Shown here piece by piece: positions 1-64,000 of a stretch of DNA of 64,000 nucleotides (position 1 is its first letter; each line of letters opens with the position of its first letter). Position numbers and translations under genes: made by a program. Under the pieces are notes generated by a model. That model did not search any database and was not told where the DNA came from. It saw nothing but the letters and a program-made list of their open reading frames with translations. The DNA is from Aspidiotus rigidus (taxonomy: Eukaryota; Arthropoda; Insecta; Hemiptera; Diaspididae), in assembly GCA_035079385.1 (NCBI GenBank), contig JAVHKY010000024.1:4402001-4466000 (forward strand). The letters run 5' to 3'.

Positions 1-892
1 AAAATTGTCCACATGAAAATTATCAGTGCGAAAAAAGTCGTTTGAGAAATTGGGCAATAACGAAATTTTACAGTATTAAAGAAAAATTGAAGTTTGTCTC
101 ACTCGTGATTGTACTCTCGATAAGCTCGAATAAATCCAGGATGTTGAACATGATTACAGAAATCGAAAGTTCCTGTTATTGAATGGAGTACTCGTGTGTA
201 TCAACTACTGTAATTGTATCACGTCCATATATAGGAAGGAGGATGATGATAATATCACCATAAAATATGAAGTATGCGTTTCGTTTAATCTTTGCTTTTG
301 TACTTAACAAAATTATTCATAATCTCAGGCAAAGTCAAATTATTCACACGATTTTTTTAATGAAGACGAGGATGACGTCGTCGACAGTGGAGACGACTAC
401 TTCTTGACTTATCTAAGGGGTATCGCTTAAAATCTCATTTATTAAGATTTATACATTATGGAATATTTTTCTAATTTAGAACATTTCAATTATCCATAAT
501 TTATACTTTTTCTAACGCTCAAATTTTGTAATGCCCAAATTTCGCACGATTAAATTTCGCCACGCTCAAATTTTGTAAGTTTATTTTTCAGCAATCACAA
601 TTTTCTGTCGGTCAATTTTCGCTCGGACAAATTTTATGGACTCCCAAAATCTACTTCAACAAAAATTCAAAATTTTTCAAGTCCCTTCCTTAATATTCAT
701 GATTTTGGAGAACAAAATTGTTTCCAAAAAATTTTTCAAAGGCACTGACGTCCAAATGTTGAAAAACACACTTATTTTTACCGTCGTCTTCATGGGGGTG
801 AATTAAACAATACTGTTAAACTTCATTTAATTCTTTTTTTTTTTTATTGTTTCAAGTCCTTCCTATAATAATTTTAAAGGAAGGAAGACAGA

Positions 893-1072
893 AACTAAAT
901 AAATGAAAAAATAAGTAAATAAATAAACAAATAAAATAAATAAATGGGGCAGTTAAATAAATAAAAAGTAAATTGACTAAATAAAAAATCAATTAATTAA
1001 ATAATAAATAAATAGATAAATAAAATTAATTAATTAATTAATATTAATTAAATAAATAAATATAAATGACTA
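893..1072. repeat. AAAT-rich simple repeat
   Basis: Irregular AAATAAATAAAT and TTAATTAATTAA runs. The surrounding 1-1100 holds no gene I can support, only short related blocks such as CTCAAATTTTG at 520-620. Confidence 0.7.
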
Positions 1073-1099
1073 AAAAGAAGCAAAATTTTTCGACCAATT

Positions 1100-1890
1100 T
1101 TTCAAAAAAACACATAGAACAGGTCCTCTGTAAAAATAAAAAAAAAATCACAGGTTCTTCAAAGGAGTTGAACGAGGGGAGGTTCAGGGAACCTGTTTTT
1201 GGGTGCACGTGGGCTGATGTGGGAAGCTATATGTAGTAGGAGAGTGGTTGAAAAAGATTGATCCATGAAGTCATCAAATTGTGACGTCAAAAGGCTGATC
1301 TATGACGTCATACACCCGGACTTCGAGCTATGCTTGACAAGAGGGGGACTTGAAAAAATTCCGATCTCCAAGCTAGATATAATAGGAGGGGGATTTCGAG
1401 AAACGACGGCGGCTTCTCTAACGATGTTGAACAAGGAACGCAGGAAACCTATTCTATGGGCTGAAAAATAATACATGACATGACTTGCATTAGGATAGGC
1501 TCTTCAATTAACGATATATACAATGCTTCAAACACCATAAGTCCCCCTTCGATCATATATTATGGCTCAAGATTCAAAATTTTTCCAAGTCCCTCTCCGA
1601 TCATAATATAGCTCGAGAGCCAACATTTTTCTAAGCACCTTTTCCATCATTTATAGCTCTAGGATCACATTTTTCCCCATTTTCTGGTTGGACGGCGCAC
1701 TGCGCATGGCAAATTTTTCGAAAAACCCCCATAGAACAGGTTTCCTGCTAAAATTTCGACCTCCGAGCTTTATATGATAGAAGGAGAACTTGGAAAAATT
1801 TCGACTTCCAAGCTATGCATGATACGACCTTACGGTTGCCGCCCGACGGATATTTTTTCCGGAAACTTTCCAATAGAACAGGTTCCCTGT
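1100..1890. repeat. Dispersed repeat block (AACAGGTTCCCTGTT and 45-bp AGCTATATATGAT family)
   Basis: It contains GGGAACCTGTTTTTGGGTGC, ATAGAACAGGTT-CCTG variants (1115, 1733, 1870) and degraded copies of the 45-bp unit with GAGCTATATATGATAGGAGG. Related blocks recur at 40430-40730, 44025-44240, 44500-44590, 45105-45180, 48695-48815, 56505-56800, 58255-58440 and 59393-59690. Not coding. 1900-3900 shows nothing I recognise apart from a TATATAAA at about 2873. Confidence 0.65.
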
Positions 1891-3904
1891 TAGGAGCAAG
1901 GAAGATCGCGAGCAAAACAAGCGGAACATTTTAGGAGCCTGCAGTTCCATTTCTCACACGCCCGGAAATCCTCTCGACGGCCCTGCTCAGTGATCGGGCT
2001 ACTCTTAGAAAATTGTCACGAAAGTAACGATGTTTTCATTATACTAGACTTTCTCTGTGCATATGACACTCCTCTGCCAATCCCAGGGAGCTGGATGCTG
2101 CGGCGAAGAGAGAAATTGAGAAAATACAAGACGATATGACCAAAAAACAAAGACAATACTGGTGAGCAGTAAGGGAGCAGGGTGATCTCCTCCCATTACG
2201 ACAATCAATTTTGGGACAACGGAAATGATAACATGTCCTTCGAATACGTAGCCGTCATATTAGACGAAGGCGAGACTGGTTGTACCACTTGAACGCTATT
2301 TCCAAGAAAGCGACAGCGTTGATACCCAAATCGTGTGCCACAGCTACGCACACCTTCAACTACAGCAACGAAACGCGACGGACCATGCTTAATGGCCACT
2401 GTCAGCGCACAAATTATGCGTGCTTGGTACATAGGCTCAATGTATTGTATTGCAATAAGATTCTAGACCGCACAGACCGACTAATGATGTTGTGATATGG
2501 TCAGCTGTACCACACTGTTTCATACTTGCCGGCCACTACTATGATATTTGTAGGATGGGTGCCCGTGAAATATGCGATAGCAGCAAGAGCCATTTCATGG
2601 GCCTTAAAATAGCAAATAATTCTTTCAGGACCAACTATATTAGAATATCCCTCCTGCTGGTATTAAAGACGCTGGCAAATGACTACACGAGAAAGCCGTG
2701 GACTAAGGGGACATGCGAAAAGGGCTAATGGACTAACAAGCTTTTGCCCACCGTAAATTGAACACAGGACCCCCATCAGTCTTAAGTTGGGCGGAGCATA
2801 CTCGGCAGTTTTGCTGCATACAAGAAAACCGCGTCACGTGAATGTAAGCCAGAAGTCCAGATTGCCCGCCGTGTATATAAAGTAAGCCCGTGTCATGCAG
2901 ATGGTTGACCAGAAGAGTGAGGCAGTCAAGAGGACATTGGAGTTTATCTAGTCAAAGCAACTAAGCAGCTGTAGAGCGATGAAATCCGCAGCGCTTATCA
3001 AAGAAGAGGAACATCAAGTTCAGAACATGGAGCGACAATAACCCATTATCAACCAGAAGACCTCATAAGTCGGCGGCTCAACCATAAAGCAACCACTCCT
3101 GGGGCACTATGGGACCTGCACCAGGAAGGGCATCGTGAAGATGGGTCTACGAGCCGAGAGGAAATTCGGTATCGTTTCTTCCATTTTTCGGCAACAAAAA
3201 ATGTCCGCCGCGTTGTCAAAATCGTATTTTCGGGATGGACGAACGCTCTTATAAATTAAGGAACTTATTAAAAACGTGAACATCGAGAGAAATTCTACGT
3301 ATTCTGACAGGCCCGAGGTGCTCAGGAAGATCATGAACGAGGAAAAGGGGGAAGCTAGAAAATTCTATTTTCAATTCGAATTGAATATCTCGAATCCAGT
3401 TTGAGTCCTCGAGAGTTTCCAAATAGAAGCAAGTCCGTAGGCAAATATGGAGGCAGATGGCAAAATGAAATGACATAAGCCCCCCTATAGCTGAAAAAAA
3501 CACAACCTTCATGAACAAAGAAAGAAAGAAGGAGTGGACAGTTCGACCATCAAACTTTCATGGAGCCCCTCAATAATTCTTAATGGGGTAGCAATCGACT
3601 ATCGAGATAAAAAAATCGATCATCTCAGATTGGATTTTCTTTTACATGCCGAGCTGCCTTCCTGATGTTAATTTTACACACTTCAATTCAGTTCGTTGAT
3701 AAACTAGAAACGTATTTCCAGCTCTCAATATTCATACTTACAGCTCGGCAGTCGAAATTGTTTCCAAGTCCCCTACACCCAGTCCTTTGGATACGATCCT
3801 ATACTAAATCTTCGTGCTCACTCATACAGCTCGCTCTCGACATTCCGCGCTACAAATTATGGCAATTATACACCCTCTCCCTTCTGTTATAGGAAATTAA
3901 TTTT

Positions 3905-4235
3905 TTCTCCCCCATCGCTACCACCTCGATCTATCGTACTACCACTAGTACCTCGTGCTACCACCACTTCTACCTTGATCTACCATTACTATTACCTTAA
4001 TCTACGACCATTACCAACTCAGTCCACTATGGTCTACCATTAATACTACCCGAATCTACCACTACTACTATCTCAGTCTACGATGACTACATTCTTAATC
4101 TACCACCACTCCTATTTCAGTCTACCATCAATAGTATCTTGGTCAACCATTACTATTACCTGAATCGACCACCACTACTACCTTAGTCTACCAGTGCTAC
4201 TAGCTCGATTTACCACCACCAATGCCACCACTTAC
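3905..4235. repeat. Degenerate CTACCACTACTA minisatellite
   Basis: Irregular units of 20-30 bp of the form CTACCACTACTACCTTAATC fill this stretch. There is no open frame on either strand worth calling. Confidence 0.7.
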
Positions 4236-4339
4236 AACTACAATCCTTCATTCAAGTAGCTTGAAGTTCAAACTCTTTTCAAGTCCTTTGATGAGACGAT
4301 TGGCCCTCCATTTCATATGTACGTCTTTGAAAAGATCCC

Positions 4340-4454
4340 CAGTGGCGTAGTCTGGGCAAGATTGAATTTAGTGACGTAAAATTTACGGGAAAATACGAGT
4401 TGAGGAAAAGAGCATTTTATCCTCTCCCTTCTTCGAATCCTTGCTACGCCACTG
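4340..4454. mobile_element. Small hAT-like MITE
   Basis: CAGTGGCGTAGTCTGGG at the left and CTACGCCACTG at the right form 11-bp inverted ends around 115 bp. The sequence type is common among hAT MITEs. I see no convincing target duplication. Confidence 0.6.
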
Positions 4455-6559
4455 AATATCCAAAAATCGCTGCAGTCTTCAGACATTCCTGAAAACTTGA
4501 AAGCATACATCTCGCCGTACTTAACCGTTCTATCTTGAACAGATTTCATAAACAAATTAAATACACGTAAAAATTCCCACCTCATGTAATTTAATCAAAT
4601 ATATTGAAAAAAAGAAAGTCAATTCCGAGCAGAAAGGCTCCTCCATAAATTCAGCAAGAAAACTGCCTATTTTACTGATTTGGCAATCGAGGTACAATGT
4701 AGATCTAGATCTCATAAGAAGGGACAGGACAGTAGATTAGGTCTAAAATTATTTCACACCATGCTTATAACATAATATCGGTTGGAGGCACTTGCAATCA
4801 TCACAACTGCTAGTACTTTTTGTATTTCCCCACACTAACCGAAAAGAACTCACACGTGATGTTAATTAAGATGAAGAAATATGCCAACGTTTTCGAATTG
4901 TATGATGGATACTTGCAATGGTTAGTGCAAAAGCAATTATAATAATGAATGTAATATGGAAGGAAAAAATAAATAAAATACAAATTTTATTCGTACCATC
5001 GCACAGATAATCGAGGTATCCGCAAATATCCAACCCTATCTCTACACTCTCTTCTACATCAGGCGATATAATACTGGACCGGAAAATTTTTCTCAACATA
5101 CTCGTTTTTTTTTATATACTTATTTTATCTAATATTATATTTTATTTATAGTGTACGTGACAATTCTTGTGCACGGTATATGCGAAATGCCGATATCTGA
5201 AATACTGTCAACATAAATTAGCGAACAATATAATCTACACTAACTTACATTGTATGCTTCATAATTATTATTTCACGATATAACGGAGCATATTAGAGCT
5301 GGCGGTACATGGAGTCGACTAAAATTAATCAACGATACTTTAGTTGCGTTCTTTGAAAACTGCCAAAATTTCACGCGAACGTGCCCAGGAAATAAAAGAT
5401 CTTAAGTGATGGAAATTCCCGATTCGATGAAAGAAAAAAAAGTGCCTCCAATAAACCCGTTTTATGGCTCGTCAACATAGTTCAACGTTTTAAGACGGGC
5501 GAATAATTTAGGGCGAATGATTGTATGTTCCATTACACATATATATGCCCCTTACATAAGACCGTAACTATAACTGATCTACGCACGTTAATAAAAATAT
5601 GAGCGTGGTAGCGATAAAGACTCTCGGATCTGTGAAAAATAGCGTAGATCGCTTCAACCAGATATGACTAATAGCCTGAGTATTTTTATAGTACTGAAAT
5701 TAATCAATAGAAATACCGACTGAAATACGGATGTCCTCAAACGGATCAGAGTACACACGTCTAGTTTTTTTAGGTCGATAAAGATGCGATCATATTCGTC
5801 CTTCTACTTCGTTTTTTTGAACTCAGAGCATGAAAGTATGGGCCAAGTTTCTGGAATATTAATTTGCGAGACACACTTTATTGACTAAGTCGACCAGCAG
5901 AAATTCGTTTTCTTAGTCAAAAGATGTATCCAAAAGCTGCTCTTTTCTCAAACAAGAACGCAGTTTTCTGACTACTTCTTTTTACACCTCTTCTCTACAG
6001 CATCATTCTCGAGTCCCTTCAGAAATAAGTCTTTCTTCAAGTTCTCCTTTCTGAGCGTTAACCACTTTCGGATAATTTTTCCACATTGACCCTCCTCTCA
6101 TTTAAGGATTCAATAACCTCAACGTTGAGTACTGTCTTATCTTCTTGACAAAACTATATCATACAAAATCTTTAAAGTCGGAGCTCATGATGGGAGTAGA
6201 GTACTTTTGGACCAGTGATATTAGAGGGAAATCTCGAAAATGTACAATTTCTCAAAGAATGGATGTGCCACAACATTTCGATTCGGCTCTAGAGCCCTTA
6301 TAAAATTGTACCACCACCAAGAAATGAGGCGCCACCAAGAACAGAATGTGCCAAATGTAGTACAAAAGTACCACCTCCGGCAACACTACGCATCATCAGT
6401 TGCAAAGCTACTGATGAACAAGTAGGGTTTTTGACCAAAATAATTATAAGTGAATAACGGTCATCGGTCCGGTCAGCTTCAAAATTAAACCGGTTAACGG
6501 TTATATCGGTCGCATAAAGTATTTTTCAGAAACGGTCAAACGGTCACAATGGTCATGAC

Positions 6560-7347
6560 CAGGGCTGAGAACACTTATTTTCTTTTTGAACGGTTCCGGT
6601 TATGAAGGTTCTTGAATTGAATTGTGGGATCCGGTTCCTTTCGGTTCCGGTTCCAGAACCCATTAACAAGATCCGGTTCTTTTAGGTTCTGGTTCCAGAA
6701 CCCAATAGCGAGATCCGGTTCCTTTCGGTTCTGGTTCCAAAACCCGATGATGAGATCCGGTTCCTTTCGGTTCCGGTTCCAGAACCCGATAGTGAGATCC
6801 GGTTTCTTTCAGTTCCGGTTCCAGAATCCTAGAAATACGGGAGGAGAACCGCTTCCTGAACCGGTATTTGGTTCGGGAAACGAAAACGATAATTACGCTA
6901 TCTGGGAAAAAGTCGAGAACTACAATCTGAACAGCAGGGCTGAGAACACTTATTTTCTTTTTGAACGGTTCCGGTTATAAGGTTCTTGAATTGAATTGTG
7001 GGATCCGGTTCCTTTTGGTTCCGGTTCCAGAACCCGATAGCGAGATCCGGTTCCTTTTGGTTCCGGTTCCAGAACCCGATAGACAGATCCGGTTCCTTTC
7101 GGTTCCGGTTCCAGAACCCAATAGCGAGATCCGGTTCCTTTTGGTTCCGGTTCCAGAACCCGATAGAGAGATCCGGTTCCTTTCGGTTTCAGTTCCAGAA
7201 CCCGATAGTGAGATCCGGTTCCTTTCGGTTCCGGTTCCAGAACCCGATAGAGAGATCCGGTTCCTTTTGGTTCCGGTTCCAGAATCCTAGAAATACGGGA
7301 GGAGAACCGCTTCCTGAACCGGTATTTGGTTCCGGTTTTCACCCCTG
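6560..7347. mobile_element. Non-autonomous hAT-type element with 8-bp target duplication
   Basis: The left end CAGGGCTGAGAAC (6560) and the inverted right end CAGGGGTGAAAAC (complement, ending 7347) are short hAT-style termini. The flanks are an exact 8-bp duplication GTCATGAC at 6552-6559 and 7348-7355, the hAT hallmark. A second copy of the left end begins at about 6937, so the element is a tandem dimer lacking its internal right end. The body is a 42-bp minisatellite. Confidence 0.82.
6624..7290. repeat. 42-bp minisatellite, two arrays
   Basis: Units like GATCCGGTTCCTTTCGGTTC followed by CGGTTCCAGAACCCGATAG repeat about five times (6624-6838) and seven times (6998-7290). Because 42 is a multiple of three, several frames on both strands stay open and give repeats such as SGSFRFRFQNP. 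These are not evidence of a protein. GGTTCCGG and GGTTCC...AGAACC give each unit partial dyad symmetry. Confidence 0.85.
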
Positions 7348-7432
7348 GTCATGACCATCATTAAAACATGATTTTGATCATAACGGTTCATAATGGTCAA
7401 AAAATGAGAGAAATAATTGTTTTGATAGAAAG

Positions 7433-7745
7433 AGCATGTTTTTAAACTGAAAAAACATGTTTTAAAACTCAAAAAACATGTTTTCAAACTGAAAAACATG
7501 TTTTAAAACTGAAAAACATGTTTTAAAACTCAAAAAACATGTTTTCAAACTGAAAAACATGTTTTTAAAATGAAAAATACATTTTTAAACCAAAAAAATC
7601 ATGTTTTAAACTAAAAATATGTTTTCGAGCTGAAAAAACACATGTTTTCAAGCATAAAAAACATGTTTTCAAACTAAAAAAACATATTTTTAAACCAAAA
7701 AAATATGTTTTTAAACTAAAAAAACATGTTTTCAAACTAAAACAC
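7433..7745. repeat. AAACATGTTTT tandem array
   Basis: About 14 units of 20-24 bp, each centred on the palindrome AAACATGTTT with spacers CAAACTGAA, AAAACTCAA or similar. It lies just outside the hAT-type element, in sequence that also contains GGTCAT/CGGTTA runs (6450-6560, 7750-7900). Confidence 0.8.
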
Positions 7746-8105
7746 ATTGACAAGATAACTGTCAACATGACCGCTATGACCATTTTAGCCGAAACATTTA
7801 TCGGTCAAACAGTCACGTAGTTTCCTTTTGAACAGTTATTGGTTAATTGGTCAACAAACATTTTTTTCCTTTTGGTCCTCGGTTTTAACAGTTATATGAC
7901 TGTTATTTCGCAAACCCTAAGAACAGGGTCTTAGATATTGGTTTTTAAAATATAACACTGTAATCTTACTGGCTACAACAATGCCGTCATGGTTCGTTCT
8001 GTGTTTCTATTGGCTGTCAGGATTGGTATCATCTTATTGGTTGGTTCTGTTCTTTTCTCGTCCAATCAACAAGTTAGATAATTGTCTGCTGTCAAACGTG
8101 ATTAT

Positions 8106-8245
8106 ATGAGACCTGCGATGAGAAAAGGATGCTCATTGCCCATTGACAGAAAAACCTTTTCTCTCTGATTAGATGTCCAATCAGAGAGAAATAATGTTCT
8201 TGCGCCAATGGGCAATGAGCATCCTGTTCTCATCGCAGGTCACAT
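8106..8245. repeat. Short fold-back element
   Basis: Arms of about 40 bp (8106-8145 and 8206-8245, ACCTGCGATGAGAA...CATTGCCCATTG) are inverted copies with two mismatches. A second perfect inner stem TTCTCTCTGATT / AATCAGAGAGAA lies at about 8159-8190. The whole 140 bp can fold into one hairpin. MITE-like. Confidence 0.8.
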
Positions 8246-8698
8246 GTTGTTCAAGAGGCTGACTCTTCTCCTCTTTGCCTTTTTTAATCTCCATCTTTTC
8301 CCAAAATTTTCTCTTCTTTGAACAGTTTTTTCTTCGTTTATTATTCCAAATATTGTACTGTGGTCTATTGCACTATTTGCCAAACAATGGCATCCCCTAT
8401 TCTTTCCACTTCGATGTCTCGTTATCATTTTTCCTAAAGTTGAACTTTGTCCTAGTCATGTAAATGCCTTCATACTGTTTGCAACTGAATTGTAACACTC
8501 CACTCAAATTCCCCTCGTCCTCTTCTTCTGTCTGGTCATTGCTTATCATTTTCACCATGGGTGAGTTTTTAAAGAGGCTCACATTCACCGTATACCGACT
8601 GAATATCTTCATTGATTCGTTCTTTTTGCCGCCATGAGTTCTCTTCTTCTTAGCATTTTATACACATACGTTTGTTATACAAATGAGGCTCTATAAGT

Positions 8699-8980
8699 AT
8701 AGGAAATGACACGCCGCCATGATGGATCTACGCTTAGCGGGGCGAACTACGTTTACTAGGCGTTATAGCGTGCGATGAGAAAAGTTGGAAAATGTTACGT
8801 CTAAAACAAAACTGAAAATATCTTCTTCCTTTCTTCCGATAGGAAGAAGATATTTAAATTTAGTTCTCTTCATTTTTTCGGAATAATCGATATTTATCGA
8901 GATATCTGCCTTTCAATTAACACAGGCTCTTATAGCAATGCAGTAGAAAAGATCCATCATGGCATCGTGTCATTACCTAT
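8699..8980. mobile_element. MITE with about 31-bp terminal inverted repeats
   Basis: The left end ATAGGAAATGACACG...GCCATGATGGATCT and inverted right end ATAGGTAATGACACG...GCCATGATGGATCT differ at three positions. An internal palindrome TATCTTCTTCC...GGAAGAAGATA lies at 8818-8852. There is no coding sequence. Confidence 0.78.
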
Positions 8981-9639
8981 GACTATTCTTGATGGTTTTT
9001 GACTGGGACTACTCCTAGAAAAAACGTAATGTTTCACATTAGTGATCTTGGCCTATTTTAGAACTTGGAAAAATTTTGACCTCATACAGCTACTTTGGGA
9101 CCTGTATCCGTATCTTTCATTCTACTAGGCCTAAGACACCTTATAAAAGGCTAAATTTTGACCTTTTCTAATTTGGACTGCACCGTATTCTTTGGCTTCA
9201 TTTCACAAGACCTAGCGTACACCAGGGGCTTCATATAATACTGCACTTTGGGCCAACTCACCCTGGCCCCTCTCTACGTACAGGCTCCCGTCACAATTTT
9301 CTGAATCCTTGACCTACTATGTGAGGCTATTGTAGTCTTCGATATCTTTACACTAGACTCTCCACTCTGGAGATGTGAAGAAATTTTGATCTTAGCTGCT
9401 TTACAAGTTAGCCTATAATAAGTACAGATATATTAGGTCAAACCAGGCTCAGCTAATAAGTCCAACATCCTATCATTGAGTCAAGTAAGCCTGTTGCTCG
9501 TTAGTCTCCGATGAAATCAATGCTATACACTACGTGTGAATGGACAGGACATGTAGGCTTCTGCCTCAAGTTTTCGACTCCATTTTCTTGAAGACTCCTC
9601 CAACCACACCTCCAGAAAGTTGTTGCGATCAGCTTCATT

Positions 9640-10010
9640 ATGTTGATTTCTTCGCTCTTCTCTTCATTGTTCTTCAGGAGAGAAATTGCTGAGGGGTTGG
9701 TAGAAGTCGTTTAAGATGATGGTGTCAGTGTGCATTGGTTCCTTATAGATTTTGTATTCTATCTTATTGTTCTCCAGTGTGAGTGCAGTTGGGTCCAAAT
9801 AGTTGATGATCTCACTGCTATTTTCCACTGTGAATATGATGCTTTCTTTTATCGCATTTGTTCCCAGAAGGAAATCCCCACCACACAATTAAGATGTCAT
9901 CTACATCTAACGGCATTTTCAAACTTGCAGCCTTTCAATATCTTTTTTTCCATTCATTCACGAATATCTCCACCAGTGTCGATGGCAGCGGTGATCTCTT
10001 TGCTAGTCTT
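9640..10010 (-). pseudogene. Degenerate Penelope-like reverse transcriptase
   Basis: On the minus strand, in shifting frames, come SPLPSTLVEIFVNEW (the block before the active site), DVDDILIVWWG (the Y/F-x-D-D catalytic motif with Asp in place of Tyr), then INYLDPTALTLENNKIEYK and EPMHTDTIILNDFYQP, the conserved post-catalytic RT block of Penelope-like elements. At least one frameshift lies just after the catalytic motif. No endonuclease domain was recognised beside it. Confidence 0.72.
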
Positions 10011-11191
10011 CCTGGCTGTTGAACTCGTCACTGAATCAGCAAGAGTTCTGGCTCATAATCTCTTATTTTGAAATACTCCAGACCGTCAAGTTTTCCATGG
10101 TATCTGTTGTTGTAGAGCCCCAATCGCAATGAGGCATTGTAGTAGCCAATAAGATGACAGTGTTACACTTGAGGCATGACAACTGATAACGAGATAACAC
10201 CCGAAAGTACTATTTTAAGCAAACTACACTCGGGATCTTATAATTCCTTTCTCCTTCTAGGTGAATATAAAGAAAGAGTGAGGGCCTCCTTTAGTGCATT
10301 CACTAACCGTGACTCAATGCAAACAATTTAAGATTGAGCCCGGGTATAATACAAGCTCTTACACAGTCAAAAGCAAGACCGAGAGTGGATCGACGGACCT
10401 ACCACTGGTCAGGCTCAAACAAAATCACCATTCAGTCGGATCTCAACAGGATTCAAATTTGACTAGATAGATTTTGATATCAAATGCTAACAATATGCTC
10501 AATAATTACAACTGCCCACTTCTTTCATGTCTTTCCATCCAGTTTCAAAGAAAACCCGCAACGAGCGACTCTTTTGCTAAAAAGTTTGAATTGTGTCTTA
10601 GATAAATAGTCAGTCAGTCAGGGCCGATCGCGGATCACAGATTACAGATCGCACTTGAGTTTTTTCCAGAGATTCATAATCCGCACTGATTCGGATCATT
10701 CTTTGTATTCTAATTGATTCAATCCGGATGATTTCTATCGATCCAGGCGGTTCAGAAAGTGAAAAAAAAAAAAAAAAAAAAAAAGTTGTTAGAAATTTTG
10801 ACAGAAGAGCCTTTTCTTTGTTTTCCAACTGCGGCACAAAACTTGAACACGTTTTTAATGAGGAATCTATGAACCACGAATGAAGGATCACGAATCATGG
10901 ATCACAAATTTACATCCGTCGTTGATCTGCGAGTCGTAGGTAATCCATGGAATTTGGATCCGTATCCTTTTTAGAAACCAGATCCGTTATCCGTCGACCG
11001 TCGGCCGTACCTTTCCAATCTGCGATCTGAAAGATCAAGATTTTTGCGATCTGTACCCACCCCTACCATGAGTATGACTATCAAAGTGTGCGGCAGAATG
11101 CAAATTGTAGATTCGCTAGCGTCGTTCATGAAAAATATATGAAGAATACTGATAAGGGAAGGGTGATGACAAAAATACAAGACAATTAACA

Positions 11192-11415
11192 CACGGAGAA
11201 AAAACTATAGTAAATTTGACTAAGAACATAGTAAAGCCGGTCCAGTCACGATTTTTTAGTAAAAACAAATGAGCAATTTCAGTAATATTTAGTTCTATTC
11301 ACTACTTTTTCTCGTAAGTATAACTATATTTTTCAGTCGTTATAACCATAATCTTCGACTGGACCGGCTTTACTATGTTTTTTAGTTAAAAGTACCACCA
11401 AAATTTTTCTCAGTG
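11192..11415. mobile_element. MITE-like element with CACGGAGAAAAA ends
   Basis: The left part CACGGAGAAAAA...AACATAGTAAAGCCGGTCCA is repeated in inverse at the right as CACTGAGAAAAA...AACATAGTAAAGCCGGTCCA. The shared 24-bp inner block is exact. Length about 224 bp, non-coding. Confidence 0.78.
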
Positions 11416-13505
11416 CAGTTTTTTGACAATTTCTCTAGGACTAGTTGATTTTTGAAAGAAAGGCGGAATCCGAAATCTTTCTAAAAAGATCGGTGACAAT
11501 AAAGAATATTGCGTTGACGTTTGCACTCTTCTACTTTGAACTCGATCGGGCCTACTTATCTCCTACACGCCTCATCAATCTAGGCCTCCAACAGATTGTT
11601 TTTCTCTTCCGCTTTTATAACAAGACCTCGCACGAAATTGTAATCATCGAAGTAGTGACGCTTTGATTTGAAATGCAAATATTTACATCACATACTCCGT
11701 CGGTGGTAGGTGCTCAATCTATCGACCAACTTTTCCTAATTTTCACCTGAGTAAACCTATTCTGCACGATATTCAAACGTTACTTTCCTCTATAAAATTA
11801 CATCGAAACGAGTCTTGATAATTATATTCCAACAGATAAGATATGAATAACGAAAGAGATTCGGACCTTATTCATCTTTACCGTGATGTAATACCTCTCA
11901 ACTCTCACGGTGATGCAAATGATCATTATTTTTCACCAAATCGATAACGTTATATCGTGTAAATTTGCGTAAGAATGCATTCGAGAATATGAGCATGATT
12001 GACGCATTTGTTAGATAAAGCGGACTCATCTTTCAGAAACCATTATTCCCTATACGAAATTATTTTAACTAGCACCCATATCGAATGATGATGGAATTGC
12101 TAACAGCTACTTATCTCTTAATTTCGAGTTTTATAAGTGGATTCATCTCGAAAATTCGATTTTCTGAGTCATCGTGATTGTTTACATCTCGTCGTTTTCA
12201 GAAACTATCTCACATCACAGTCGACTTTTTCACTATTGTTAGAAAGCTTTACACCGTCTGGTTACGCAAAATTTGCAAGAATAAATTTAGCTAAGAGATG
12301 AAACATTTTCGTATTATTTAAGTATCAGAAAGCGAATAAGTTGAACAAGTTTAAATTTCCCGTGGTTATGATTATTTCTAAAACCGCAGAACTTTTTCAT
12401 CAAGGCCCCCAGATTTATTGAAATATCGGTTCGAGTTACATACTTTGTTTACTACGGGAACAAGACGTAGTCAATTTCAAACCCATTTCTCAATACTACG
12501 TCCGAAATCCATCGATCGAGCGCCCTGAACTTACAAGTCTATACGAACTGTAATAATATTATAATCTGAATGAACAGTTTTTTCTTTTCTCTTTCCTGCT
12601 TTCTTGCGTCGACTAAAATACTTCGATCTCGTTTGAATTAAAGTAGGTACTTCCCTTTTTTTAAAATCTAGAAATTAGGTAGGTACTTAAATAAAATCAC
12701 CTATTTGCTCCGCGAATAAATTCTTAATAATAACTTCTACAGTACTTGCTTCTCTGGAGAATACCACAAAACCAACCATCGTTCTACAAACCGCAAATCA
12801 CAACACAACTCTTCGCACACGATTATAATTTTTCTGCACCAATAACAACCCGTGGTCATCATCCTCGGACGTAGCGCAACATACTAACAACATGTTTCTG
12901 AGTGAATACCGTAAGAAAAAATTAAAATCACTCTACGAGCGATCGAAGGAAATACCGCGCTATTGAAACGCAAGCCTACATCGCATAGGAAACAGTGTTC
13001 AAATACAAAGACTCATAAATGATCCCGAACGAATTACAAATACTCGTAACGATGAACGCAGAGAAAGTATCGGAACGTCGCGTAGGCGCTTTTTTTAAAA
13101 TGACGATGGCTCGAACGACGTTTCTTCGCAAAATAATACGTATTTAAATGCAAAATTCCGACTGAATAAACGCTTTTCTTCTCTTTATAAAATCTTTTAT
13201 ATTTTTCATCGCACAACACGGAAACCGTTGAGCATTATCTCGTGACCTTTCATCCGTAATGTCGATCGATAAAAACGTTCGAAGCCATCAACGATAATTC
13301 GAATTCTAACTTCACGACGAGAATTCCGATTACGTGAAGCAGAATTCGTGCAAGCTTCAATTTCGAACGCAAATATTTGGAGGGAGGTTCCAAACGAGAT
13401 CGAAATATTGTCGAATTTTTCAATATTTATCCTCGAACAAAATACCCCAAATGGTACTCATTCTCGCCGACAATATTTGTCGGAGGGATTCATTTTATCA
13501 CTTAC

Positions 13506-14178
13506 CAGCAGTCTCTTTCAACAACTGAGCGCAATCCGGATGCTCTCCATTTTCGGCAATATCGTACGCAGTCAAACCAGCGATATCCTTTGTGATGAGA
13601 ACAGCTTTATGAAATAACAGCAAGCGAACATTGTTCACAAACCCGTACTCAGCGCAAATATGTAAGGGCGTCTGCAAAATTTGTCATTATTCATAAAGCG
13701 CTCTTCATACATTCTTTTAAAAATTTTATCGACCTAATTGTACTCACTTTGCCTTCACCTCGTGATCCACATGCAATATTTGGGTTAGCTGTAGAGACAG
13801 TTGAACAAAAATCATTGATTAGGAAGTTATTTACGACACCTTGAGGAAAAAAAATAATACAAGTCTCACCACCGGATTGCAGCAATATTCTCAAGCAATT
13901 CGAATTCTCGGTCGTCGCTGCCGCGTGAAGAGGCGTCCGACCCCAAGCATCTTGGCTGTTGATATACGAAAGTTGTTCGCCACGTAGAAGATCTTCCAAA
14001 AGTTCTGCATTATCCCAAAGAGCGGCCTAAATAACGCAAATATCGTTTTCAAAGAGTCGAAAAGGAAGAGAGAAAAAGAATCACGATTGTGTGTAAGGGT
14101 TATCATTATTACCTGATGGAGTAATCGGCCAGGAAAGTCCTCTTCTTCTTGTGGATCGTCCACACTTGAAGAGGCCAT
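13506..14178 (-). CDS. Ankyrin-repeat protein, N-terminal part
   Basis: Exons: 14113-14178, 13870-14026, 13748-13788, 13506-13671, all with GT-AG borders and matching phases (430 nt, 143 codons plus one base). The start ATG at 14178 gives MASSSVDDPQEEEDFPG. Ankyrin repeats follow: DAWGRTPLHAAATTENSNC, SGANPNIAC, GKTPLHICAEYGF and AGLTAYDIAENGEHPDC, with typical TPLH and turn Asp/Gly residues. Ankyrin repeats bind partner proteins; there is nothing here to name a pathway. The last exon ends at donor GTAAGT in phase 1, so the protein continues, but I found no convincing next exon between 13.5 and about 10 kb. The gene may extend past transposon debris toward lower coordinates. Confidence 0.8.
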
Positions 14179-15015
14179 GTTAGAGCATACCGATGGTTCT
14201 CATATTTGGCTCTCTTCTGTAGGCAGCGTAGCATAAAATTTTGGAAAGAATTTCCAAGAACTGGGGAATTGGTCGAAGTAAATGGAATGGAAATAAGAAC
14301 ACGTAGCTATTGCAAATTTACTATCACTAGGTTACACGAAACGATTATATTAATTCTTATAATACTTTATTTTTTATATTTTTCGGAAAATTAATACAGT
14401 AATCTTAACCGAAGCGTGATAATTTGTGATAATTAGCATGTAGAAAAGTGGGAAAAAAATAATTGATTAGCCTTATTATGATAAGACGAGAACAGCTGTG
14501 ATCGAATAATAACTCTGTACACTAGAGAGACCAAGACTTGCCTTGAATGAAGCGCCATCTCTTCGGTAAAGAACGTAACTACATCAGTCTGAGGTTGAGA
14601 GTCTGAGACTCCTGGCAGCGGACACTCAGCAAGAATGTAATTGCATCGTGAATTGCTTTCTCAGCTTCGACCTAAGTGTCAAAACTTTGAAGCTTTTCTT
14701 GAATAAGCTCAACTTCTTTGTTCTCACCATTATAATTGGCTTTTGAGCGTTTTAGCCACAGCTATCGTTTATTTGAGGCTATTGCAATCGACTTTGTAGT
14801 TTGTACTTTGCTTATCTAATGCCTTTAATTCGCGATCAATACATACCGATGTTATAGGTAACCAATTAATAAGTAGGGCCCTATCAGCAATAACACTACC
14901 AAGTACCAACTGTTGCGTGCAATACTTAAATATGAAGCGATCTATCCAGTATGATGGCGGATATTCTTATGACTAATATCGACTTCCTTTTCAAGTTTTC
15001 ACAGCTTTTCAAGCT

Positions 15016-15317
15016 TGTACTTGTGACTCAAGTGGTACCTAACTAATGAGATGCAAAAATATAATGTTCAATTTTTCAACATGGCGCTGGATAGCCGGTT
15101 TTGGATCTAGCCAAAAAAAACAAAAAAAAAGAAAGAAATCCGGATCTATTAATTTAAGTTTGTATTTGTATTGCGTTGACCAAAAACTTGTGACTCAACT
15201 GGTACCTAACTAATGAGATGCAGAAAAGTGATAATTAATTTTTCAACACGGCAATGAATGACTTTCGGATCCAGCCAGAAAAAAAAATCCGTATTTATTG
15301 AATTGAAGTTCGTATCG

Positions 15318-15350
<33 letters not shown>

Positions 15351-15470
15351 GATTTGTACTATTATTTAATATTTTTTTCATTTTGAATACTTGTTTGAAC
15401 GTTGCAACTCACTGGTCATGAATTTAGCGAACAATTTTCTTTCTGGGTTCTGTCTCAAAGAAAGAAGAAG
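15016..15470. repeat. Degenerate tandem repeat, about 170-bp unit
   Basis: CTTGTGACTCAAGTGGTACC...AATGAGATGCA (15016) recurs at 15188 (CTTGTGACTCAACTGGTACC) with the same downstream order: TTTTTCAACA, GGATC-AGCCA, A-rich tract, ATCCG. A weaker third copy starts at about 15400 (TTGCAACTCACTGGTC). A poly-A run lies at about 15320-15344. Confidence 0.7.
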
Positions 15471-15681
15471 GATCCGTATCTGGACAGATAAAGGTCCGAA
15501 TCTTCGAGTTAAAGTTCCAGATCTTGATAATTAAGAGAAAAAAAAAATAATAATAAAAGGAACAAGCAGTTTGCTTTGTTAACTTTTGTTTGATAAGGTG
15601 ATTTTCTTGTTTCAATTTCGGGTTAGGATCGATTTCAACGAAATTTTTTCAAGTTCTCCTTTACTAAGTAATAATTTGATA

Positions 15682-16399
15682 ACACTACTGAACAAATTTC
15701 AAATTTTTTGAATGAAAATGAACTATCGAAGGAGTTACTAGAAGTATTTTTCACGCTAAACACTTTGCCGTTGACCGTTTTTCGCTATTACATCGCAATT
15801 CCGAGTAATTCGCGTTTGAAAATCAAAAAATCGCCAAAAACTGTACTTTTAATAACACGATACCATATTAGGTATCAGAAACAGCTAGAATAATGCGGTA
15901 TGTTCTACAGCACAAAAATGTAGTTTGAACCTTACTCTCTAACATATTTAAGATCAAAAATAATCGCACAATTCTTCGAACAGTCATGAACGATATTGTA
16001 CAAGATTATTTTCAGCTTCAAATGCGGGGAAACACACGATTCTGCGTCGCGACGCGAGGTCGTACTTTGCCCCGCGTTCAAAGCTGAAAACAGTCTTGTA
16101 CAATATTGTTCATAGGTATCTGCTAGAAGAATTGTGCGATTATTCTAAATCGTAAATATGTTACAGAGCAAGGTTCAAACTACATTTTTATGTGGTTCAA
16201 CATACCTCAGTATTCTGTTTTTACTGTAATATTGCATTTTAAAAGTACAATTTTCGTCGATTTTTGAATTTTCAAACGCGAATTACTCAAGACTCCAATG
16301 TGATAGCGAAAAACGGTAAACAACATAGTGTTCAGCGTGAAAAGTACTTCTAGAAACTTCTTAGATAATTCATGTTCATAAAATGCTGTTCAGTATTGT
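15682..16399. repeat. Very long inverted repeat (about 340-bp arms, 40-bp loop)
   Basis: Arms 15682-16030 and 16070-16399 are inverted copies with scattered mismatches. Paired blocks include ACTAGAAGTATTTTTCACGC / GCGTGAAAAGTACTTCTAGA and ATTCGCGTTTGAAAA / TTTTCAAACGCGAATTA. The loop contains GCGTCGCGACGC. No protein is encoded. It could be a fold-back transposon or a hairpin RNA source. Confidence 0.85.
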
Positions 16400-16444
16400 A
16401 ATCGGCATTTTTCCAAGTCTACCACCTTGTTTTTAAACAGTCAC

Positions 16445-16936
16445 GTGGGAATTTGGACTAAATTTGTTCTAGCGCAAAAATACAAAACGGTAGGTGTACT
16501 TCAAATGTACAAAATTTGTGTCTCAATTTTATCTGCAATTTTAGCTAGATCAAAACTTTCTACGACTTTTTTGAGCCGAGTTACTTATACACCAAAATGT
16601 GCCAAATTCGCTAAGGTGTTTAAAGATAAAGAAACCGCTGAAACTATCAAATTGCATGAAATTTACAAGTGAAATTTAGCGCTGATTCAGAAAAACAACA
16701 AAAATGTCCCTGCATAGTTTCGAAACAAGGGAATCTTTGAACTTTAATTTCGAAAACCTTCGAAAATTGGTCAATTTTTAGCGCATTTTGGTCCATAATT
16801 CGAGCCAAAAAAGTCGTAAAAAGCTCGGTCGAGAATCAATTTGTAAATAAAATTGAAATAAAAATTTTGTATCTTTGAAGCACAATCTAGTATTTTGAAT
16901 TTTTGCGCTAGAACAAATATAGTCCAAATTCCCATT
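16445..16936. repeat. Second long inverted repeat
   Basis: The left arm TGGGAATTTGGACTAAATTT...GTTCTAGCGCAAAAAT is repeated in inverse ending at 16936, and the arms continue inward through TACGACTTTTTTG and ACCAAAATG.GC blocks, about 200 bp each. It is only 46 bp from the preceding inverted repeat. Confidence 0.8.
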
Positions 16937-18383
16937 TAACCATCATTTAGGTGCACCCGGTATGGAAATTGAAAGTCGACATTTCTGCGAATCCCCCTTC
17001 CCCAAACCAATATAATATACAGCATTAGCTTTAAGGCTGAATGGTGGAAATGTTTCTAAATCACCCCTTCTCAATATTCTTCATTTTTTTTTTGGCTTCT
17101 CTTAGGGATATCCGTTAACTTTTTCATAAGATATCCCATATCATTACTGGGCGTTTCAGATAAAATTTTCAATCTCAAACTCTTTACAAAGATTGTGAAG
17201 AACCCGGATCTTCCAAGCTTTTCATCTCGACAAAAAAATAATAAAAATACGTATTTTTTCAGGAAATCTTTGGCAATTTGAGATCCCAGGAGAAACAAAG
17301 AAAGAAAGGAAAAAAAAAAAATAGATTTTGCTTCCAGGTCTACAGTACCAAAAATAAAGGGTGGTCAGATTCGGATCTATTGTTTTGATTTTTGGTATCA
17401 ATTTCCAGACTTAAATGATGTCAATTGCAAAATTATTAATCTAGTTATCAGGTTTCATCCTAAAAACTCCCGATTGTTTTTTAAAACTTTTTTGTGTTGT
17501 TTTTAAATATTTTTCAGCTTCTTGAGAGAAACTAAAAATCTTAAAAGGTCGTTCAGTGTCTCCTTGCAAGAGACTAATTTCTTGATGAGAACTAAACATT
17601 AAGAAAAACGTTAGCTAGATATCGCATGCACCACTGCGGTCCTGAAAATGCTTCAATTTTTCATAATAGTAGGGAGAAAGCAAAAAACGGTTTGCACTGT
17701 CATTGGAATCTTTATATGACCAATGAGAGCACATGTAGGCTACATAAATCAACAAGACAATTCGCGAAAATGATCATCATAATAATAATAATTAATATTT
17801 TTCCGATATTTACAAAATTATAGAATTAATTCAATAATAATGTCATTTTTTTTTTTTCTTTAAAATTTATAATTTAATGAAGCAGGTACCGTAAAAACTA
17901 TCATTTCTCTGTGTACCTATTACTGTCAAATGATTAGATTGTATTAGAATTAGTAAAGGCAGTAATTTATTCTGTTTTTATTTTTTTCTTATTGTTCAAA
18001 TTTATTAAACTCACGAGATAGAAACTGAGTTATTGAAAAAGATTTTAACATACTTAACAATTAATCAACATTATTATTCATAGTCCAAAAGTCCTGCTTA
18101 TTTATTTCATCATCAGATATTCAAAAATATTGGTCCTTTGATAGTTAAATCAGAATTATATAGTATTTATTTTTGGGTGTAAAATTAGGTAGGAAATTGA
18201 AAAAAAAAAAAATCTAATATTGTTGGAATAGGTAATTACTCAGGGACTACAAGTGAGTACGTATACCTATGATCCAAGATGCTGTCCACATGAATTAATA
18301 ATGTCTATTATACAAGAAAATAATAATGTTTTAATGGCGCTTAATATGATACAAATTTGATTCAATTTTCTCAATATCGATCA

Positions 18384-19618
18384 CTATACAAACCAACTGA
18401 AAAGAGTATCAAAATGAATAATTCTAAGCATTTCTTCATTGTTCAGGAACGTTTTGTAGTCGTCTACTTTGATATAGTACACATCATCCGACCAACAATA
18501 CTAAAAAATTTAAGGTCTGAAATTAGTCTTCTCGTGAACAAATGAATAAATATTTTTTAAATATCCCGTTGCGGTTCTTCCTAAGGTACTTAAATTGAAA
18601 GAAAAGAACTGCTACTCAGATCGAACTCACCTGATCTAATGACCTCCCTGAGGGCTTATGCTTGAACAATACAGCGTGTTTCAAGAAATTTTTAGAAGGT
18701 AGATAATTTGCTACCATAATCAGCCTATTTCTTATGCCATTGAGTGCTTTGGTTATGCATTCCTTTTCGTCTTGAGAGAACTTCATACTTCTTAATCGAT
18801 TATCCCGGTTCTCTTCCCAATTCTGACAGATAATATTATTTTGTTTCGGCGAAGTATTTTCAAACTGTAAATTAATAAATTGTTTCCAATTACCAATTGA
18901 GAATTGAATGTAGCCGCTATAAAAATGGAGGGTAAACGCATACCCTATTTTGAGGTAGTATCGTCTGTAAATAATTATCGTCAAATGTCCCGCTAGGAAT
19001 ATTGCCTAAACTCTCAATACATTTTTTCCACGTCATCGGTTCACCTTCGATCAAAAATAATTCTACTTTTCTCCCTGCTTTTTGGACTAATAGCGCTAAC
19101 TCAAGCGCGATTGGACAGTTCCAGGTCTCTCCAATAATTGTTACCGGTCCCGTAGGTTCAATTTTATTTAAATTCTACCAAACAAAAATTTATCTGAGTT
19201 TAAGTACACACAATAATACCACTACCTGATTAAAAAAAAAAAAGATTTTTGAAAAAAAAAAAAGATTTTTGAAAAAAAAAAAAGATTTTTGAAAAAAAAA
19301 TAAGTTAGTTCTGTGGTATAGGTACGTAATTTACCTCGAACAGTTTTTCAGCAACCTTGGTTGGTGGTTCAAGTCGCTCGGTAAAAGTTGCGCAAAATGT
19401 TGGGTAGGACAATTTACTAGCTAAAGGTTTCACGAAATTAATGTCTATGGCAGGAATAAGAAATAGAGGACGTAGATTTTTCACTTCCGAGAGTTTCTTC
19501 GACCTCGTCAGAATTTCTTTAAATTGAGGTTGTTCAGTCGCGTAGTACCCAATATTGATCAAGTCTTTTACATTTATCGAAATAAAATCTCTCACATCAA
19601 GTTTTGCTAGTATTTTTC
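18384..19618 (-). other. FAS ACP remnant and thioesterase domain, catalytic triad replaced
   Basis: Exons: 19335-19618, 18944-19174, 18631-18864, 18384-18500. The start KILAKLDVRDFISIN resembles only the end of the ACP. The Gly-Met-Asp-Ser-Leu phosphopantetheine motif is absent, and the 94-nt intron before it leaves no room for one. TE is identified by NLRPLFLIPAID, GPVTIIGETWNC and IALELALLVQKAG. The nucleophile in GYSFG is Thr (GETWN), the Asp about 30 residues on is Glu (LIEGEP), and the His of GDHRTFL is Tyr (DDYKTFLNN). It ends at a TAG after LFSWFV. Confidence 0.8.
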
Positions 19619-22600
19619 CTGTTAATGTACAGAAAAAAAAAAAAAGGTAGAAAAATTAGTATGATCCCATTGTTACTGGTTACTTACGAATTTAATTTTG
19701 GCTTACTTTTACTCGTTAATTTTTCTTTAATTTCGTATAAAGATGGAGATGATTCTGTTTGCGTTTCTTCGAAGATATGTACAAGTTTTTCTAGGATGGG
19801 TTGTAACCTCTCTGAATGCTTCTCTGCGTACACTGAGATTGTTGCAAGTCCTCTTTGTCGTCTGTGCTCGGATTCTCTGAAGGCACCGCTTAATAAGCTT
19901 ACAAAATGGCAAGGGACTTTGTTGCGAGATGCGATATCGAAATTCGCCATGTATGATCCTGCTGATTCCTGAAGACAAGATAGATTGTTTAAAAATCTAT
20001 ATTCTTCAAGATACCTACCTACTCACAATCACTCTATTTTCAAACAATAATGGAAATTGTTCACATCAAAAAGAGTCGAGGAAAAATAACGTGACAAATG
20101 AATTTTTTATGGACTGTAAGTATCAGTATCCCTTCCGTTGAGCTGGTACCACAGAAATATGATTTTACCAGGAAGACGAAGAACACAGCTTCCAGGGGTG
20201 CGATATTATTCGCTTCTGTTATGAGTTCACTGGCATCTTCAATTGTTTCAGCCTTTTTCAAATTCGTCATTACAATCGTCGCATTATTTTGTACAATGAT
20301 ACGATTCACATCGTGCGAAATTTTCTGGTCCAGCGTAAAATTATCCAGCGCTATCAGAAATTTACGAATACCTCTATTAACGAGCCATTCCAATAGTTCG
20401 AACCAGAATTCAGTCCTCTTTCCGCTACCTGTCGAAATAATATTGAACGTTATTTCACTGGAAGAATCGGTAAAATTAATTATTTATTGAGCAGTCGTTG
20501 TTCACGTGTGAAGAATCGTATCACCAGAGAAAAATTCAGGAAAATTTACTTATTATAATATATGATCGGTTTGCATCCCATTTCAAAGGCTGCAGATATT
20601 TCTTCATTGGAACGTCTTTCTCATAGCAAGAATGTATTTCTTTGACGTTGGCTGTTGTTTTTTTGATTCTGCCGTAAAAAACAGTAAAAACAAAAGTAAA
20701 AATTGGTGATTAAAGTTGAATTCACCTACATAAAATTCCATACCTACACAAGCTCATAATGTTTTCAATACCTACCGTTCATTGTATTCCATGTATTTGT
20801 ATTTACTAATAATTCGCGATAAAGGTTTTATAACTCCGGCCTTGATATCCCGTTCGATTAGACCATGAAGTAGTTTTTTCTGCTCGAGTGGTAGGCGAAG
20901 GAAAGACAGTAAGTCATGAGGAGCTGTTACGTAAGCGACGGAATTTAAGAAAGTGTACAATCCTGTTGGGCAAACAAACACTCAAATGATTTTGATGAAA
21001 AAAGATGAGTAACACTGGGGTACCGACAATTTTCCTGCTCAATAATGTTGGGAAAGATAGCCATCATGCTATCCTTCGTTCAACTCCGTTAAAGAATATC
21101 TAATACACGCAATTAATTTTTATTAAAATTAAAATTATTTTCAATATTTACATGATTAAGAATTGGTGTATTACTTTTTCATTCATTATTATTAGATTTG
21201 ATAATAAAAATAATTTTTCGTTTTGAATTAATTAAATCAATAATAGAATAAAAAAATATGAAAATAAATATAATAGTTATGTTAATCATAAGTTTAAAAG
21301 AAATTGAGATCTTTTTATTTAAAAAAAAACAAAATATAAACAAATAATAATTAATATTAAAATCAAAATGTATTAAAAAACCTACTACTTTCCTGTTCTC
21401 TAACAACCTACAATACTTTTCCGCGAGCTGATGACCCATAGAGTAGTCGAATAGCTCACAAATAAAATTTAAAAAAATAATAAATAAATAAATAAAATTT
21501 AATTTTAATATAATGTAAAATTTAATATTAAATTTTTATAATTAATAATTTAACTAAATAAATCAATTATTGATTTATTATTATTTAAAAATTTTTAATA
21601 AATAAAACTTTTTTTTTTTTTTTTTTTTTTATGCGGTGATTAGTAATAAAATAAAATTTAAAATTGGTCCGTTAAAGAACCCATGAGTTTCTTTCTTCGT
21701 TCCAAACACGGCTGCTCAGCTAAGTCAAAGCCATTAGCCGTTAGCTGTTTAAATTGGAATCGCTAACGACTAATATTTTCTCTTCCCCACACTCCCTCCT
21801 CCACATTGGAGTGACCCCTCCCTACTTTCAGCCGTTAGCTTTTAGCGCTTGGTCGTTAGCCATTTTATTTTAGCCCACAATCAACTAGCTGTTAGGTAGC
21901 TAATGAGACTAGGTTAGCCGTTAGCTGATAGCCGAATCCAATCAATTTGAAGGGTTAGCTTGTAGCTGAGTTTTTAGCCAATACGACTGGCTAAGCAGCC
22001 CTGGTTTGAAGTTTCAAGGTCATCTGCACACACGTACGCACGCACGCGCACCCAAATTTTGAAATCAGATTCAGAGCAAAGACATGAAACATGTCTAAAG
22101 TAGCTAAAATTTAAAAGATTACAAGACGCGTACAATTCGAAAACATGACCCTCAGCCGTAAAAATTATATAATGACCTGAGATCAGAAGCCCGAACCAGA
22201 ATTGGGAAAGTGCTATCGGACATCAAAGAGAATAAGTGTTATGCAAGTAATACTGAGGAAGGTCATAAATCTACAGAAGAAGATTCGACTGAACGAACTG
22301 ACCTTAACAAAGGTGGGTATACGCAACATCGTAATGATAATCAAGAAGGACTCCTACACATAAAAAAGGAGAGTCGTACATTCCACAGAGTGAATTCCAA
22401 GAGGTGAAAAAGGACCCGCCCAGAAATACCATAAAAAGCTGAAAACTGTCTTGAAAGAGAACAACGTTCCTGGCAATGAAAGGAAGTTCGAGATGAACCC
22501 GGTGGCACCCAAAATTCAGGGGGCTTCTAAAACTTCACAGAGCACTAGTTAATAACATCACATTACATTTTCGCATTCTGACCATCAGACACGCGAGCTT

Positions 22601-25600
22601 ACAACAGGAGAGAACAATATGGAACGATTTCATCCATTTTTATCCCAAAAGTCTTCTTATTGTCCAAATTAGGTTCTGTATGTCCCCCGTCCTCAAGACT
22701 GAGGGGAAATAGGGTAGTACTATCCAGCCCGTATATCCAGATTAAAAATTAAATTAAGGTCTACAGTTCTCTCAAATAATTGACCAGAAGGAGACTAGCA
22801 CAAACGTAGCACGAACAATTTAACTCACTCCCGCCTTGAAATTCCATTTGGGGCGAGGGTGTTGGGGATATAGACTTCAATTGTAGTTTCGCTGAGTCTC
22901 AGCCTTATATCATACAGTTCATGGTAGGTAAGTGTTTATATTTTTAGATACATACCAAACTGCTGTTCGTCATACTGCTTGTTGGTCAAGTCAACAAACT
23001 TCCCAAATACTTTTATACAGTTAGCGATTGAGGCGATATTCTTTTGATCAGTTAGACAGTTGATCACAATGTCGACGCCTTTTCCTTTCGTAATCGTTTT
23101 AATTTGTATCTCGTATTTACACTCGTCGCGGTCCAGTATTTGCGATCTTGTCAACTGTAAAAATTATAATAAGAAGAAAACTAGCGAGCTTGAACTTGAC
23201 TTTAGAATTGGTCCTCTACGCGTTCATTTCGAACTCATCGGGCTACTAACGTTGGGGAATTCTTTCAGAAGTATTTGATTATCATCAGAATTGGATAAGA
23301 CAATGTACGGCTTTATTTTGTAATGTTGCGAAACGATTATGATGGCTTCAATCAATGACAGATTGTCCGAGTTGACGAGAACATTTTCACAAGACTGTTC
23401 CTTCACCGAGTTCAACACGAGAATGTAATACACCTGGAAACAAAAACAAGAGTTCGTTCAATTCCACGGTGAGCTATCCAGACACCAAAGGCAGCTTTGT
23501 GACTGAGTCATTGCATGAGGGATCTCACACCTTTCTCAGTCTGCCGTTACAGCTGACGAATAGGAGAATTAGGCTTGATGGGTTCAACCTTTGAACTCTA
23601 ATGAAGCTTGTCATAAAAAATAAAAAAACCCATTTCCTCTAAGAGTGTCTGCTGAACATCCCACAACTTTAAAAGTACAACTAGGCTAACTTATTTTTTG
23701 TGAAAGATTCTTCATTTTATTTCAATTGTAAAAGAGATATTATTTACCTGAAAATAGATCAGAGGGACTGTAGCTGCATCTTCAAAGGACCAATGCGGAG
23801 GGAAGTGCCAAACTAGAAGATCTTCTGATTCCTGTCGATTCTCTTGTTTATAAGAATTGTAATAACCAAGGCCCATGATTCGCTCTTTGGAATTAGTTGA
23901 CCCCGAAAATTCCAGTGCACATGAATATTCCTACAAATACATTTTTTACAATCAGTTTAGATCTTGTCGTTTTTGAAATGTGAGTAGTTGGAACAGGTAT
24001 TGTGTTGTTGATTCTGAAATCTCCTCATTCGGTTAACGTGGGTCAGAATTTGACATAATCTCAAGTCCGACATTCTACACCTATATATTGTAGTTCGGAA
24101 ACTCATGAAGCCTCAAACAAGATATTGGACTTGAGAATTAGAATCTCCTTTAGTGACTCAGCCGGAAAGAGGGGTTCACAAGGGTCAATCCTTCCCCCTT
24201 GACTGAAATATTTCCTTTAAAATACCATCAAAATTACAGAAATGGTGCAATAGTATTGCATAAATTTGAAACCACCTCCTCGAAAATTTTGTTGCCTTTG
24301 AGTTAACTCACTGTCAGGGTCAAAAGTTTGACCTTTCTCAAGTATTGGTGGAACAGACAGACCCCTTGACTGTCAACGGCTATAAACTATAAAAGTCGAC
24401 AATATTTCTTCTAACATCTACTTTAAGCGCGGATTTATGGACGACGGGTGCGAGGAATCTCCAAGAACACTAATATCCCTCTCCCCATCGTGCACCCCTA
24501 CGTCCGTGCATGTATATAAAAACTATATCTGTTATACCTTCAATCCGGTACAGTGGTCGACGTCGATTACTTTGATATCAAGATTGAAATACTTCACATT
24601 GATGTTTGAAAATCTAAGACAAAAGAAAAAAATATTAAAATAAAATCAAGTACCATTCAGCCAAAGTGAGGCGTAGAAGTACCTGAAATCATTGTGTTTC
24701 GTCACCGGTAAATTTAATTTAGAAGATTCGTCCTCGATTGATTCGAGACTCCGATAAGAACCCCATTGACCATTTTTCAACACAGATACCGGAAGATCTT
24801 GAAGTATTTGGTTCTTATAAAACGGATTTTCGACAGAAAATTTAGGTGGTTGCTCGTCCATTATGAACAAACATCTGCAGGATAGATAGTATCACCAATA
24901 ACCTTTCTGATACGACGCAACGAGAGATTCGTCTTACATACTTTATTTTTGTTTTACCTAACGTTTGGAAATTGCTTCTGTTCGGACAGCATAAATAACA
25001 AGTCAGTCGATTCGACACCATATCGTAGGAGAACGACAGGCTGCGATACGTTCGAACGTAAAACTGGAGCTAATTTCACCGGCCAATGTTCGTCAGCGAT
25101 CATTATTGGTGGTAGCGGGGAATTTGGTGCGCAGACCTGAAAACGTCAGCATCGTCAATTTGCGGCGAAACTTTTCGAACAATCCTCTTTAACACGTTTA
25201 CCCACTTTTTTAAACAACTGGACGTTGGTATCGTTGAACGTTTGGTGAATGATTTCGACGAAGGTGTTTTTATTCCCGAGCGAGTCATTATCCGTCACTG
25301 AATTTGTAACCAAAACAAACAAATTGTCTAATTTGTTTCTCAATTGATTGTGCAGTTTATTGAGACTACAAAAGCTGTTGACCAGAAGGAAATAAATATC
25401 GTCTTTAGAGTACGTCCCCGATGTAAGATCTTGGATATCTGAAAAAACTGTGTTGGACTGCAACAAAAAACGCATTTTATGGTACGTAGTACATTCATGA
25501 TAATGAAATGAACTTCTCGGCTTTGGACAAATAAAACCCCTCTGCTAATTTGACTACCCAAAATTGAAGCTATAGACAGCCACGTCGATTCGTAATGCCC

Positions 25601-28600
25601 TATTCTGTTATTAGAAGGAACCCTGACCTCTTCAATTGACCCCAAAATCCCGAAGTGCGATATTCTGAGTAGAGCTTTTATAAATTTTTTTTCTACCTAC
25701 GGAAGACTGAATATGAAGTAGACGGACTGGAAAGGAAGGGAGTAGAAAAGAAAGAATATTAGAAAGTGTGAGCGGATCCCCTTCCATCGGCTCTATTTTT
25801 GGTAGAGACAAATAATACAGCGCGAGGGTTTAAAGTCCATGGTCCCACGCCTTCCTAAATTGAGTGCAGAGTCCCGAAGTGCAATATTTTGAAAGCTATT
25901 ATGTCGAACAATATATCTTGTAGATTTTCCGAAGACTGAATATAAAATACACAGATTGGAGAGAAGCTAGAGGGTGAATCAAGTTGTAGACCCATCTAGC
26001 TTTAGTAAGCAGACTTATATAGCAAGAGTGGACACTACTCTCACATAAATTGGTGCAGTTTGCGATCAAAAAAAGATGCTTAAAATCGGAGTCAAGTCAG
26101 TATTCTCCTACAATCCTCTCCCTCCCTCACATATAGATAATTGTAAAAGAAAGAAGCTCTTAATGATCTTACTACCATAATTCAACAATTAATGCTCAAC
26201 CACAGGATTTTTACAGAAAGCTTTCGGTACACAGACCACCATCAGTACGAAGCGAAAATAGAAATGATGGAAAAACACACATAAGATTAAGAAAGAAACT
26301 AAGACTGGGGTAGGGAACTGCGACAGTGGTAAACAGGGCGGATGAATCACCAGGTTCATATATCAATCTAGATGCTTACCAACCACTATATTTGTTCTTC
26401 GAACGCGGAAACCGTCGTCTCAATCCAGGCGATTATTGTTGGAGAGACTTCCAGGAGACCGGCTTCTTCCTTCATCCACATTTCTAGCGTTGTCCTTCCC
26501 CAAATATCAAGGTATAAATCTGTACTCAGGCAACACTTGAGAACCGAACCGCCGAACTGTTCTAGGCCTATTTCCCAACATTCCTCTCGAAACCATACAA
26601 TATAGTCTGCGTAAGATCGCTGAAATGAACGTTAACACAGGTCTCATAAAGGAATTTGAGACCCCCCTCAGAATCTGTCTCCAATTTAATGTTAGCACCT
26701 TCTGGAACGAGCTTTTCAAGTGCCCGGAGGAAGTGGGGGTCCCTATCGGGTCGCCTTTAGGTTTCTTCTTGGTCGACTTGTTTATGGATCCCTTGGGGGC
26801 TGAGATCCTTGATGCAGGGCACCCTCTCCCGAGGCACGTCATTTACTAGCACCGTTATGTCGATGATGTTCTCTGCCTTTGAGACGGTCCGGAGACTGCC
26901 CTGCACGAATTTCTATCCTTCCTCAACACCCGCTACACGAGTGTGAAATTCACTTTAGAGATGATGAGAACTGAGATCAATTTTTCGGTCACTCACGGAG
27001 CAAACGTACGTTTGGTATTCATAGGAAACCCGCCCCCCTGATTCATACATCGACTCTTCTTCTTATTGCCATCCCCGACATGAAAAGGCACAGTACATGG
27101 CTGTGACCCACCGCCTTGTGTCTTTCCCTTCCGGAGTATCATAAAAGTCCTCACCACCCGAAATGAAATTCACCTGGATATTGATCGTTTGGTCCAGAAG
27201 AGAATCGTATCCATGAAACTTAGCCGGCTGACTTCCCTTCCTCCCTGTCCTCATCTGAGAGGACAAAATGGATCCGCCTCCCCTACCTGCGAAAATTCAC
27301 TTATGAATTGGCCAAACTCCGAACTTTGGGAACCCGCAGTTGGTCTCTCCCAAAAATCCCATCCCACTATCAGGGAAAATATGGGGATTATATACTTCGT
27401 GCACTGATTGTCCAGTGCTTTATGTGGAGGAGACTGAGAGGAGTTTTTTCTTGCGCTTCAAGGAGCATGAAGTCGCTTTCACCTCCAAGCTTGAAAGAAA
27501 GGGGTCTACCTATGCGGAGCACCTGATGGAGGCAGGACATTCTCTTGATCCTCTCAGGTATCAAACACTCAGATTTGAGAATTGTTTGCGCCGGAGGAAA
27601 GCTTTAGAGGATTTAAAAATCTGCCGGCATCTCGTAGAGATCGGCGATTCGGTTCTCAACAGCATGGACTTATATTTCGGTATTTTGGGCTGGACAACGC
27701 TAGAATTTCGGATGCATGAAGAAGTTGGTCCCCTGGAAGTTCTCCCCCCCCCCCCCCCGCCCGACAATAATCGCCTCGATAAGACAACGGTTTCCGCGTT
27801 CGAAGAAGAAATAGGGTGGTTGGAAAGCGTAGATGGATACTGGCTACGTTATTTTTCTTAATTATACAATGTTCCACAGCGTGGAGGATCAAACTTCTAA
27901 GACCTTGCTCTCACCTCACTATAAGCCTTCTCCAAAATTGGTAAAATTCCCTCATATTCTAAAGCTCCGGAAAGCTTGAATAATTATACCCGCTTCGAAT
28001 TGATAAAAATAATGTTTTGACGTGATAATTGAGAACTAACCTTCATTGAGTAATCTTCGTCGACAATATCGCGAAGAACTTTTGCAGAGTTGCTCATTGT
28101 ATCGATAACACGTAGTTTGCTTTTCGTTCCGTACGTAATATTGTCGTACACAAGTTGCAAACACACATTCAGGAAAGTATTTATGTTCTGGAATTGGAAA
28201 AATTTTGAAACAAGAGGTACAAACTGTGTCAATGAGGCCACTCAAAAAATGCTCTATTCAAACCTTGGTATTTGGATTGCTGTGCGAGACGAAGTGTCTT
28301 CCTTGAATGACGACTTTTTTTCGGGTATCGCGCAAAATTCGTAAATCTTCAGGGCCGTACGTGAAGTTGAATAGCTCTAGCCCGTCGCAACAAAACTTAT
28401 CGACAATGAGATCCTTCGTGAATATCAATTCATCTCCTGAGAAACAAGAAGTTTGAACTTTATCTCGGAATATTCTGTAGTAGGTTACGAACCCACAAAT
28501 TCATATTATTCTAAGTTTAAATAATTCAATGAATTTGATTTTCCAAATTACGATTAAACATAATGAAAGAGGGAAAGAGTAACTTCGAGTCGACGTAAAT

Positions 28601-31600
28601 ACCACAGTTCGATCAATCGACTGACCCGTATCCTGTCTAGCAGTCTGCATTCCATGAGGGATTGATGACCATTAAACACTTGGCCTGAGTGAATGAGATC
28701 AATTTGGAAATCTATTCTATGGGTCGTAGGAGAATTACGAGGAAATGTCTCGATTCCACCACGTCTCTACCTCGACAGTAGGGAGCGCTTTTTTTGGAGA
28801 AGTTCTTCTTTCAGTTGGGCCGCTTCAGTCGCCACGTTGGCTTTCGTCTAGCATTCTCTAATCCGATCACTGTAAAGGGATTATATTATGATGGCCGGCC
28901 ATCTTGTATAGGATTAAGTGTGCAGCTGATGGCTGCGCTTCCATTTGAATTCTGCGTGTTGTTTTAGTGTGAGTGTGTGTAGCTTATGTGGTTGTGTGTC
29001 ATAATCCTATACATGATGGCCGTCCATTATATCTCCCTTTATGGTGTCTTAGTTCCGCTAGTTGAGAAAAGCAGAGTGTATTCGGGCCGGCCATCCGCTA
29101 GGATCGCTAATTACGCACGTGGTTCGTTAACTTAAAATGGTTTTTGCCAAAATTGAAAACGGGAGCGAAACTATGGCGGTAAGTACATCAGAGAAAAATG
29201 AAAAACTTGGAATAACTCTTGAATGAAGCGGAATTGAAGATTTTGTCATCTCATCTAATTTGTAGAATTTTTATTTGAGAACATCTTTTATGGGACGTCC
29301 GGAAGCCAAATCTGCTTCATTCAAGTGTTATTTTGATTTTTTTCATTTTTTCCCCATATACCGCCATAGTTAAGCTTCCGTTTTCAATTCCTCCCAACTC
29401 GGTAAAAATGCAGCGCGACGCTATCTAACGCTGTCCAGCCTGAATGGGGTGGCATGTGAAGACTACGAGACCAATCGCCAACTTAAGATTAGAATCAACG
29501 AGCATAAGAAAGCTTGGGAAAAGGGAAGGTCATCAATCATGAAAATCGATCCAGATCGATTTGAGGAAACCTTCCGCCCATTAATTGTTCTGTTTGTCGA
29601 GCGCGATACTAGCGCTATTTCGGTAGAAAAAAATTGAAACGTCACAAGAGTTTCCCACCTGATTCATAGTTAGGTACAGATCAAATAATAATTGGAATTT
29701 AGCTACCGGTAGGTACTTAAAAACTTGAGGCAGTCAAAATGAACTTACCAGTTTTCAATTGTTTGAAAGCAGACACATCGATGGCTAGTCTTCGAATGCG
29801 ACGAGGAAAGAGGAGTTGTCCGTAGCTGGCTTGAGACGAATACATATTCAGTTTCATGATCGTGTCCAAGAAGCATATCCAGTTTCCACTCCAAATCATC
29901 TTACCAGCACACTCTGGAAAGCATGAGCAAATTTATCTGATATACCAAGCAACATTCAATTGCTCAATATCGAAGGAAAATAATTCAACCTTTTTCATTA
30001 AACTCCACTTCTTTGACAAGATTACTGAAACTATCTTCCAATTTATACCCAGCACTTTCCAAGATCTTGTAAAACTCTTCACCATTGATTTTATAATTCA
30101 TTTCACTCGCGGAATTTTTATCCAACAAAAGTTTTAATTTGTCGTACGGCACATAAATTATCCCGGTCATGACTGGTTTTGTGACATCACTATTCTCTTC
30201 CCCGCTTTCGAGACGCACTTCGAAGCTACCAGAGCCTTGTATCATGACCGACAGCGACCGAGGTTCTGTAAAAATCGCTCTTGTTTAAAAGACACTTTTT
30301 AGGCGGATTTTTTTTTTTTTTTCGATGTGGAAAAATTCTTACTATCTATCGTTACGTGCAGATGTTTTCGTATTCTTATATCCTCGAAAATTATGTTTGA
30401 TGTGCCTAGTTCTTCTCTTCTGAGCAACGAGAGTATGAACCATGTAATATACTGTAGGGAACATTTTGTCTATGGCAATGATCAAAGATATGAGAGAAAA
30501 AAGAGTGGAAAAAATAGCAACTCACCATATAAAACGATGGTGGTATAATGTACTGATCTTTAATTTGATGAGCTTTTAGAAACATGTAATCGCATCCTCT
30601 ACTCAGTTTCACTTTAAATTCTTCCTCCGACAAAGGCGAATCCGTTAAAATTCCTGGTACATCCCATTTTCTGCTGTGATCCCACGTTGCTATACTTGCG
30701 GTATTTGGTGTTCCTCTCGAAACTGGATATTCAATTTTTGGGTATAACTCGTTTATGTCTGGTTGACACCCGGCTATAAATAACCTGTGCCAAAGAGAAA
30801 AACGATATAAGAACGCAGACACAAAAGGTGTTAACGCAATTCCATCATATGCCTCAGATGGGCTGTGCCCAAGTCTTGTTAAATGTTGAAAGATTACAAG
30901 GGTACTAAATTATTTCCCCAACGAGGGAAAGTTTGGGAAATTTTCGAACAATCAGGTTCAACAATTGCAAACTTACTTTCCCACTGTAGATAGTAAGAAT
31001 TGTACTCCACCAGCTCTCTCTGAACGAAGCGTCAACGACAATTTAGTGATGGTAGGTGATAGAGATCGTTTGAGAATAGCCTGCAGTAAGCCATGAGGCG
31101 CAATTTCGAGGATGATGGCGTTTTCTGGGATATGTTTACAGCCCTCTTCGAAAAGAACGGGATTAATAAAATTATTTGTGAAGTAAGCTGCTGAGCTTGT
31201 TTTCGCCAAAGGTCCATTCCAATCCGCCTCCGCTACAGAGGTGCTTATCCATTTGGATGTTCTCTCCTTAGGCTCCGGAATTATCTGCAAACCACATTCA
31301 TGTATCACATACATTTATAAACGTTGATCCATAACTTGTACTTTGAATTTACTTACTTCCTGTAATCTTGAAAGTAATAACGGTGCCGCTGGATGAACGT
31401 ATCTAGAGTGGTACGCTCTGTTGGAGACATTCACACTTTTTGCGAAAATATTCTTCTTCTGCAGTTTGGCCACGAATTCAGTCACACTCTCCGCAGGGCC
31501 GCTGAGAGTGCAACTATCGGACGCGTTGTGACAAGCAACCTGAATTTCGTCGGGTAACATATCCTTCACTTCCTCGTGACCCATTCCTATGTAAATTCAA

Positions 31601-34600
31601 GTATTAGATAGAGAAACGAGTTTAGTAATAGAAATAATTCCTTTCTATTAGCTTGGACGATTTCATCTGAATCCGAACCCTCATTAGTCGGGAACATGTT
31701 TTGAGAAAGGGTGTTTGTATGGTCGATTGTGATACCGTTGGAACGTAACGTCACTAGGGGAAGGAAGCTAGTATCTACTTTAGAGACTCGGAAAAATTTT
31801 TAGGTTTGCCACAGCTGAGTGAATTTCTTAGAGTAGGTGGTTATGAAAACTTGAAAGCTTCCCCGATTCCGGCCGGTGAGATCTGATGGCGTTCGAGCAA
31901 TCTTCGTGAAAAGTAGGACTAGGAAAGAACGAAAGTTTTCCTGGGTCAACTTTCAAGCCGTGGAGGTGGATGTCTTCGCAACCGACATGAAAGTCTGAAC
32001 TAGGCGAGGAAGATGAAGGCGAAGGCTTTGATCTACTTCGGGGACTAATTTCTAAATTGTAACGTTGCAACAAGTAAACGACATGAAATACGGTATTCAT
32101 CTTTGACGCCCTGGCGCAAAATTCTTTCATAAATTTGTGGGTATGCTAATTACAAGAGTCACCTATAGCAGCCATCATTCCTTTGATCATATCGGTCTCA
32201 TTTGATACGGCTCCTCTTTCATACGAGGCCAACACAGCTTGCTCCAACGTTAAACTGCCATCAGCATAAGCACAAGCAGTTTCTCCTAAGGAGTGTCCTA
32301 TGAAACCGTCCGCTTTGATCCCGATTGTATCCATAACTTTCACCAAACCAATCTGAGGAAAAAAAAATTGTTCAAAATTCATTTTTCTATAAAAAATTTG
32401 ATACTATAGTGATTTTCTCTTCAAGACCAAAAGTGGAACCATGATGAATGGGCCCACATAATGTAAATTAATGTCAGAGAAGGTGTGGAGAAATCTTCTA
32501 ACACATTGAGGATATCCTGATCGTTCACCTGATAAAGTAGGATTCTATACTTGAGAATTTTTAAATATCTAGCGCTCTCCTAAAACCTCGCCGCACTCTT
32601 CAATGATCCGCGTGGGGCGATATGCCTGAATGTCAGACTTAATTAGACAAAAGCGAGAGGTTCAAACGGTGGCGGTGTTAGCATTGACTGATCTGAATAC
32701 TGCCGTAAAGTACACCTACCGTACTTACATCATCTTGTTTTTCAAGTCATTCTTTTTTCTGTGTCTCTCTAGTTCTCAACCTCATTTCAACGATAGCCTT
32801 AGTTTTGAATGATAGATTTTAAAGTATCATCAATTTCAGTCATTAGATCATCAAATCAGAAAGTCTGTCCGTCTAGTAGTCTACCTGGACAGTGACAATT
32901 CCAACGAATGCATTGATGATATCATCGAAGATGGTCGGTTCATCGCTCGTTAAAACGTGGCGAATATCGATGCCTTTAGGTCTCAAAATATGGTCACATT
33001 CATCAATAACGTCAGAAAATACTGGTATCGTCAGTAAATCTTTTCCCATTCCGTTCCACTGAGATCCCATACCAGAGAATACAAACCATACTGGGCGATT
33101 TTCACCCTCGATAATCTAGACGAGTTAAAAAAGAATAAGTTAAACTTTCTCATTTTCTTGAGCATTTGTCAATTACGACACTAGACCACTTACCTCCACA
33201 TCGCTATGATTCGTAGCACCTGTAGAAGACAAGACGGTATATCCGCGGTACATGTGACTTGGTAAAGGCGATTTGAAAATGTCGTTAGTAATGGCTATAA
33301 ACTCCTTGTTTAATGGCTCGGACTCTATCTAGAAAATAGAAGCTTATGAGATATTTTACGGCGGACTCGAGCAGAGGATGACATAAAACCTTTCAAGTAC
33401 CTTCTTAATAACGCCCATTAAATCGTCTTTCATCCTGCCACAAAGTAATACTAATCGCGGCAAGTTATCGTCAGGAACCTGTTTCCTATCCGCAAAAATA
33501 TTACCTAAAACCATTATTTTATGCCCAATTCAAAAGTTCATCTTCCTAATTAATCTTGAATGTTCATTCCTACTTGTGATTTTGTTTAAATACAGCGTGG
33601 CTGACTGAACCGGTTAATGTGAACGATGTCACCCCTACCATTGATCCTGGCAGTTCTACCTCTTCGGTGACGACCTGCAAATGAAAATTTTGAGATCAGC
33701 GTGATCATTTTCTCAATCATAAATTTAAAATCGTCCTCATCTCAGTGGTACATTCATCGCTCACCTTCATCTTACCCTCAACCAGAGGTGGGATGTCAGG
33801 ATTCGGCTTCGAGTAGTGCATATTAGGAGCTATTATACCTCTATCCAAAGCTAAGCACGCTTTCACAATGGATAGGTATCCGGCTGACGTTTCTGAATGA
33901 CCAGAATGACTTTTAACGGAACCGATTAATAAAGCTCCTTCACGTTTAGTACAGAATATGTTTGAAACCGCAAGCGCTTCTCTTCTGTCGATATGCTGAA
34001 GAAAATATCGCTTATTCAGCAGGTACTTATCGAGCGCAAATTAAGAGAGAGGCAGGAAGTGTTTTTACCTTTACTGCATTAGCATCCATTTCCAAATACG
34101 AAATATCATTTGGATCAATATCTTTATGTTTGGAGTACATAGCTCGGAGTGTTTCTTCGATAAATGTTTCGTCATACCCCAAGAAAGATTTCAAACTCAA
34201 GCCTCGGTAAATTGTTTCGGAAAATAGTAACGATCCGTAACTACGTTTAGCGTCCGAAGCACGTTGTAAATATAACATTACTACGCAATCGCTGCGTCCA
34301 AAACCTTCAGCTGTGGGAAAAATTTCCAACAATTGTATGAGTAAAAGTGGCCCATGAAGACCTCGCGTGATCTTTCAAAGTCGAGACCATACCATCGGCA
34401 TCAAACGATTTCGTTATTCCGTCGGGACTAAGGTATCCCATCAATTGATAGTTGATGGATACTTTAGGATCCACGTGAGAAGCAGAACTACCAACAATGG
34501 CACCATCTATTCTTCTCGTGATTAAATTTTCGTACGCGTGTGTCAAGGCTTCTAGTCCTCCATATGCGGCGGTATAAAACGTAATACTTGGTCCTGCAGC

Positions 34601-37600
34601 CCAAAAAGTACACTCATCAACAAATTTAAACCGCGCCTCTAGCACTTATTTGTAATTGTGGATTAGAATAGGCCTACCTACCTGTTAGATTTAATGCAAA
34701 TGAAACCCTGTTGGACAACATTCCCTTGCTACCGCCAATCAGACTTAATCTCTCGACGTTAGTCGTTATTTTAATATTCTCAACCTCGCTGATACCGGAA
34801 GTGATGTAGCAGCCCACATTAGCTCCCATCAAGGAATATGGATTTATTCCTAGAACAATGAAACTTCATGTGTATTATCGAATGAGAATTAAGGCGATTT
34901 TATGAATTACAGTTGAACGCATATTGAGGGAGGAGTAATCCAATGAGTAACCTTGAGTTGTGGCTTTCATACCGGTACCTTGTTAAATAATAGTCGTTGA
35001 ACCAAAAGCGTTCGCGTACAGTTAAATTCCTTCTGCGGTACGTACTTGCAACTTAAGCACACTTTGGAGTATCCCTCCCTCAATAATCTACTTACTATCT
35101 ATAGGAGAAGAATTTAAAGGGGTTACCTGCATCGAAAACCGCTTCAAATGATGGCTCTAATACCATTCGATTTATTATGTCGATTTGGTTAGCCAAGACA
35201 GGACTTATAGCAAATACTATGTTATCATAGTGTTCAATGTTCTTAAACTTTCCTGTTCCATTTGGAATATCATCCTTGCCAACTGGAAAGATAAATTAAG
35301 GCAGATCATGAAATTCACGAAGTAGAAGTCATTGTACGTTGACGAGAAGTGAGCAGAAAATCTATCCACAATATGCATGGGTTTCGAATTTCCATTCAGC
35401 CTGGAATCCCACTTCCATAATTATTGGAAATTTTCGCATTCCAACTTCTATAATTTCTCATCACCGTTCTATTTCTCATGTTTCTGGACAGAATACAGTC
35501 TACAATAAAACTTCCTTCAATATCTTTGATACCGGTATACTTTTATCACAATTCAAAACCAATGACTGAAGAATAAAAAATCGTTCTAAAGTTGTACTGG
35601 ATACTCAATCGTCTTGATACTGAAATTATTAGAAATCCAATACTATCCACTGCCTCTATCTAGGTAAGTACTTCAGCAGCCCAAGTTTTCTTCATACCTA
35701 TGATACCTCTTTAGTACCAAATTTCATTCTATTTTTGAGACTTGGGAAACATTTTTCCTATAGAAACGGACGTCACACTCATAAGAATAAGATATCACAA
35801 TCTAAAGACTAAAGAAGAGAAAGAATAGAGATGTAGCCACAATTTTTGTCTAGAAAAGAATTAGACCTCCAGCTGCTAACAGCTGCTGGTTCGGCTACAT
35901 AACAATTAATCAGTAATCAGTAATCGCTATCATTTCACTTTCTTTTGATGACGTAACTGTATGTTGATGGCGTCACTCTACGTTAGAAAGGTCAGAATGC
36001 AAAAGGTTCAGAACTTGAATACAAGTGCAGCCATCAGCTGAAGACTCAAAGTAACATGGCTGTCCATTATAATTATGGACCCTTTTTAGCCAAACCCAAC
36101 CAAGTGACATGATAACGATCTGGCGAAAAGGAGAATCTCCACTTATAGTAAAGGAACATTTCTGTAGATTGTTATCATGTCGCTTGGTTGGGTTTGGCTA
36201 AATAGGGTTCATAATTATTATCTTCCAACTCCCTTTGGGCTATAAGTTTTACTGACTTGACTGAAGAACAGCTACCTATAGGGGGAGTGGAGACATACGC
36301 CAATTTGGTCTTATCGACCCAAAAACGCCAATATTCGAAGGAGGGATGTTTGTATTGGAAAACTAGTATGATAATTAGATTTCTCATCGAAAAATCGTCC
36401 AATTAATCTGCCGTACGAAGTAGAACGGACGTATCTACATATCCACGATCTGCGAAGAAGAGGTTCTTCAACTCCGCCAAAAATACCTTTTTTGCTTATC
36501 GTTGATTTGCAGATACGTCGATTCTATTTTGAACAGCAGTAAAATGCTAGAGCCCTATAATGTAATGCATTATTTACGTCTCAATTAGCCGTATAGGTAT
36601 TATAGCCGTATAGGTGTCATCTTATTATCCTTATAAGAAAATGGCACTTCTTCCCGATCGTCGATTTGGATACACGTCAATCCAACTTTGTACATCAGTA
36701 CCTAATATTATTATGATCAGAATTGCGATCTACGAGTATTCGGGCCGTACATCCATCCGTCAGAGCGTGGCCCCAGCACATTTTAGCGATAAGAAGTACA
36801 CTTCCGATTATACGACGTCCGATTATCCAACCAGCCGTATTATTCGACCCCAAAAATTTGCTCCCGATTATCCGACCTCTCGATTAACCGAACTTTTTCC
36901 GTATTATCCGAATCGTAATTTTTCCAACCTCTGTATTATCTGAACTCTCTCCGCGTTATCCGAACCGGATTTTTATCCGAACTTTTTATCATCCGAACCA
37001 CCCATTACCCCAGTTAGGTCGGATAATCGGAAGTGTACTGTAATTATGATGTACTTACTTATAAATAGAGATTTCTCAAAACATAAGACATTTTATAGTA
37101 AAACTTCAACATAATAAAAAAATCTTACACCTATCCCTACAATATCTGAACTCGGAAAAATTATGATCCGTCGGAAACTGATGGCTTTACCAACACATAA
37201 TTACGAAATTTATGTTTATAATATGGATCAATTCTGCGTAAAATATTTCGTTCTAAGGCTCTTTCGTACCGGTAATGATAATAGTACAGAGATCGCTATC
37301 AAATGTTTTCAGTATTTTCTTCCGGCTTATGGAAAGAGCTGCTCGAATCATTCAATATGACTCACTCAGTAATTTAAAATCCATAAAAATCTCGTACTTC
37401 ATTTTCGAAGTGTCGCAATAAACAATGATAGGTTCCTCATGTGGAACAAATTTTATCAAATACGATAAGATACAGTAAGTCTAATAAAGAATAACACACT
37501 GGCTTTTTCTCCCACTTATTTTTATTACTCGTAAGTTTAAAGAACTGACGCTCGACTGATCTGCAGTAGCCATTTATCAAGGTGAACTTTTCAAACTTGA

Positions 37601-40600
37601 ATTTAATGCATAAGTAGGTACCTACAATTTTACGACCGAAACATAGCTAGAATTTCTTGAATTTTTAAAATCTTGGGTCGAGATATGACGTTTGTACTGA
37701 GGATTGTTGAGAAAAAAAAAAAAAAAAAACACGTAGATGATAGAAATAGGTGTCACGAATTTCAAAAAATAATATTCCTATTTCGTTTAGCATCGTCTGA
37801 GAGTGGAATCGACATTAAAATTCTTCAAACATTTTATAAACATTACGTCACTGTATCGGTTTATCCTGCAACAAGCTGTCAACAATTATAGAGACCTAAC
37901 AACGGTGTTTATTAAACTGAATGATCGATTTTCGAACGTAAAAGTAGTACAGAATTTATGCATTTTGGAACAAAAAATGGATATCACACTTTTGGAAGAA
38001 ACTTTTAACAATGAAAAGAAAGCAAAGTAAGTTTTTTCGATTCGTGTTTAATCGTTACTACCTGTGAATTATGATTTTTCAGTGAAAGAAATTTATATTA
38101 TTAGGGAACAGACTATCCTAGAATGTAGGCAAATGGAAAGACGAGTCAATGACATAAGGCAAGATATCATAGCAAATAGAAAACAAGGTCCCGGTAATAT
38201 TTTATTTCATTTAATAAATAAAAGTCACCCGTATAATATTGTGGGTTTATTTTCGTTTTTTCTCGTAATGTACTTATACGGAGGAAAAAAAAATGTAATT
38301 TACGAACATCCACACCAAATTTGCGTGAATTCTTGATCGTTTTTACTATGTTTACTAACAATTGAGTCTTTGCAGAATACGGAGGAACAGAAAGTGAAGG
38401 ATACAAACAACTACAGGAACAAATACAAGCAACGGCGAGATTGGAAAAAAATATAGCTTTGGAAAGAGAACGACTGAAAATTTTATCAGGTAGAAAATTA
38501 TGATACGGTACCTAATTATTTTTAGATAGGTGTTTCACCAAAGCTGAATTTAAAATTAGAAATTATAATTATTACCGACGATGATTTTTTTGGTGCCCAT
38601 AGAACGTAATACCGACATTACGGAGATGGATTTGGATTTACTCTCTCAGGTTGTCAAAAAGTTTTCTTACTAAGTATAATAATTATGTATAATTCCCTAT
38701 ATATGAATAAAAACGATAATTCTTTTGCTTTTGGCTATTTTCTCAGTAAATGGGTATAAAGTTAATAAACAAGGTTTTCATATCACTGTAGATAGGTACC
38801 GGTTTTGTAATTGATGAATACAAAAATGAAAAAATAAAAATTAAAAAACTAGAATCCTGGTACCTACACCTAATTTTTCTCATACATAAGTAAGCAGGAA
38901 GATTTGTGGATTTCTAAGATTTTCTGAGTGTAAAAATGAAAATAAAAAGTGAGAAAAAATAATAAATCATAACTATTACCTAGGTACTTATTATTTTTTA
39001 AAAACTTATAAAAAATACACGCGAGTGCAGGTTCCACAATTTCCTAGACAGGCCTACATATTTCAGTTAAATTGAAGACGATTCAAAATTCCAATTTACA
39101 TTATTAATGAATACGTATCTATTTTTGAACCGTCAGGACTTTTTCTATTATTTGAAATAATATTCCGATGTTGATAGGTTTTCCAATATAAGAAGTGGTA
39201 CTTAGATGCAGTTCTTGATCTCTATACTTTGAAAAATTTGTTTACGTGTATTTTGGACTCATTGTAATTTCGATTCCACAATTCTTGATTTATTTACATT
39301 TGAAAATTGTTATTAAAAATATTCTCTGGTGTAAGTATAAACTCGAAACTAACTATTGAAGAATGAGAGTTTCGAAGGTGTAAAATTTTTTAGAAGTGCG
39401 TAATAAATACGAAAAATTTTGGGTGTTTGACTCGTACTTCAGAGAGTGATTTATTAGGAATCCTCCTTTGGAATGCTGCCTCATTTATAGTACCTACGTA
39501 AGGCAATAAGTTGTCCATATTATCATAAGACGGCAGCAAAATATATTACCTTTTGAATGATTTCAGACCGAATTAATTAGACTTGTGAAGCAATTGGAAA
39601 GAATACGAACTGATTTACAGAGTAATTTGCGAGAAATCCAAGTAAATTTAGATCAACAAGCCCAGGTAAATTTTTAAAATGGGTAAACTTTCGTGGAATA
39701 TAAGGCTATTATTTTAGTGTAGGTATTTGTTTTTACGGAACGCAGAGTAAAGATGAGCAATTTCTAGAGAGGGAGTGATGGTGGTCATGGTGGTCGTAGA
39801 ATGAGATTCCTAGTCAGAGACAAGAAAAATGTCAAAAAATAATATAATTGTTGACAGTTTTCTCCTCTATTACAATTTCAGGAGTACCAACGCTTAAGCG
39901 ATATGAAGCACTTGTATCAAGCAGAAATGAATTTACGAGATCGGAAGAATAAACGTCAAGGAGGTACATCGACAGGAAATCTTCCAAATACTGCTAGATC
40001 TTAAGAAACATCACTCGAATAATTCATTTTACCTACCTTTTAGAAACACGGATTTTAAATCAATATTATCTTCAACATAGAAATCGTACCTTTAACTTAT
40101 TGAGATTATAATGTTATAGTTATTTACCTAATTAAAGATGGCTCCCTCAGCTGGAAACTGACTTGATATTATTTTATGGTATAAGAGTAAGTGCGGGTAT
40201 CTGCTTATTGTGTAAAACACGATACGTATTATCAAGCCTCGTTAAGAGAACATGTTTTTGTATTTTTGATAAATCAGTGAGATTTACATGAGAAAAGCCT
40301 AAGACTCTTCTGGATTTCATCGTATGTCGAATTACAAGCATACAGTTCGAAAAATCTGAGGTAAAATTCTATCCTTTTTTCTGATAAGATATCATCATGG
40401 CAGCACTAGATGCAAGAGCTCAATTTCTATGCTAAAAAAAAAACTGACGGGTCTTTAACGGGGTTGAACGAGGGTTGGTAGGGAACCTGTTTTATGGGGC
40501 ACGTGGTGACATCACAAGGCTGACATATGACGTCATCAAATTATGACGTAACGGGTCCGGACTTTAAAGCTGTATATAATACGAGAGGAACTTGGAAAAA

Positions 40601-41752
40601 ACTGATCTTCGACGTCAGCAAACTGTTACGTCACAGCCATCGGCCCCCAAGCTACCGGCCGACAAAGCTCGGAGCTCGAAATTTTTCAAGTCCCCCTCCT
40701 ATGATATATAGCTAGGCCTGTGACATCACAGTTTGATGACGAAAGCAGCCAAGAAGACCTGGTAGGATGAGTGAAACATGGGTAAAAAAAGAAAATTGAC
40801 AAAACGCCGATTCTTCGGTTATAGATATGCACAGCAAGAAGATAGATTTTCGGATGGCATGGGTAGCCACAGGACATGGTGTTTTCAAAGAATGTCTATG
40901 AAATACGGGCAGAAGGGACAAACAGAGAATTTGCATGTAGAGGTGATGCGGAAATAGCGAAGCGATGACAGAGTGCAACTTATATGCGGGGGAAGGCTTC
41001 CAGAAATGGATATTGGTAATACAATATGCTTTCTACAAGGGAGAGGGAAGAGTAAGAGCAGCGCAAACGAGTCCAGAAATGAAGACCTACAAATAACTAT
41101 GGGCTAGTATGATGTACTCTGGATAACGGCGAGTATCCTAGACCATCAGATTGTTCACCCGGAGTACTCATCAGGAAATTACACGGTACACGTGCCTACG
41201 ACAGAAAAATTTATGATCTCCTCCTGTTCCTTCTTAAAAAGAAAATTTTCGGTACGATTCAAAACAAAAAAAAAGTTCACTCCTCACAAAACCTTTTACC
41301 CTCCTCTTATTGACGAAATGGGAGAGGTATTTTCAAAAGACTCGTCGTACAGCGAGTACTTAAAAGCTTCGAAAATATAACGTTTGCCGTAGACTCTCAC
41401 TCTCGTAGGACGACAAGACAAATATTGATAGGTATGATACCGTCCTCATACATCATGTTCCTGAACTTCAGAAGCCATTTTATGAATATTCCAATTTCAC
41501 TATCACAAAAATCGAGAATTGTCAAGAAATTTATTTATCCTACACCAGTATTCCGAAACTGGGTCACCATAAGTACACATCGCGTAGCTATTGCTGACTA
41601 TACTTACATTTGTATCGGTAATTCTTTGGCCATTTACGTTCATCGTACGTTATAGGACTCTCCGAACCGTACAATTTTTGGATAAATTCGTCCAAACTAT
41701 CACATTCTGGAAATCGTCCAGATATGCCAGAGATCACTATTTCGTCCGACAT
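18384..41752 (-). CDS. Fatty acid synthase-like multidomain protein, 34 exons, most active sites lost
   Basis: Family: animal type I FAS, cytosolic, which builds fatty acids from acetyl- and malonyl-CoA. I joined 34 exons by GT-AG signals and FAS resemblance. All junctions are in phase and sum to 6504 nt, giving 2167 residues, a little shorter than the usual 2300-2450 of insect FAS. The start is ATG at 41752, beginning MSDEIVISGISGRFPE, the standard FAS N-terminus. The stop is at 18384-18386, with AATAAA-like signals some 200-300 nt beyond. Domain order is KS, MAT, DH, linker, ER, KR, ACP remnant, TE; exons are listed under the domain entries. Substitutions remove the KS, ER, KR, ACP and TE active sites, while MAT is intact. 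Because no frameshift or stop occurs, I call it a coding gene, probably a pseudoenzyme. It could still be a young pseudogene. Introns 1, R-S (25458-28040), P-Q (28437-29748) and Y-Z (20963-22955) carry transposon debris. Confidence 0.9.
19230..19302. repeat. 22-bp A-rich tandem repeat
   Basis: Three near-identical units of GATTTTTGAAAAAAAAAAAA lie within the FAS-like intron between the 18944-19174 and 19335-19618 exons. Confidence 0.8.
19713..20668 (-). other. FAS ketoreductase domain, degenerate and shortened
   Basis: Exons: 20550-20668, 20169-20428, 19713-19968. The domain normally reduces the keto group with NADPH. It is recognised by DANRSYIII, LLEWLVNRGIRKFL and AELxTEAN-like ITEANNIAPLEAVFF. 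The glycine motif GGLGGFGLEL is replaced by SGSGKRTEFWFEL. About 45 residues between VFFVFL and ESAGSYMANFDIAS, including the usual Lys and FSSxS block, are missing, and the intervening 200 bp shows no usable exon. The Tyr of the NYG motif appears as Phe (NFD) or is absent. Confidence 0.75.
20776..23930 (-). other. FAS enoyl reductase domain, nucleotide-binding glycines lost
   Basis: Exons: 23748-23930, 23251-23433, 22956-23154, 20776-20962. The domain normally reduces the enoyl intermediate with NADPH. Landmarks EYSCALEFSGS, WSFEDAATVPLIYFQ and GKGVDIVINCL match ER. The strand-turn that binds NADPH, normally HSGSGGVGQAA, reads NSDNLSLIEAI, so all its glycines are gone. IKAGVIKPLSR near the end is typical. 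Exon 23251-23433 uses donor GTTAGT and joins TTG at 23154 in phase 0; no ATG is involved. Confidence 0.82.
21707..22003. mobile_element. hAT-like MITE rich in TTAGC repeats
   Basis: The ends CACGGCTGCTCAGCTAAGTC and inverted CAGGGCTGCTTAGCCAGTC are related. The interior is full of CGTTAGC/TTAGCCGTTAGCT. The flanks GTTCCAAA and GTTTGAAG could be a worn 8-bp duplication. It lies in FAS-like intron Y-Z. Confidence 0.65.
24538..28436 (-). other. FAS central linker (pseudo-methyltransferase region)
   Basis: Exons: 28264-28436, 28041-28187, 25206-25457, 24958-25136, 24683-24874, 24538-24613. This region normally links DH to ER and holds an inactive methyltransferase fold. NVRCLFIMDEQPPKFS, NPFYKNQ and NGQWGSYRSLES match the conserved end of this linker in animal FAS. 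The 2.6-kb intron 25458-28040 contains a Penelope-like element on the other strand. The usual ER-entry block (LNFRDVM-like) that should follow is not found in 23931-24537, so about 40 residues seem missing. Confidence 0.75.
26393..27861 (+). mobile_element. Penelope-like element remnant (RT plus GIY-YIG endonuclease) with inverted end copies
   Basis: Plus-strand fragments in different frames match Penelope-like retroelements. RT: VGVPIGSPLGFFLVDLFMD at about 26730-26790 and HRYVDDVLCL with the catalytic Asp pair at about 26850-26880. GIY-YIG endonuclease: SCTDCPVLYVEETERSF, then RFKEHE and HLMEAGHSLD at about 27390-27550. Stop codons after HVIY and LCL and several frame changes show it is dead. 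The 3' end (27640-27815) recurs in inverted orientation at the 5' end (26393-26560), the inverted pseudo-LTR arrangement known in this class. A run of C lies at 27747-27762. It sits inside a FAS-like intron, antisense to that gene. Confidence 0.85.
28872..29042. mobile_element. MITE with 44-bp terminal inverted repeats
   Basis: The left 44 bp (TAAAGGGATTATATTATGAT...TATAGGATTA) reappear inverted at 28999-29042 with about six differences, including GATGGCCGGCCATC against GATGGCCGTCCAT. In a FAS-like intron. Confidence 0.75.
29151..29389. repeat. Inverted-repeat element, about 90-bp arms
   Basis: AATTGAAAACGGGAGC...AACTATGGCGGTA at the left is matched in inverse at the right (AATTGAAAACGGAAGC...AACTATGGCGGTA), continuing into GAATGAAGCGGA / GAATGAAGCAGA. 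Non-coding, MITE-like. Confidence 0.72.
29440..29640 (+). pseudogene. Possible Penelope-like GIY-YIG endonuclease scrap
   Basis: The translation ETNRQLKIRINEHKKAWEKGRSS resembles the middle of the GIY-YIG domain (ET-R-LK-R--EH). Only about 35 residues are recognisable and no RT lies nearby. It is in a FAS-like intron, next to an inverted-repeat element. Confidence 0.45.
29749..30784 (-). other. FAS dehydratase region, His and Asp retained
   Basis: Exons: 30526-30784, 30343-30451, 29990-30265, 29749-29913. The start LFIAGCQPDINELYP and YPVSRGTP match the MAT-DH junction of FAS. The dehydratase His motif HxxxGxxxxP appears as AHQIKDQYIIPP: the His and Pro are present and the Gly is Asp. The second half reads KMIWSGNWICFLDTIMKL, keeping the Asp expected in the FLDT block. 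The donor of exon 29990-30265 is a weak GTTGAA. I cannot tell whether it is active. Confidence 0.75.
30977..33328 (-). other. FAS linker and malonyl/acetyltransferase (MAT) domain, apparently intact
   Basis: Exons: linker 33401-33485 and 33194-33328; MAT 32885-33115, 32163-32352, 31357-31586, 30977-31284. MAT loads acetyl and malonyl groups from CoA onto ACP. The opening FSGMGSQWNGMGKDLL is canonical. The nucleophile is present in GFIGHSLGETAC, the Arg in SYERGA, and the His in NRAYHSRYV. ACHNASDSCTLSGP is the usual block after the active site. It is by far the best conserved part of this protein and the only domain in which every known catalytic residue is kept. Confidence 0.88.
36069..36218. 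mobile_element. 150-bp MITE with about 53-bp near-perfect inverted repeats
   Basis: Left ATAATTATGGACCC...AACCAAGTGACATGATAAC and inverted right ATAATTATGAACCC...AACCAAGCGACATGATAAC differ at about four positions, leaving a loop of only about 45 bp. The closeness of the arms suggests recent insertion. In FAS-like intron 1. Confidence 0.8.
36794..37040. mobile_element. Tigger/pogo-like MITE remnant with TTATCCGA repeats
   Basis: AGTACACTTCCGATTATACG at the left and its inverse ending CGGATAATCGGAAGTGTACT at the right form the ends. The interior carries many TTATCCGAAC variants, a pattern typical of pogo/Tigger-derived sequences. No transposase is visible. Confidence 0.6.
37425..40004 (+). CDS. 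Coiled-coil protein nested in FAS intron 1, 248 residues
   Basis: I do not recognise the family. Seven exons: 37425-37474, 37802-38026, 38105-38193, 38376-38489, 38603-38649, 39567-39665, 39882-40004. All are flanked by GT and AG, and the phases match to give one 747-nt frame. The start ATG at 37425 has A at -3 (ACAATG). The first coding exon is the least certain part. The protein is rich in Glu, Gln, Lys and Arg with heptad-like Leu/Ile spacing, for example ECRQMERRVNDIRQDI and LVKQLERIRTDLQSN, so mostly coiled coil with no signal peptide or membrane segment. It ends in a polar tail GGTSTGNLPNTARS. It lies wholly inside the 6.3-kb first intron of the FAS-like gene, on the opposite strand. 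Confidence 0.72.
40430..40730. repeat. Dispersed repeat copy near the FAS-like 5' region
   Basis: GGGAACCTGTTTTATGGGGC, several TGACGTCA-like sites and AAGTCCCCCTCCTATGATAT reproduce, in order, the block at 1100-1400. It lies about 0.9 kb downstream, in transcription sense, of the FAS-like first exon, in intron 1. Confidence 0.65.
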
Positions 41753-43750
41753 AATATATTACGCGCACGAAAAAAATTTTCCCGCGGAGAACACCTCATG
41801 AACAGAGTAGTCACTTGCGCACTCGATGATGTGTAACTTGAGAAAAGCTCGTAACAGACGTCTTCGCAAGTTCCAAGATTGTTATTGAAATTTCCCTCAG
41901 AATTATATGCTAAGTTCAATGACTTCTGGCCTTTTACGACTAATCTCAAGTATATGATCAAACAATCGACAGAATGAAAACAATCGTCATCAATACGGAA
42001 ATTAATGAGACAATACCTCGAGGTTATTATAAAACTCGAGTGTCCAGCAGCAATACCATAAATGTGAATAAAATGATGCTACGTGCAACTACTGTCACTT
42101 TTAAAAAAACATTCCCTACTTACGCGTACTTAATAAAGTCCACAGCCTATCGATAATTCATATACTCGTAATTGATGGAGCTTTGTATTTTTAGTTCTCA
42201 CGTTCAATGACCTAATAAGATCAATATAAGATGCACGTGTGATGATATATTAACTATGAGTTACTTTAGGGGGGGGGGGGGAATCTCAATTATTCCTTTT
42301 TTTTGAGAAGTCGCAGGCTCAAACTGATTCGACGAAAACTGATCGTCGGTCTCCTAAATTCAAGATACATATCCGTTCATCGATTCTACCTCGCTTATGA
42401 GAGTAATTTGTAAAGTAATTAGTTTCTGGACTTCATTCATGGGTTTGTTTTCTGTAAGTTATGCTCGCGGTATGAAATTGGCCCCTGACATTGTAGGGTC
42501 CTAATTGACAAAATGAAACTATATTTTCCATGTCATTAATTAAGGAGCACATTAGCGACAGGCGTTTTAGACACCTTTTAGAAGTAGAATTAATTTTTGG
42601 AGGCTGAATGATTTGGAAAGTTGTAGATTGTCATATGATTTTGAGGGTATACCACGCAACGTTTATGAGCAAAAAGTTTTTCTTTTTCGGTCACATTCTG
42701 AAAATTACATTTTGAACCATATATTTCAATACCTAAAAGGTACAAAAAAGACCGACGGAAAGCACAAAGCACAATGACGGTATTTTACAGTAAAGATAAG
42801 GAAGGCTTCATGGAAAAATTCCATTTCTGTAGGAGCTTTTAATTTTTTCCTAGAAGATGCCACGTGACGCGTATTATTTTGATACCAGTATCAACAAATT
42901 CAGGTTCAACTCTCACTCTCGCAGAACGTCTAGATATAGAAAAATTGATAAATGTGGTATTTTCTGTCATTTTTCTGAAGTTCAAAAGCTATGTAATTGC
43001 CACTAAAAATTTTATTTCTACTCTCACACAAGTTAGAGAACAATAAAAAATGACCAAAATCAAAATTATTAGTTCAACAGAAAATTAAATAAATTATAAA
43101 AATTAATAAAAATTAATACCAATGTTGATAAGAAAGAAAGAAAGAAAAAAAAAAGACTTAAACAACTGGAGAAAATGCTTTGCTTTAAACTTTTTACTAT
43201 TCTATTATTTTGTTCTAGATTCCTGAAAATTTGCCGAAAGTGATGAAGTATTCCTATAACGATTCAGTTTTAAGTAAGTCACCGGACTGCGTCCAGTGAC
43301 TACGGTTGAAAAAAACATTACGAAAAATTTCACAAAAAACCGTCACGGTTTTCAGATCGAAAATACAGGAACTATTACAAAGAGCGTCACAGTTCTTGAA
43401 CTGGGACTTCATGTGAAAAGTTCGTTTCACAAGAGTTTGCCGAAGTCGTTTTTGACATGTTTCACGTCTCTAATCTCACCGTAACCCAATTGGAAAATTC
43501 GCGAGTACACCCTCCCTCCCGCAATTTAATGGACTTAGAAAATTTTCGAGTTATACCTACTGGGTGATTGAAAAATCTGCGAGTACACCAGCTCAATGCC
43601 CTTTGCTTCACGAATTGTATTATAGTAGGCTTATGCTAGGCTTATACCAAGTCCAAGCCTCCCTTATACCAGCTTTATACTTGGTCTAAGCTTCATGTTC
43701 ATACTTTCTTTATTATACTACCTACTAGGCTTCTTTATACACTCTATGGC

Positions 43751-43815
43751 CAGTGGTTCTCAAACTGGGGGCCGCAAGAGGTAGACAGCGGGGCCGCGAA
43801 GGGTTGAAGTAATTA
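43751..43815. mobile_element. hAT terminal fragment
   Basis: CAGTGGTTCTCAAACTGGGG followed by GCCGCAAGAGG and GGGGCCGCGAAGG is the classic terminal sequence of Charlie/Buster-type hAT elements. I did not find the matching other end. Confidence 0.6.
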
Positions 43816-44024
43816 TAAAAAAATAGGGGTCCAATCGAGTAGAAATGGAGAATGCAATGAATTAATGAAGAATGCGAATATACAATATAGAGAAAAATAT
43901 TTCTCTTAATACTAATTCTTTTTAATCTTCAGCTTTTAATTTTTCCTTCTCTACTGCAAATCCAAGTTTTTGAACAGGAGGCTCGAACGTTTTCGAAATT
44001 CGCAAGCGCGAGCACGAGCGAGGT

Positions 44025-44240
44025 TGATGACATTACGAGGTTGATGACGTCACGGAGAGGGGAGGGGGAGTTGGAAAAATTCCTACCTCGGAGCTATATA
44101 TGATAGGAGGGGAACTTGGAAAGACGACGGCTTCCTTGAACTTGCAGCGCGTTCAAGTTGTCACGTCATGATTTTCAGGATTTGGAAAAACTTCAGGCTT
44201 TAGGGGACTCGGCTGCCATTGCACTCCTGCAATGGCATCT
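44025..44240. repeat. Dispersed repeat, minus-strand copy of the 56.5 and 59.4 kb units
   Basis: GCAGCGCGTTCAAGTTGTCA, CTTCAGGCTTTAGGGGACTC and CTGCAATGGCATCTAATTTT match, in inverse, 56505-56640 and 59393-59500. Two 45-bp AGCTATATATGATAGGAGGG units precede it. Confidence 0.75.
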
Positions 44241-44264
44241 AATTTTTTGGCTTTGCCTTGAAAA

Positions 44265-44425
44265 ATAAACATTTTTGAGAAAAATATCAAGTCGCCAAAA
44301 TTGTTCCCCCTTGAAATTTCCTATGTAATGGTACCCAACATCAGCATATCGGGCTGAACTGGACTTGGATAAATCGCCTGTTATGTAGGAAGAAAACTTG
44401 GAAATCACAAAAATCGATGTTTTTT
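44265..44425. repeat. Inverted partner of 45943-46100
   Basis: The minus strand of this stretch aligns with 45943-46100: ACATCGATTTTTG.GATTTC, TAACAGGCGGTTTGTCCAAG or near copies, GGGTACCATTA and ATCAAGTC / GACTTGATATTTTTCTC. About 160 bp with roughly 85% agreement by eye, spaced 1.5 kb apart. Non-coding. Confidence 0.7.
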
Positions 44426-44826
44426 TTTAGCGGGGAACTCGCTATCCTTTTTGTTGGGGGTACTTCCAGGAATTTTCTGTGCGCGAGCGCGAGCGAGGTT
44501 GCAGATGATGTCACGAGGTTGATGACGTCACGAAGAGAGGAGGGGGACTTGGAAAAATTTCGACTCTCGAGCTAAATATGATAGGGGCTGGACTTCCCAT
44601 TTGAAAATGTCAGATTATTTTAGAAATAAATTGTCACTCACAAAGTTGACCCATTGTGTGCTCCAATGGCTGAGTCAGTTTTTCTAAAATTGAAATTTTC
44701 TCGTCTTCGCCATGGCAGGTATTTTCCTTTCACCATTTGTATATATGTTGAGAATGCACGCGTGAAGAAAACTTCTTAATTTAAGAAATATAGACGTTCT
44801 TTTCACTCTTCCTAACGCCGCGTCAG

Positions 44827-44962
44827 AAGTCCTCCCAACGAAAAAGACCTCTCAACGAAAAAGACACGTATACTCCTCACCACGTGTATAATCAAGAGGA
44901 CCTCCCAACGAGAAAGACCTTCCAACAGGAGGACCTCCCAACGGAAAAGACCTCCAGGACTG
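44827..44962. repeat. CCTCCCAACGAAAAAGA minisatellite
   Basis: Six or seven imperfect copies of GACCTCCCAACGAAAAA or GAGGACCTCCCAACGGA, interrupted once at 44865-44890. Confidence 0.7.
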
Positions 44963-45942
44963 ATCTGTCGAATTTATGTTTACAGTGTAAATCACTTTGC
45001 AAATATGGAATCTGTTGTATAAAGGGGAGGGGGGGGGGTATTTTGATTAAAACTGTTGGATGTCCGTTGTTCAACAACTGGCAATTTAGCCTGACCTAAC
45101 TCGAGACTGGAGGGACTTCGAAAAATTTTGACTTTCGAGCTATATGTATGATAGAGAGCAGACTTGAAGAATTTTTCAGCCCACCCTCCCATTACAGATA
45201 GCTTTTTCTGACTTAGAGGATACTGACGTGTTTGTGTCTTTTCTTTATCCCTCACCTAATTTAAAATCCCAGAACAAGATTTGAATTCTGCGAGCCCTTC
45301 CTCCTTGTTAACCCTTGGATGCATGAATGAATTGTTTTTTTCGGAATCAAAAAAAAATCTTTCACTGTTCTTAGGGACCACCAAAACATGAGAAAAATAC
45401 CAAAAAAATTCCCACTACCCTTCAAGACCCCTAAATATGCAAGTATTGATCGCGCCGCAGGCGTGACGTGATTTTTGTAGGTTGCATATAATTATGCAAC
45501 GTCATGCATGAATGGAACCATGTAGCATTGCTCGCATATAATATGCAGTATATTGCAGCAATTACTATAACGTTGAAGATCAAGAATTAGATTCTATCTC
45601 CATAGTCGAATTTTTTCGGTCCTACGTTTTGCCGGACGGCGCCCGTCATTTTTCTTTAAATTCCTCCCCCCCCCCCCTCCTATAAAATAGGCTCCTCGTT
45701 AAATTCACAACATTTCTATACAATTCAAATACATGAATACATAAGCAATCTCAGTAAATGCGAGAGCACAAAAATCGCATAAAATTCTATTCTAATACTT
45801 ATCGTTAATCCAATCGTTTCCCAAATACAAGTCGTAGGCCTTCACTGAGACATTTACGGGCTTATTATAAGAAGTGTGATGGTGGAAAGTGCTCAGTTTT
45901 TGTATATTGGCCTGAGAAAGCGTATATTCCAAAAAAAAAAAA

Positions 45943-46100
45943 AACATCGATTTTTGCGATTTCTAAGTTTTTTTGCTCCATAACAGGCGGTTTGTCCAAG
46001 TCCAATATGCTTATGTTGGGTACCATTAGATAGAAAATTTCAAAGGGAACAATTTTGATGACTTGATATTTTTCTCAAAAATGCTTATTTTTCAAGACAA
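45943..46100. repeat. Inverted partner of 44265-44425
   Basis: See the entry at 44265. The open frame that runs through here to 46374 has no recognisable domain and I do not call it. The rest of 46.1-46.8 kb shows nothing identifiable. Confidence 0.65.
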
Positions 46101-46836
46101 ATCCAAAAAAACCTTCAAAAACGTTCGAGCCCCAAAAATTTTGCGCACGCGTTGGGGGGTAAACTTTTCGGGGTACACTTATAGGAACCTCATAGAATAT
46201 ATTTCCGAAGAGAAACCTTTGCCCCCAATTTTTTCCTTATTGACACATGCCTTTATGCTAGTTGGCCTAACGAGAACTACGTCCAGAAATATGTATGCCT
46301 GTATGACTAACATTGAGTGCGACCGAAAAATGCCATACCTTTATGAATATAAGCTACTAGAGGGTTGGTCGTGAGCCGGATGAAGTTTATTACGCAATTC
46401 GGATTGTACACATATATCCAGAAAGAAGTTGGTAACCAAAAAGTTTACACATTGAATTGTCACAAAATAATTTGAAACACAGAAGAGTTGAAGAAGCGAC
46501 ATCAAACCAAAATTAAATACGACCCCGGTATAATCACAAATAGGTAATAAACATCATCGCAAAGAATTTACCAAAATTTTATAACTCTAGAATTTCATCT
46601 CATTTCACTGTGCATCGTTTTTATGAAATACTTTTCGTACAGCAATCATACGTTCATCGTGATGTCATAGTAGATAAAGCGATAAATCTGTAGTAAGGTC
46701 ATCTATTGCGAAACAACATTCTAGTTTGAAGAAATCGATGAAATTTTTTATCAATCCTACAGTTGACGTATCATCTGAATCGCCGGGTGATTTCCGATTC
46801 CATAGCATGTGCGTATGTGCTTTAAAAAACTCGAAA

Positions 46837-47983
46837 ATGAATTACTTTTCGTTCGTTAATTTTTTCGCGTTCATAATTCTTATTTTAAATTTAAAATATT
46901 ATTTCTGTAATCCTACCGGAACGGTTAGTAAGGATTTGAAAAAAGCACGACACGAATACCATGAAAAGTAAGACTATCTATACCGACATTATTTTCATGC
47001 CATTCTTTTTTCTAAAATCTTAAATTATTTTACTTCTATTCAGGGTTTGCGATGGAAAGTTGATTTGCAATACGACTGTGCGAGTATTACCAGAAAAAGG
47101 CTTCTACAAATGTATGTGCGACTCGGATTGCCAGATTTACGGCGATTGTTGTTCTGATTCTCCTTATCATAACCAAACAACCAGAAATTTGAGTACCAGT
47201 AATCGTACACGCCTGTCATTCATTTGCTCTAAGCAATTCGAGGTTAGAAGTTACAAAACTTTTGGTTCATTTGCGAGACCATCCCCAATAATTTCATTTT
47301 TTTGCTCACAGTTTTACATGGTGAATATGTGTCCCCCTCAATTCGCCAACGCTAGTTTGAAAAACCTTTGTGAAAACGTTACCGTTGCAGATCGTTACGA
47401 AAATGTGAAAACGTTGAAACCAGTAATGGACAGGAAGACACGGATAACCTATTCAAACGCTTATTGCGCCTTCTGCAATGGTGTGGTCGATTTTGAGTTG
47501 TTTGAATTGTCTTTCAGTTGTTCAGGTGCTAAAACGTTCGAATACGTTCAAGACTTTGATCATTTCGCAAATGTCCTAGTCGGAGCTACATTTAACACGG
47601 AAACGAAACGTTTGACCTCCACTTACAACGGTACAGAATACATTTGCTCGCACAAAGTAATCGTGCCTCCACTTCTAAAGCCACACACCAGATATTGCGA
47701 ACCAAAATTGATTTCGTCTTGTCCTGCAACGTACAATAACTCTTCGATTATAGAAAAATGCCTACATCTTAATTACGCCATGTATACGAGTTTTTTCACA
47801 GGAGTGGATGACGTGTATAAAAATGAATTTTGTGCTATATGTAATGGCGTACGAAATACCACAAATTTGTACCATTGCCAAATGGGTAAAGAAATTACTA
47901 GGACTGGCGCATCCAGCTTGTGGGGTAATTATTATCAGTCTTCCAAGATTTGTGACGATGTGCGGCTTAAACGTTTCTGTTGA
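46837..47983 (+). CDS. Secreted cysteine-rich protein with somatomedin-B-like domain (paralogue 1)
   Basis: Exons: 46837-46967, 47044-47242, 47312-47983, giving 333 residues. The N-terminus MNYFSFVNFFAFIILILNL is a hydrophobic signal segment. Exon 2 encodes VCDGKLIC...FYKCMCDSDCQIYGDCCSDS, the C-x-C, DCC pattern of a somatomedin B domain, with the eighth Cys in FICSKQ. The rest is a second cysteine-rich extracellular module with NAYCAFCNG and NEFCAICNG repeats and many N-x-S/T sites. The 69-nt intron 47243-47311 is a multiple of three and stop-free, so retention would give a 356-residue form. The closest relative in the window is the gene ending at 63083. It is probably secreted; its function is unknown. 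Confidence 0.85.
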
Positions 47984-48210
47984 TTATAAGATTGTCGTAG
48001 CCAAAGTCTCGCCCTGTATACGCTTGCAATGAAATCTGTTATCTATAGAAGGTTATACTTGTGATGTCATAAGTAAATATTTATTTCGTAATTATTTTTC
48101 AATGTTTCAATTTGATAATACTAGCGCTTTATTTTTTTAGTATCCTGGCATCTTGCAATACCTTTTTAGTTTTGTATGGTCCAGTCTAATTTAGTCTACA
48201 TTGGTCTAGT

Positions 48211-48415
48211 ATGACCCAGGAGAGGATTTACGGTACATTTTTTTGTTTTTTTTTTGGGGAGGGGGGAAACTTTCCATGTTCAAAAATTTTTTTCCTCGCT
48301 TCGCTCGGAAAATGTAGTCAAATTGAAGGATTTCAGTCTTTTTTTAAGGTTTTTTTTTTTTTTTTTTTTTTTTTTGGGGGGGGGGACGTTCCCCCTGTCC
48401 CCCCCTAAATCCGCT
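48211..48415. repeat. Poly-T and poly-G low-complexity tract
   Basis: Two TTTTTT(T)-GGGGGG blocks, with a 27-base T run near 48350, are followed by GACGTTCCCCC and CCCCCCTAAATCCGCTCC. It may be the end of a transposon, but I find no partner. 48420-49020 holds TATACTAG-type debris (48835-49010). Confidence 0.6.
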
Positions 48416-49020
48416 CCTGATGATCGGAATTTTTTTCTTAGCCTAGTATTATCTTCAATACGGGCTCATACTGACGAGCTCACTCGTTTCGCTCGTTCGT
48501 CTTCCTTCCAAGACCCAATCCTTCTTAGCCTTGGCCCAGATTACTTAAGCCCACGAGTACTATAAAATCAGTCTAGTGACTGGTGTAACCTATTTTACGT
48601 AAGTTCAGTTAGATATTATATTGGCAGGCAAACTGACTCCGCTCGTTCAATTCCCACCTGTGGGATAGTATTAGGATAGTAGGATATCTTCTTTTTAACA
48701 GGGAACCTGTTTTATCGGGGGGGTAAACTGAAGGAAAATGACGGGCGCCGGGCGCCGTCCGGCAAGAAAAAGGGACTTAGAAAAATTTTGATGAAGTGAT
48801 AGGAGGGGGACTTATCCTCTCTGCTTCATGCAGTATATTATACTAGGTTTATACTACGTATTATACTAGGCGTATACTAGGTCTAGGCATCCTTCATACC
48901 ATAAGCTTACAAGATCTTTATCAATAGCTTATACTAGCAGTTTGTCCTAGCTCTGTACTAGGTCTTAGGCTTCCTTTATACTATAGGTCTAGGAGGTCTG
49001 TATTAGTGGTTTTACTAGCT

Positions 49021-49156
49021 CTGTGACGTCATCAGATAGTGATGGCACGATGATCGTGACGTCACAGATCTCCATCGTGACGTCACCAGATCGTAACGTC
49101 ATTAGATCGTGTGACGTCATCAGAATATGACGTCATCAAATCGTGACGTCATCAGA
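49021..49156. promoter_or_regulatory. Cluster of six TGACGTCA sites
   Basis: Six exact TGACGTCA palindromes, plus TAACGTCA, occur in about 135 bp, embedded in units like TCGTGACGTCATCAGATC. TGACGTCA is the CRE bound by CREB/ATF-type bZIP factors. Single or paired copies also occur in the dispersed repeats (about 1280, 40505-40545, 44035, 44520, 58360), so this may be an amplified repeat rather than a selected enhancer. Confidence 0.5.
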
Positions 49157-49576
49157 TCTCCGAACTGATAACAGGATAGGCCTTCTCAAGGTGGTGAGGA
49201 ACAAAGTTCACTCTACTTGAGACGACAAAAAGCAAAAAATGACACTCACATGATTACTCCCATAAAACAGGTTCCCTGTTTGCCTCAATTGACAGAGTTA
49301 ATGAAGGCAATTCCGAGCAGCTAACTGTGTGGGTTGCGATTTCTTTTTTTTGGTGGGGGGGTGGTTGGCGCTCAGTCTCCATAGAGTTTATTCCCTTCTA
49401 CCCGCCATAGTGCTCAATGAGATGTGTGCCTCCTGCCATTTGAGTTAGAGTTCAATGGCGGGTTGGGCAGATTTACAATTATTCAGATAACTATTTATAT
49501 CTTATCCTTCAACTTAATTAATTACAAAATAATACAGCTTATGTTTGTGGTTGCTATTCATCTTGCATCTCCTTCT

Positions 49577-51030
49577 CGTTTAGTGTATGGGTGGTCTTCT
49601 CGGTCCGTTCCGTTGTATGTTACTACAGCCAAACGAGGTTTAGTTTCAAACCAGACAAACACAAGCAAGCATCTGCGTGTGCTTTTTCTCTGGCTGTCTT
49701 CCTTCTCTGCATTTTTCTGGTTCAACTTCACCCAGAAATTCGGATTCTCAATTCTCCACAGTCGTAAAAATGTCCTTCGTATGAGTCGGATGTGGTGTTC
49801 CGTTATCTCGGTTCAGTCCAAGGGTCGATCGTCGGTGAACTGGAGGCACTCAAGGAGTGTGTTCTTCGAGTTTCTTCGCCTATGCCACGAGGACAGTCGC
49901 TGTTGGTGATCTTTGGGCGACTGAGGAAGTGAGAGACACCGTACCCGGTGATTTATCTGCATGTTTTAGGAATTAGGTGCAAAATCCTTGAGACACAGTC
50001 TTGACTTGATAGTTAGTGAGTCTATTCGCTCTTCTGACACGCTTGCTACTCCTGCTCCCACTGATAGGAGGTACTCGTTGATCATTGATTCTTTTTTCCA
50101 TGTTGCGAACAAAATTAAAAAACTCTATTGTTCTTTGAGGCTTTCTGAGTTTGCGCTTTGGTGATAATCAAAGTCTCTTCTGCGCAAATGCACGTATTCG
50201 AGTATCGTGTTGGAAGTAGGACTGGACGCAACTGACAACTTTTCATGAGTTGTCTGCTGAGTGTTGGCTCTCGAGGATGCACTCATGGTGGATGCAGTCA
50301 ATACGCCTATTATGTCAAGCAATTACGGCAGACACCACTCGGTGCTCGTTCCTGGTCAGCCTACACAGTTCCACAGTCTTGTTTACAGCTTGCCCGGTCC
50401 CTGTTCCTTGGCGAAATCTATGATCTATGTTTTTTTTTTTTTTTTTGGTGTAGTTTTCGTTGCAATGGCTGGTAATTCTTCGATTCAAAAATTTTTCCAG
50501 AACCTTCCTCATGGTTTCTAGAAGAGTAATCATTCAAGAGGACGTCTCCCCCGAACAATTGAAAGGACGACAGTATTCACGAGTATTTCCTAGCCTAGCA
50601 TAAGCCTAGTATATTGTATATTAGGCTAAGGGACGCCTCTCCCTGAACTGTCGCAGTCGTGTCTCCGAATACATCACATACTAGCCTAGACAAAGCTAGC
50701 TGAGAGACTCCTTCATATCTTGGAAGAAGAAACTCCGGAGAACACTCTCCTTGAGTGCCTCTCGTTCACCAACGGTCAACCCCTGGACTGGACCGTGATG
50801 ACGGAACACCATATCCGACTCATACAAAGGACAGTCTTACGACTGTGGAGGATTGAGAATCCGAATTTCTGGCTGAAGTTGAGTAGCCGGGCAACTGGGG
50901 AACTGAAAAATGCAGAGAAAGAAGACAGCTAGAGAAAAAGCGCATGCTTGCTTGTGTTTGTTCAGTTTGAAACTTAGTTTGTTCGGCTGCAGCTTTATAG
51001 AACGGAATCAAACATGACGAACTAAAGAAC
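49577..51030. repeat. Large inverted repeat of a retroelement 3' end
   Basis: The minus strand of 49577-49905 matches the plus strand of about 50724-51030 with mismatches and small indels. Shared blocks include ACTCCTTGAGTGCCTC, ACACCACATCCGACTCATAC or near copies, TTACGACTGTGGAG and GAGAATCCGAATTTCTGG. The translation (ENTLLECLSF, IQRTVLRLWRIENPNFW) resembles the C-terminal end of non-LTR RT proteins. The spacer is about 0.8 kb. The two are probably 3' ends inserted in opposite directions. Confidence 0.75.
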
Positions 51031-51140
51031 GAGGCACAAACGCCGTTTAATTTTCCATAGGAACGAACGGATAGCCGTTCGTTCTCCCATAAGACCTGTG
51101 TTAAAGACCGTTCTTAGTTCGTCATGTATGAACGGAATGA
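51008..51140. repeat. Fold-back sequence with nested hairpin
   Basis: CATGACGAACTAAAGAACG (about 51013) is matched in inverse by CGTTCTTAGTTCGTCATG (about 51108). Between them GAACGAACGGATAGCCGTTC (about 51060-51085) forms a perfect inner hairpin. It lies at the end of the retroelement-like arm 50724-51030, so it may be its 3' terminal structure. Confidence 0.6.
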
Positions 51141-51565
51141 ACCGAGAAGACCGAGGATTCCTTCGACACCATCTCCTCTTCTGGATGTGGATGGTACACA
51201 GGTGTCAAGTAGGCCATAACGTGGTTCTGCATTTGCCTATTATATCTCTGGTTCGTCTTTTTTTTCATGTTACGAATGCAGCCACCTGGTTCCATGCTTC
51301 TTCGGAACTTGACATGGCGGATACCAGCTAACTCGGAGCAAACGCTTCATTTCCCCGATTTCTCGAAGAGACCGACTATACGTGTCCCGCTCACGCCTCA
51401 CACTCAAATAAGGTGGGCTGTGATCCATTATCTCGCCCTTAGTTGCAGTTTTAGCACGTGGCTTACTCAACTTTCTTCAACTTCGCGTGAAGGTACTCGT
51501 TGAAGCAGCCATGGTCGCTTAGCACCTGCGTCAGGTGAAAGTTCATTAACACACGGGTTGTCAAT

Positions 51566-52746
51566 TTATCCAACTCGCTTTGGGCAATTCTTTCTTTTCT
51601 TTTTGCAAGCAAGGAGCGTCTCCCTTAAAGACTCTTGATTGGTCATTGTCTTCTTTTTTGTTTTGAACACCAGGGCCCTCGCATCAGCAAGGAGCTCAAT
51701 TGGTGGTGAACGTGCTAACACGCCAAGAGCTTCCGTCGAGACAGTGCGGTAGACAGTGACACTTTTCAGCGCAACTTTTCGTTGGATCTTTACCATCGCT
51801 CTCCTTCTGTATGGTATCTTCATTGAGTAAGCCCATACTGAGGCACCATATGGGAGGATCTCCGAGGCGGTGCTTATCATGATCCTCAGTCCTCCTGGGT
51901 TCCTCATCAGGTGGCTTGGGTATGCAACTACCGTTCTGCTGCCACCTGGAAATGGTGCCTGAAGCTCAGCGTTGAGTCAAACTAGGTGCCTAGGTACTTC
52001 ATCACTTTCTTGGTCTCAATTTCCACACCATGCAGGCAAAAGGTGGGTGGACTGAATTTTCGACGGGTCGTGAACAAAATGGCCTCCGTCTTACCTACTA
52101 CAAGATCCAGCGCGTCACTACCTCTAAGGTCCGGTTTACTCTGCTCTCCAGTGCTACAGTTGTTTCGGCAGCACATACCGCCAGTGCGTCATCCGCGTAG
52201 CAGATAAGCGCAACACACGGTGGCAGCATCACCTTGAAGATCCTGTTAAATGTAACGTACCACAACAGCGACCTAAGGACCGACCCCTACGGCACCCGAC
52301 AAATAACCGGGCGCTGTATTGTACCAACAGACGTTTCTGCTTGGATTTCGCGACAGCTAAGATAGCTGCTGATCATCCTGAGTAGATATTCGGACACTTC
52401 TGCGTCCCCATAGAATTGAGTTGAACGCATTTCTTATATCGAAGCTGAGGGTTGCGCAAAACTGGCGCGCGGCTATTGCTGACTCGGCTATCCTCTCCAG
52501 CCTGATACAGCGTCCAGTTTGAAAACTGTACTGACTACTAGAGATTATATTTCTTTCCTTCAAATAGCTCTCAAGTCGATTGGCTATCACTCTGTCCAGG
52601 AGTTTTCCAACATTGTCCAGCAGACAAAAGGGTGGATAAGAGGATGGCAGGCCAGGTTCATTCTTCTTATCAATCAACGCTAGCCTGACTCTCTTCCACC
52701 GCACAGGGATTATGACATAGTATACTACAATACATAAGTAATCCAT
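51566..52746 (-). pseudogene. R1-like non-LTR retrotransposon reverse transcriptase remnant
   Basis: Minus-strand pieces in order: WKRVRLALIDKKNEPG, SSYPPFCLLDNVGKLLDRV and SSSQYSFQTGRCIRLERI (52357-52746); a stop inside the VP-x-GSV block, then LICYADDAL (about 52180-52320) with the catalytic Asp pair; KTEAILFTTRRKFSPP and KVMKYLGT (51982-52176); YGASVWAYSM and VTVYRTVSTEALGVLA (51566-51907). This is the usual order for R1/Jockey-type elements. No endonuclease domain was seen. It is inactivated by stops and frameshifts. Confidence 0.85.
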
Positions 52747-53671
52747 ATAGCATCTAGGATTCCGGACACTCCCATGAGCCTAGTTTGCTACAGCAGAGAG
52801 ATCTGGCTATCCTCTGCTCGGAGTGGGTACAATGACCTTGGTACTTGAAGAAATGTCAACTTTTCAAATCCTCGAAGGTACGAGCCTTAATAACTTGAGA
52901 GTTCTTGGACACTTCCTTTGCCGAATATAACATAGTGTACCAAAATATTGCATTAATCCATGACTTGCCAAAGATGCCTTGGTGAAGGAGGGACCGCGAG
53001 CCAATGTTACATTTCAACACTTCCTCCTCCCTTCCTTACTTCAAAAAATTGAGATTTTAACTGTATATGAACTCGTCTAATCAAGCGTTTTTTATTACGT
53101 AACTTTGCGCACCCAATAAATTTTTCATCTGAATTGAAACCGAAGGTGGGGTACAATTTTTATACATTTTTCTTACTGCGCTTTATCTCGATCCTTTGAT
53201 GATTTCGTAATATGAAGTTGACATAAAGTTATTCCGGCTTAGTCTGTGCTGACTGCAAGGTAGTAGACGAACTGTCAAAAATCCAAATAAATAAATGATG
53301 ACTAGCGTCATTAGATTCATCCTTAAAATTCCCAAATATCGCTTCGAGTGATATTTGTTCATGAGAATATTATAAGACGGTATTATACAACTCTCGCACG
53401 TGTGCGGAATAAGAGATGTTTCGAATCTCTTCGTCAAGTTCATTTAAAAATGTGACCTACGTCATCATTTTCTTAGTAATCTATCATAAATGATTGCTGA
53501 TTATTCGTGTAATGAACACTTCTATTTGATAGCAAATATGACGATCTCTGCCGCAATCACGGAGAGCTGAAAACATTTTCAGTCAAGCTCTCCGAAAATA
53601 AGCGGAATACTGAAGTACATTGTATAACTTCTCGAGTTATTGAAAAAAGTTATATAGGTGCTTAGAGTAAA

Positions 53672-54042
53672 ATGAATAATTTTCGGTATGGTTTCTTCCT
53701 AGTTCTTTTCGTGATATCCAGTGCATTTTATGTTGTTTTTGTCGCTAGCTTCAAGGGTGAAGATTACTTCTCGAGGTGAGTTTTTTCTTCCATTCACTTC
53801 TAATTTTGTTGTTTAGGTTTTAACGATATTTTATGGATTTAAGATTCGAACACGCGAATTTTTGTTATTAGTTTGAATTTTTGAGGGCTATCGTAAGTAG
53901 GAAGTTATCAAAAGTGAAGTTTAATATCGCCACAAAATCGATGAGTGTGCGCTAAAAGTCAGGACATAGCATCAGTATCGACGAGGTGAATGACCAGAAT
54001 TATTGACCAACAGCTTGAAACCTAATTGTTTGCGGCTTGTTT

Positions 54043-54074
<32 letters not shown>

Positions 54075-54842
54075 GTCGATCAAGAGTTTTCCTTTCCAAA
54101 CATGTTGGCTGAAACAGAATTGTACCTCATACGTGTGGATCGTGTGAAAGGGAAAAATGCAAGCACTGAATTTGATTGTCCAAGTTTGATACAATTCAGA
54201 AAATGAGGATCTTTGTACCCCCTCTTCTCTTTCTTTATCAAATTTTCCGTGTTATAGAAGAGGAGTAAAGCAAAAAATTCTTCTTCTTCTTTTCTTTTTT
54301 CTTTTTTTCCGGAATAATTGTCAAGTTTTAAAAGGCGTACCTAACAAATTTGATTATTATTCGCATACTGATGGACCTCGGATCGTGACAATACAGAAAT
54401 CTGTGCTTATATTATTAAGCATTCAATACATACGAGTATCGAATTAAAACGATCAAAAACTCGATTAAGTATATTGTTTTCTTTTCTCTTAAAGATAAAT
54501 TTAATTGCTCTCCGGAAACTATTAATACCGTGAATGATTCATCCAAAATAGAATACTTAATGACAACACATTCAATACGTGCACGTTAGATTTCAAGATG
54601 ATGGTTATAAAGAAGGCCAAAACACGTGATCGAAGATAATTTTGTACGGATGTTGCGTGATACGAAACTAAAGAGTTCAGTTGAATATTTATCACATGGT
54701 ATCGATGCTAGGTTTAAAAAATTGGAAATAGAAGAGTGGTATCTGATGAAATTTCGACTTTTGCTGTATACATATTTGAGGGGTTAGAAAAATTTGGAAC
54801 ATCGAGCTGTATGAATCAGGAATAATACTTAGTTCCTTCTCT

Positions 54843-54935
<93 letters not shown>

Positions 54936-57900
54936 AAATGTCGTGATGACGGCATACCTTGATGAGACTACCACGCCCTCTTCATCTACCCAAGAACATG
55001 AATCCCCTAAAAATATGTATTCGCATTTTTCTTCATTAATTTTCCTCATTTTTATCGAAGATGTGCATGCAGTGCCAAACTTTTCGACTATTATTATCAA
55101 TGAGCCTTGTTTATAAACCCTTGATTTTTCTCACATTTCTGCCTTCTCATGATACTGATTCAGTCCATCAGCAAAAGTCTCCCAGTCCTACTAGTCGTAA
55201 AGGTAGTTCGGAATTCGATTTTCTTTCCAAGTCCCCAAACCAGCACGAACTCATCAGAAAAAATAGGTTTACCAGGTTTTACACAGGTCAGAGCCTCAAA
55301 CAGGAGGACGAGGAGATCCTTCCCAAAACGTATTTCTCGTAAGTTTCTCCGCAAATTATTTAGTTATGCCTGATGATGAGCTGCACCCAGTTCGAAACCG
55401 TACACATGATGAGAATGTTTCTTTCATTCAATGGATTAAAGCGTAGTTTTCTTCATCTTTAAAGAGACTCGAACAAATCTAGTACCTGATATGACCGTGA
55501 AAATTGGTGATCGTCACTGAAATCACCAAAAAAACTCCGACCCTCTCTATAGAAAGCTTACTCAAATCTGCTATCACTCGATAGAAGCAAAGAAATAAGG
55601 AGAATTATAATGTCTCAGCTGCAGTCTCTTGGAGAAAGCCCCTAAAGACCGAGCCTACCACTTTGCCTACTTAAAAATGTACAGGGATGCCACTCTGTCT
55701 AAATAAAGTGAAAAATAATGGGTGTGACTAGACAGAGAAAATCACCTTTTGAGAGATATAGAATCTAGACCAAAATGGGGAGAAGCCAGAAAGAAAGAAT
55801 GAGTAAGCTCCACGAACTGCTTTAAGAGGGGGTCACGCCTAATATCATCCCCCTCCGAGTGGGATTAACGGCATATTCCACCGATGAACAGCTATAGAGG
55901 AAACTGTGAAGAATGGATTCCTCAGACGGAAGCGAGCAGAAGAATAGTCGTAATCAAAAATGAATGACGCAGATTATAACACACGTGTAATCGAATAAAT
56001 AAGACATATAAAAAAAGTAAAATCAATATATAAAATAATTCACGCTGAAGAAAGCGAACAAGTAAGATTAGTTACTTGAAATAGAATTCCTCACGGGTCA
56101 TTCTATCGGAGAGGAGGTTGTACGCACTCAGTTAGAAACTAAGATTTTAAAATAGCCCATGAAAGAGACTTATACGTGAAACATACATTAAAAAAAAAAA
56201 ATCCATATCTAAAAAATAATTTCAGCACCAAATCGTTATCATATGAGGGGAGGGACATCCGCCCAAACCAGAAACTCCACAAGATTCCATCGAAAGCTTC
56301 AAAATAAAATTGCCAGCCGCGTATCTACAGACGCGGGGCTAAAGTAATAGGAAATAAAAAAGGGAGTCGCTATACTATCGAGCGCCCGCCACCATAAATG
56401 AGAATGAAACAAAATAAGAAGCATACAAAATAAGACAACTCAATAAAGTAAATAAAAGAGTGGAGCGGGTGTCAACAACACGAGAAAAAAAAAACAGAGA
56501 AAATTAGATGCCATTGCAGGACTGCAATGACAGCGGGAACCCGCTGTCCCGAGTTCCCTAGAGCCTGAAGTTTTCCAAGTCCTAAGATCATGACGTGACA
56601 ACTTGAACGCGCTGCAATTTCAAGGAAGCCGTCGTCTTTCCAAGTCCCCCTCCTATCATATATAGCTCGGAGGTCGGAATTTTCCAAGTCCCCCTCGTAT
56701 CATATATAGCTCGGAGGTAGGAATTTTTCCAAGTCTCCTTCCTTTCATACATAGCTCGAGAGTCGACATTTTTCTAAATACCCCTTCTGTAAGACCCCAT
56801 CGAGCTATAAGATCTTACCGGAGCTAACTCCAAAAATAATTACCTGTCAAAATGCCCGAACAGCCTGCTCTTGAGGGGTGGAACCGACTTCAAGACACCT
56901 TCAGACAATCATCTAGAACTGTAAAAGTCACGGTTGAGTTCCTTCCCGCCTTAACCTAAAGTATAATCGAATAATTCGGTGCACAGATATCCTCACTGCC
57001 AAAATGCAGTCACCAGTCCCTTCAGCGGGACAGCTCACTGTAAAGAAACTGCTGAGCTATTCACCAAATGAGTAACGAGTCCCCACAACGGGCTACAGTG
57101 GCATCCCACCAACTGTAGTGTTTCAACAAGGAGGAACCTAAACGCTCTTACTGTAACCAAGGTTGCGCAGCCTCAGCTTCGGATCTACGTTTTTGGCTCC
57201 CGGCCCCAGCTCAGCCGGTATCCCACCTGTCAGCCGAGAACCTACCGTCTGACTTGTGCTACAACACTCACCAGCACGGCACCCACAAAACGATACTCCC
57301 TCAGGAGTCTTCTCCAGCATCTCACCAGAGGATAAACTAGAAACCAATACCGTCAACACGGTCCACAACTTGGGCTATCTCCAACCACGTTGGAGACTAA
57401 CAGATACACGATCTGCCCCACTTCACAGACAAGACTCGTCCTCCACTCAAACTTGATCCACAGGTGCGCTTCTGCGCTTCATCCGCTCAACCTCATCTTG
57501 ACCCCTGTAGAAAATCCCCAAATCAACGACTGCGTACTAAACGCTCAACCAGTTTAGACCATTACTCAACTGTGCACTGATTCTAAAAACTAAAGTAACT
57601 AATACTTTTACTTGACATTAAATTCATACCGACCTAATAGACTCTTATCAGACCTTTAATTAAATTCTAGTCAGTATCTGAAGGGAAGAACTCAGTGATT
57701 ACTCACCACAGCCGTACACAAATTCACTTAGCACCCACTTAGCACTCCGATAATATACGTACAATGTTAAATCATCCTTCTCATACCACTATACGTCGAG
57801 AAGGAGAAAATACGTTGCTAGACGCACAATCGAACACTTTGCCGATAAACCGAACTACACTCGAAGGGTGAGCTAGACTATATTTGTTTTATATTTCGAG

Positions 57901-60900
57901 GTAGCCAGTTTTCGACATTTGCCAGTATTCTGAAATCGTTCTAGTATAAAGTCGGCTCCTGAGGCGAATATTGTACGTAATAAACCCAACCTACAATTTG
58001 CACGGTGCGTCTCTTGTTTTACGACTTAGTTCCCAGAATCCTCCACACGTCGTTGCGACGATCAAGATTGTAGCAGCTAAACTGCTAACAGATGTGCCGT
58101 CTTCCGTTGGCCACTGTATATCGTTCCAATATATCGGTAAGGATAGATAAAGTTTTGTCGTCGTTCAAATACATAGGTCGTAAAATTATTTCTCGCCGAA
58201 CACGTAGAGTTAGAAACGAATACAAAATATACTCACATTTATATACAATATTTACACTTCTATCATACATAGCTCGGAGGTAGGAATTTCTGTAAGTCCC
58301 CCTCCTATCATATGTAGCTCGGAGGTCGGAATTCTTCCAAGTCCCCCTCCCCTCTCCGTGACGTCATCAACCTCGCTTGCCGACGAAAAATTCCTGGAAG
58401 TACCCCTAACAAAAGGGATAGCGGGTTCCCCACTAAAAGTATCGGGGGATGGTCCCCCAAATACAACACGATTGATGCATATTGACAAAATAGACAGAGG
58501 CAGAATACAAATTTTACGGCTGAAAGAAAGTTCCTGCCCACTAACAAGTGTGACGAGGATTAAAAAAAGAATTAAATAAATAAATAAATAAATAAATAAA
58601 ATAAATAAATGAGCGTACGTGCCAACATTCTAAGAAGCCCGCGCTATTGCCATTACAGGAAACCTTAAGCTGTAAGGAAAAGTGTTATAAAAAACAAAGA
58701 GAAGAAACAAAAATTACATTTCGCCCACGACCCCTAGATAAGAGTACCCGTGAGTTGTGAGGGGGTTCTTCTTACTCGAATATACTTAAAATAAGTTACG
58801 TAAAAATTAAGAGAAAAATTAAGTGAACGAGAGTAATAAAAATCATCCTTGCAAATCTACAAGACGACGAATAAAAAAGAAAAGGAAAATTTAAATAAAA
58901 TTCAGACAATAAAAATGAATGGATGGGTGGCGAAGATTTTGGGCATCGAATTGGCAGCTTGATACGGCAGAAGGAGTCCCTGGATAAACACGGGTTCTCC
59001 ATGGCACTCGGATGGTCAGCGTATGGGATGGCAGGCTGGGGGAGACGGCCCCCACTGAAAAAGATTAGCCGCTCATAGCTGGCGCCCTTCACTTAGAATT
59101 AAAAAGTCGAAACATTGTGATCAAAGTTATTGTACCAAAACAGTCGAAGCGAGGCTTATTACGCAATATCGACAATCATGATGAAAGGTTTGAAGGCGAA
59201 CAAAAGTCAGAGGAGAACGCGGGTACGTGTTCTAGAAAAATTTTTGAAGTCTTAAACTAAGTTAGAGCTTACCCACCTCCTGTAAATACATTAGATTCGT
59301 CATCTTCGGAAAGTTCTACTAAGTCTTCAAACCAAGTTGAAAGCTTCCCTCCTTGAAACCACAAACGCCAAATATATGGAGGGTGAAGCAAAAATTAGAT
59401 GCCGGCAGCGAGGGACCGCTGTCCCGAGTCCCTTAGCGCCTGAAGTTTTTCCAAGTCCTGAAAATCATGAAGTGACAATTGAACGCGCTGCAATTTCAAG
59501 GAAGCCGTCGTCTTTCCCAGTCCTCCTCCTACCATATAGCTCGGAGGCAGGAATTTTTCCTCTTCCTATCATATATGGCTAAAGGGTCGAAATTTGTCTA
59601 AGTCCTCCTCCCTTCTCCGTGAACCTCGCTTGCCGCTCGCGGACGAAAATTTCCTGGAAGTACCCCCCAACAAAAGGGATAGCGGGTTTTGACATGTTTC
59701 ATGTCTTTGCTCTGGCCTGAATTTCGAAATTTGCGTGCGCGTGCGTGCGTGCGTGCAGATGACCTTGGGACTTGAGATTTTTTCTCTGAGCCCTACCCTA
59801 ATTTCGAAATTTGCGTGCGCCTGCGCGTGCGTGCGTGCTGCAATACTAGCTTAGTACTAGCTTAGTATACTAGGCTTCATTATACTAGCCCTAATGTACA
59901 TTATACTAGCCTAATATACTAGCTGAGCTGTACTATTTGACATTGTATACTGGGCTTGCTTCATACTAGACTAGCTTTATATACTAGCTCTAAACCAGAC
60001 TTATACTGGACAAAGAAGGAGGCGAACGAGCGGACCCATCGAGAAGGGCTATGAAACCCAAACCTAATATACAGTATACTAGCTTATTCTGAATAGACTT
60101 ATACTAGACGAAGAAGGGGGCGAACGAGCGGAGCGAGTGTTTCCTCTGAGCCCTACCCTAATTTCGAAATTTTTTATACTACCACTTTATACTGGGTACC
60201 GCCTTTATAATAAACTATGTAATCAGCTGTGACCCCTCTCCTTGTATACTACCATTGGGGCTTATACTAGGTCCAAACTTCCTTTAGAACAGCTTCATAC
60301 TAGGCGCTTAGGAGGAAGCTAGGCTGCTTTTATACTACAGGCTTAGGATACATATGCAGTATACTAGCCTAGTCTACTAGGCTTCATTATACTAGCCCTA
60401 ATATACATTATTCTGGCCTAATATACTTGCTAAGCTTTACTATTTGAAATTTTATACTGCCCTTGTACTAGTATACTAACAGCTTTTATACTAGCCCCGA
60501 TATACATTATACTAGCCTAGTACACTAGCTAAGCTATACTATTGGACATTTTATACTGGGGTGATACTAGGCCCAAACCTCCTTTATTCTAGCTTCATAC
60601 TTGGTCTACGCTTCTTTTATACTAAGAGGTCTGTAGGAGCAGTTTATACTAGGTACCACTATTATACTGGGTATAATAAACTATGTAATCAGCTGTGACC
60701 CCGAAATCCTATGCAGTAAACTACTATATAGCATTAACTGTATCCCAATTCCCCATTGAACTGGGCCTAACATTTTGTAGGCCCAATATACAGTAAACTA
60801 GATCAACAAGGAGGTAGGTCTAAGCCTCCTTCATACTATTCTTAAACAAGTCTTATGCTAAACCGAGATATAGGGCCCAAGGAGGAGGGCGAACGAACGG

Positions 60901-63083
60901 AACGAGTGAGCCCCACAAAAGCTGATGGCTCAAAAAATATTCTCATACTAGATTCAAGAGACACCAAAATATTTCTCATACAAGACCTATACGACGCCAA
61001 GAAAGGTGAGGGGGCAAACGAATAATATCTCACGAACACTTGACCTAGTAGAAGCCTAGACTAAAATATTTCAAGATTTAATTAATTTGAATATTGAATA
61101 AATCAACCTGATAGCCAACCTTGACCTTGACACTTGAAAGAATTTCTGCTCTACCCTCCCACCCTAGTTCCGATGACTGACCCCTACCCTAATACGTATA
61201 GTAGACCTCAAGTGGCTTAAGAAGGCTAGCCTTTCTTCAAGCTAATTCTTGGAATTGGGAAAGCTGGCCTCTCCTTGTATACTACCTTTATTATACAAGA
61301 CCTTCATACCAGACTTAAACCAAGGAAGCGCCCACGAAAGCCAATCGCCCAAAATATTTTATATCAGATTTCACGCAAGCTGAAGGGTGATAGCCCAAAA
61401 TGTATCTTATCAGACTTTTGCCCCACGAAAATAGCTCAAAATATTTTCCCATAAATGTAGACAATTGCTTTATAGGCTTTCTCCGAAGCGTCACAAAAGG
61501 CGTGTAGTTCAATGAAAGTAGGGGTAAAAGTGAAGTAATATCTCACAAGCGCGCGCTTGACCTAGTAGGGGGGCATGAAACATGATCTTCATTCATTTGG
61601 CTACGCCAGAAAATTTTTTTTTAAGGTTCTTCGCAACCATCAATATTCAGATATTATTTATGCTGATGCAGTAGACCAAGTTGATCAAAATAATTTCGAT
61701 AACTGACTTACCCTTTGAATCACAGTTTTAGTAAGAGAAAAAAAATTCGCTAAATTCTACTAGTCCACAAAAAATGTGTTTGGTATCTCCTATCAGTTTT
61801 TTAGACGAGAAAGACGAAGTACTGCTTGGACTATATCACAGGTTATTTACGGACATACAGGAATTAACGAAATTTCTCAAGTCCCAAGGTGTGATCGTAC
61901 AGAGGTATGGACGCAATTCAAGGAATTGTGGTAGGAGGAAGCAGGGGATGAATAAAATCAAAAATATGAAACGTGTCAAAAATGCTAATAATTTTTTCCA
62001 ATTTCCCGGTAGAGGACTACACTAGGAGAAAAGATTATCGGACAATTAATATTTTTAGAATTCGAAGCTTCGGTAGAAACAATTTTTGAAACGTTCATCA
62101 TCCCATCCCTCTATAATGCGTACTTATTCTTTTTTCAGACTATGCGAAGGAGAACCGATGTGCGATGTATTCCGACCGTCGGACTTGAAAAGAGGCCTCT
62201 TCAAATGTCACTGCGATTACAATTGCTCGTTTTATGACGATTGTTGTTACGATTCTGCTTACTTCAACCTTTTCGAAAAATCGAACTTTCCATTCAATTG
62301 CCATCCAGAAAGTCGCGTAGGCAGCTTCTTATAATACTTCTTAATCCGAGCTAGGCGCGGTGTAATATATCTCAATTTTTTTTCTGCCCGCAGTATTATT
62401 ACATCGGAACCTGCCCCGCTACATTCGAAGATAGTTGGGTGAGGAGGAAATGCGAAAATACGTCTTTCTACCACGATCATATCGACCTAGCGGCGGTAAA
62501 GCCGGTAATGGACAGATCTACTTTCATTACTTATCGGAATCATTATTGCGCCCTGTGTCACAATATCACCGATTACGAAAGTTTCCAATTATCTTACGAC
62601 TGCATGAATCTGACTCTTCGGAGAGTCGATTATCCGTATCAAGATTTGAAACACTTATTTTTTAACGTTTTAACGAATGCTAGCTTCAATTCGCAGTTGA
62701 AACATCACACATCTATTTGGAACGGCGTAGATTACGACTGTTGGCAACGAGTCGTCGTCCCCGAACATTTGAGGACTCATTTGAGGTATTGCGAACCAGA
62801 AATGATATCGACGTGCCCGAGTACTTACCATAACGAGACGATAATAGAAAAATGCCGCTCCAAGTATTTTTTTGATGTAGTATATTCGGACAATATTGTA
62901 AGATTCACCGATATATACAGGAACAAATATTGTGCGCTGTGTAACGATGTTACGGACATAGTTCTATGTCAAACTGTTCGTCTCCTGCCGGAAATCGGTC
63001 CGTTAATTCTATTCGATTCTCCTTTAAGATATCCTCCCGGTTTAGTTTCTTGCGGTGATTATCGACTTAGTCGGTTTTGTTGA
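53672..63083 (+). CDS. Secreted cysteine-rich protein with somatomedin-B-like domain (paralogue 2)
   Basis: Exons: 53672-53775, 62139-62316, 62394-63083, giving 323 residues. Exon 1 codes for the signal segment FFLVLFVISSAFYVVFVAS and ends in phase 2. Exon 2 needs phase 2 and gives RLCEGEPMC...KCHCDYNCSFYDDCCYDSAY, a somatomedin B pattern. Exon 3 aligns along its length with paralogue 1 (KPVMDR, YCALC, RYCEPEMISTCPSTY, IIEKC, YRNKYCALCNDV). Both introns sit where they do in paralogue 1. Exons 2-3 are secure; exon 1 is 8.4 kb upstream and assigned by phase, signal peptide and analogy, so a nearer first exon is possible. AATAAA follows the stop at 63098-63103. Confidence 0.8.
54844..54931. repeat. 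(TC)n microsatellite
   Basis: About 44 uninterrupted TC units. The Arg-Glu repeat read on the minus strand is a by-product of it. It lies within the long first intron of the second somatomedin-B-like gene. Confidence 0.95.
55370..55398 (+). ncRNA. Hammerhead-ribozyme-like core
   Basis: CTGATGA (55370-55376), one extra T, then GAGCTG / CAGTTC (55378-55383 and 55388-55393) closing a CACC loop, then GAAAC (55394-55398). This is the order of the hammerhead core, and such ribozymes are known in the ends of Penelope-like elements. I cannot build a clear stem III with a cleavage site and the extra T is unfavourable, so it may be a decayed copy or chance. Confidence 0.4.
56505..56800. repeat. Dispersed repeat unit with three tandem 45-bp copies
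   Basis: The sequence starts AAAATTAGATGCCATTGCAG, passes AGCGGG...CGCTGTCCCGAG and GAACGCGCTGCAATTTCAAG, then three units of CCAAGTCCCCCTCCTATCAT + ATATAGCTCGGAGGT. It matches 59393-59620 in the same direction and 44025-44240 in inverse. 56800-58250 holds no gene I can support; a weak LTR-like AATAAA lies at about 57981. Confidence 0.75.
58255..58440. repeat. Dispersed repeat (45-bp unit plus GGAAGTACCCC block)
   Basis: Two 45-bp units are followed by TCCGTGACGTCATCAACCTC and CCTGGAAGTACCCCTAACAA + AAGGGATAGCGGGTTCC, also seen at 59620-59690 and, inverted, at 44420-44530. An AAATAAATAAAT run follows at 58572-58612. 58.6-59.3 kb shows nothing I recognise. Confidence 0.7.
59393..59690. repeat. 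Dispersed repeat, second direct copy of the 56.5-kb unit
   Basis: AAAATTAGATGCCGGCAGCG, CCCTTAGCGCCTGAAG, GAACGCGCTGCAATTTCAAG and CATATAGCTCGGAGG match 56505-56800 in order, with a 20-bp deletion near the start. It is followed by AGGGATAGCGGG. Confidence 0.72.
59690..59850. repeat. GCGTGCGTGC repeat pair, also at 22013-22095 inverted
   Basis: AATTTCGAAATTTGCGTGCG occurs twice (59710, 59798), each followed by alternating GCGTGCGTGC. The first copy, with ACATGTTTCATGTCTTTGCTC before and CAGATGACCTTGG after, is present in reverse at 22013-22095 inside a FAS-like intron. Confidence 0.7.
59830..61300. repeat. TATACTAG-rich degenerate satellite
   Basis: Dozens of TTATACTAGGC, TATACTAGCCTAA and TTCATACTAG variants at irregular 15-40 bp spacing. 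Shorter patches of the same type lie at 43620-43740, 48835-49010 and 50590-50690. No coding frame. Longer sub-units such as GGCGAACGAGCGGA recur at 60021, 60120 and 60890. Confidence 0.7.
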
Positions 63084-64000
63084 ATCGAATTATTTGCAAT
63101 AAACAAATGCAGTAACTGAGTTTGTACATTCGTCTTTGCTTATGAGAAGAGAAATTTTATTTTCCACCCTTACTATATTATACAAATACGTGTCCTGTAT
63201 CAATTTCTTCGTAATTCTCACCCCCTTTTTCACCAGTGATCGATACGGCTTCTTTTCATTTAGGAATCCATCATCCAGACTTTGTATTGATAAGTACCAC
63301 TTTCAGGCACTGCTCTGCGACAGGCGATTATGTTTAGAAAGCCAACCTGCTCCCGGAAGAAATCTGCTATCAGAGAGCCCCCATTAAAATCATTTTCTGT
63401 ATTTTTTCCTCTTTTCTGACCCTACAACCTCAGAAATCCCGAGCCCGTGGACTGGTACCCCTCTCGTCTCACTCTTGTTAGCCCTAGTTTCGACTTTTCA
63501 TCTATCTACCTGTAGGTCACTTGGAATGATTTTCATTTTCTCTTCGCCCTGCTCTTCAGTCAAAATACCTTGATGGTGTCAGGCTCTGATGACGTCACTC
63601 TCCCCTCAAGGTCCGTTATCTCTTCTTTAATTTTTAGTCAACATTTTTCTAAATCTCTCCGCGAACGTCACATCACAAGCCCCTTTGTTCTATTAAAGAG
63701 CCCAAATCCGAAGACTCTGCAAATTTGGACTAAGTATATTACGGAGGACCAGAGCTTGAAATTTCAAATCACGAGATAACGCTTGCATCCGGTCTCCTTC
63801 TGTTGAAGCGTTTGGTACTCAGCCGAATAAATAAAAGTTTAGTTCTCGTAGTTACGACCATAAATATGGTTTAATCGTCATAAAATGTGGTCGAGATCCC
63901 AGACACGTAATTAGACTTACAAAAACCACGAGGTGAATTAATTATCCGTTCAATCTAGTAAAAGTATTTGAAAAACAAGTAAGTTGATTGATTAATTAAA

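Follow-up and report, generated by a model that had tools for sequence, protein, structure and literature searches.

A class of insect FAS paralogues that lacks the KS nucleophile and the ACP but retains an intact MAT

INTRODUCTION

The scale insect Aspidiotus rigidus carries an FAS-like gene that, as judged from its sequence, falls into a third and ancient class of insect FAS paralogues. We coin the name FAS III here for the clade of ACP-less, KS-dead insect FAS paralogues to which it belongs. The best reading of such a gene, to which we would give an even chance, is that its product acts as a MAT-only subunit, charging the ACP of an FAS II partner with malonyl or methylmalonyl. Genes of this kind have been retained from an early point in insect history, probably for feeding building blocks to a second, complementary synthase. 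Throughout this report, 'the window' denotes the whole stretch of DNA that was analysed, which is 64,000 nucleotides in length.

RESULTS

Gene structure

The gene model (Table 1) was derived from a spliced alignment of the window with a profile of three scale-insect homologues. Removal of six zero-length artefacts from this alignment left 34 real exons, and one exon that had been cut by a 10-bp piece was used whole from a codon-usage model. The rebuilt coding sequence comprises 6510 nt and 2169 codons, its single stop is the terminal one, and all 33 introns (69 to 6325 nt) have AG and GT borders. An earlier reading made from the sequence only had described 34 exons and 33 GT-AG introns with no stop or frameshift, which stands, whereas its count of 2167 codons is superseded by the rebuilt model.

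The codon-usage model, which is homologue-free and was trained on ORFs chosen by eye, gave the same borders for 30 of the final 34 exons, a different acceptor for two, missed two and predicted three extra. Tblastn searches with P0001 to P0004 (three P. citri proteins and one from Parthenolecanium corni) matched 33 of the 34 exons in collinear order, including a weak match for exon 20668-20550 (E 0.32). Exon 24613-24538 was unmatched by these four queries, and its basis is the spliced alignment. Among the matches listed, three stand closest to the draft protein and match it end to end, namely two from P. citri (P0001, with 100% coverage, and P0003, both at 48% identity) and P0002 from P. corni (47%).

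Table 1. Coordinates of the FAS-like gene, its domains and other features of the window.
Feature	Position	Strand	Description
FAS-like gene, coding span	18384..41752	-	34 exons and 2169 codons, from the ATG at 41752 to the stop codon 18386-18384
Intron 1, longest of 33	35283..41607	-	6325 nt
KS exons, residues about 1-420	33470..41752	-	Ala166 at nucleophile position (codon 34567-34565); Asp299 at first His (34086-34084); second His kept at 337 (33899-33897)
MAT exons, residues about 490-815	30763..33112	-	Intact: Ser586 (32292-32290), Arg611 (32217-32215), His688 (31410-31408)
DH exons, borders approximate	28399..30675	-	His880 kept (30570-30568); HxxxGxxxxP altered; Lys at Asp partner position
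ER exons, borders approximate	20602..24591	-	Dinucleotide-binding motif lost
KR exons, borders approximate	19771..20604	-	SSGKRTE in place of glycine motif; catalytic Tyr segment missing
Expected ACP site, approximate	19473..19565	-	LGxDSL-like serine motif absent; ACP largely missing
TE-like end, exons	18387..19460	-	Thr1993, Glu2019, Tyr2146 at Ser/Asp/His triad positions
Coiled-coil-like ORF pieces inside intron 1 (by eye)	37791-40001	+	Possible exons (by eye) near 37791-38027, 38100-38190, 38369-38480, 39561-39660, 39880-40001; Pfam DUF4600 weak, below cut-off
Reverse-transcriptase-like piece and further open frame without Pfam match	26541-27861	+	Inside the intron bounded by 28041 and 25457; RVT_1 match at 26541-26846, below cut-off
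Two cysteine-rich open frames, alike by eye	47024-47983, 62355-63083	+	First: Somatomedin B below cut-off
Ankyrin-repeat open frame	13694-14026	-	PF00023 and PF12796 above cut-off
42-bp tandem unit, two arrays	6628-7284

The remaining entries of Table 1 lie within introns of the gene or elsewhere in the window. The coiled-coil-like pieces are perhaps a nested gene on the opposite strand, and the reverse-transcriptase-like segment has the look of an old retroelement, which by eye could be Penelope-like.

State of each domain

The domain residues of the window protein were read against a live Bemisia FAS, and the functional roles of the KS, DH, ER, KR, ACP and TE residues named in Table 1 are established. 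Pfam recognizes KS, MAT, the KS extension and a pseudo-KR above cut-off, and ER, TE and DH below it. The same search of the window protein returned no KR and no ACP (PF00550 is absent up to E=1), and no LGxDSL-like motif occurs within its last 700 residues. An alignment of the MAT with the solved chain 2jfd_A, which is labelled fatty acid synthase and which we take to be human, spans 314 residues and contains a gap of one residue. Among the residues by which a working animal type I FAS is recognized, the protein has the MAT Ser, Arg and His, but it lacks the complete KS Cys-His-His set, the ACP DSL serine, the KR glycine motif and Tyr, and the TE Ser-Asp-His triad. Five of the seven FAS activities had been counted as damaged in the sequence-only reading, which is too low, because six are damaged (KS, DH, ER, KR, ACP and TE) and MAT alone is whole. 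With the KS nucleophile, the ACP and the KR all gone, such a protein is predicted to be one that cannot carry out fatty acid synthesis on its own chain.

A single clade of KS-dead insect FAS paralogues

Three protein searches provided 326 relatives, taken as the best 120 of each search and with their gene models used as deposited, which together with the window protein make 327 aligned rows. Among these listed matches, the KS Cys is missing in 44 of the 327 rows, and MAT Ser, Arg and His are all kept in 44 of 44. One clade with a FastTree support of 1.0 holds 41 of the KS-dead rows and zero KS-live rows. As listed, its members come from Hemiptera, Coleoptera and the stick insect Bacillus rossius, and two rows are without an organism name. 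Every one of the 41 lacks the KS nucleophile Cys (two have a gap there) and the KR Tyr, and every one keeps the MAT Ser, Arg and His. A Cys lies at most three columns from the nucleophile position in nine rows and never on it. The position is occupied by Trp in 31 rows, and by other letters in all seven scale-insect rows, including that of the window. The sole LGxDSL-like match in the clade, in P0034, is outside the ACP place. The window protein is placed inside the clade on KS-MAT, and it has no KS Cys, a complete MAT triad and no ACP motif, as expected for FAS III.

An IQ-TREE analysis of 52 rows from which the catalytic columns were excluded supported an 18-row sample of the clade at 100/98. 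A quick 87-row tree that excluded the KS columns alone united 40 clade rows with an SH-aLRT value of 99; P0048, a Diaphorina protein with a repeated segment, is one of the 41 clade rows and is absent from this tree. One clade was also obtained from KS only (support 98). A quick tree of MAT only did not recover it, in that the 18-row sample needs three changes there, of which the starred branches force only one. The window remains grouped with three scale-insect rows in the MAT-only tree.

Separate origins were tried in two forms and rejected by AU tests, both of which used one model in the presence of long branches. A tree that unites the dead genes of scale insects with P0204 of P. citri gave p = 0.0037, and one that unites the dead genes of Hemiptera with FAS II of the same order gave p = 6e-5. 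A single origin of the clade is well supported on KS-MAT sequence, and the Trp common to so many of its rows at the nucleophile position also speaks for this. On these trees, KS loss is old and clade-wide and is not an event of a single gene. Hemiptera, beetles and stick insects parted over 300 million years ago, and a split that predates their parting would exceed this age.

Three KS-dead rows are located outside the clade (P0184, P0214 and P0239). A further protein, P0057, has a Cys at the aligned column within the odd motif EFCCSST; it is treated as KS-live in the residue counts, as one of 140 FAS II rows, and is labelled dead in the trees. P0057 (Bicyclus), P0184 (Arctia) and P0214 (Eretmocerus) all fall outside the clade, have no ACP domain listed and show decayed KS surroundings, and they keep 71/71, 66/71 and 69/71 of the conserved MAT positions, respectively. 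With these three, Lepidoptera and Hymenoptera perhaps show a split of this kind as well.

Constraint by domain

Conservation of each domain at the protein level was used as a stand-in for dN/dS, with positions of 95% or higher invariance across 283 KS-live rows serving as the reference. The mean fraction of these positions kept by the clade is 0.96 for MAT, 0.68 for KS, 0.51 for DH, 0.50 for ER, 0.42 for TE, 0.22 for KR and 0.02 for ACP. The window protein keeps 60/63 for MAT, 58/89 for KS, 19/29 for DH, 30/72 for ER, 3/12 for TE, 14/59 for KR and 0/5 for ACP.

Percent identities were also compared between dead genes and FAS I in six comparisons of matched or similar taxa. For MAT, the paired values (dead/FAS I) are 78/80, 73/77, 69/69, 87/83, 62/68 and 62/60. 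KS identity is lower for the dead genes in five of the six (74/86, 55/84, 58/76, 41/79 and 42/75), with Aquatica/Lamprigera (90/89) as the exception, and ER and KR identities are lower in all six. In the three scale-insect pairs that involve the window, KS identity is 54-56%, above that of ER, KR and TE. The dead genes of Planococcus and Parthenolecanium are 77% identical in MAT, 63% in the KR region and 59% in KS, values which indicate that the non-MAT domains are not simply free and that MAT is not the sole constrained part. The non-MAT domains are probably retained as a scaffold. By this protein-level measure, MAT is as constrained as in working synthases, and the pattern is one of selection with MAT on top and not of general decay.

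MAT-defective FAS II genes as the mirror image

FAS II proteins are the nearest live relatives of FAS III on the tree. Just before the MAT His, Tyr occurs in 132 of 140 FAS II rows and in 36 of the 41 rows of the clade, and Phe in 142 of 143 others; this shared Tyr likewise places FAS III with FAS II. Defects at the MAT site occur, among the matches listed, in 17 of 140 KS-live FAS II rows versus 0 of 143 FAS I and outgroup rows. Sixteen of these 17 are nearly complete elsewhere (KS at least 77/90, ER at least 71/76 and KR at least 57/60), and the exception, P0218, has a decayed KR too. P0236 (3592 aa), also among the 17, may be a faulty gene model. Several of the 17 are altered at one MAT site only, and the FAS II of Galleria and of Arctopsyche have Gly in place of the MAT Ser. 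Changes of the Arg (P0245 and P0228) spare Ser and His, and thus some MAT activity may remain.

Both kinds of gene are present in Daktulosphaira, where P0245 keeps KS 90/90, ER 75/76, KR 58/60 and MAT 54/71, and the KS-dead P0025 keeps KS 65/90, KR 10/60 and MAT 68/71. A comparable pair of sisters, with supports of 0.988 and 97 in two trees, exists in P. citri and consists of P0228, in which Cys replaces the MAT Arg, and P0239, in which Ser replaces the KS Cys. P0239 has a whole MAT, a decayed KR and an ACP that is still there. The two proteins are 54% identical, so their split is not very recent.

Outside the clade, P. citri has 19 FAS II-like rows among the matches listed, which may include isoforms (P0204, P0221-P0235, P0237, P0239 and P0310); 18 of the 19 have the KS Cys and 18 of the 19 a whole MAT. 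It also has five KS-dead clade rows (P0001, P0003, P0004, P0126 and P0128). The FAS II-like set is a possible wax-related expansion. A whole MAT is also found in Kerria P0238, Bemisia P0240 and Lycorma P0243, and together with the P. citri rows these imply that an external MAT donor is not always needed. For the MAT-defective FAS II of wasps, a sawfly, a mosquito and a caddisfly, no clade row from these groups occurs among the matches listed. None of the 23 named beetle KS-live rows among the matches listed belongs to FAS II, a zero that the scope of the matches may explain and that agrees with the MAT loss printed for beetle cluster II FAS (PMC5039406).

Scale insects possess intact FAS as well. 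Of 13 canonical letters that were checked, P0204 of P. citri and P0238 of Kerria lacca have 12 apiece; both lack the DH Asp, which is present in just 124 of 283 KS-live rows.

DISCUSSION

Proposed function

The sequence-only reading had suggested a paralogue kept for a non-synthase role, such as that of a partner to an active FAS or of a protein that binds malonyl. This suggestion gains support from full-length relatives across insect orders, from synthase-level constraint on MAT only, and from intact FAS in scale insects. Since FAS III has no ACP on its chain, an intact MAT requires an acceptor elsewhere. The simplest acceptor would be the ACP of FAS II, because FAS II is the nearest live relative and is sometimes without a MAT of its own. 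The ACP and MAT of animal FAS dimers are known to work across chains. The MAT Arg is associated with a carboxylated extender unit, and its retention would make the unit malonyl or methylmalonyl.

In the proposed mechanism, the KS fold, although nucleophile-dead, would still dimerize with an FAS II chain or join it in a transient complex. The MAT would then take malonyl or methylmalonyl from CoA and pass it to the ACP of the FAS II partner, such that two complementary chains would form one synthase for cuticular hydrocarbons or wax. The sequences themselves show an intact gene, a single origin on KS-MAT, loss of the other sites, constraint on MAT and the existence of MAT-defective FAS II. From these we infer which chain is the partner, that the acyl group moves in trans, and what the extender, tissue and product of FAS III would be.

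A more extensive proposal, which we advance tentatively and rate at rather less than an even chance, is that insects have a split, heterodimeric type I FAS. FAS III would give only MAT on a dead KS scaffold, and FAS II would give KS, reductases, ACP and TE. Such an arrangement would be hundreds of millions of years old, would have let MAT decay repeatedly in FAS II, and would have had a second origin in mealybugs (P0228/P0239).

If true, some animal FAS would depart from the homodimer of complete chains. With a MAT subunit acting in trans, insects would have a malonyl/methylmalonyl switch that sets the methyl branches of cuticular hydrocarbons and perhaps of scale-insect wax. The published readings of the group (KS unmodified, independent origins, polyketide synthase) would be amended, and a reason would be suggested why knock-down of an ACP-less paralogue alters hydrocarbons or kills. 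These genes would also provide a testable example of domain subfunctionalization in a megasynthase.

Alternative explanations

The alternative that survives best, although we consider it unlikely, is a hydrolase, buffer or sensor of malonyl-CoA or methylmalonyl-CoA, whose MAT binds the acyl group or releases it to water and thereby tunes the pool. In its favour, the MAT Ser, Arg and His persist throughout the clade (41 of 41) although there is no ACP in cis. The TE Ser-Asp-His letters are moreover kept in 11 of the 41 rows, all of them beetles (11 of 13 named beetle rows), and there MAT plus TE could be a hydrolase. However, both the TE Ser and the TE Asp have disappeared from each of the seven scale-insect rows of the clade, that of the window among them, and the MAT-defective FAS II genes are left unexplained. 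Nor would a mere binder obviously need a KS that scale insects keep at 54-56%, above ER, KR and TE.

Ranked behind this, and also improbable, is a regulatory or structural partner in which the dead KS associates with the KS of a live FAS to modify chain length or activity, with MAT being mainly structural. KS partners with a plugged site are known, such as the chain-length factor of type II polyketide synthases. The KS fold of FAS III is still recognized, and Trp is found at the nucleophile position of 31 of 41 rows; yet this residue is missing in all seven scale-insect rows, and structure by itself would not require that every KS-dead row (44 of 44) keep the complete set of MAT letters.

Far less probable is an animal FAS-like polyketide synthase (AFPK) of ar-clade 3 that makes branched lipids itself, a reading that draws on the parts of the locust reports available to us, which place LmFAS3 in ar-clade 3 (PMC10764717) and describe it as ACP-less (PMC11855270). 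The KS Cys and KR Tyr are absent from 41 of 41 clade rows, and the only LGxDSL-like match (P0034) is off the ACP place; with KS Cys, KR Tyr and ACP missing, an elongation cycle on one chain is impossible by known chemistry. A stand-alone synthase or AFPK, either of which needs a live KS and an ACP on the chain, is rejected on these residues.

A pseudogene or an assembly artefact, for which long branches and weak ER and KR conservation might speak, is ruled out for practical purposes by 33 of 33 GT-AG introns, an unbroken frame, co-extensive homologues in two other scale insects and the constraint on MAT, in agreement with the earlier view that this is not a decaying pseudogene.

Comparison with known systems

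ACP-less insect FAS were known already by domain layout, and KS loss and complementarity were not found in the papers searched. In the portions available to us, Finck et al. 2016 describe cluster III FAS that lack PP (ACP) and in which DH, ER, KR and TE, but not KS and MAT, are altered, and they prefer independent origins lineage by lineage (PMC5039406). The window gene resembles their cluster III in its missing ACP, altered DH, ER, KR and TE, and present MAT, and in the occurrence of such genes in several orders. It differs in that their cluster III is reported as KS-unmodified with multiple origins, whereas the KS nucleophile is absent in 41 of 41 rows here and one origin is found on the KS-MAT and KS trees. 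By domain layout alone, cluster III would appear to be the FAS III clade.

The same portions of that article report cluster II FAS devoid of MAT from three orders (Orthoptera, Coleoptera and Diptera), including Chorthippus, which has a cluster II FAS without MAT and a cluster III FAS without PP (PMC5039406). They also cite knock-downs in Tribolium, with 100% mortality after larval injection for TC000238, whose layout is similar to cluster III, and values of 60% and 40% for the MAT-less TC15337 (PMC5039406). The dN/dS values given there, 0-0.129, span nine FAS and elongase ortholog pairs, a set that may not include cluster III (PMC5039406).

For the locust, the accessible text of Lin et al. 2024 assigns LmFAS3 to AFPK ar-clade 3 and reports that knockout of LmFAS1/LmFAS3 changed hydrocarbon profiles (PMC10764717); the words cysteine, active site and heterodimer are absent from its main text. 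According to the part consulted of a second report, LmFAS3 has no ACP and is expressed mainly in the integument, and SMART assigns all seven domains to LmFAS1 and still DH, ER and KR to LmFAS3 (PMC11855270). Like the window gene, LmFAS3 is thus an ACP-less FAS relative, to which the locust work adds integument expression and a hydrocarbon phenotype. LmFAS3 was published as a FAS-like polyketide synthase, an activity that FAS III residues disallow on one chain, although the two are compared by description only. Given the published domain content of LmFAS1 and LmFAS3, a complementary pair with a MAT-less partner, and a likeness to FAS III, fit less well in the locust.

No paper on KS loss or trans-MAT in insect FAS was found by title or abstract, in a search of mainly open-access journals. 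PMC10435230, PMC8315507 and PMC7360829 likewise contributed no decisive information. Nowhere in the literature searched are MAT-less FAS II and KS-dead, MAT-bearing paralogues joined as one enzyme. Heterodimer complementation of animal FAS has reportedly been described (Rangan 2001, Joshi 2003). Bacterial trans-AT and KS-alpha/KS-beta polyketide synthases place an acyltransferase or a dead KS on a separate chain, and they offer an analogy of mechanism only, as they are bacterial and not animal type I FAS. Insect FAS II (cluster II) shares with FAS III, in most rows of each, the Tyr before the MAT His. FAS II is KS-live (by definition here), as a rule has complete ER, KR and ACP, and is MAT-defective in 17 of 140 rows, and is therefore the reverse of the window gene.
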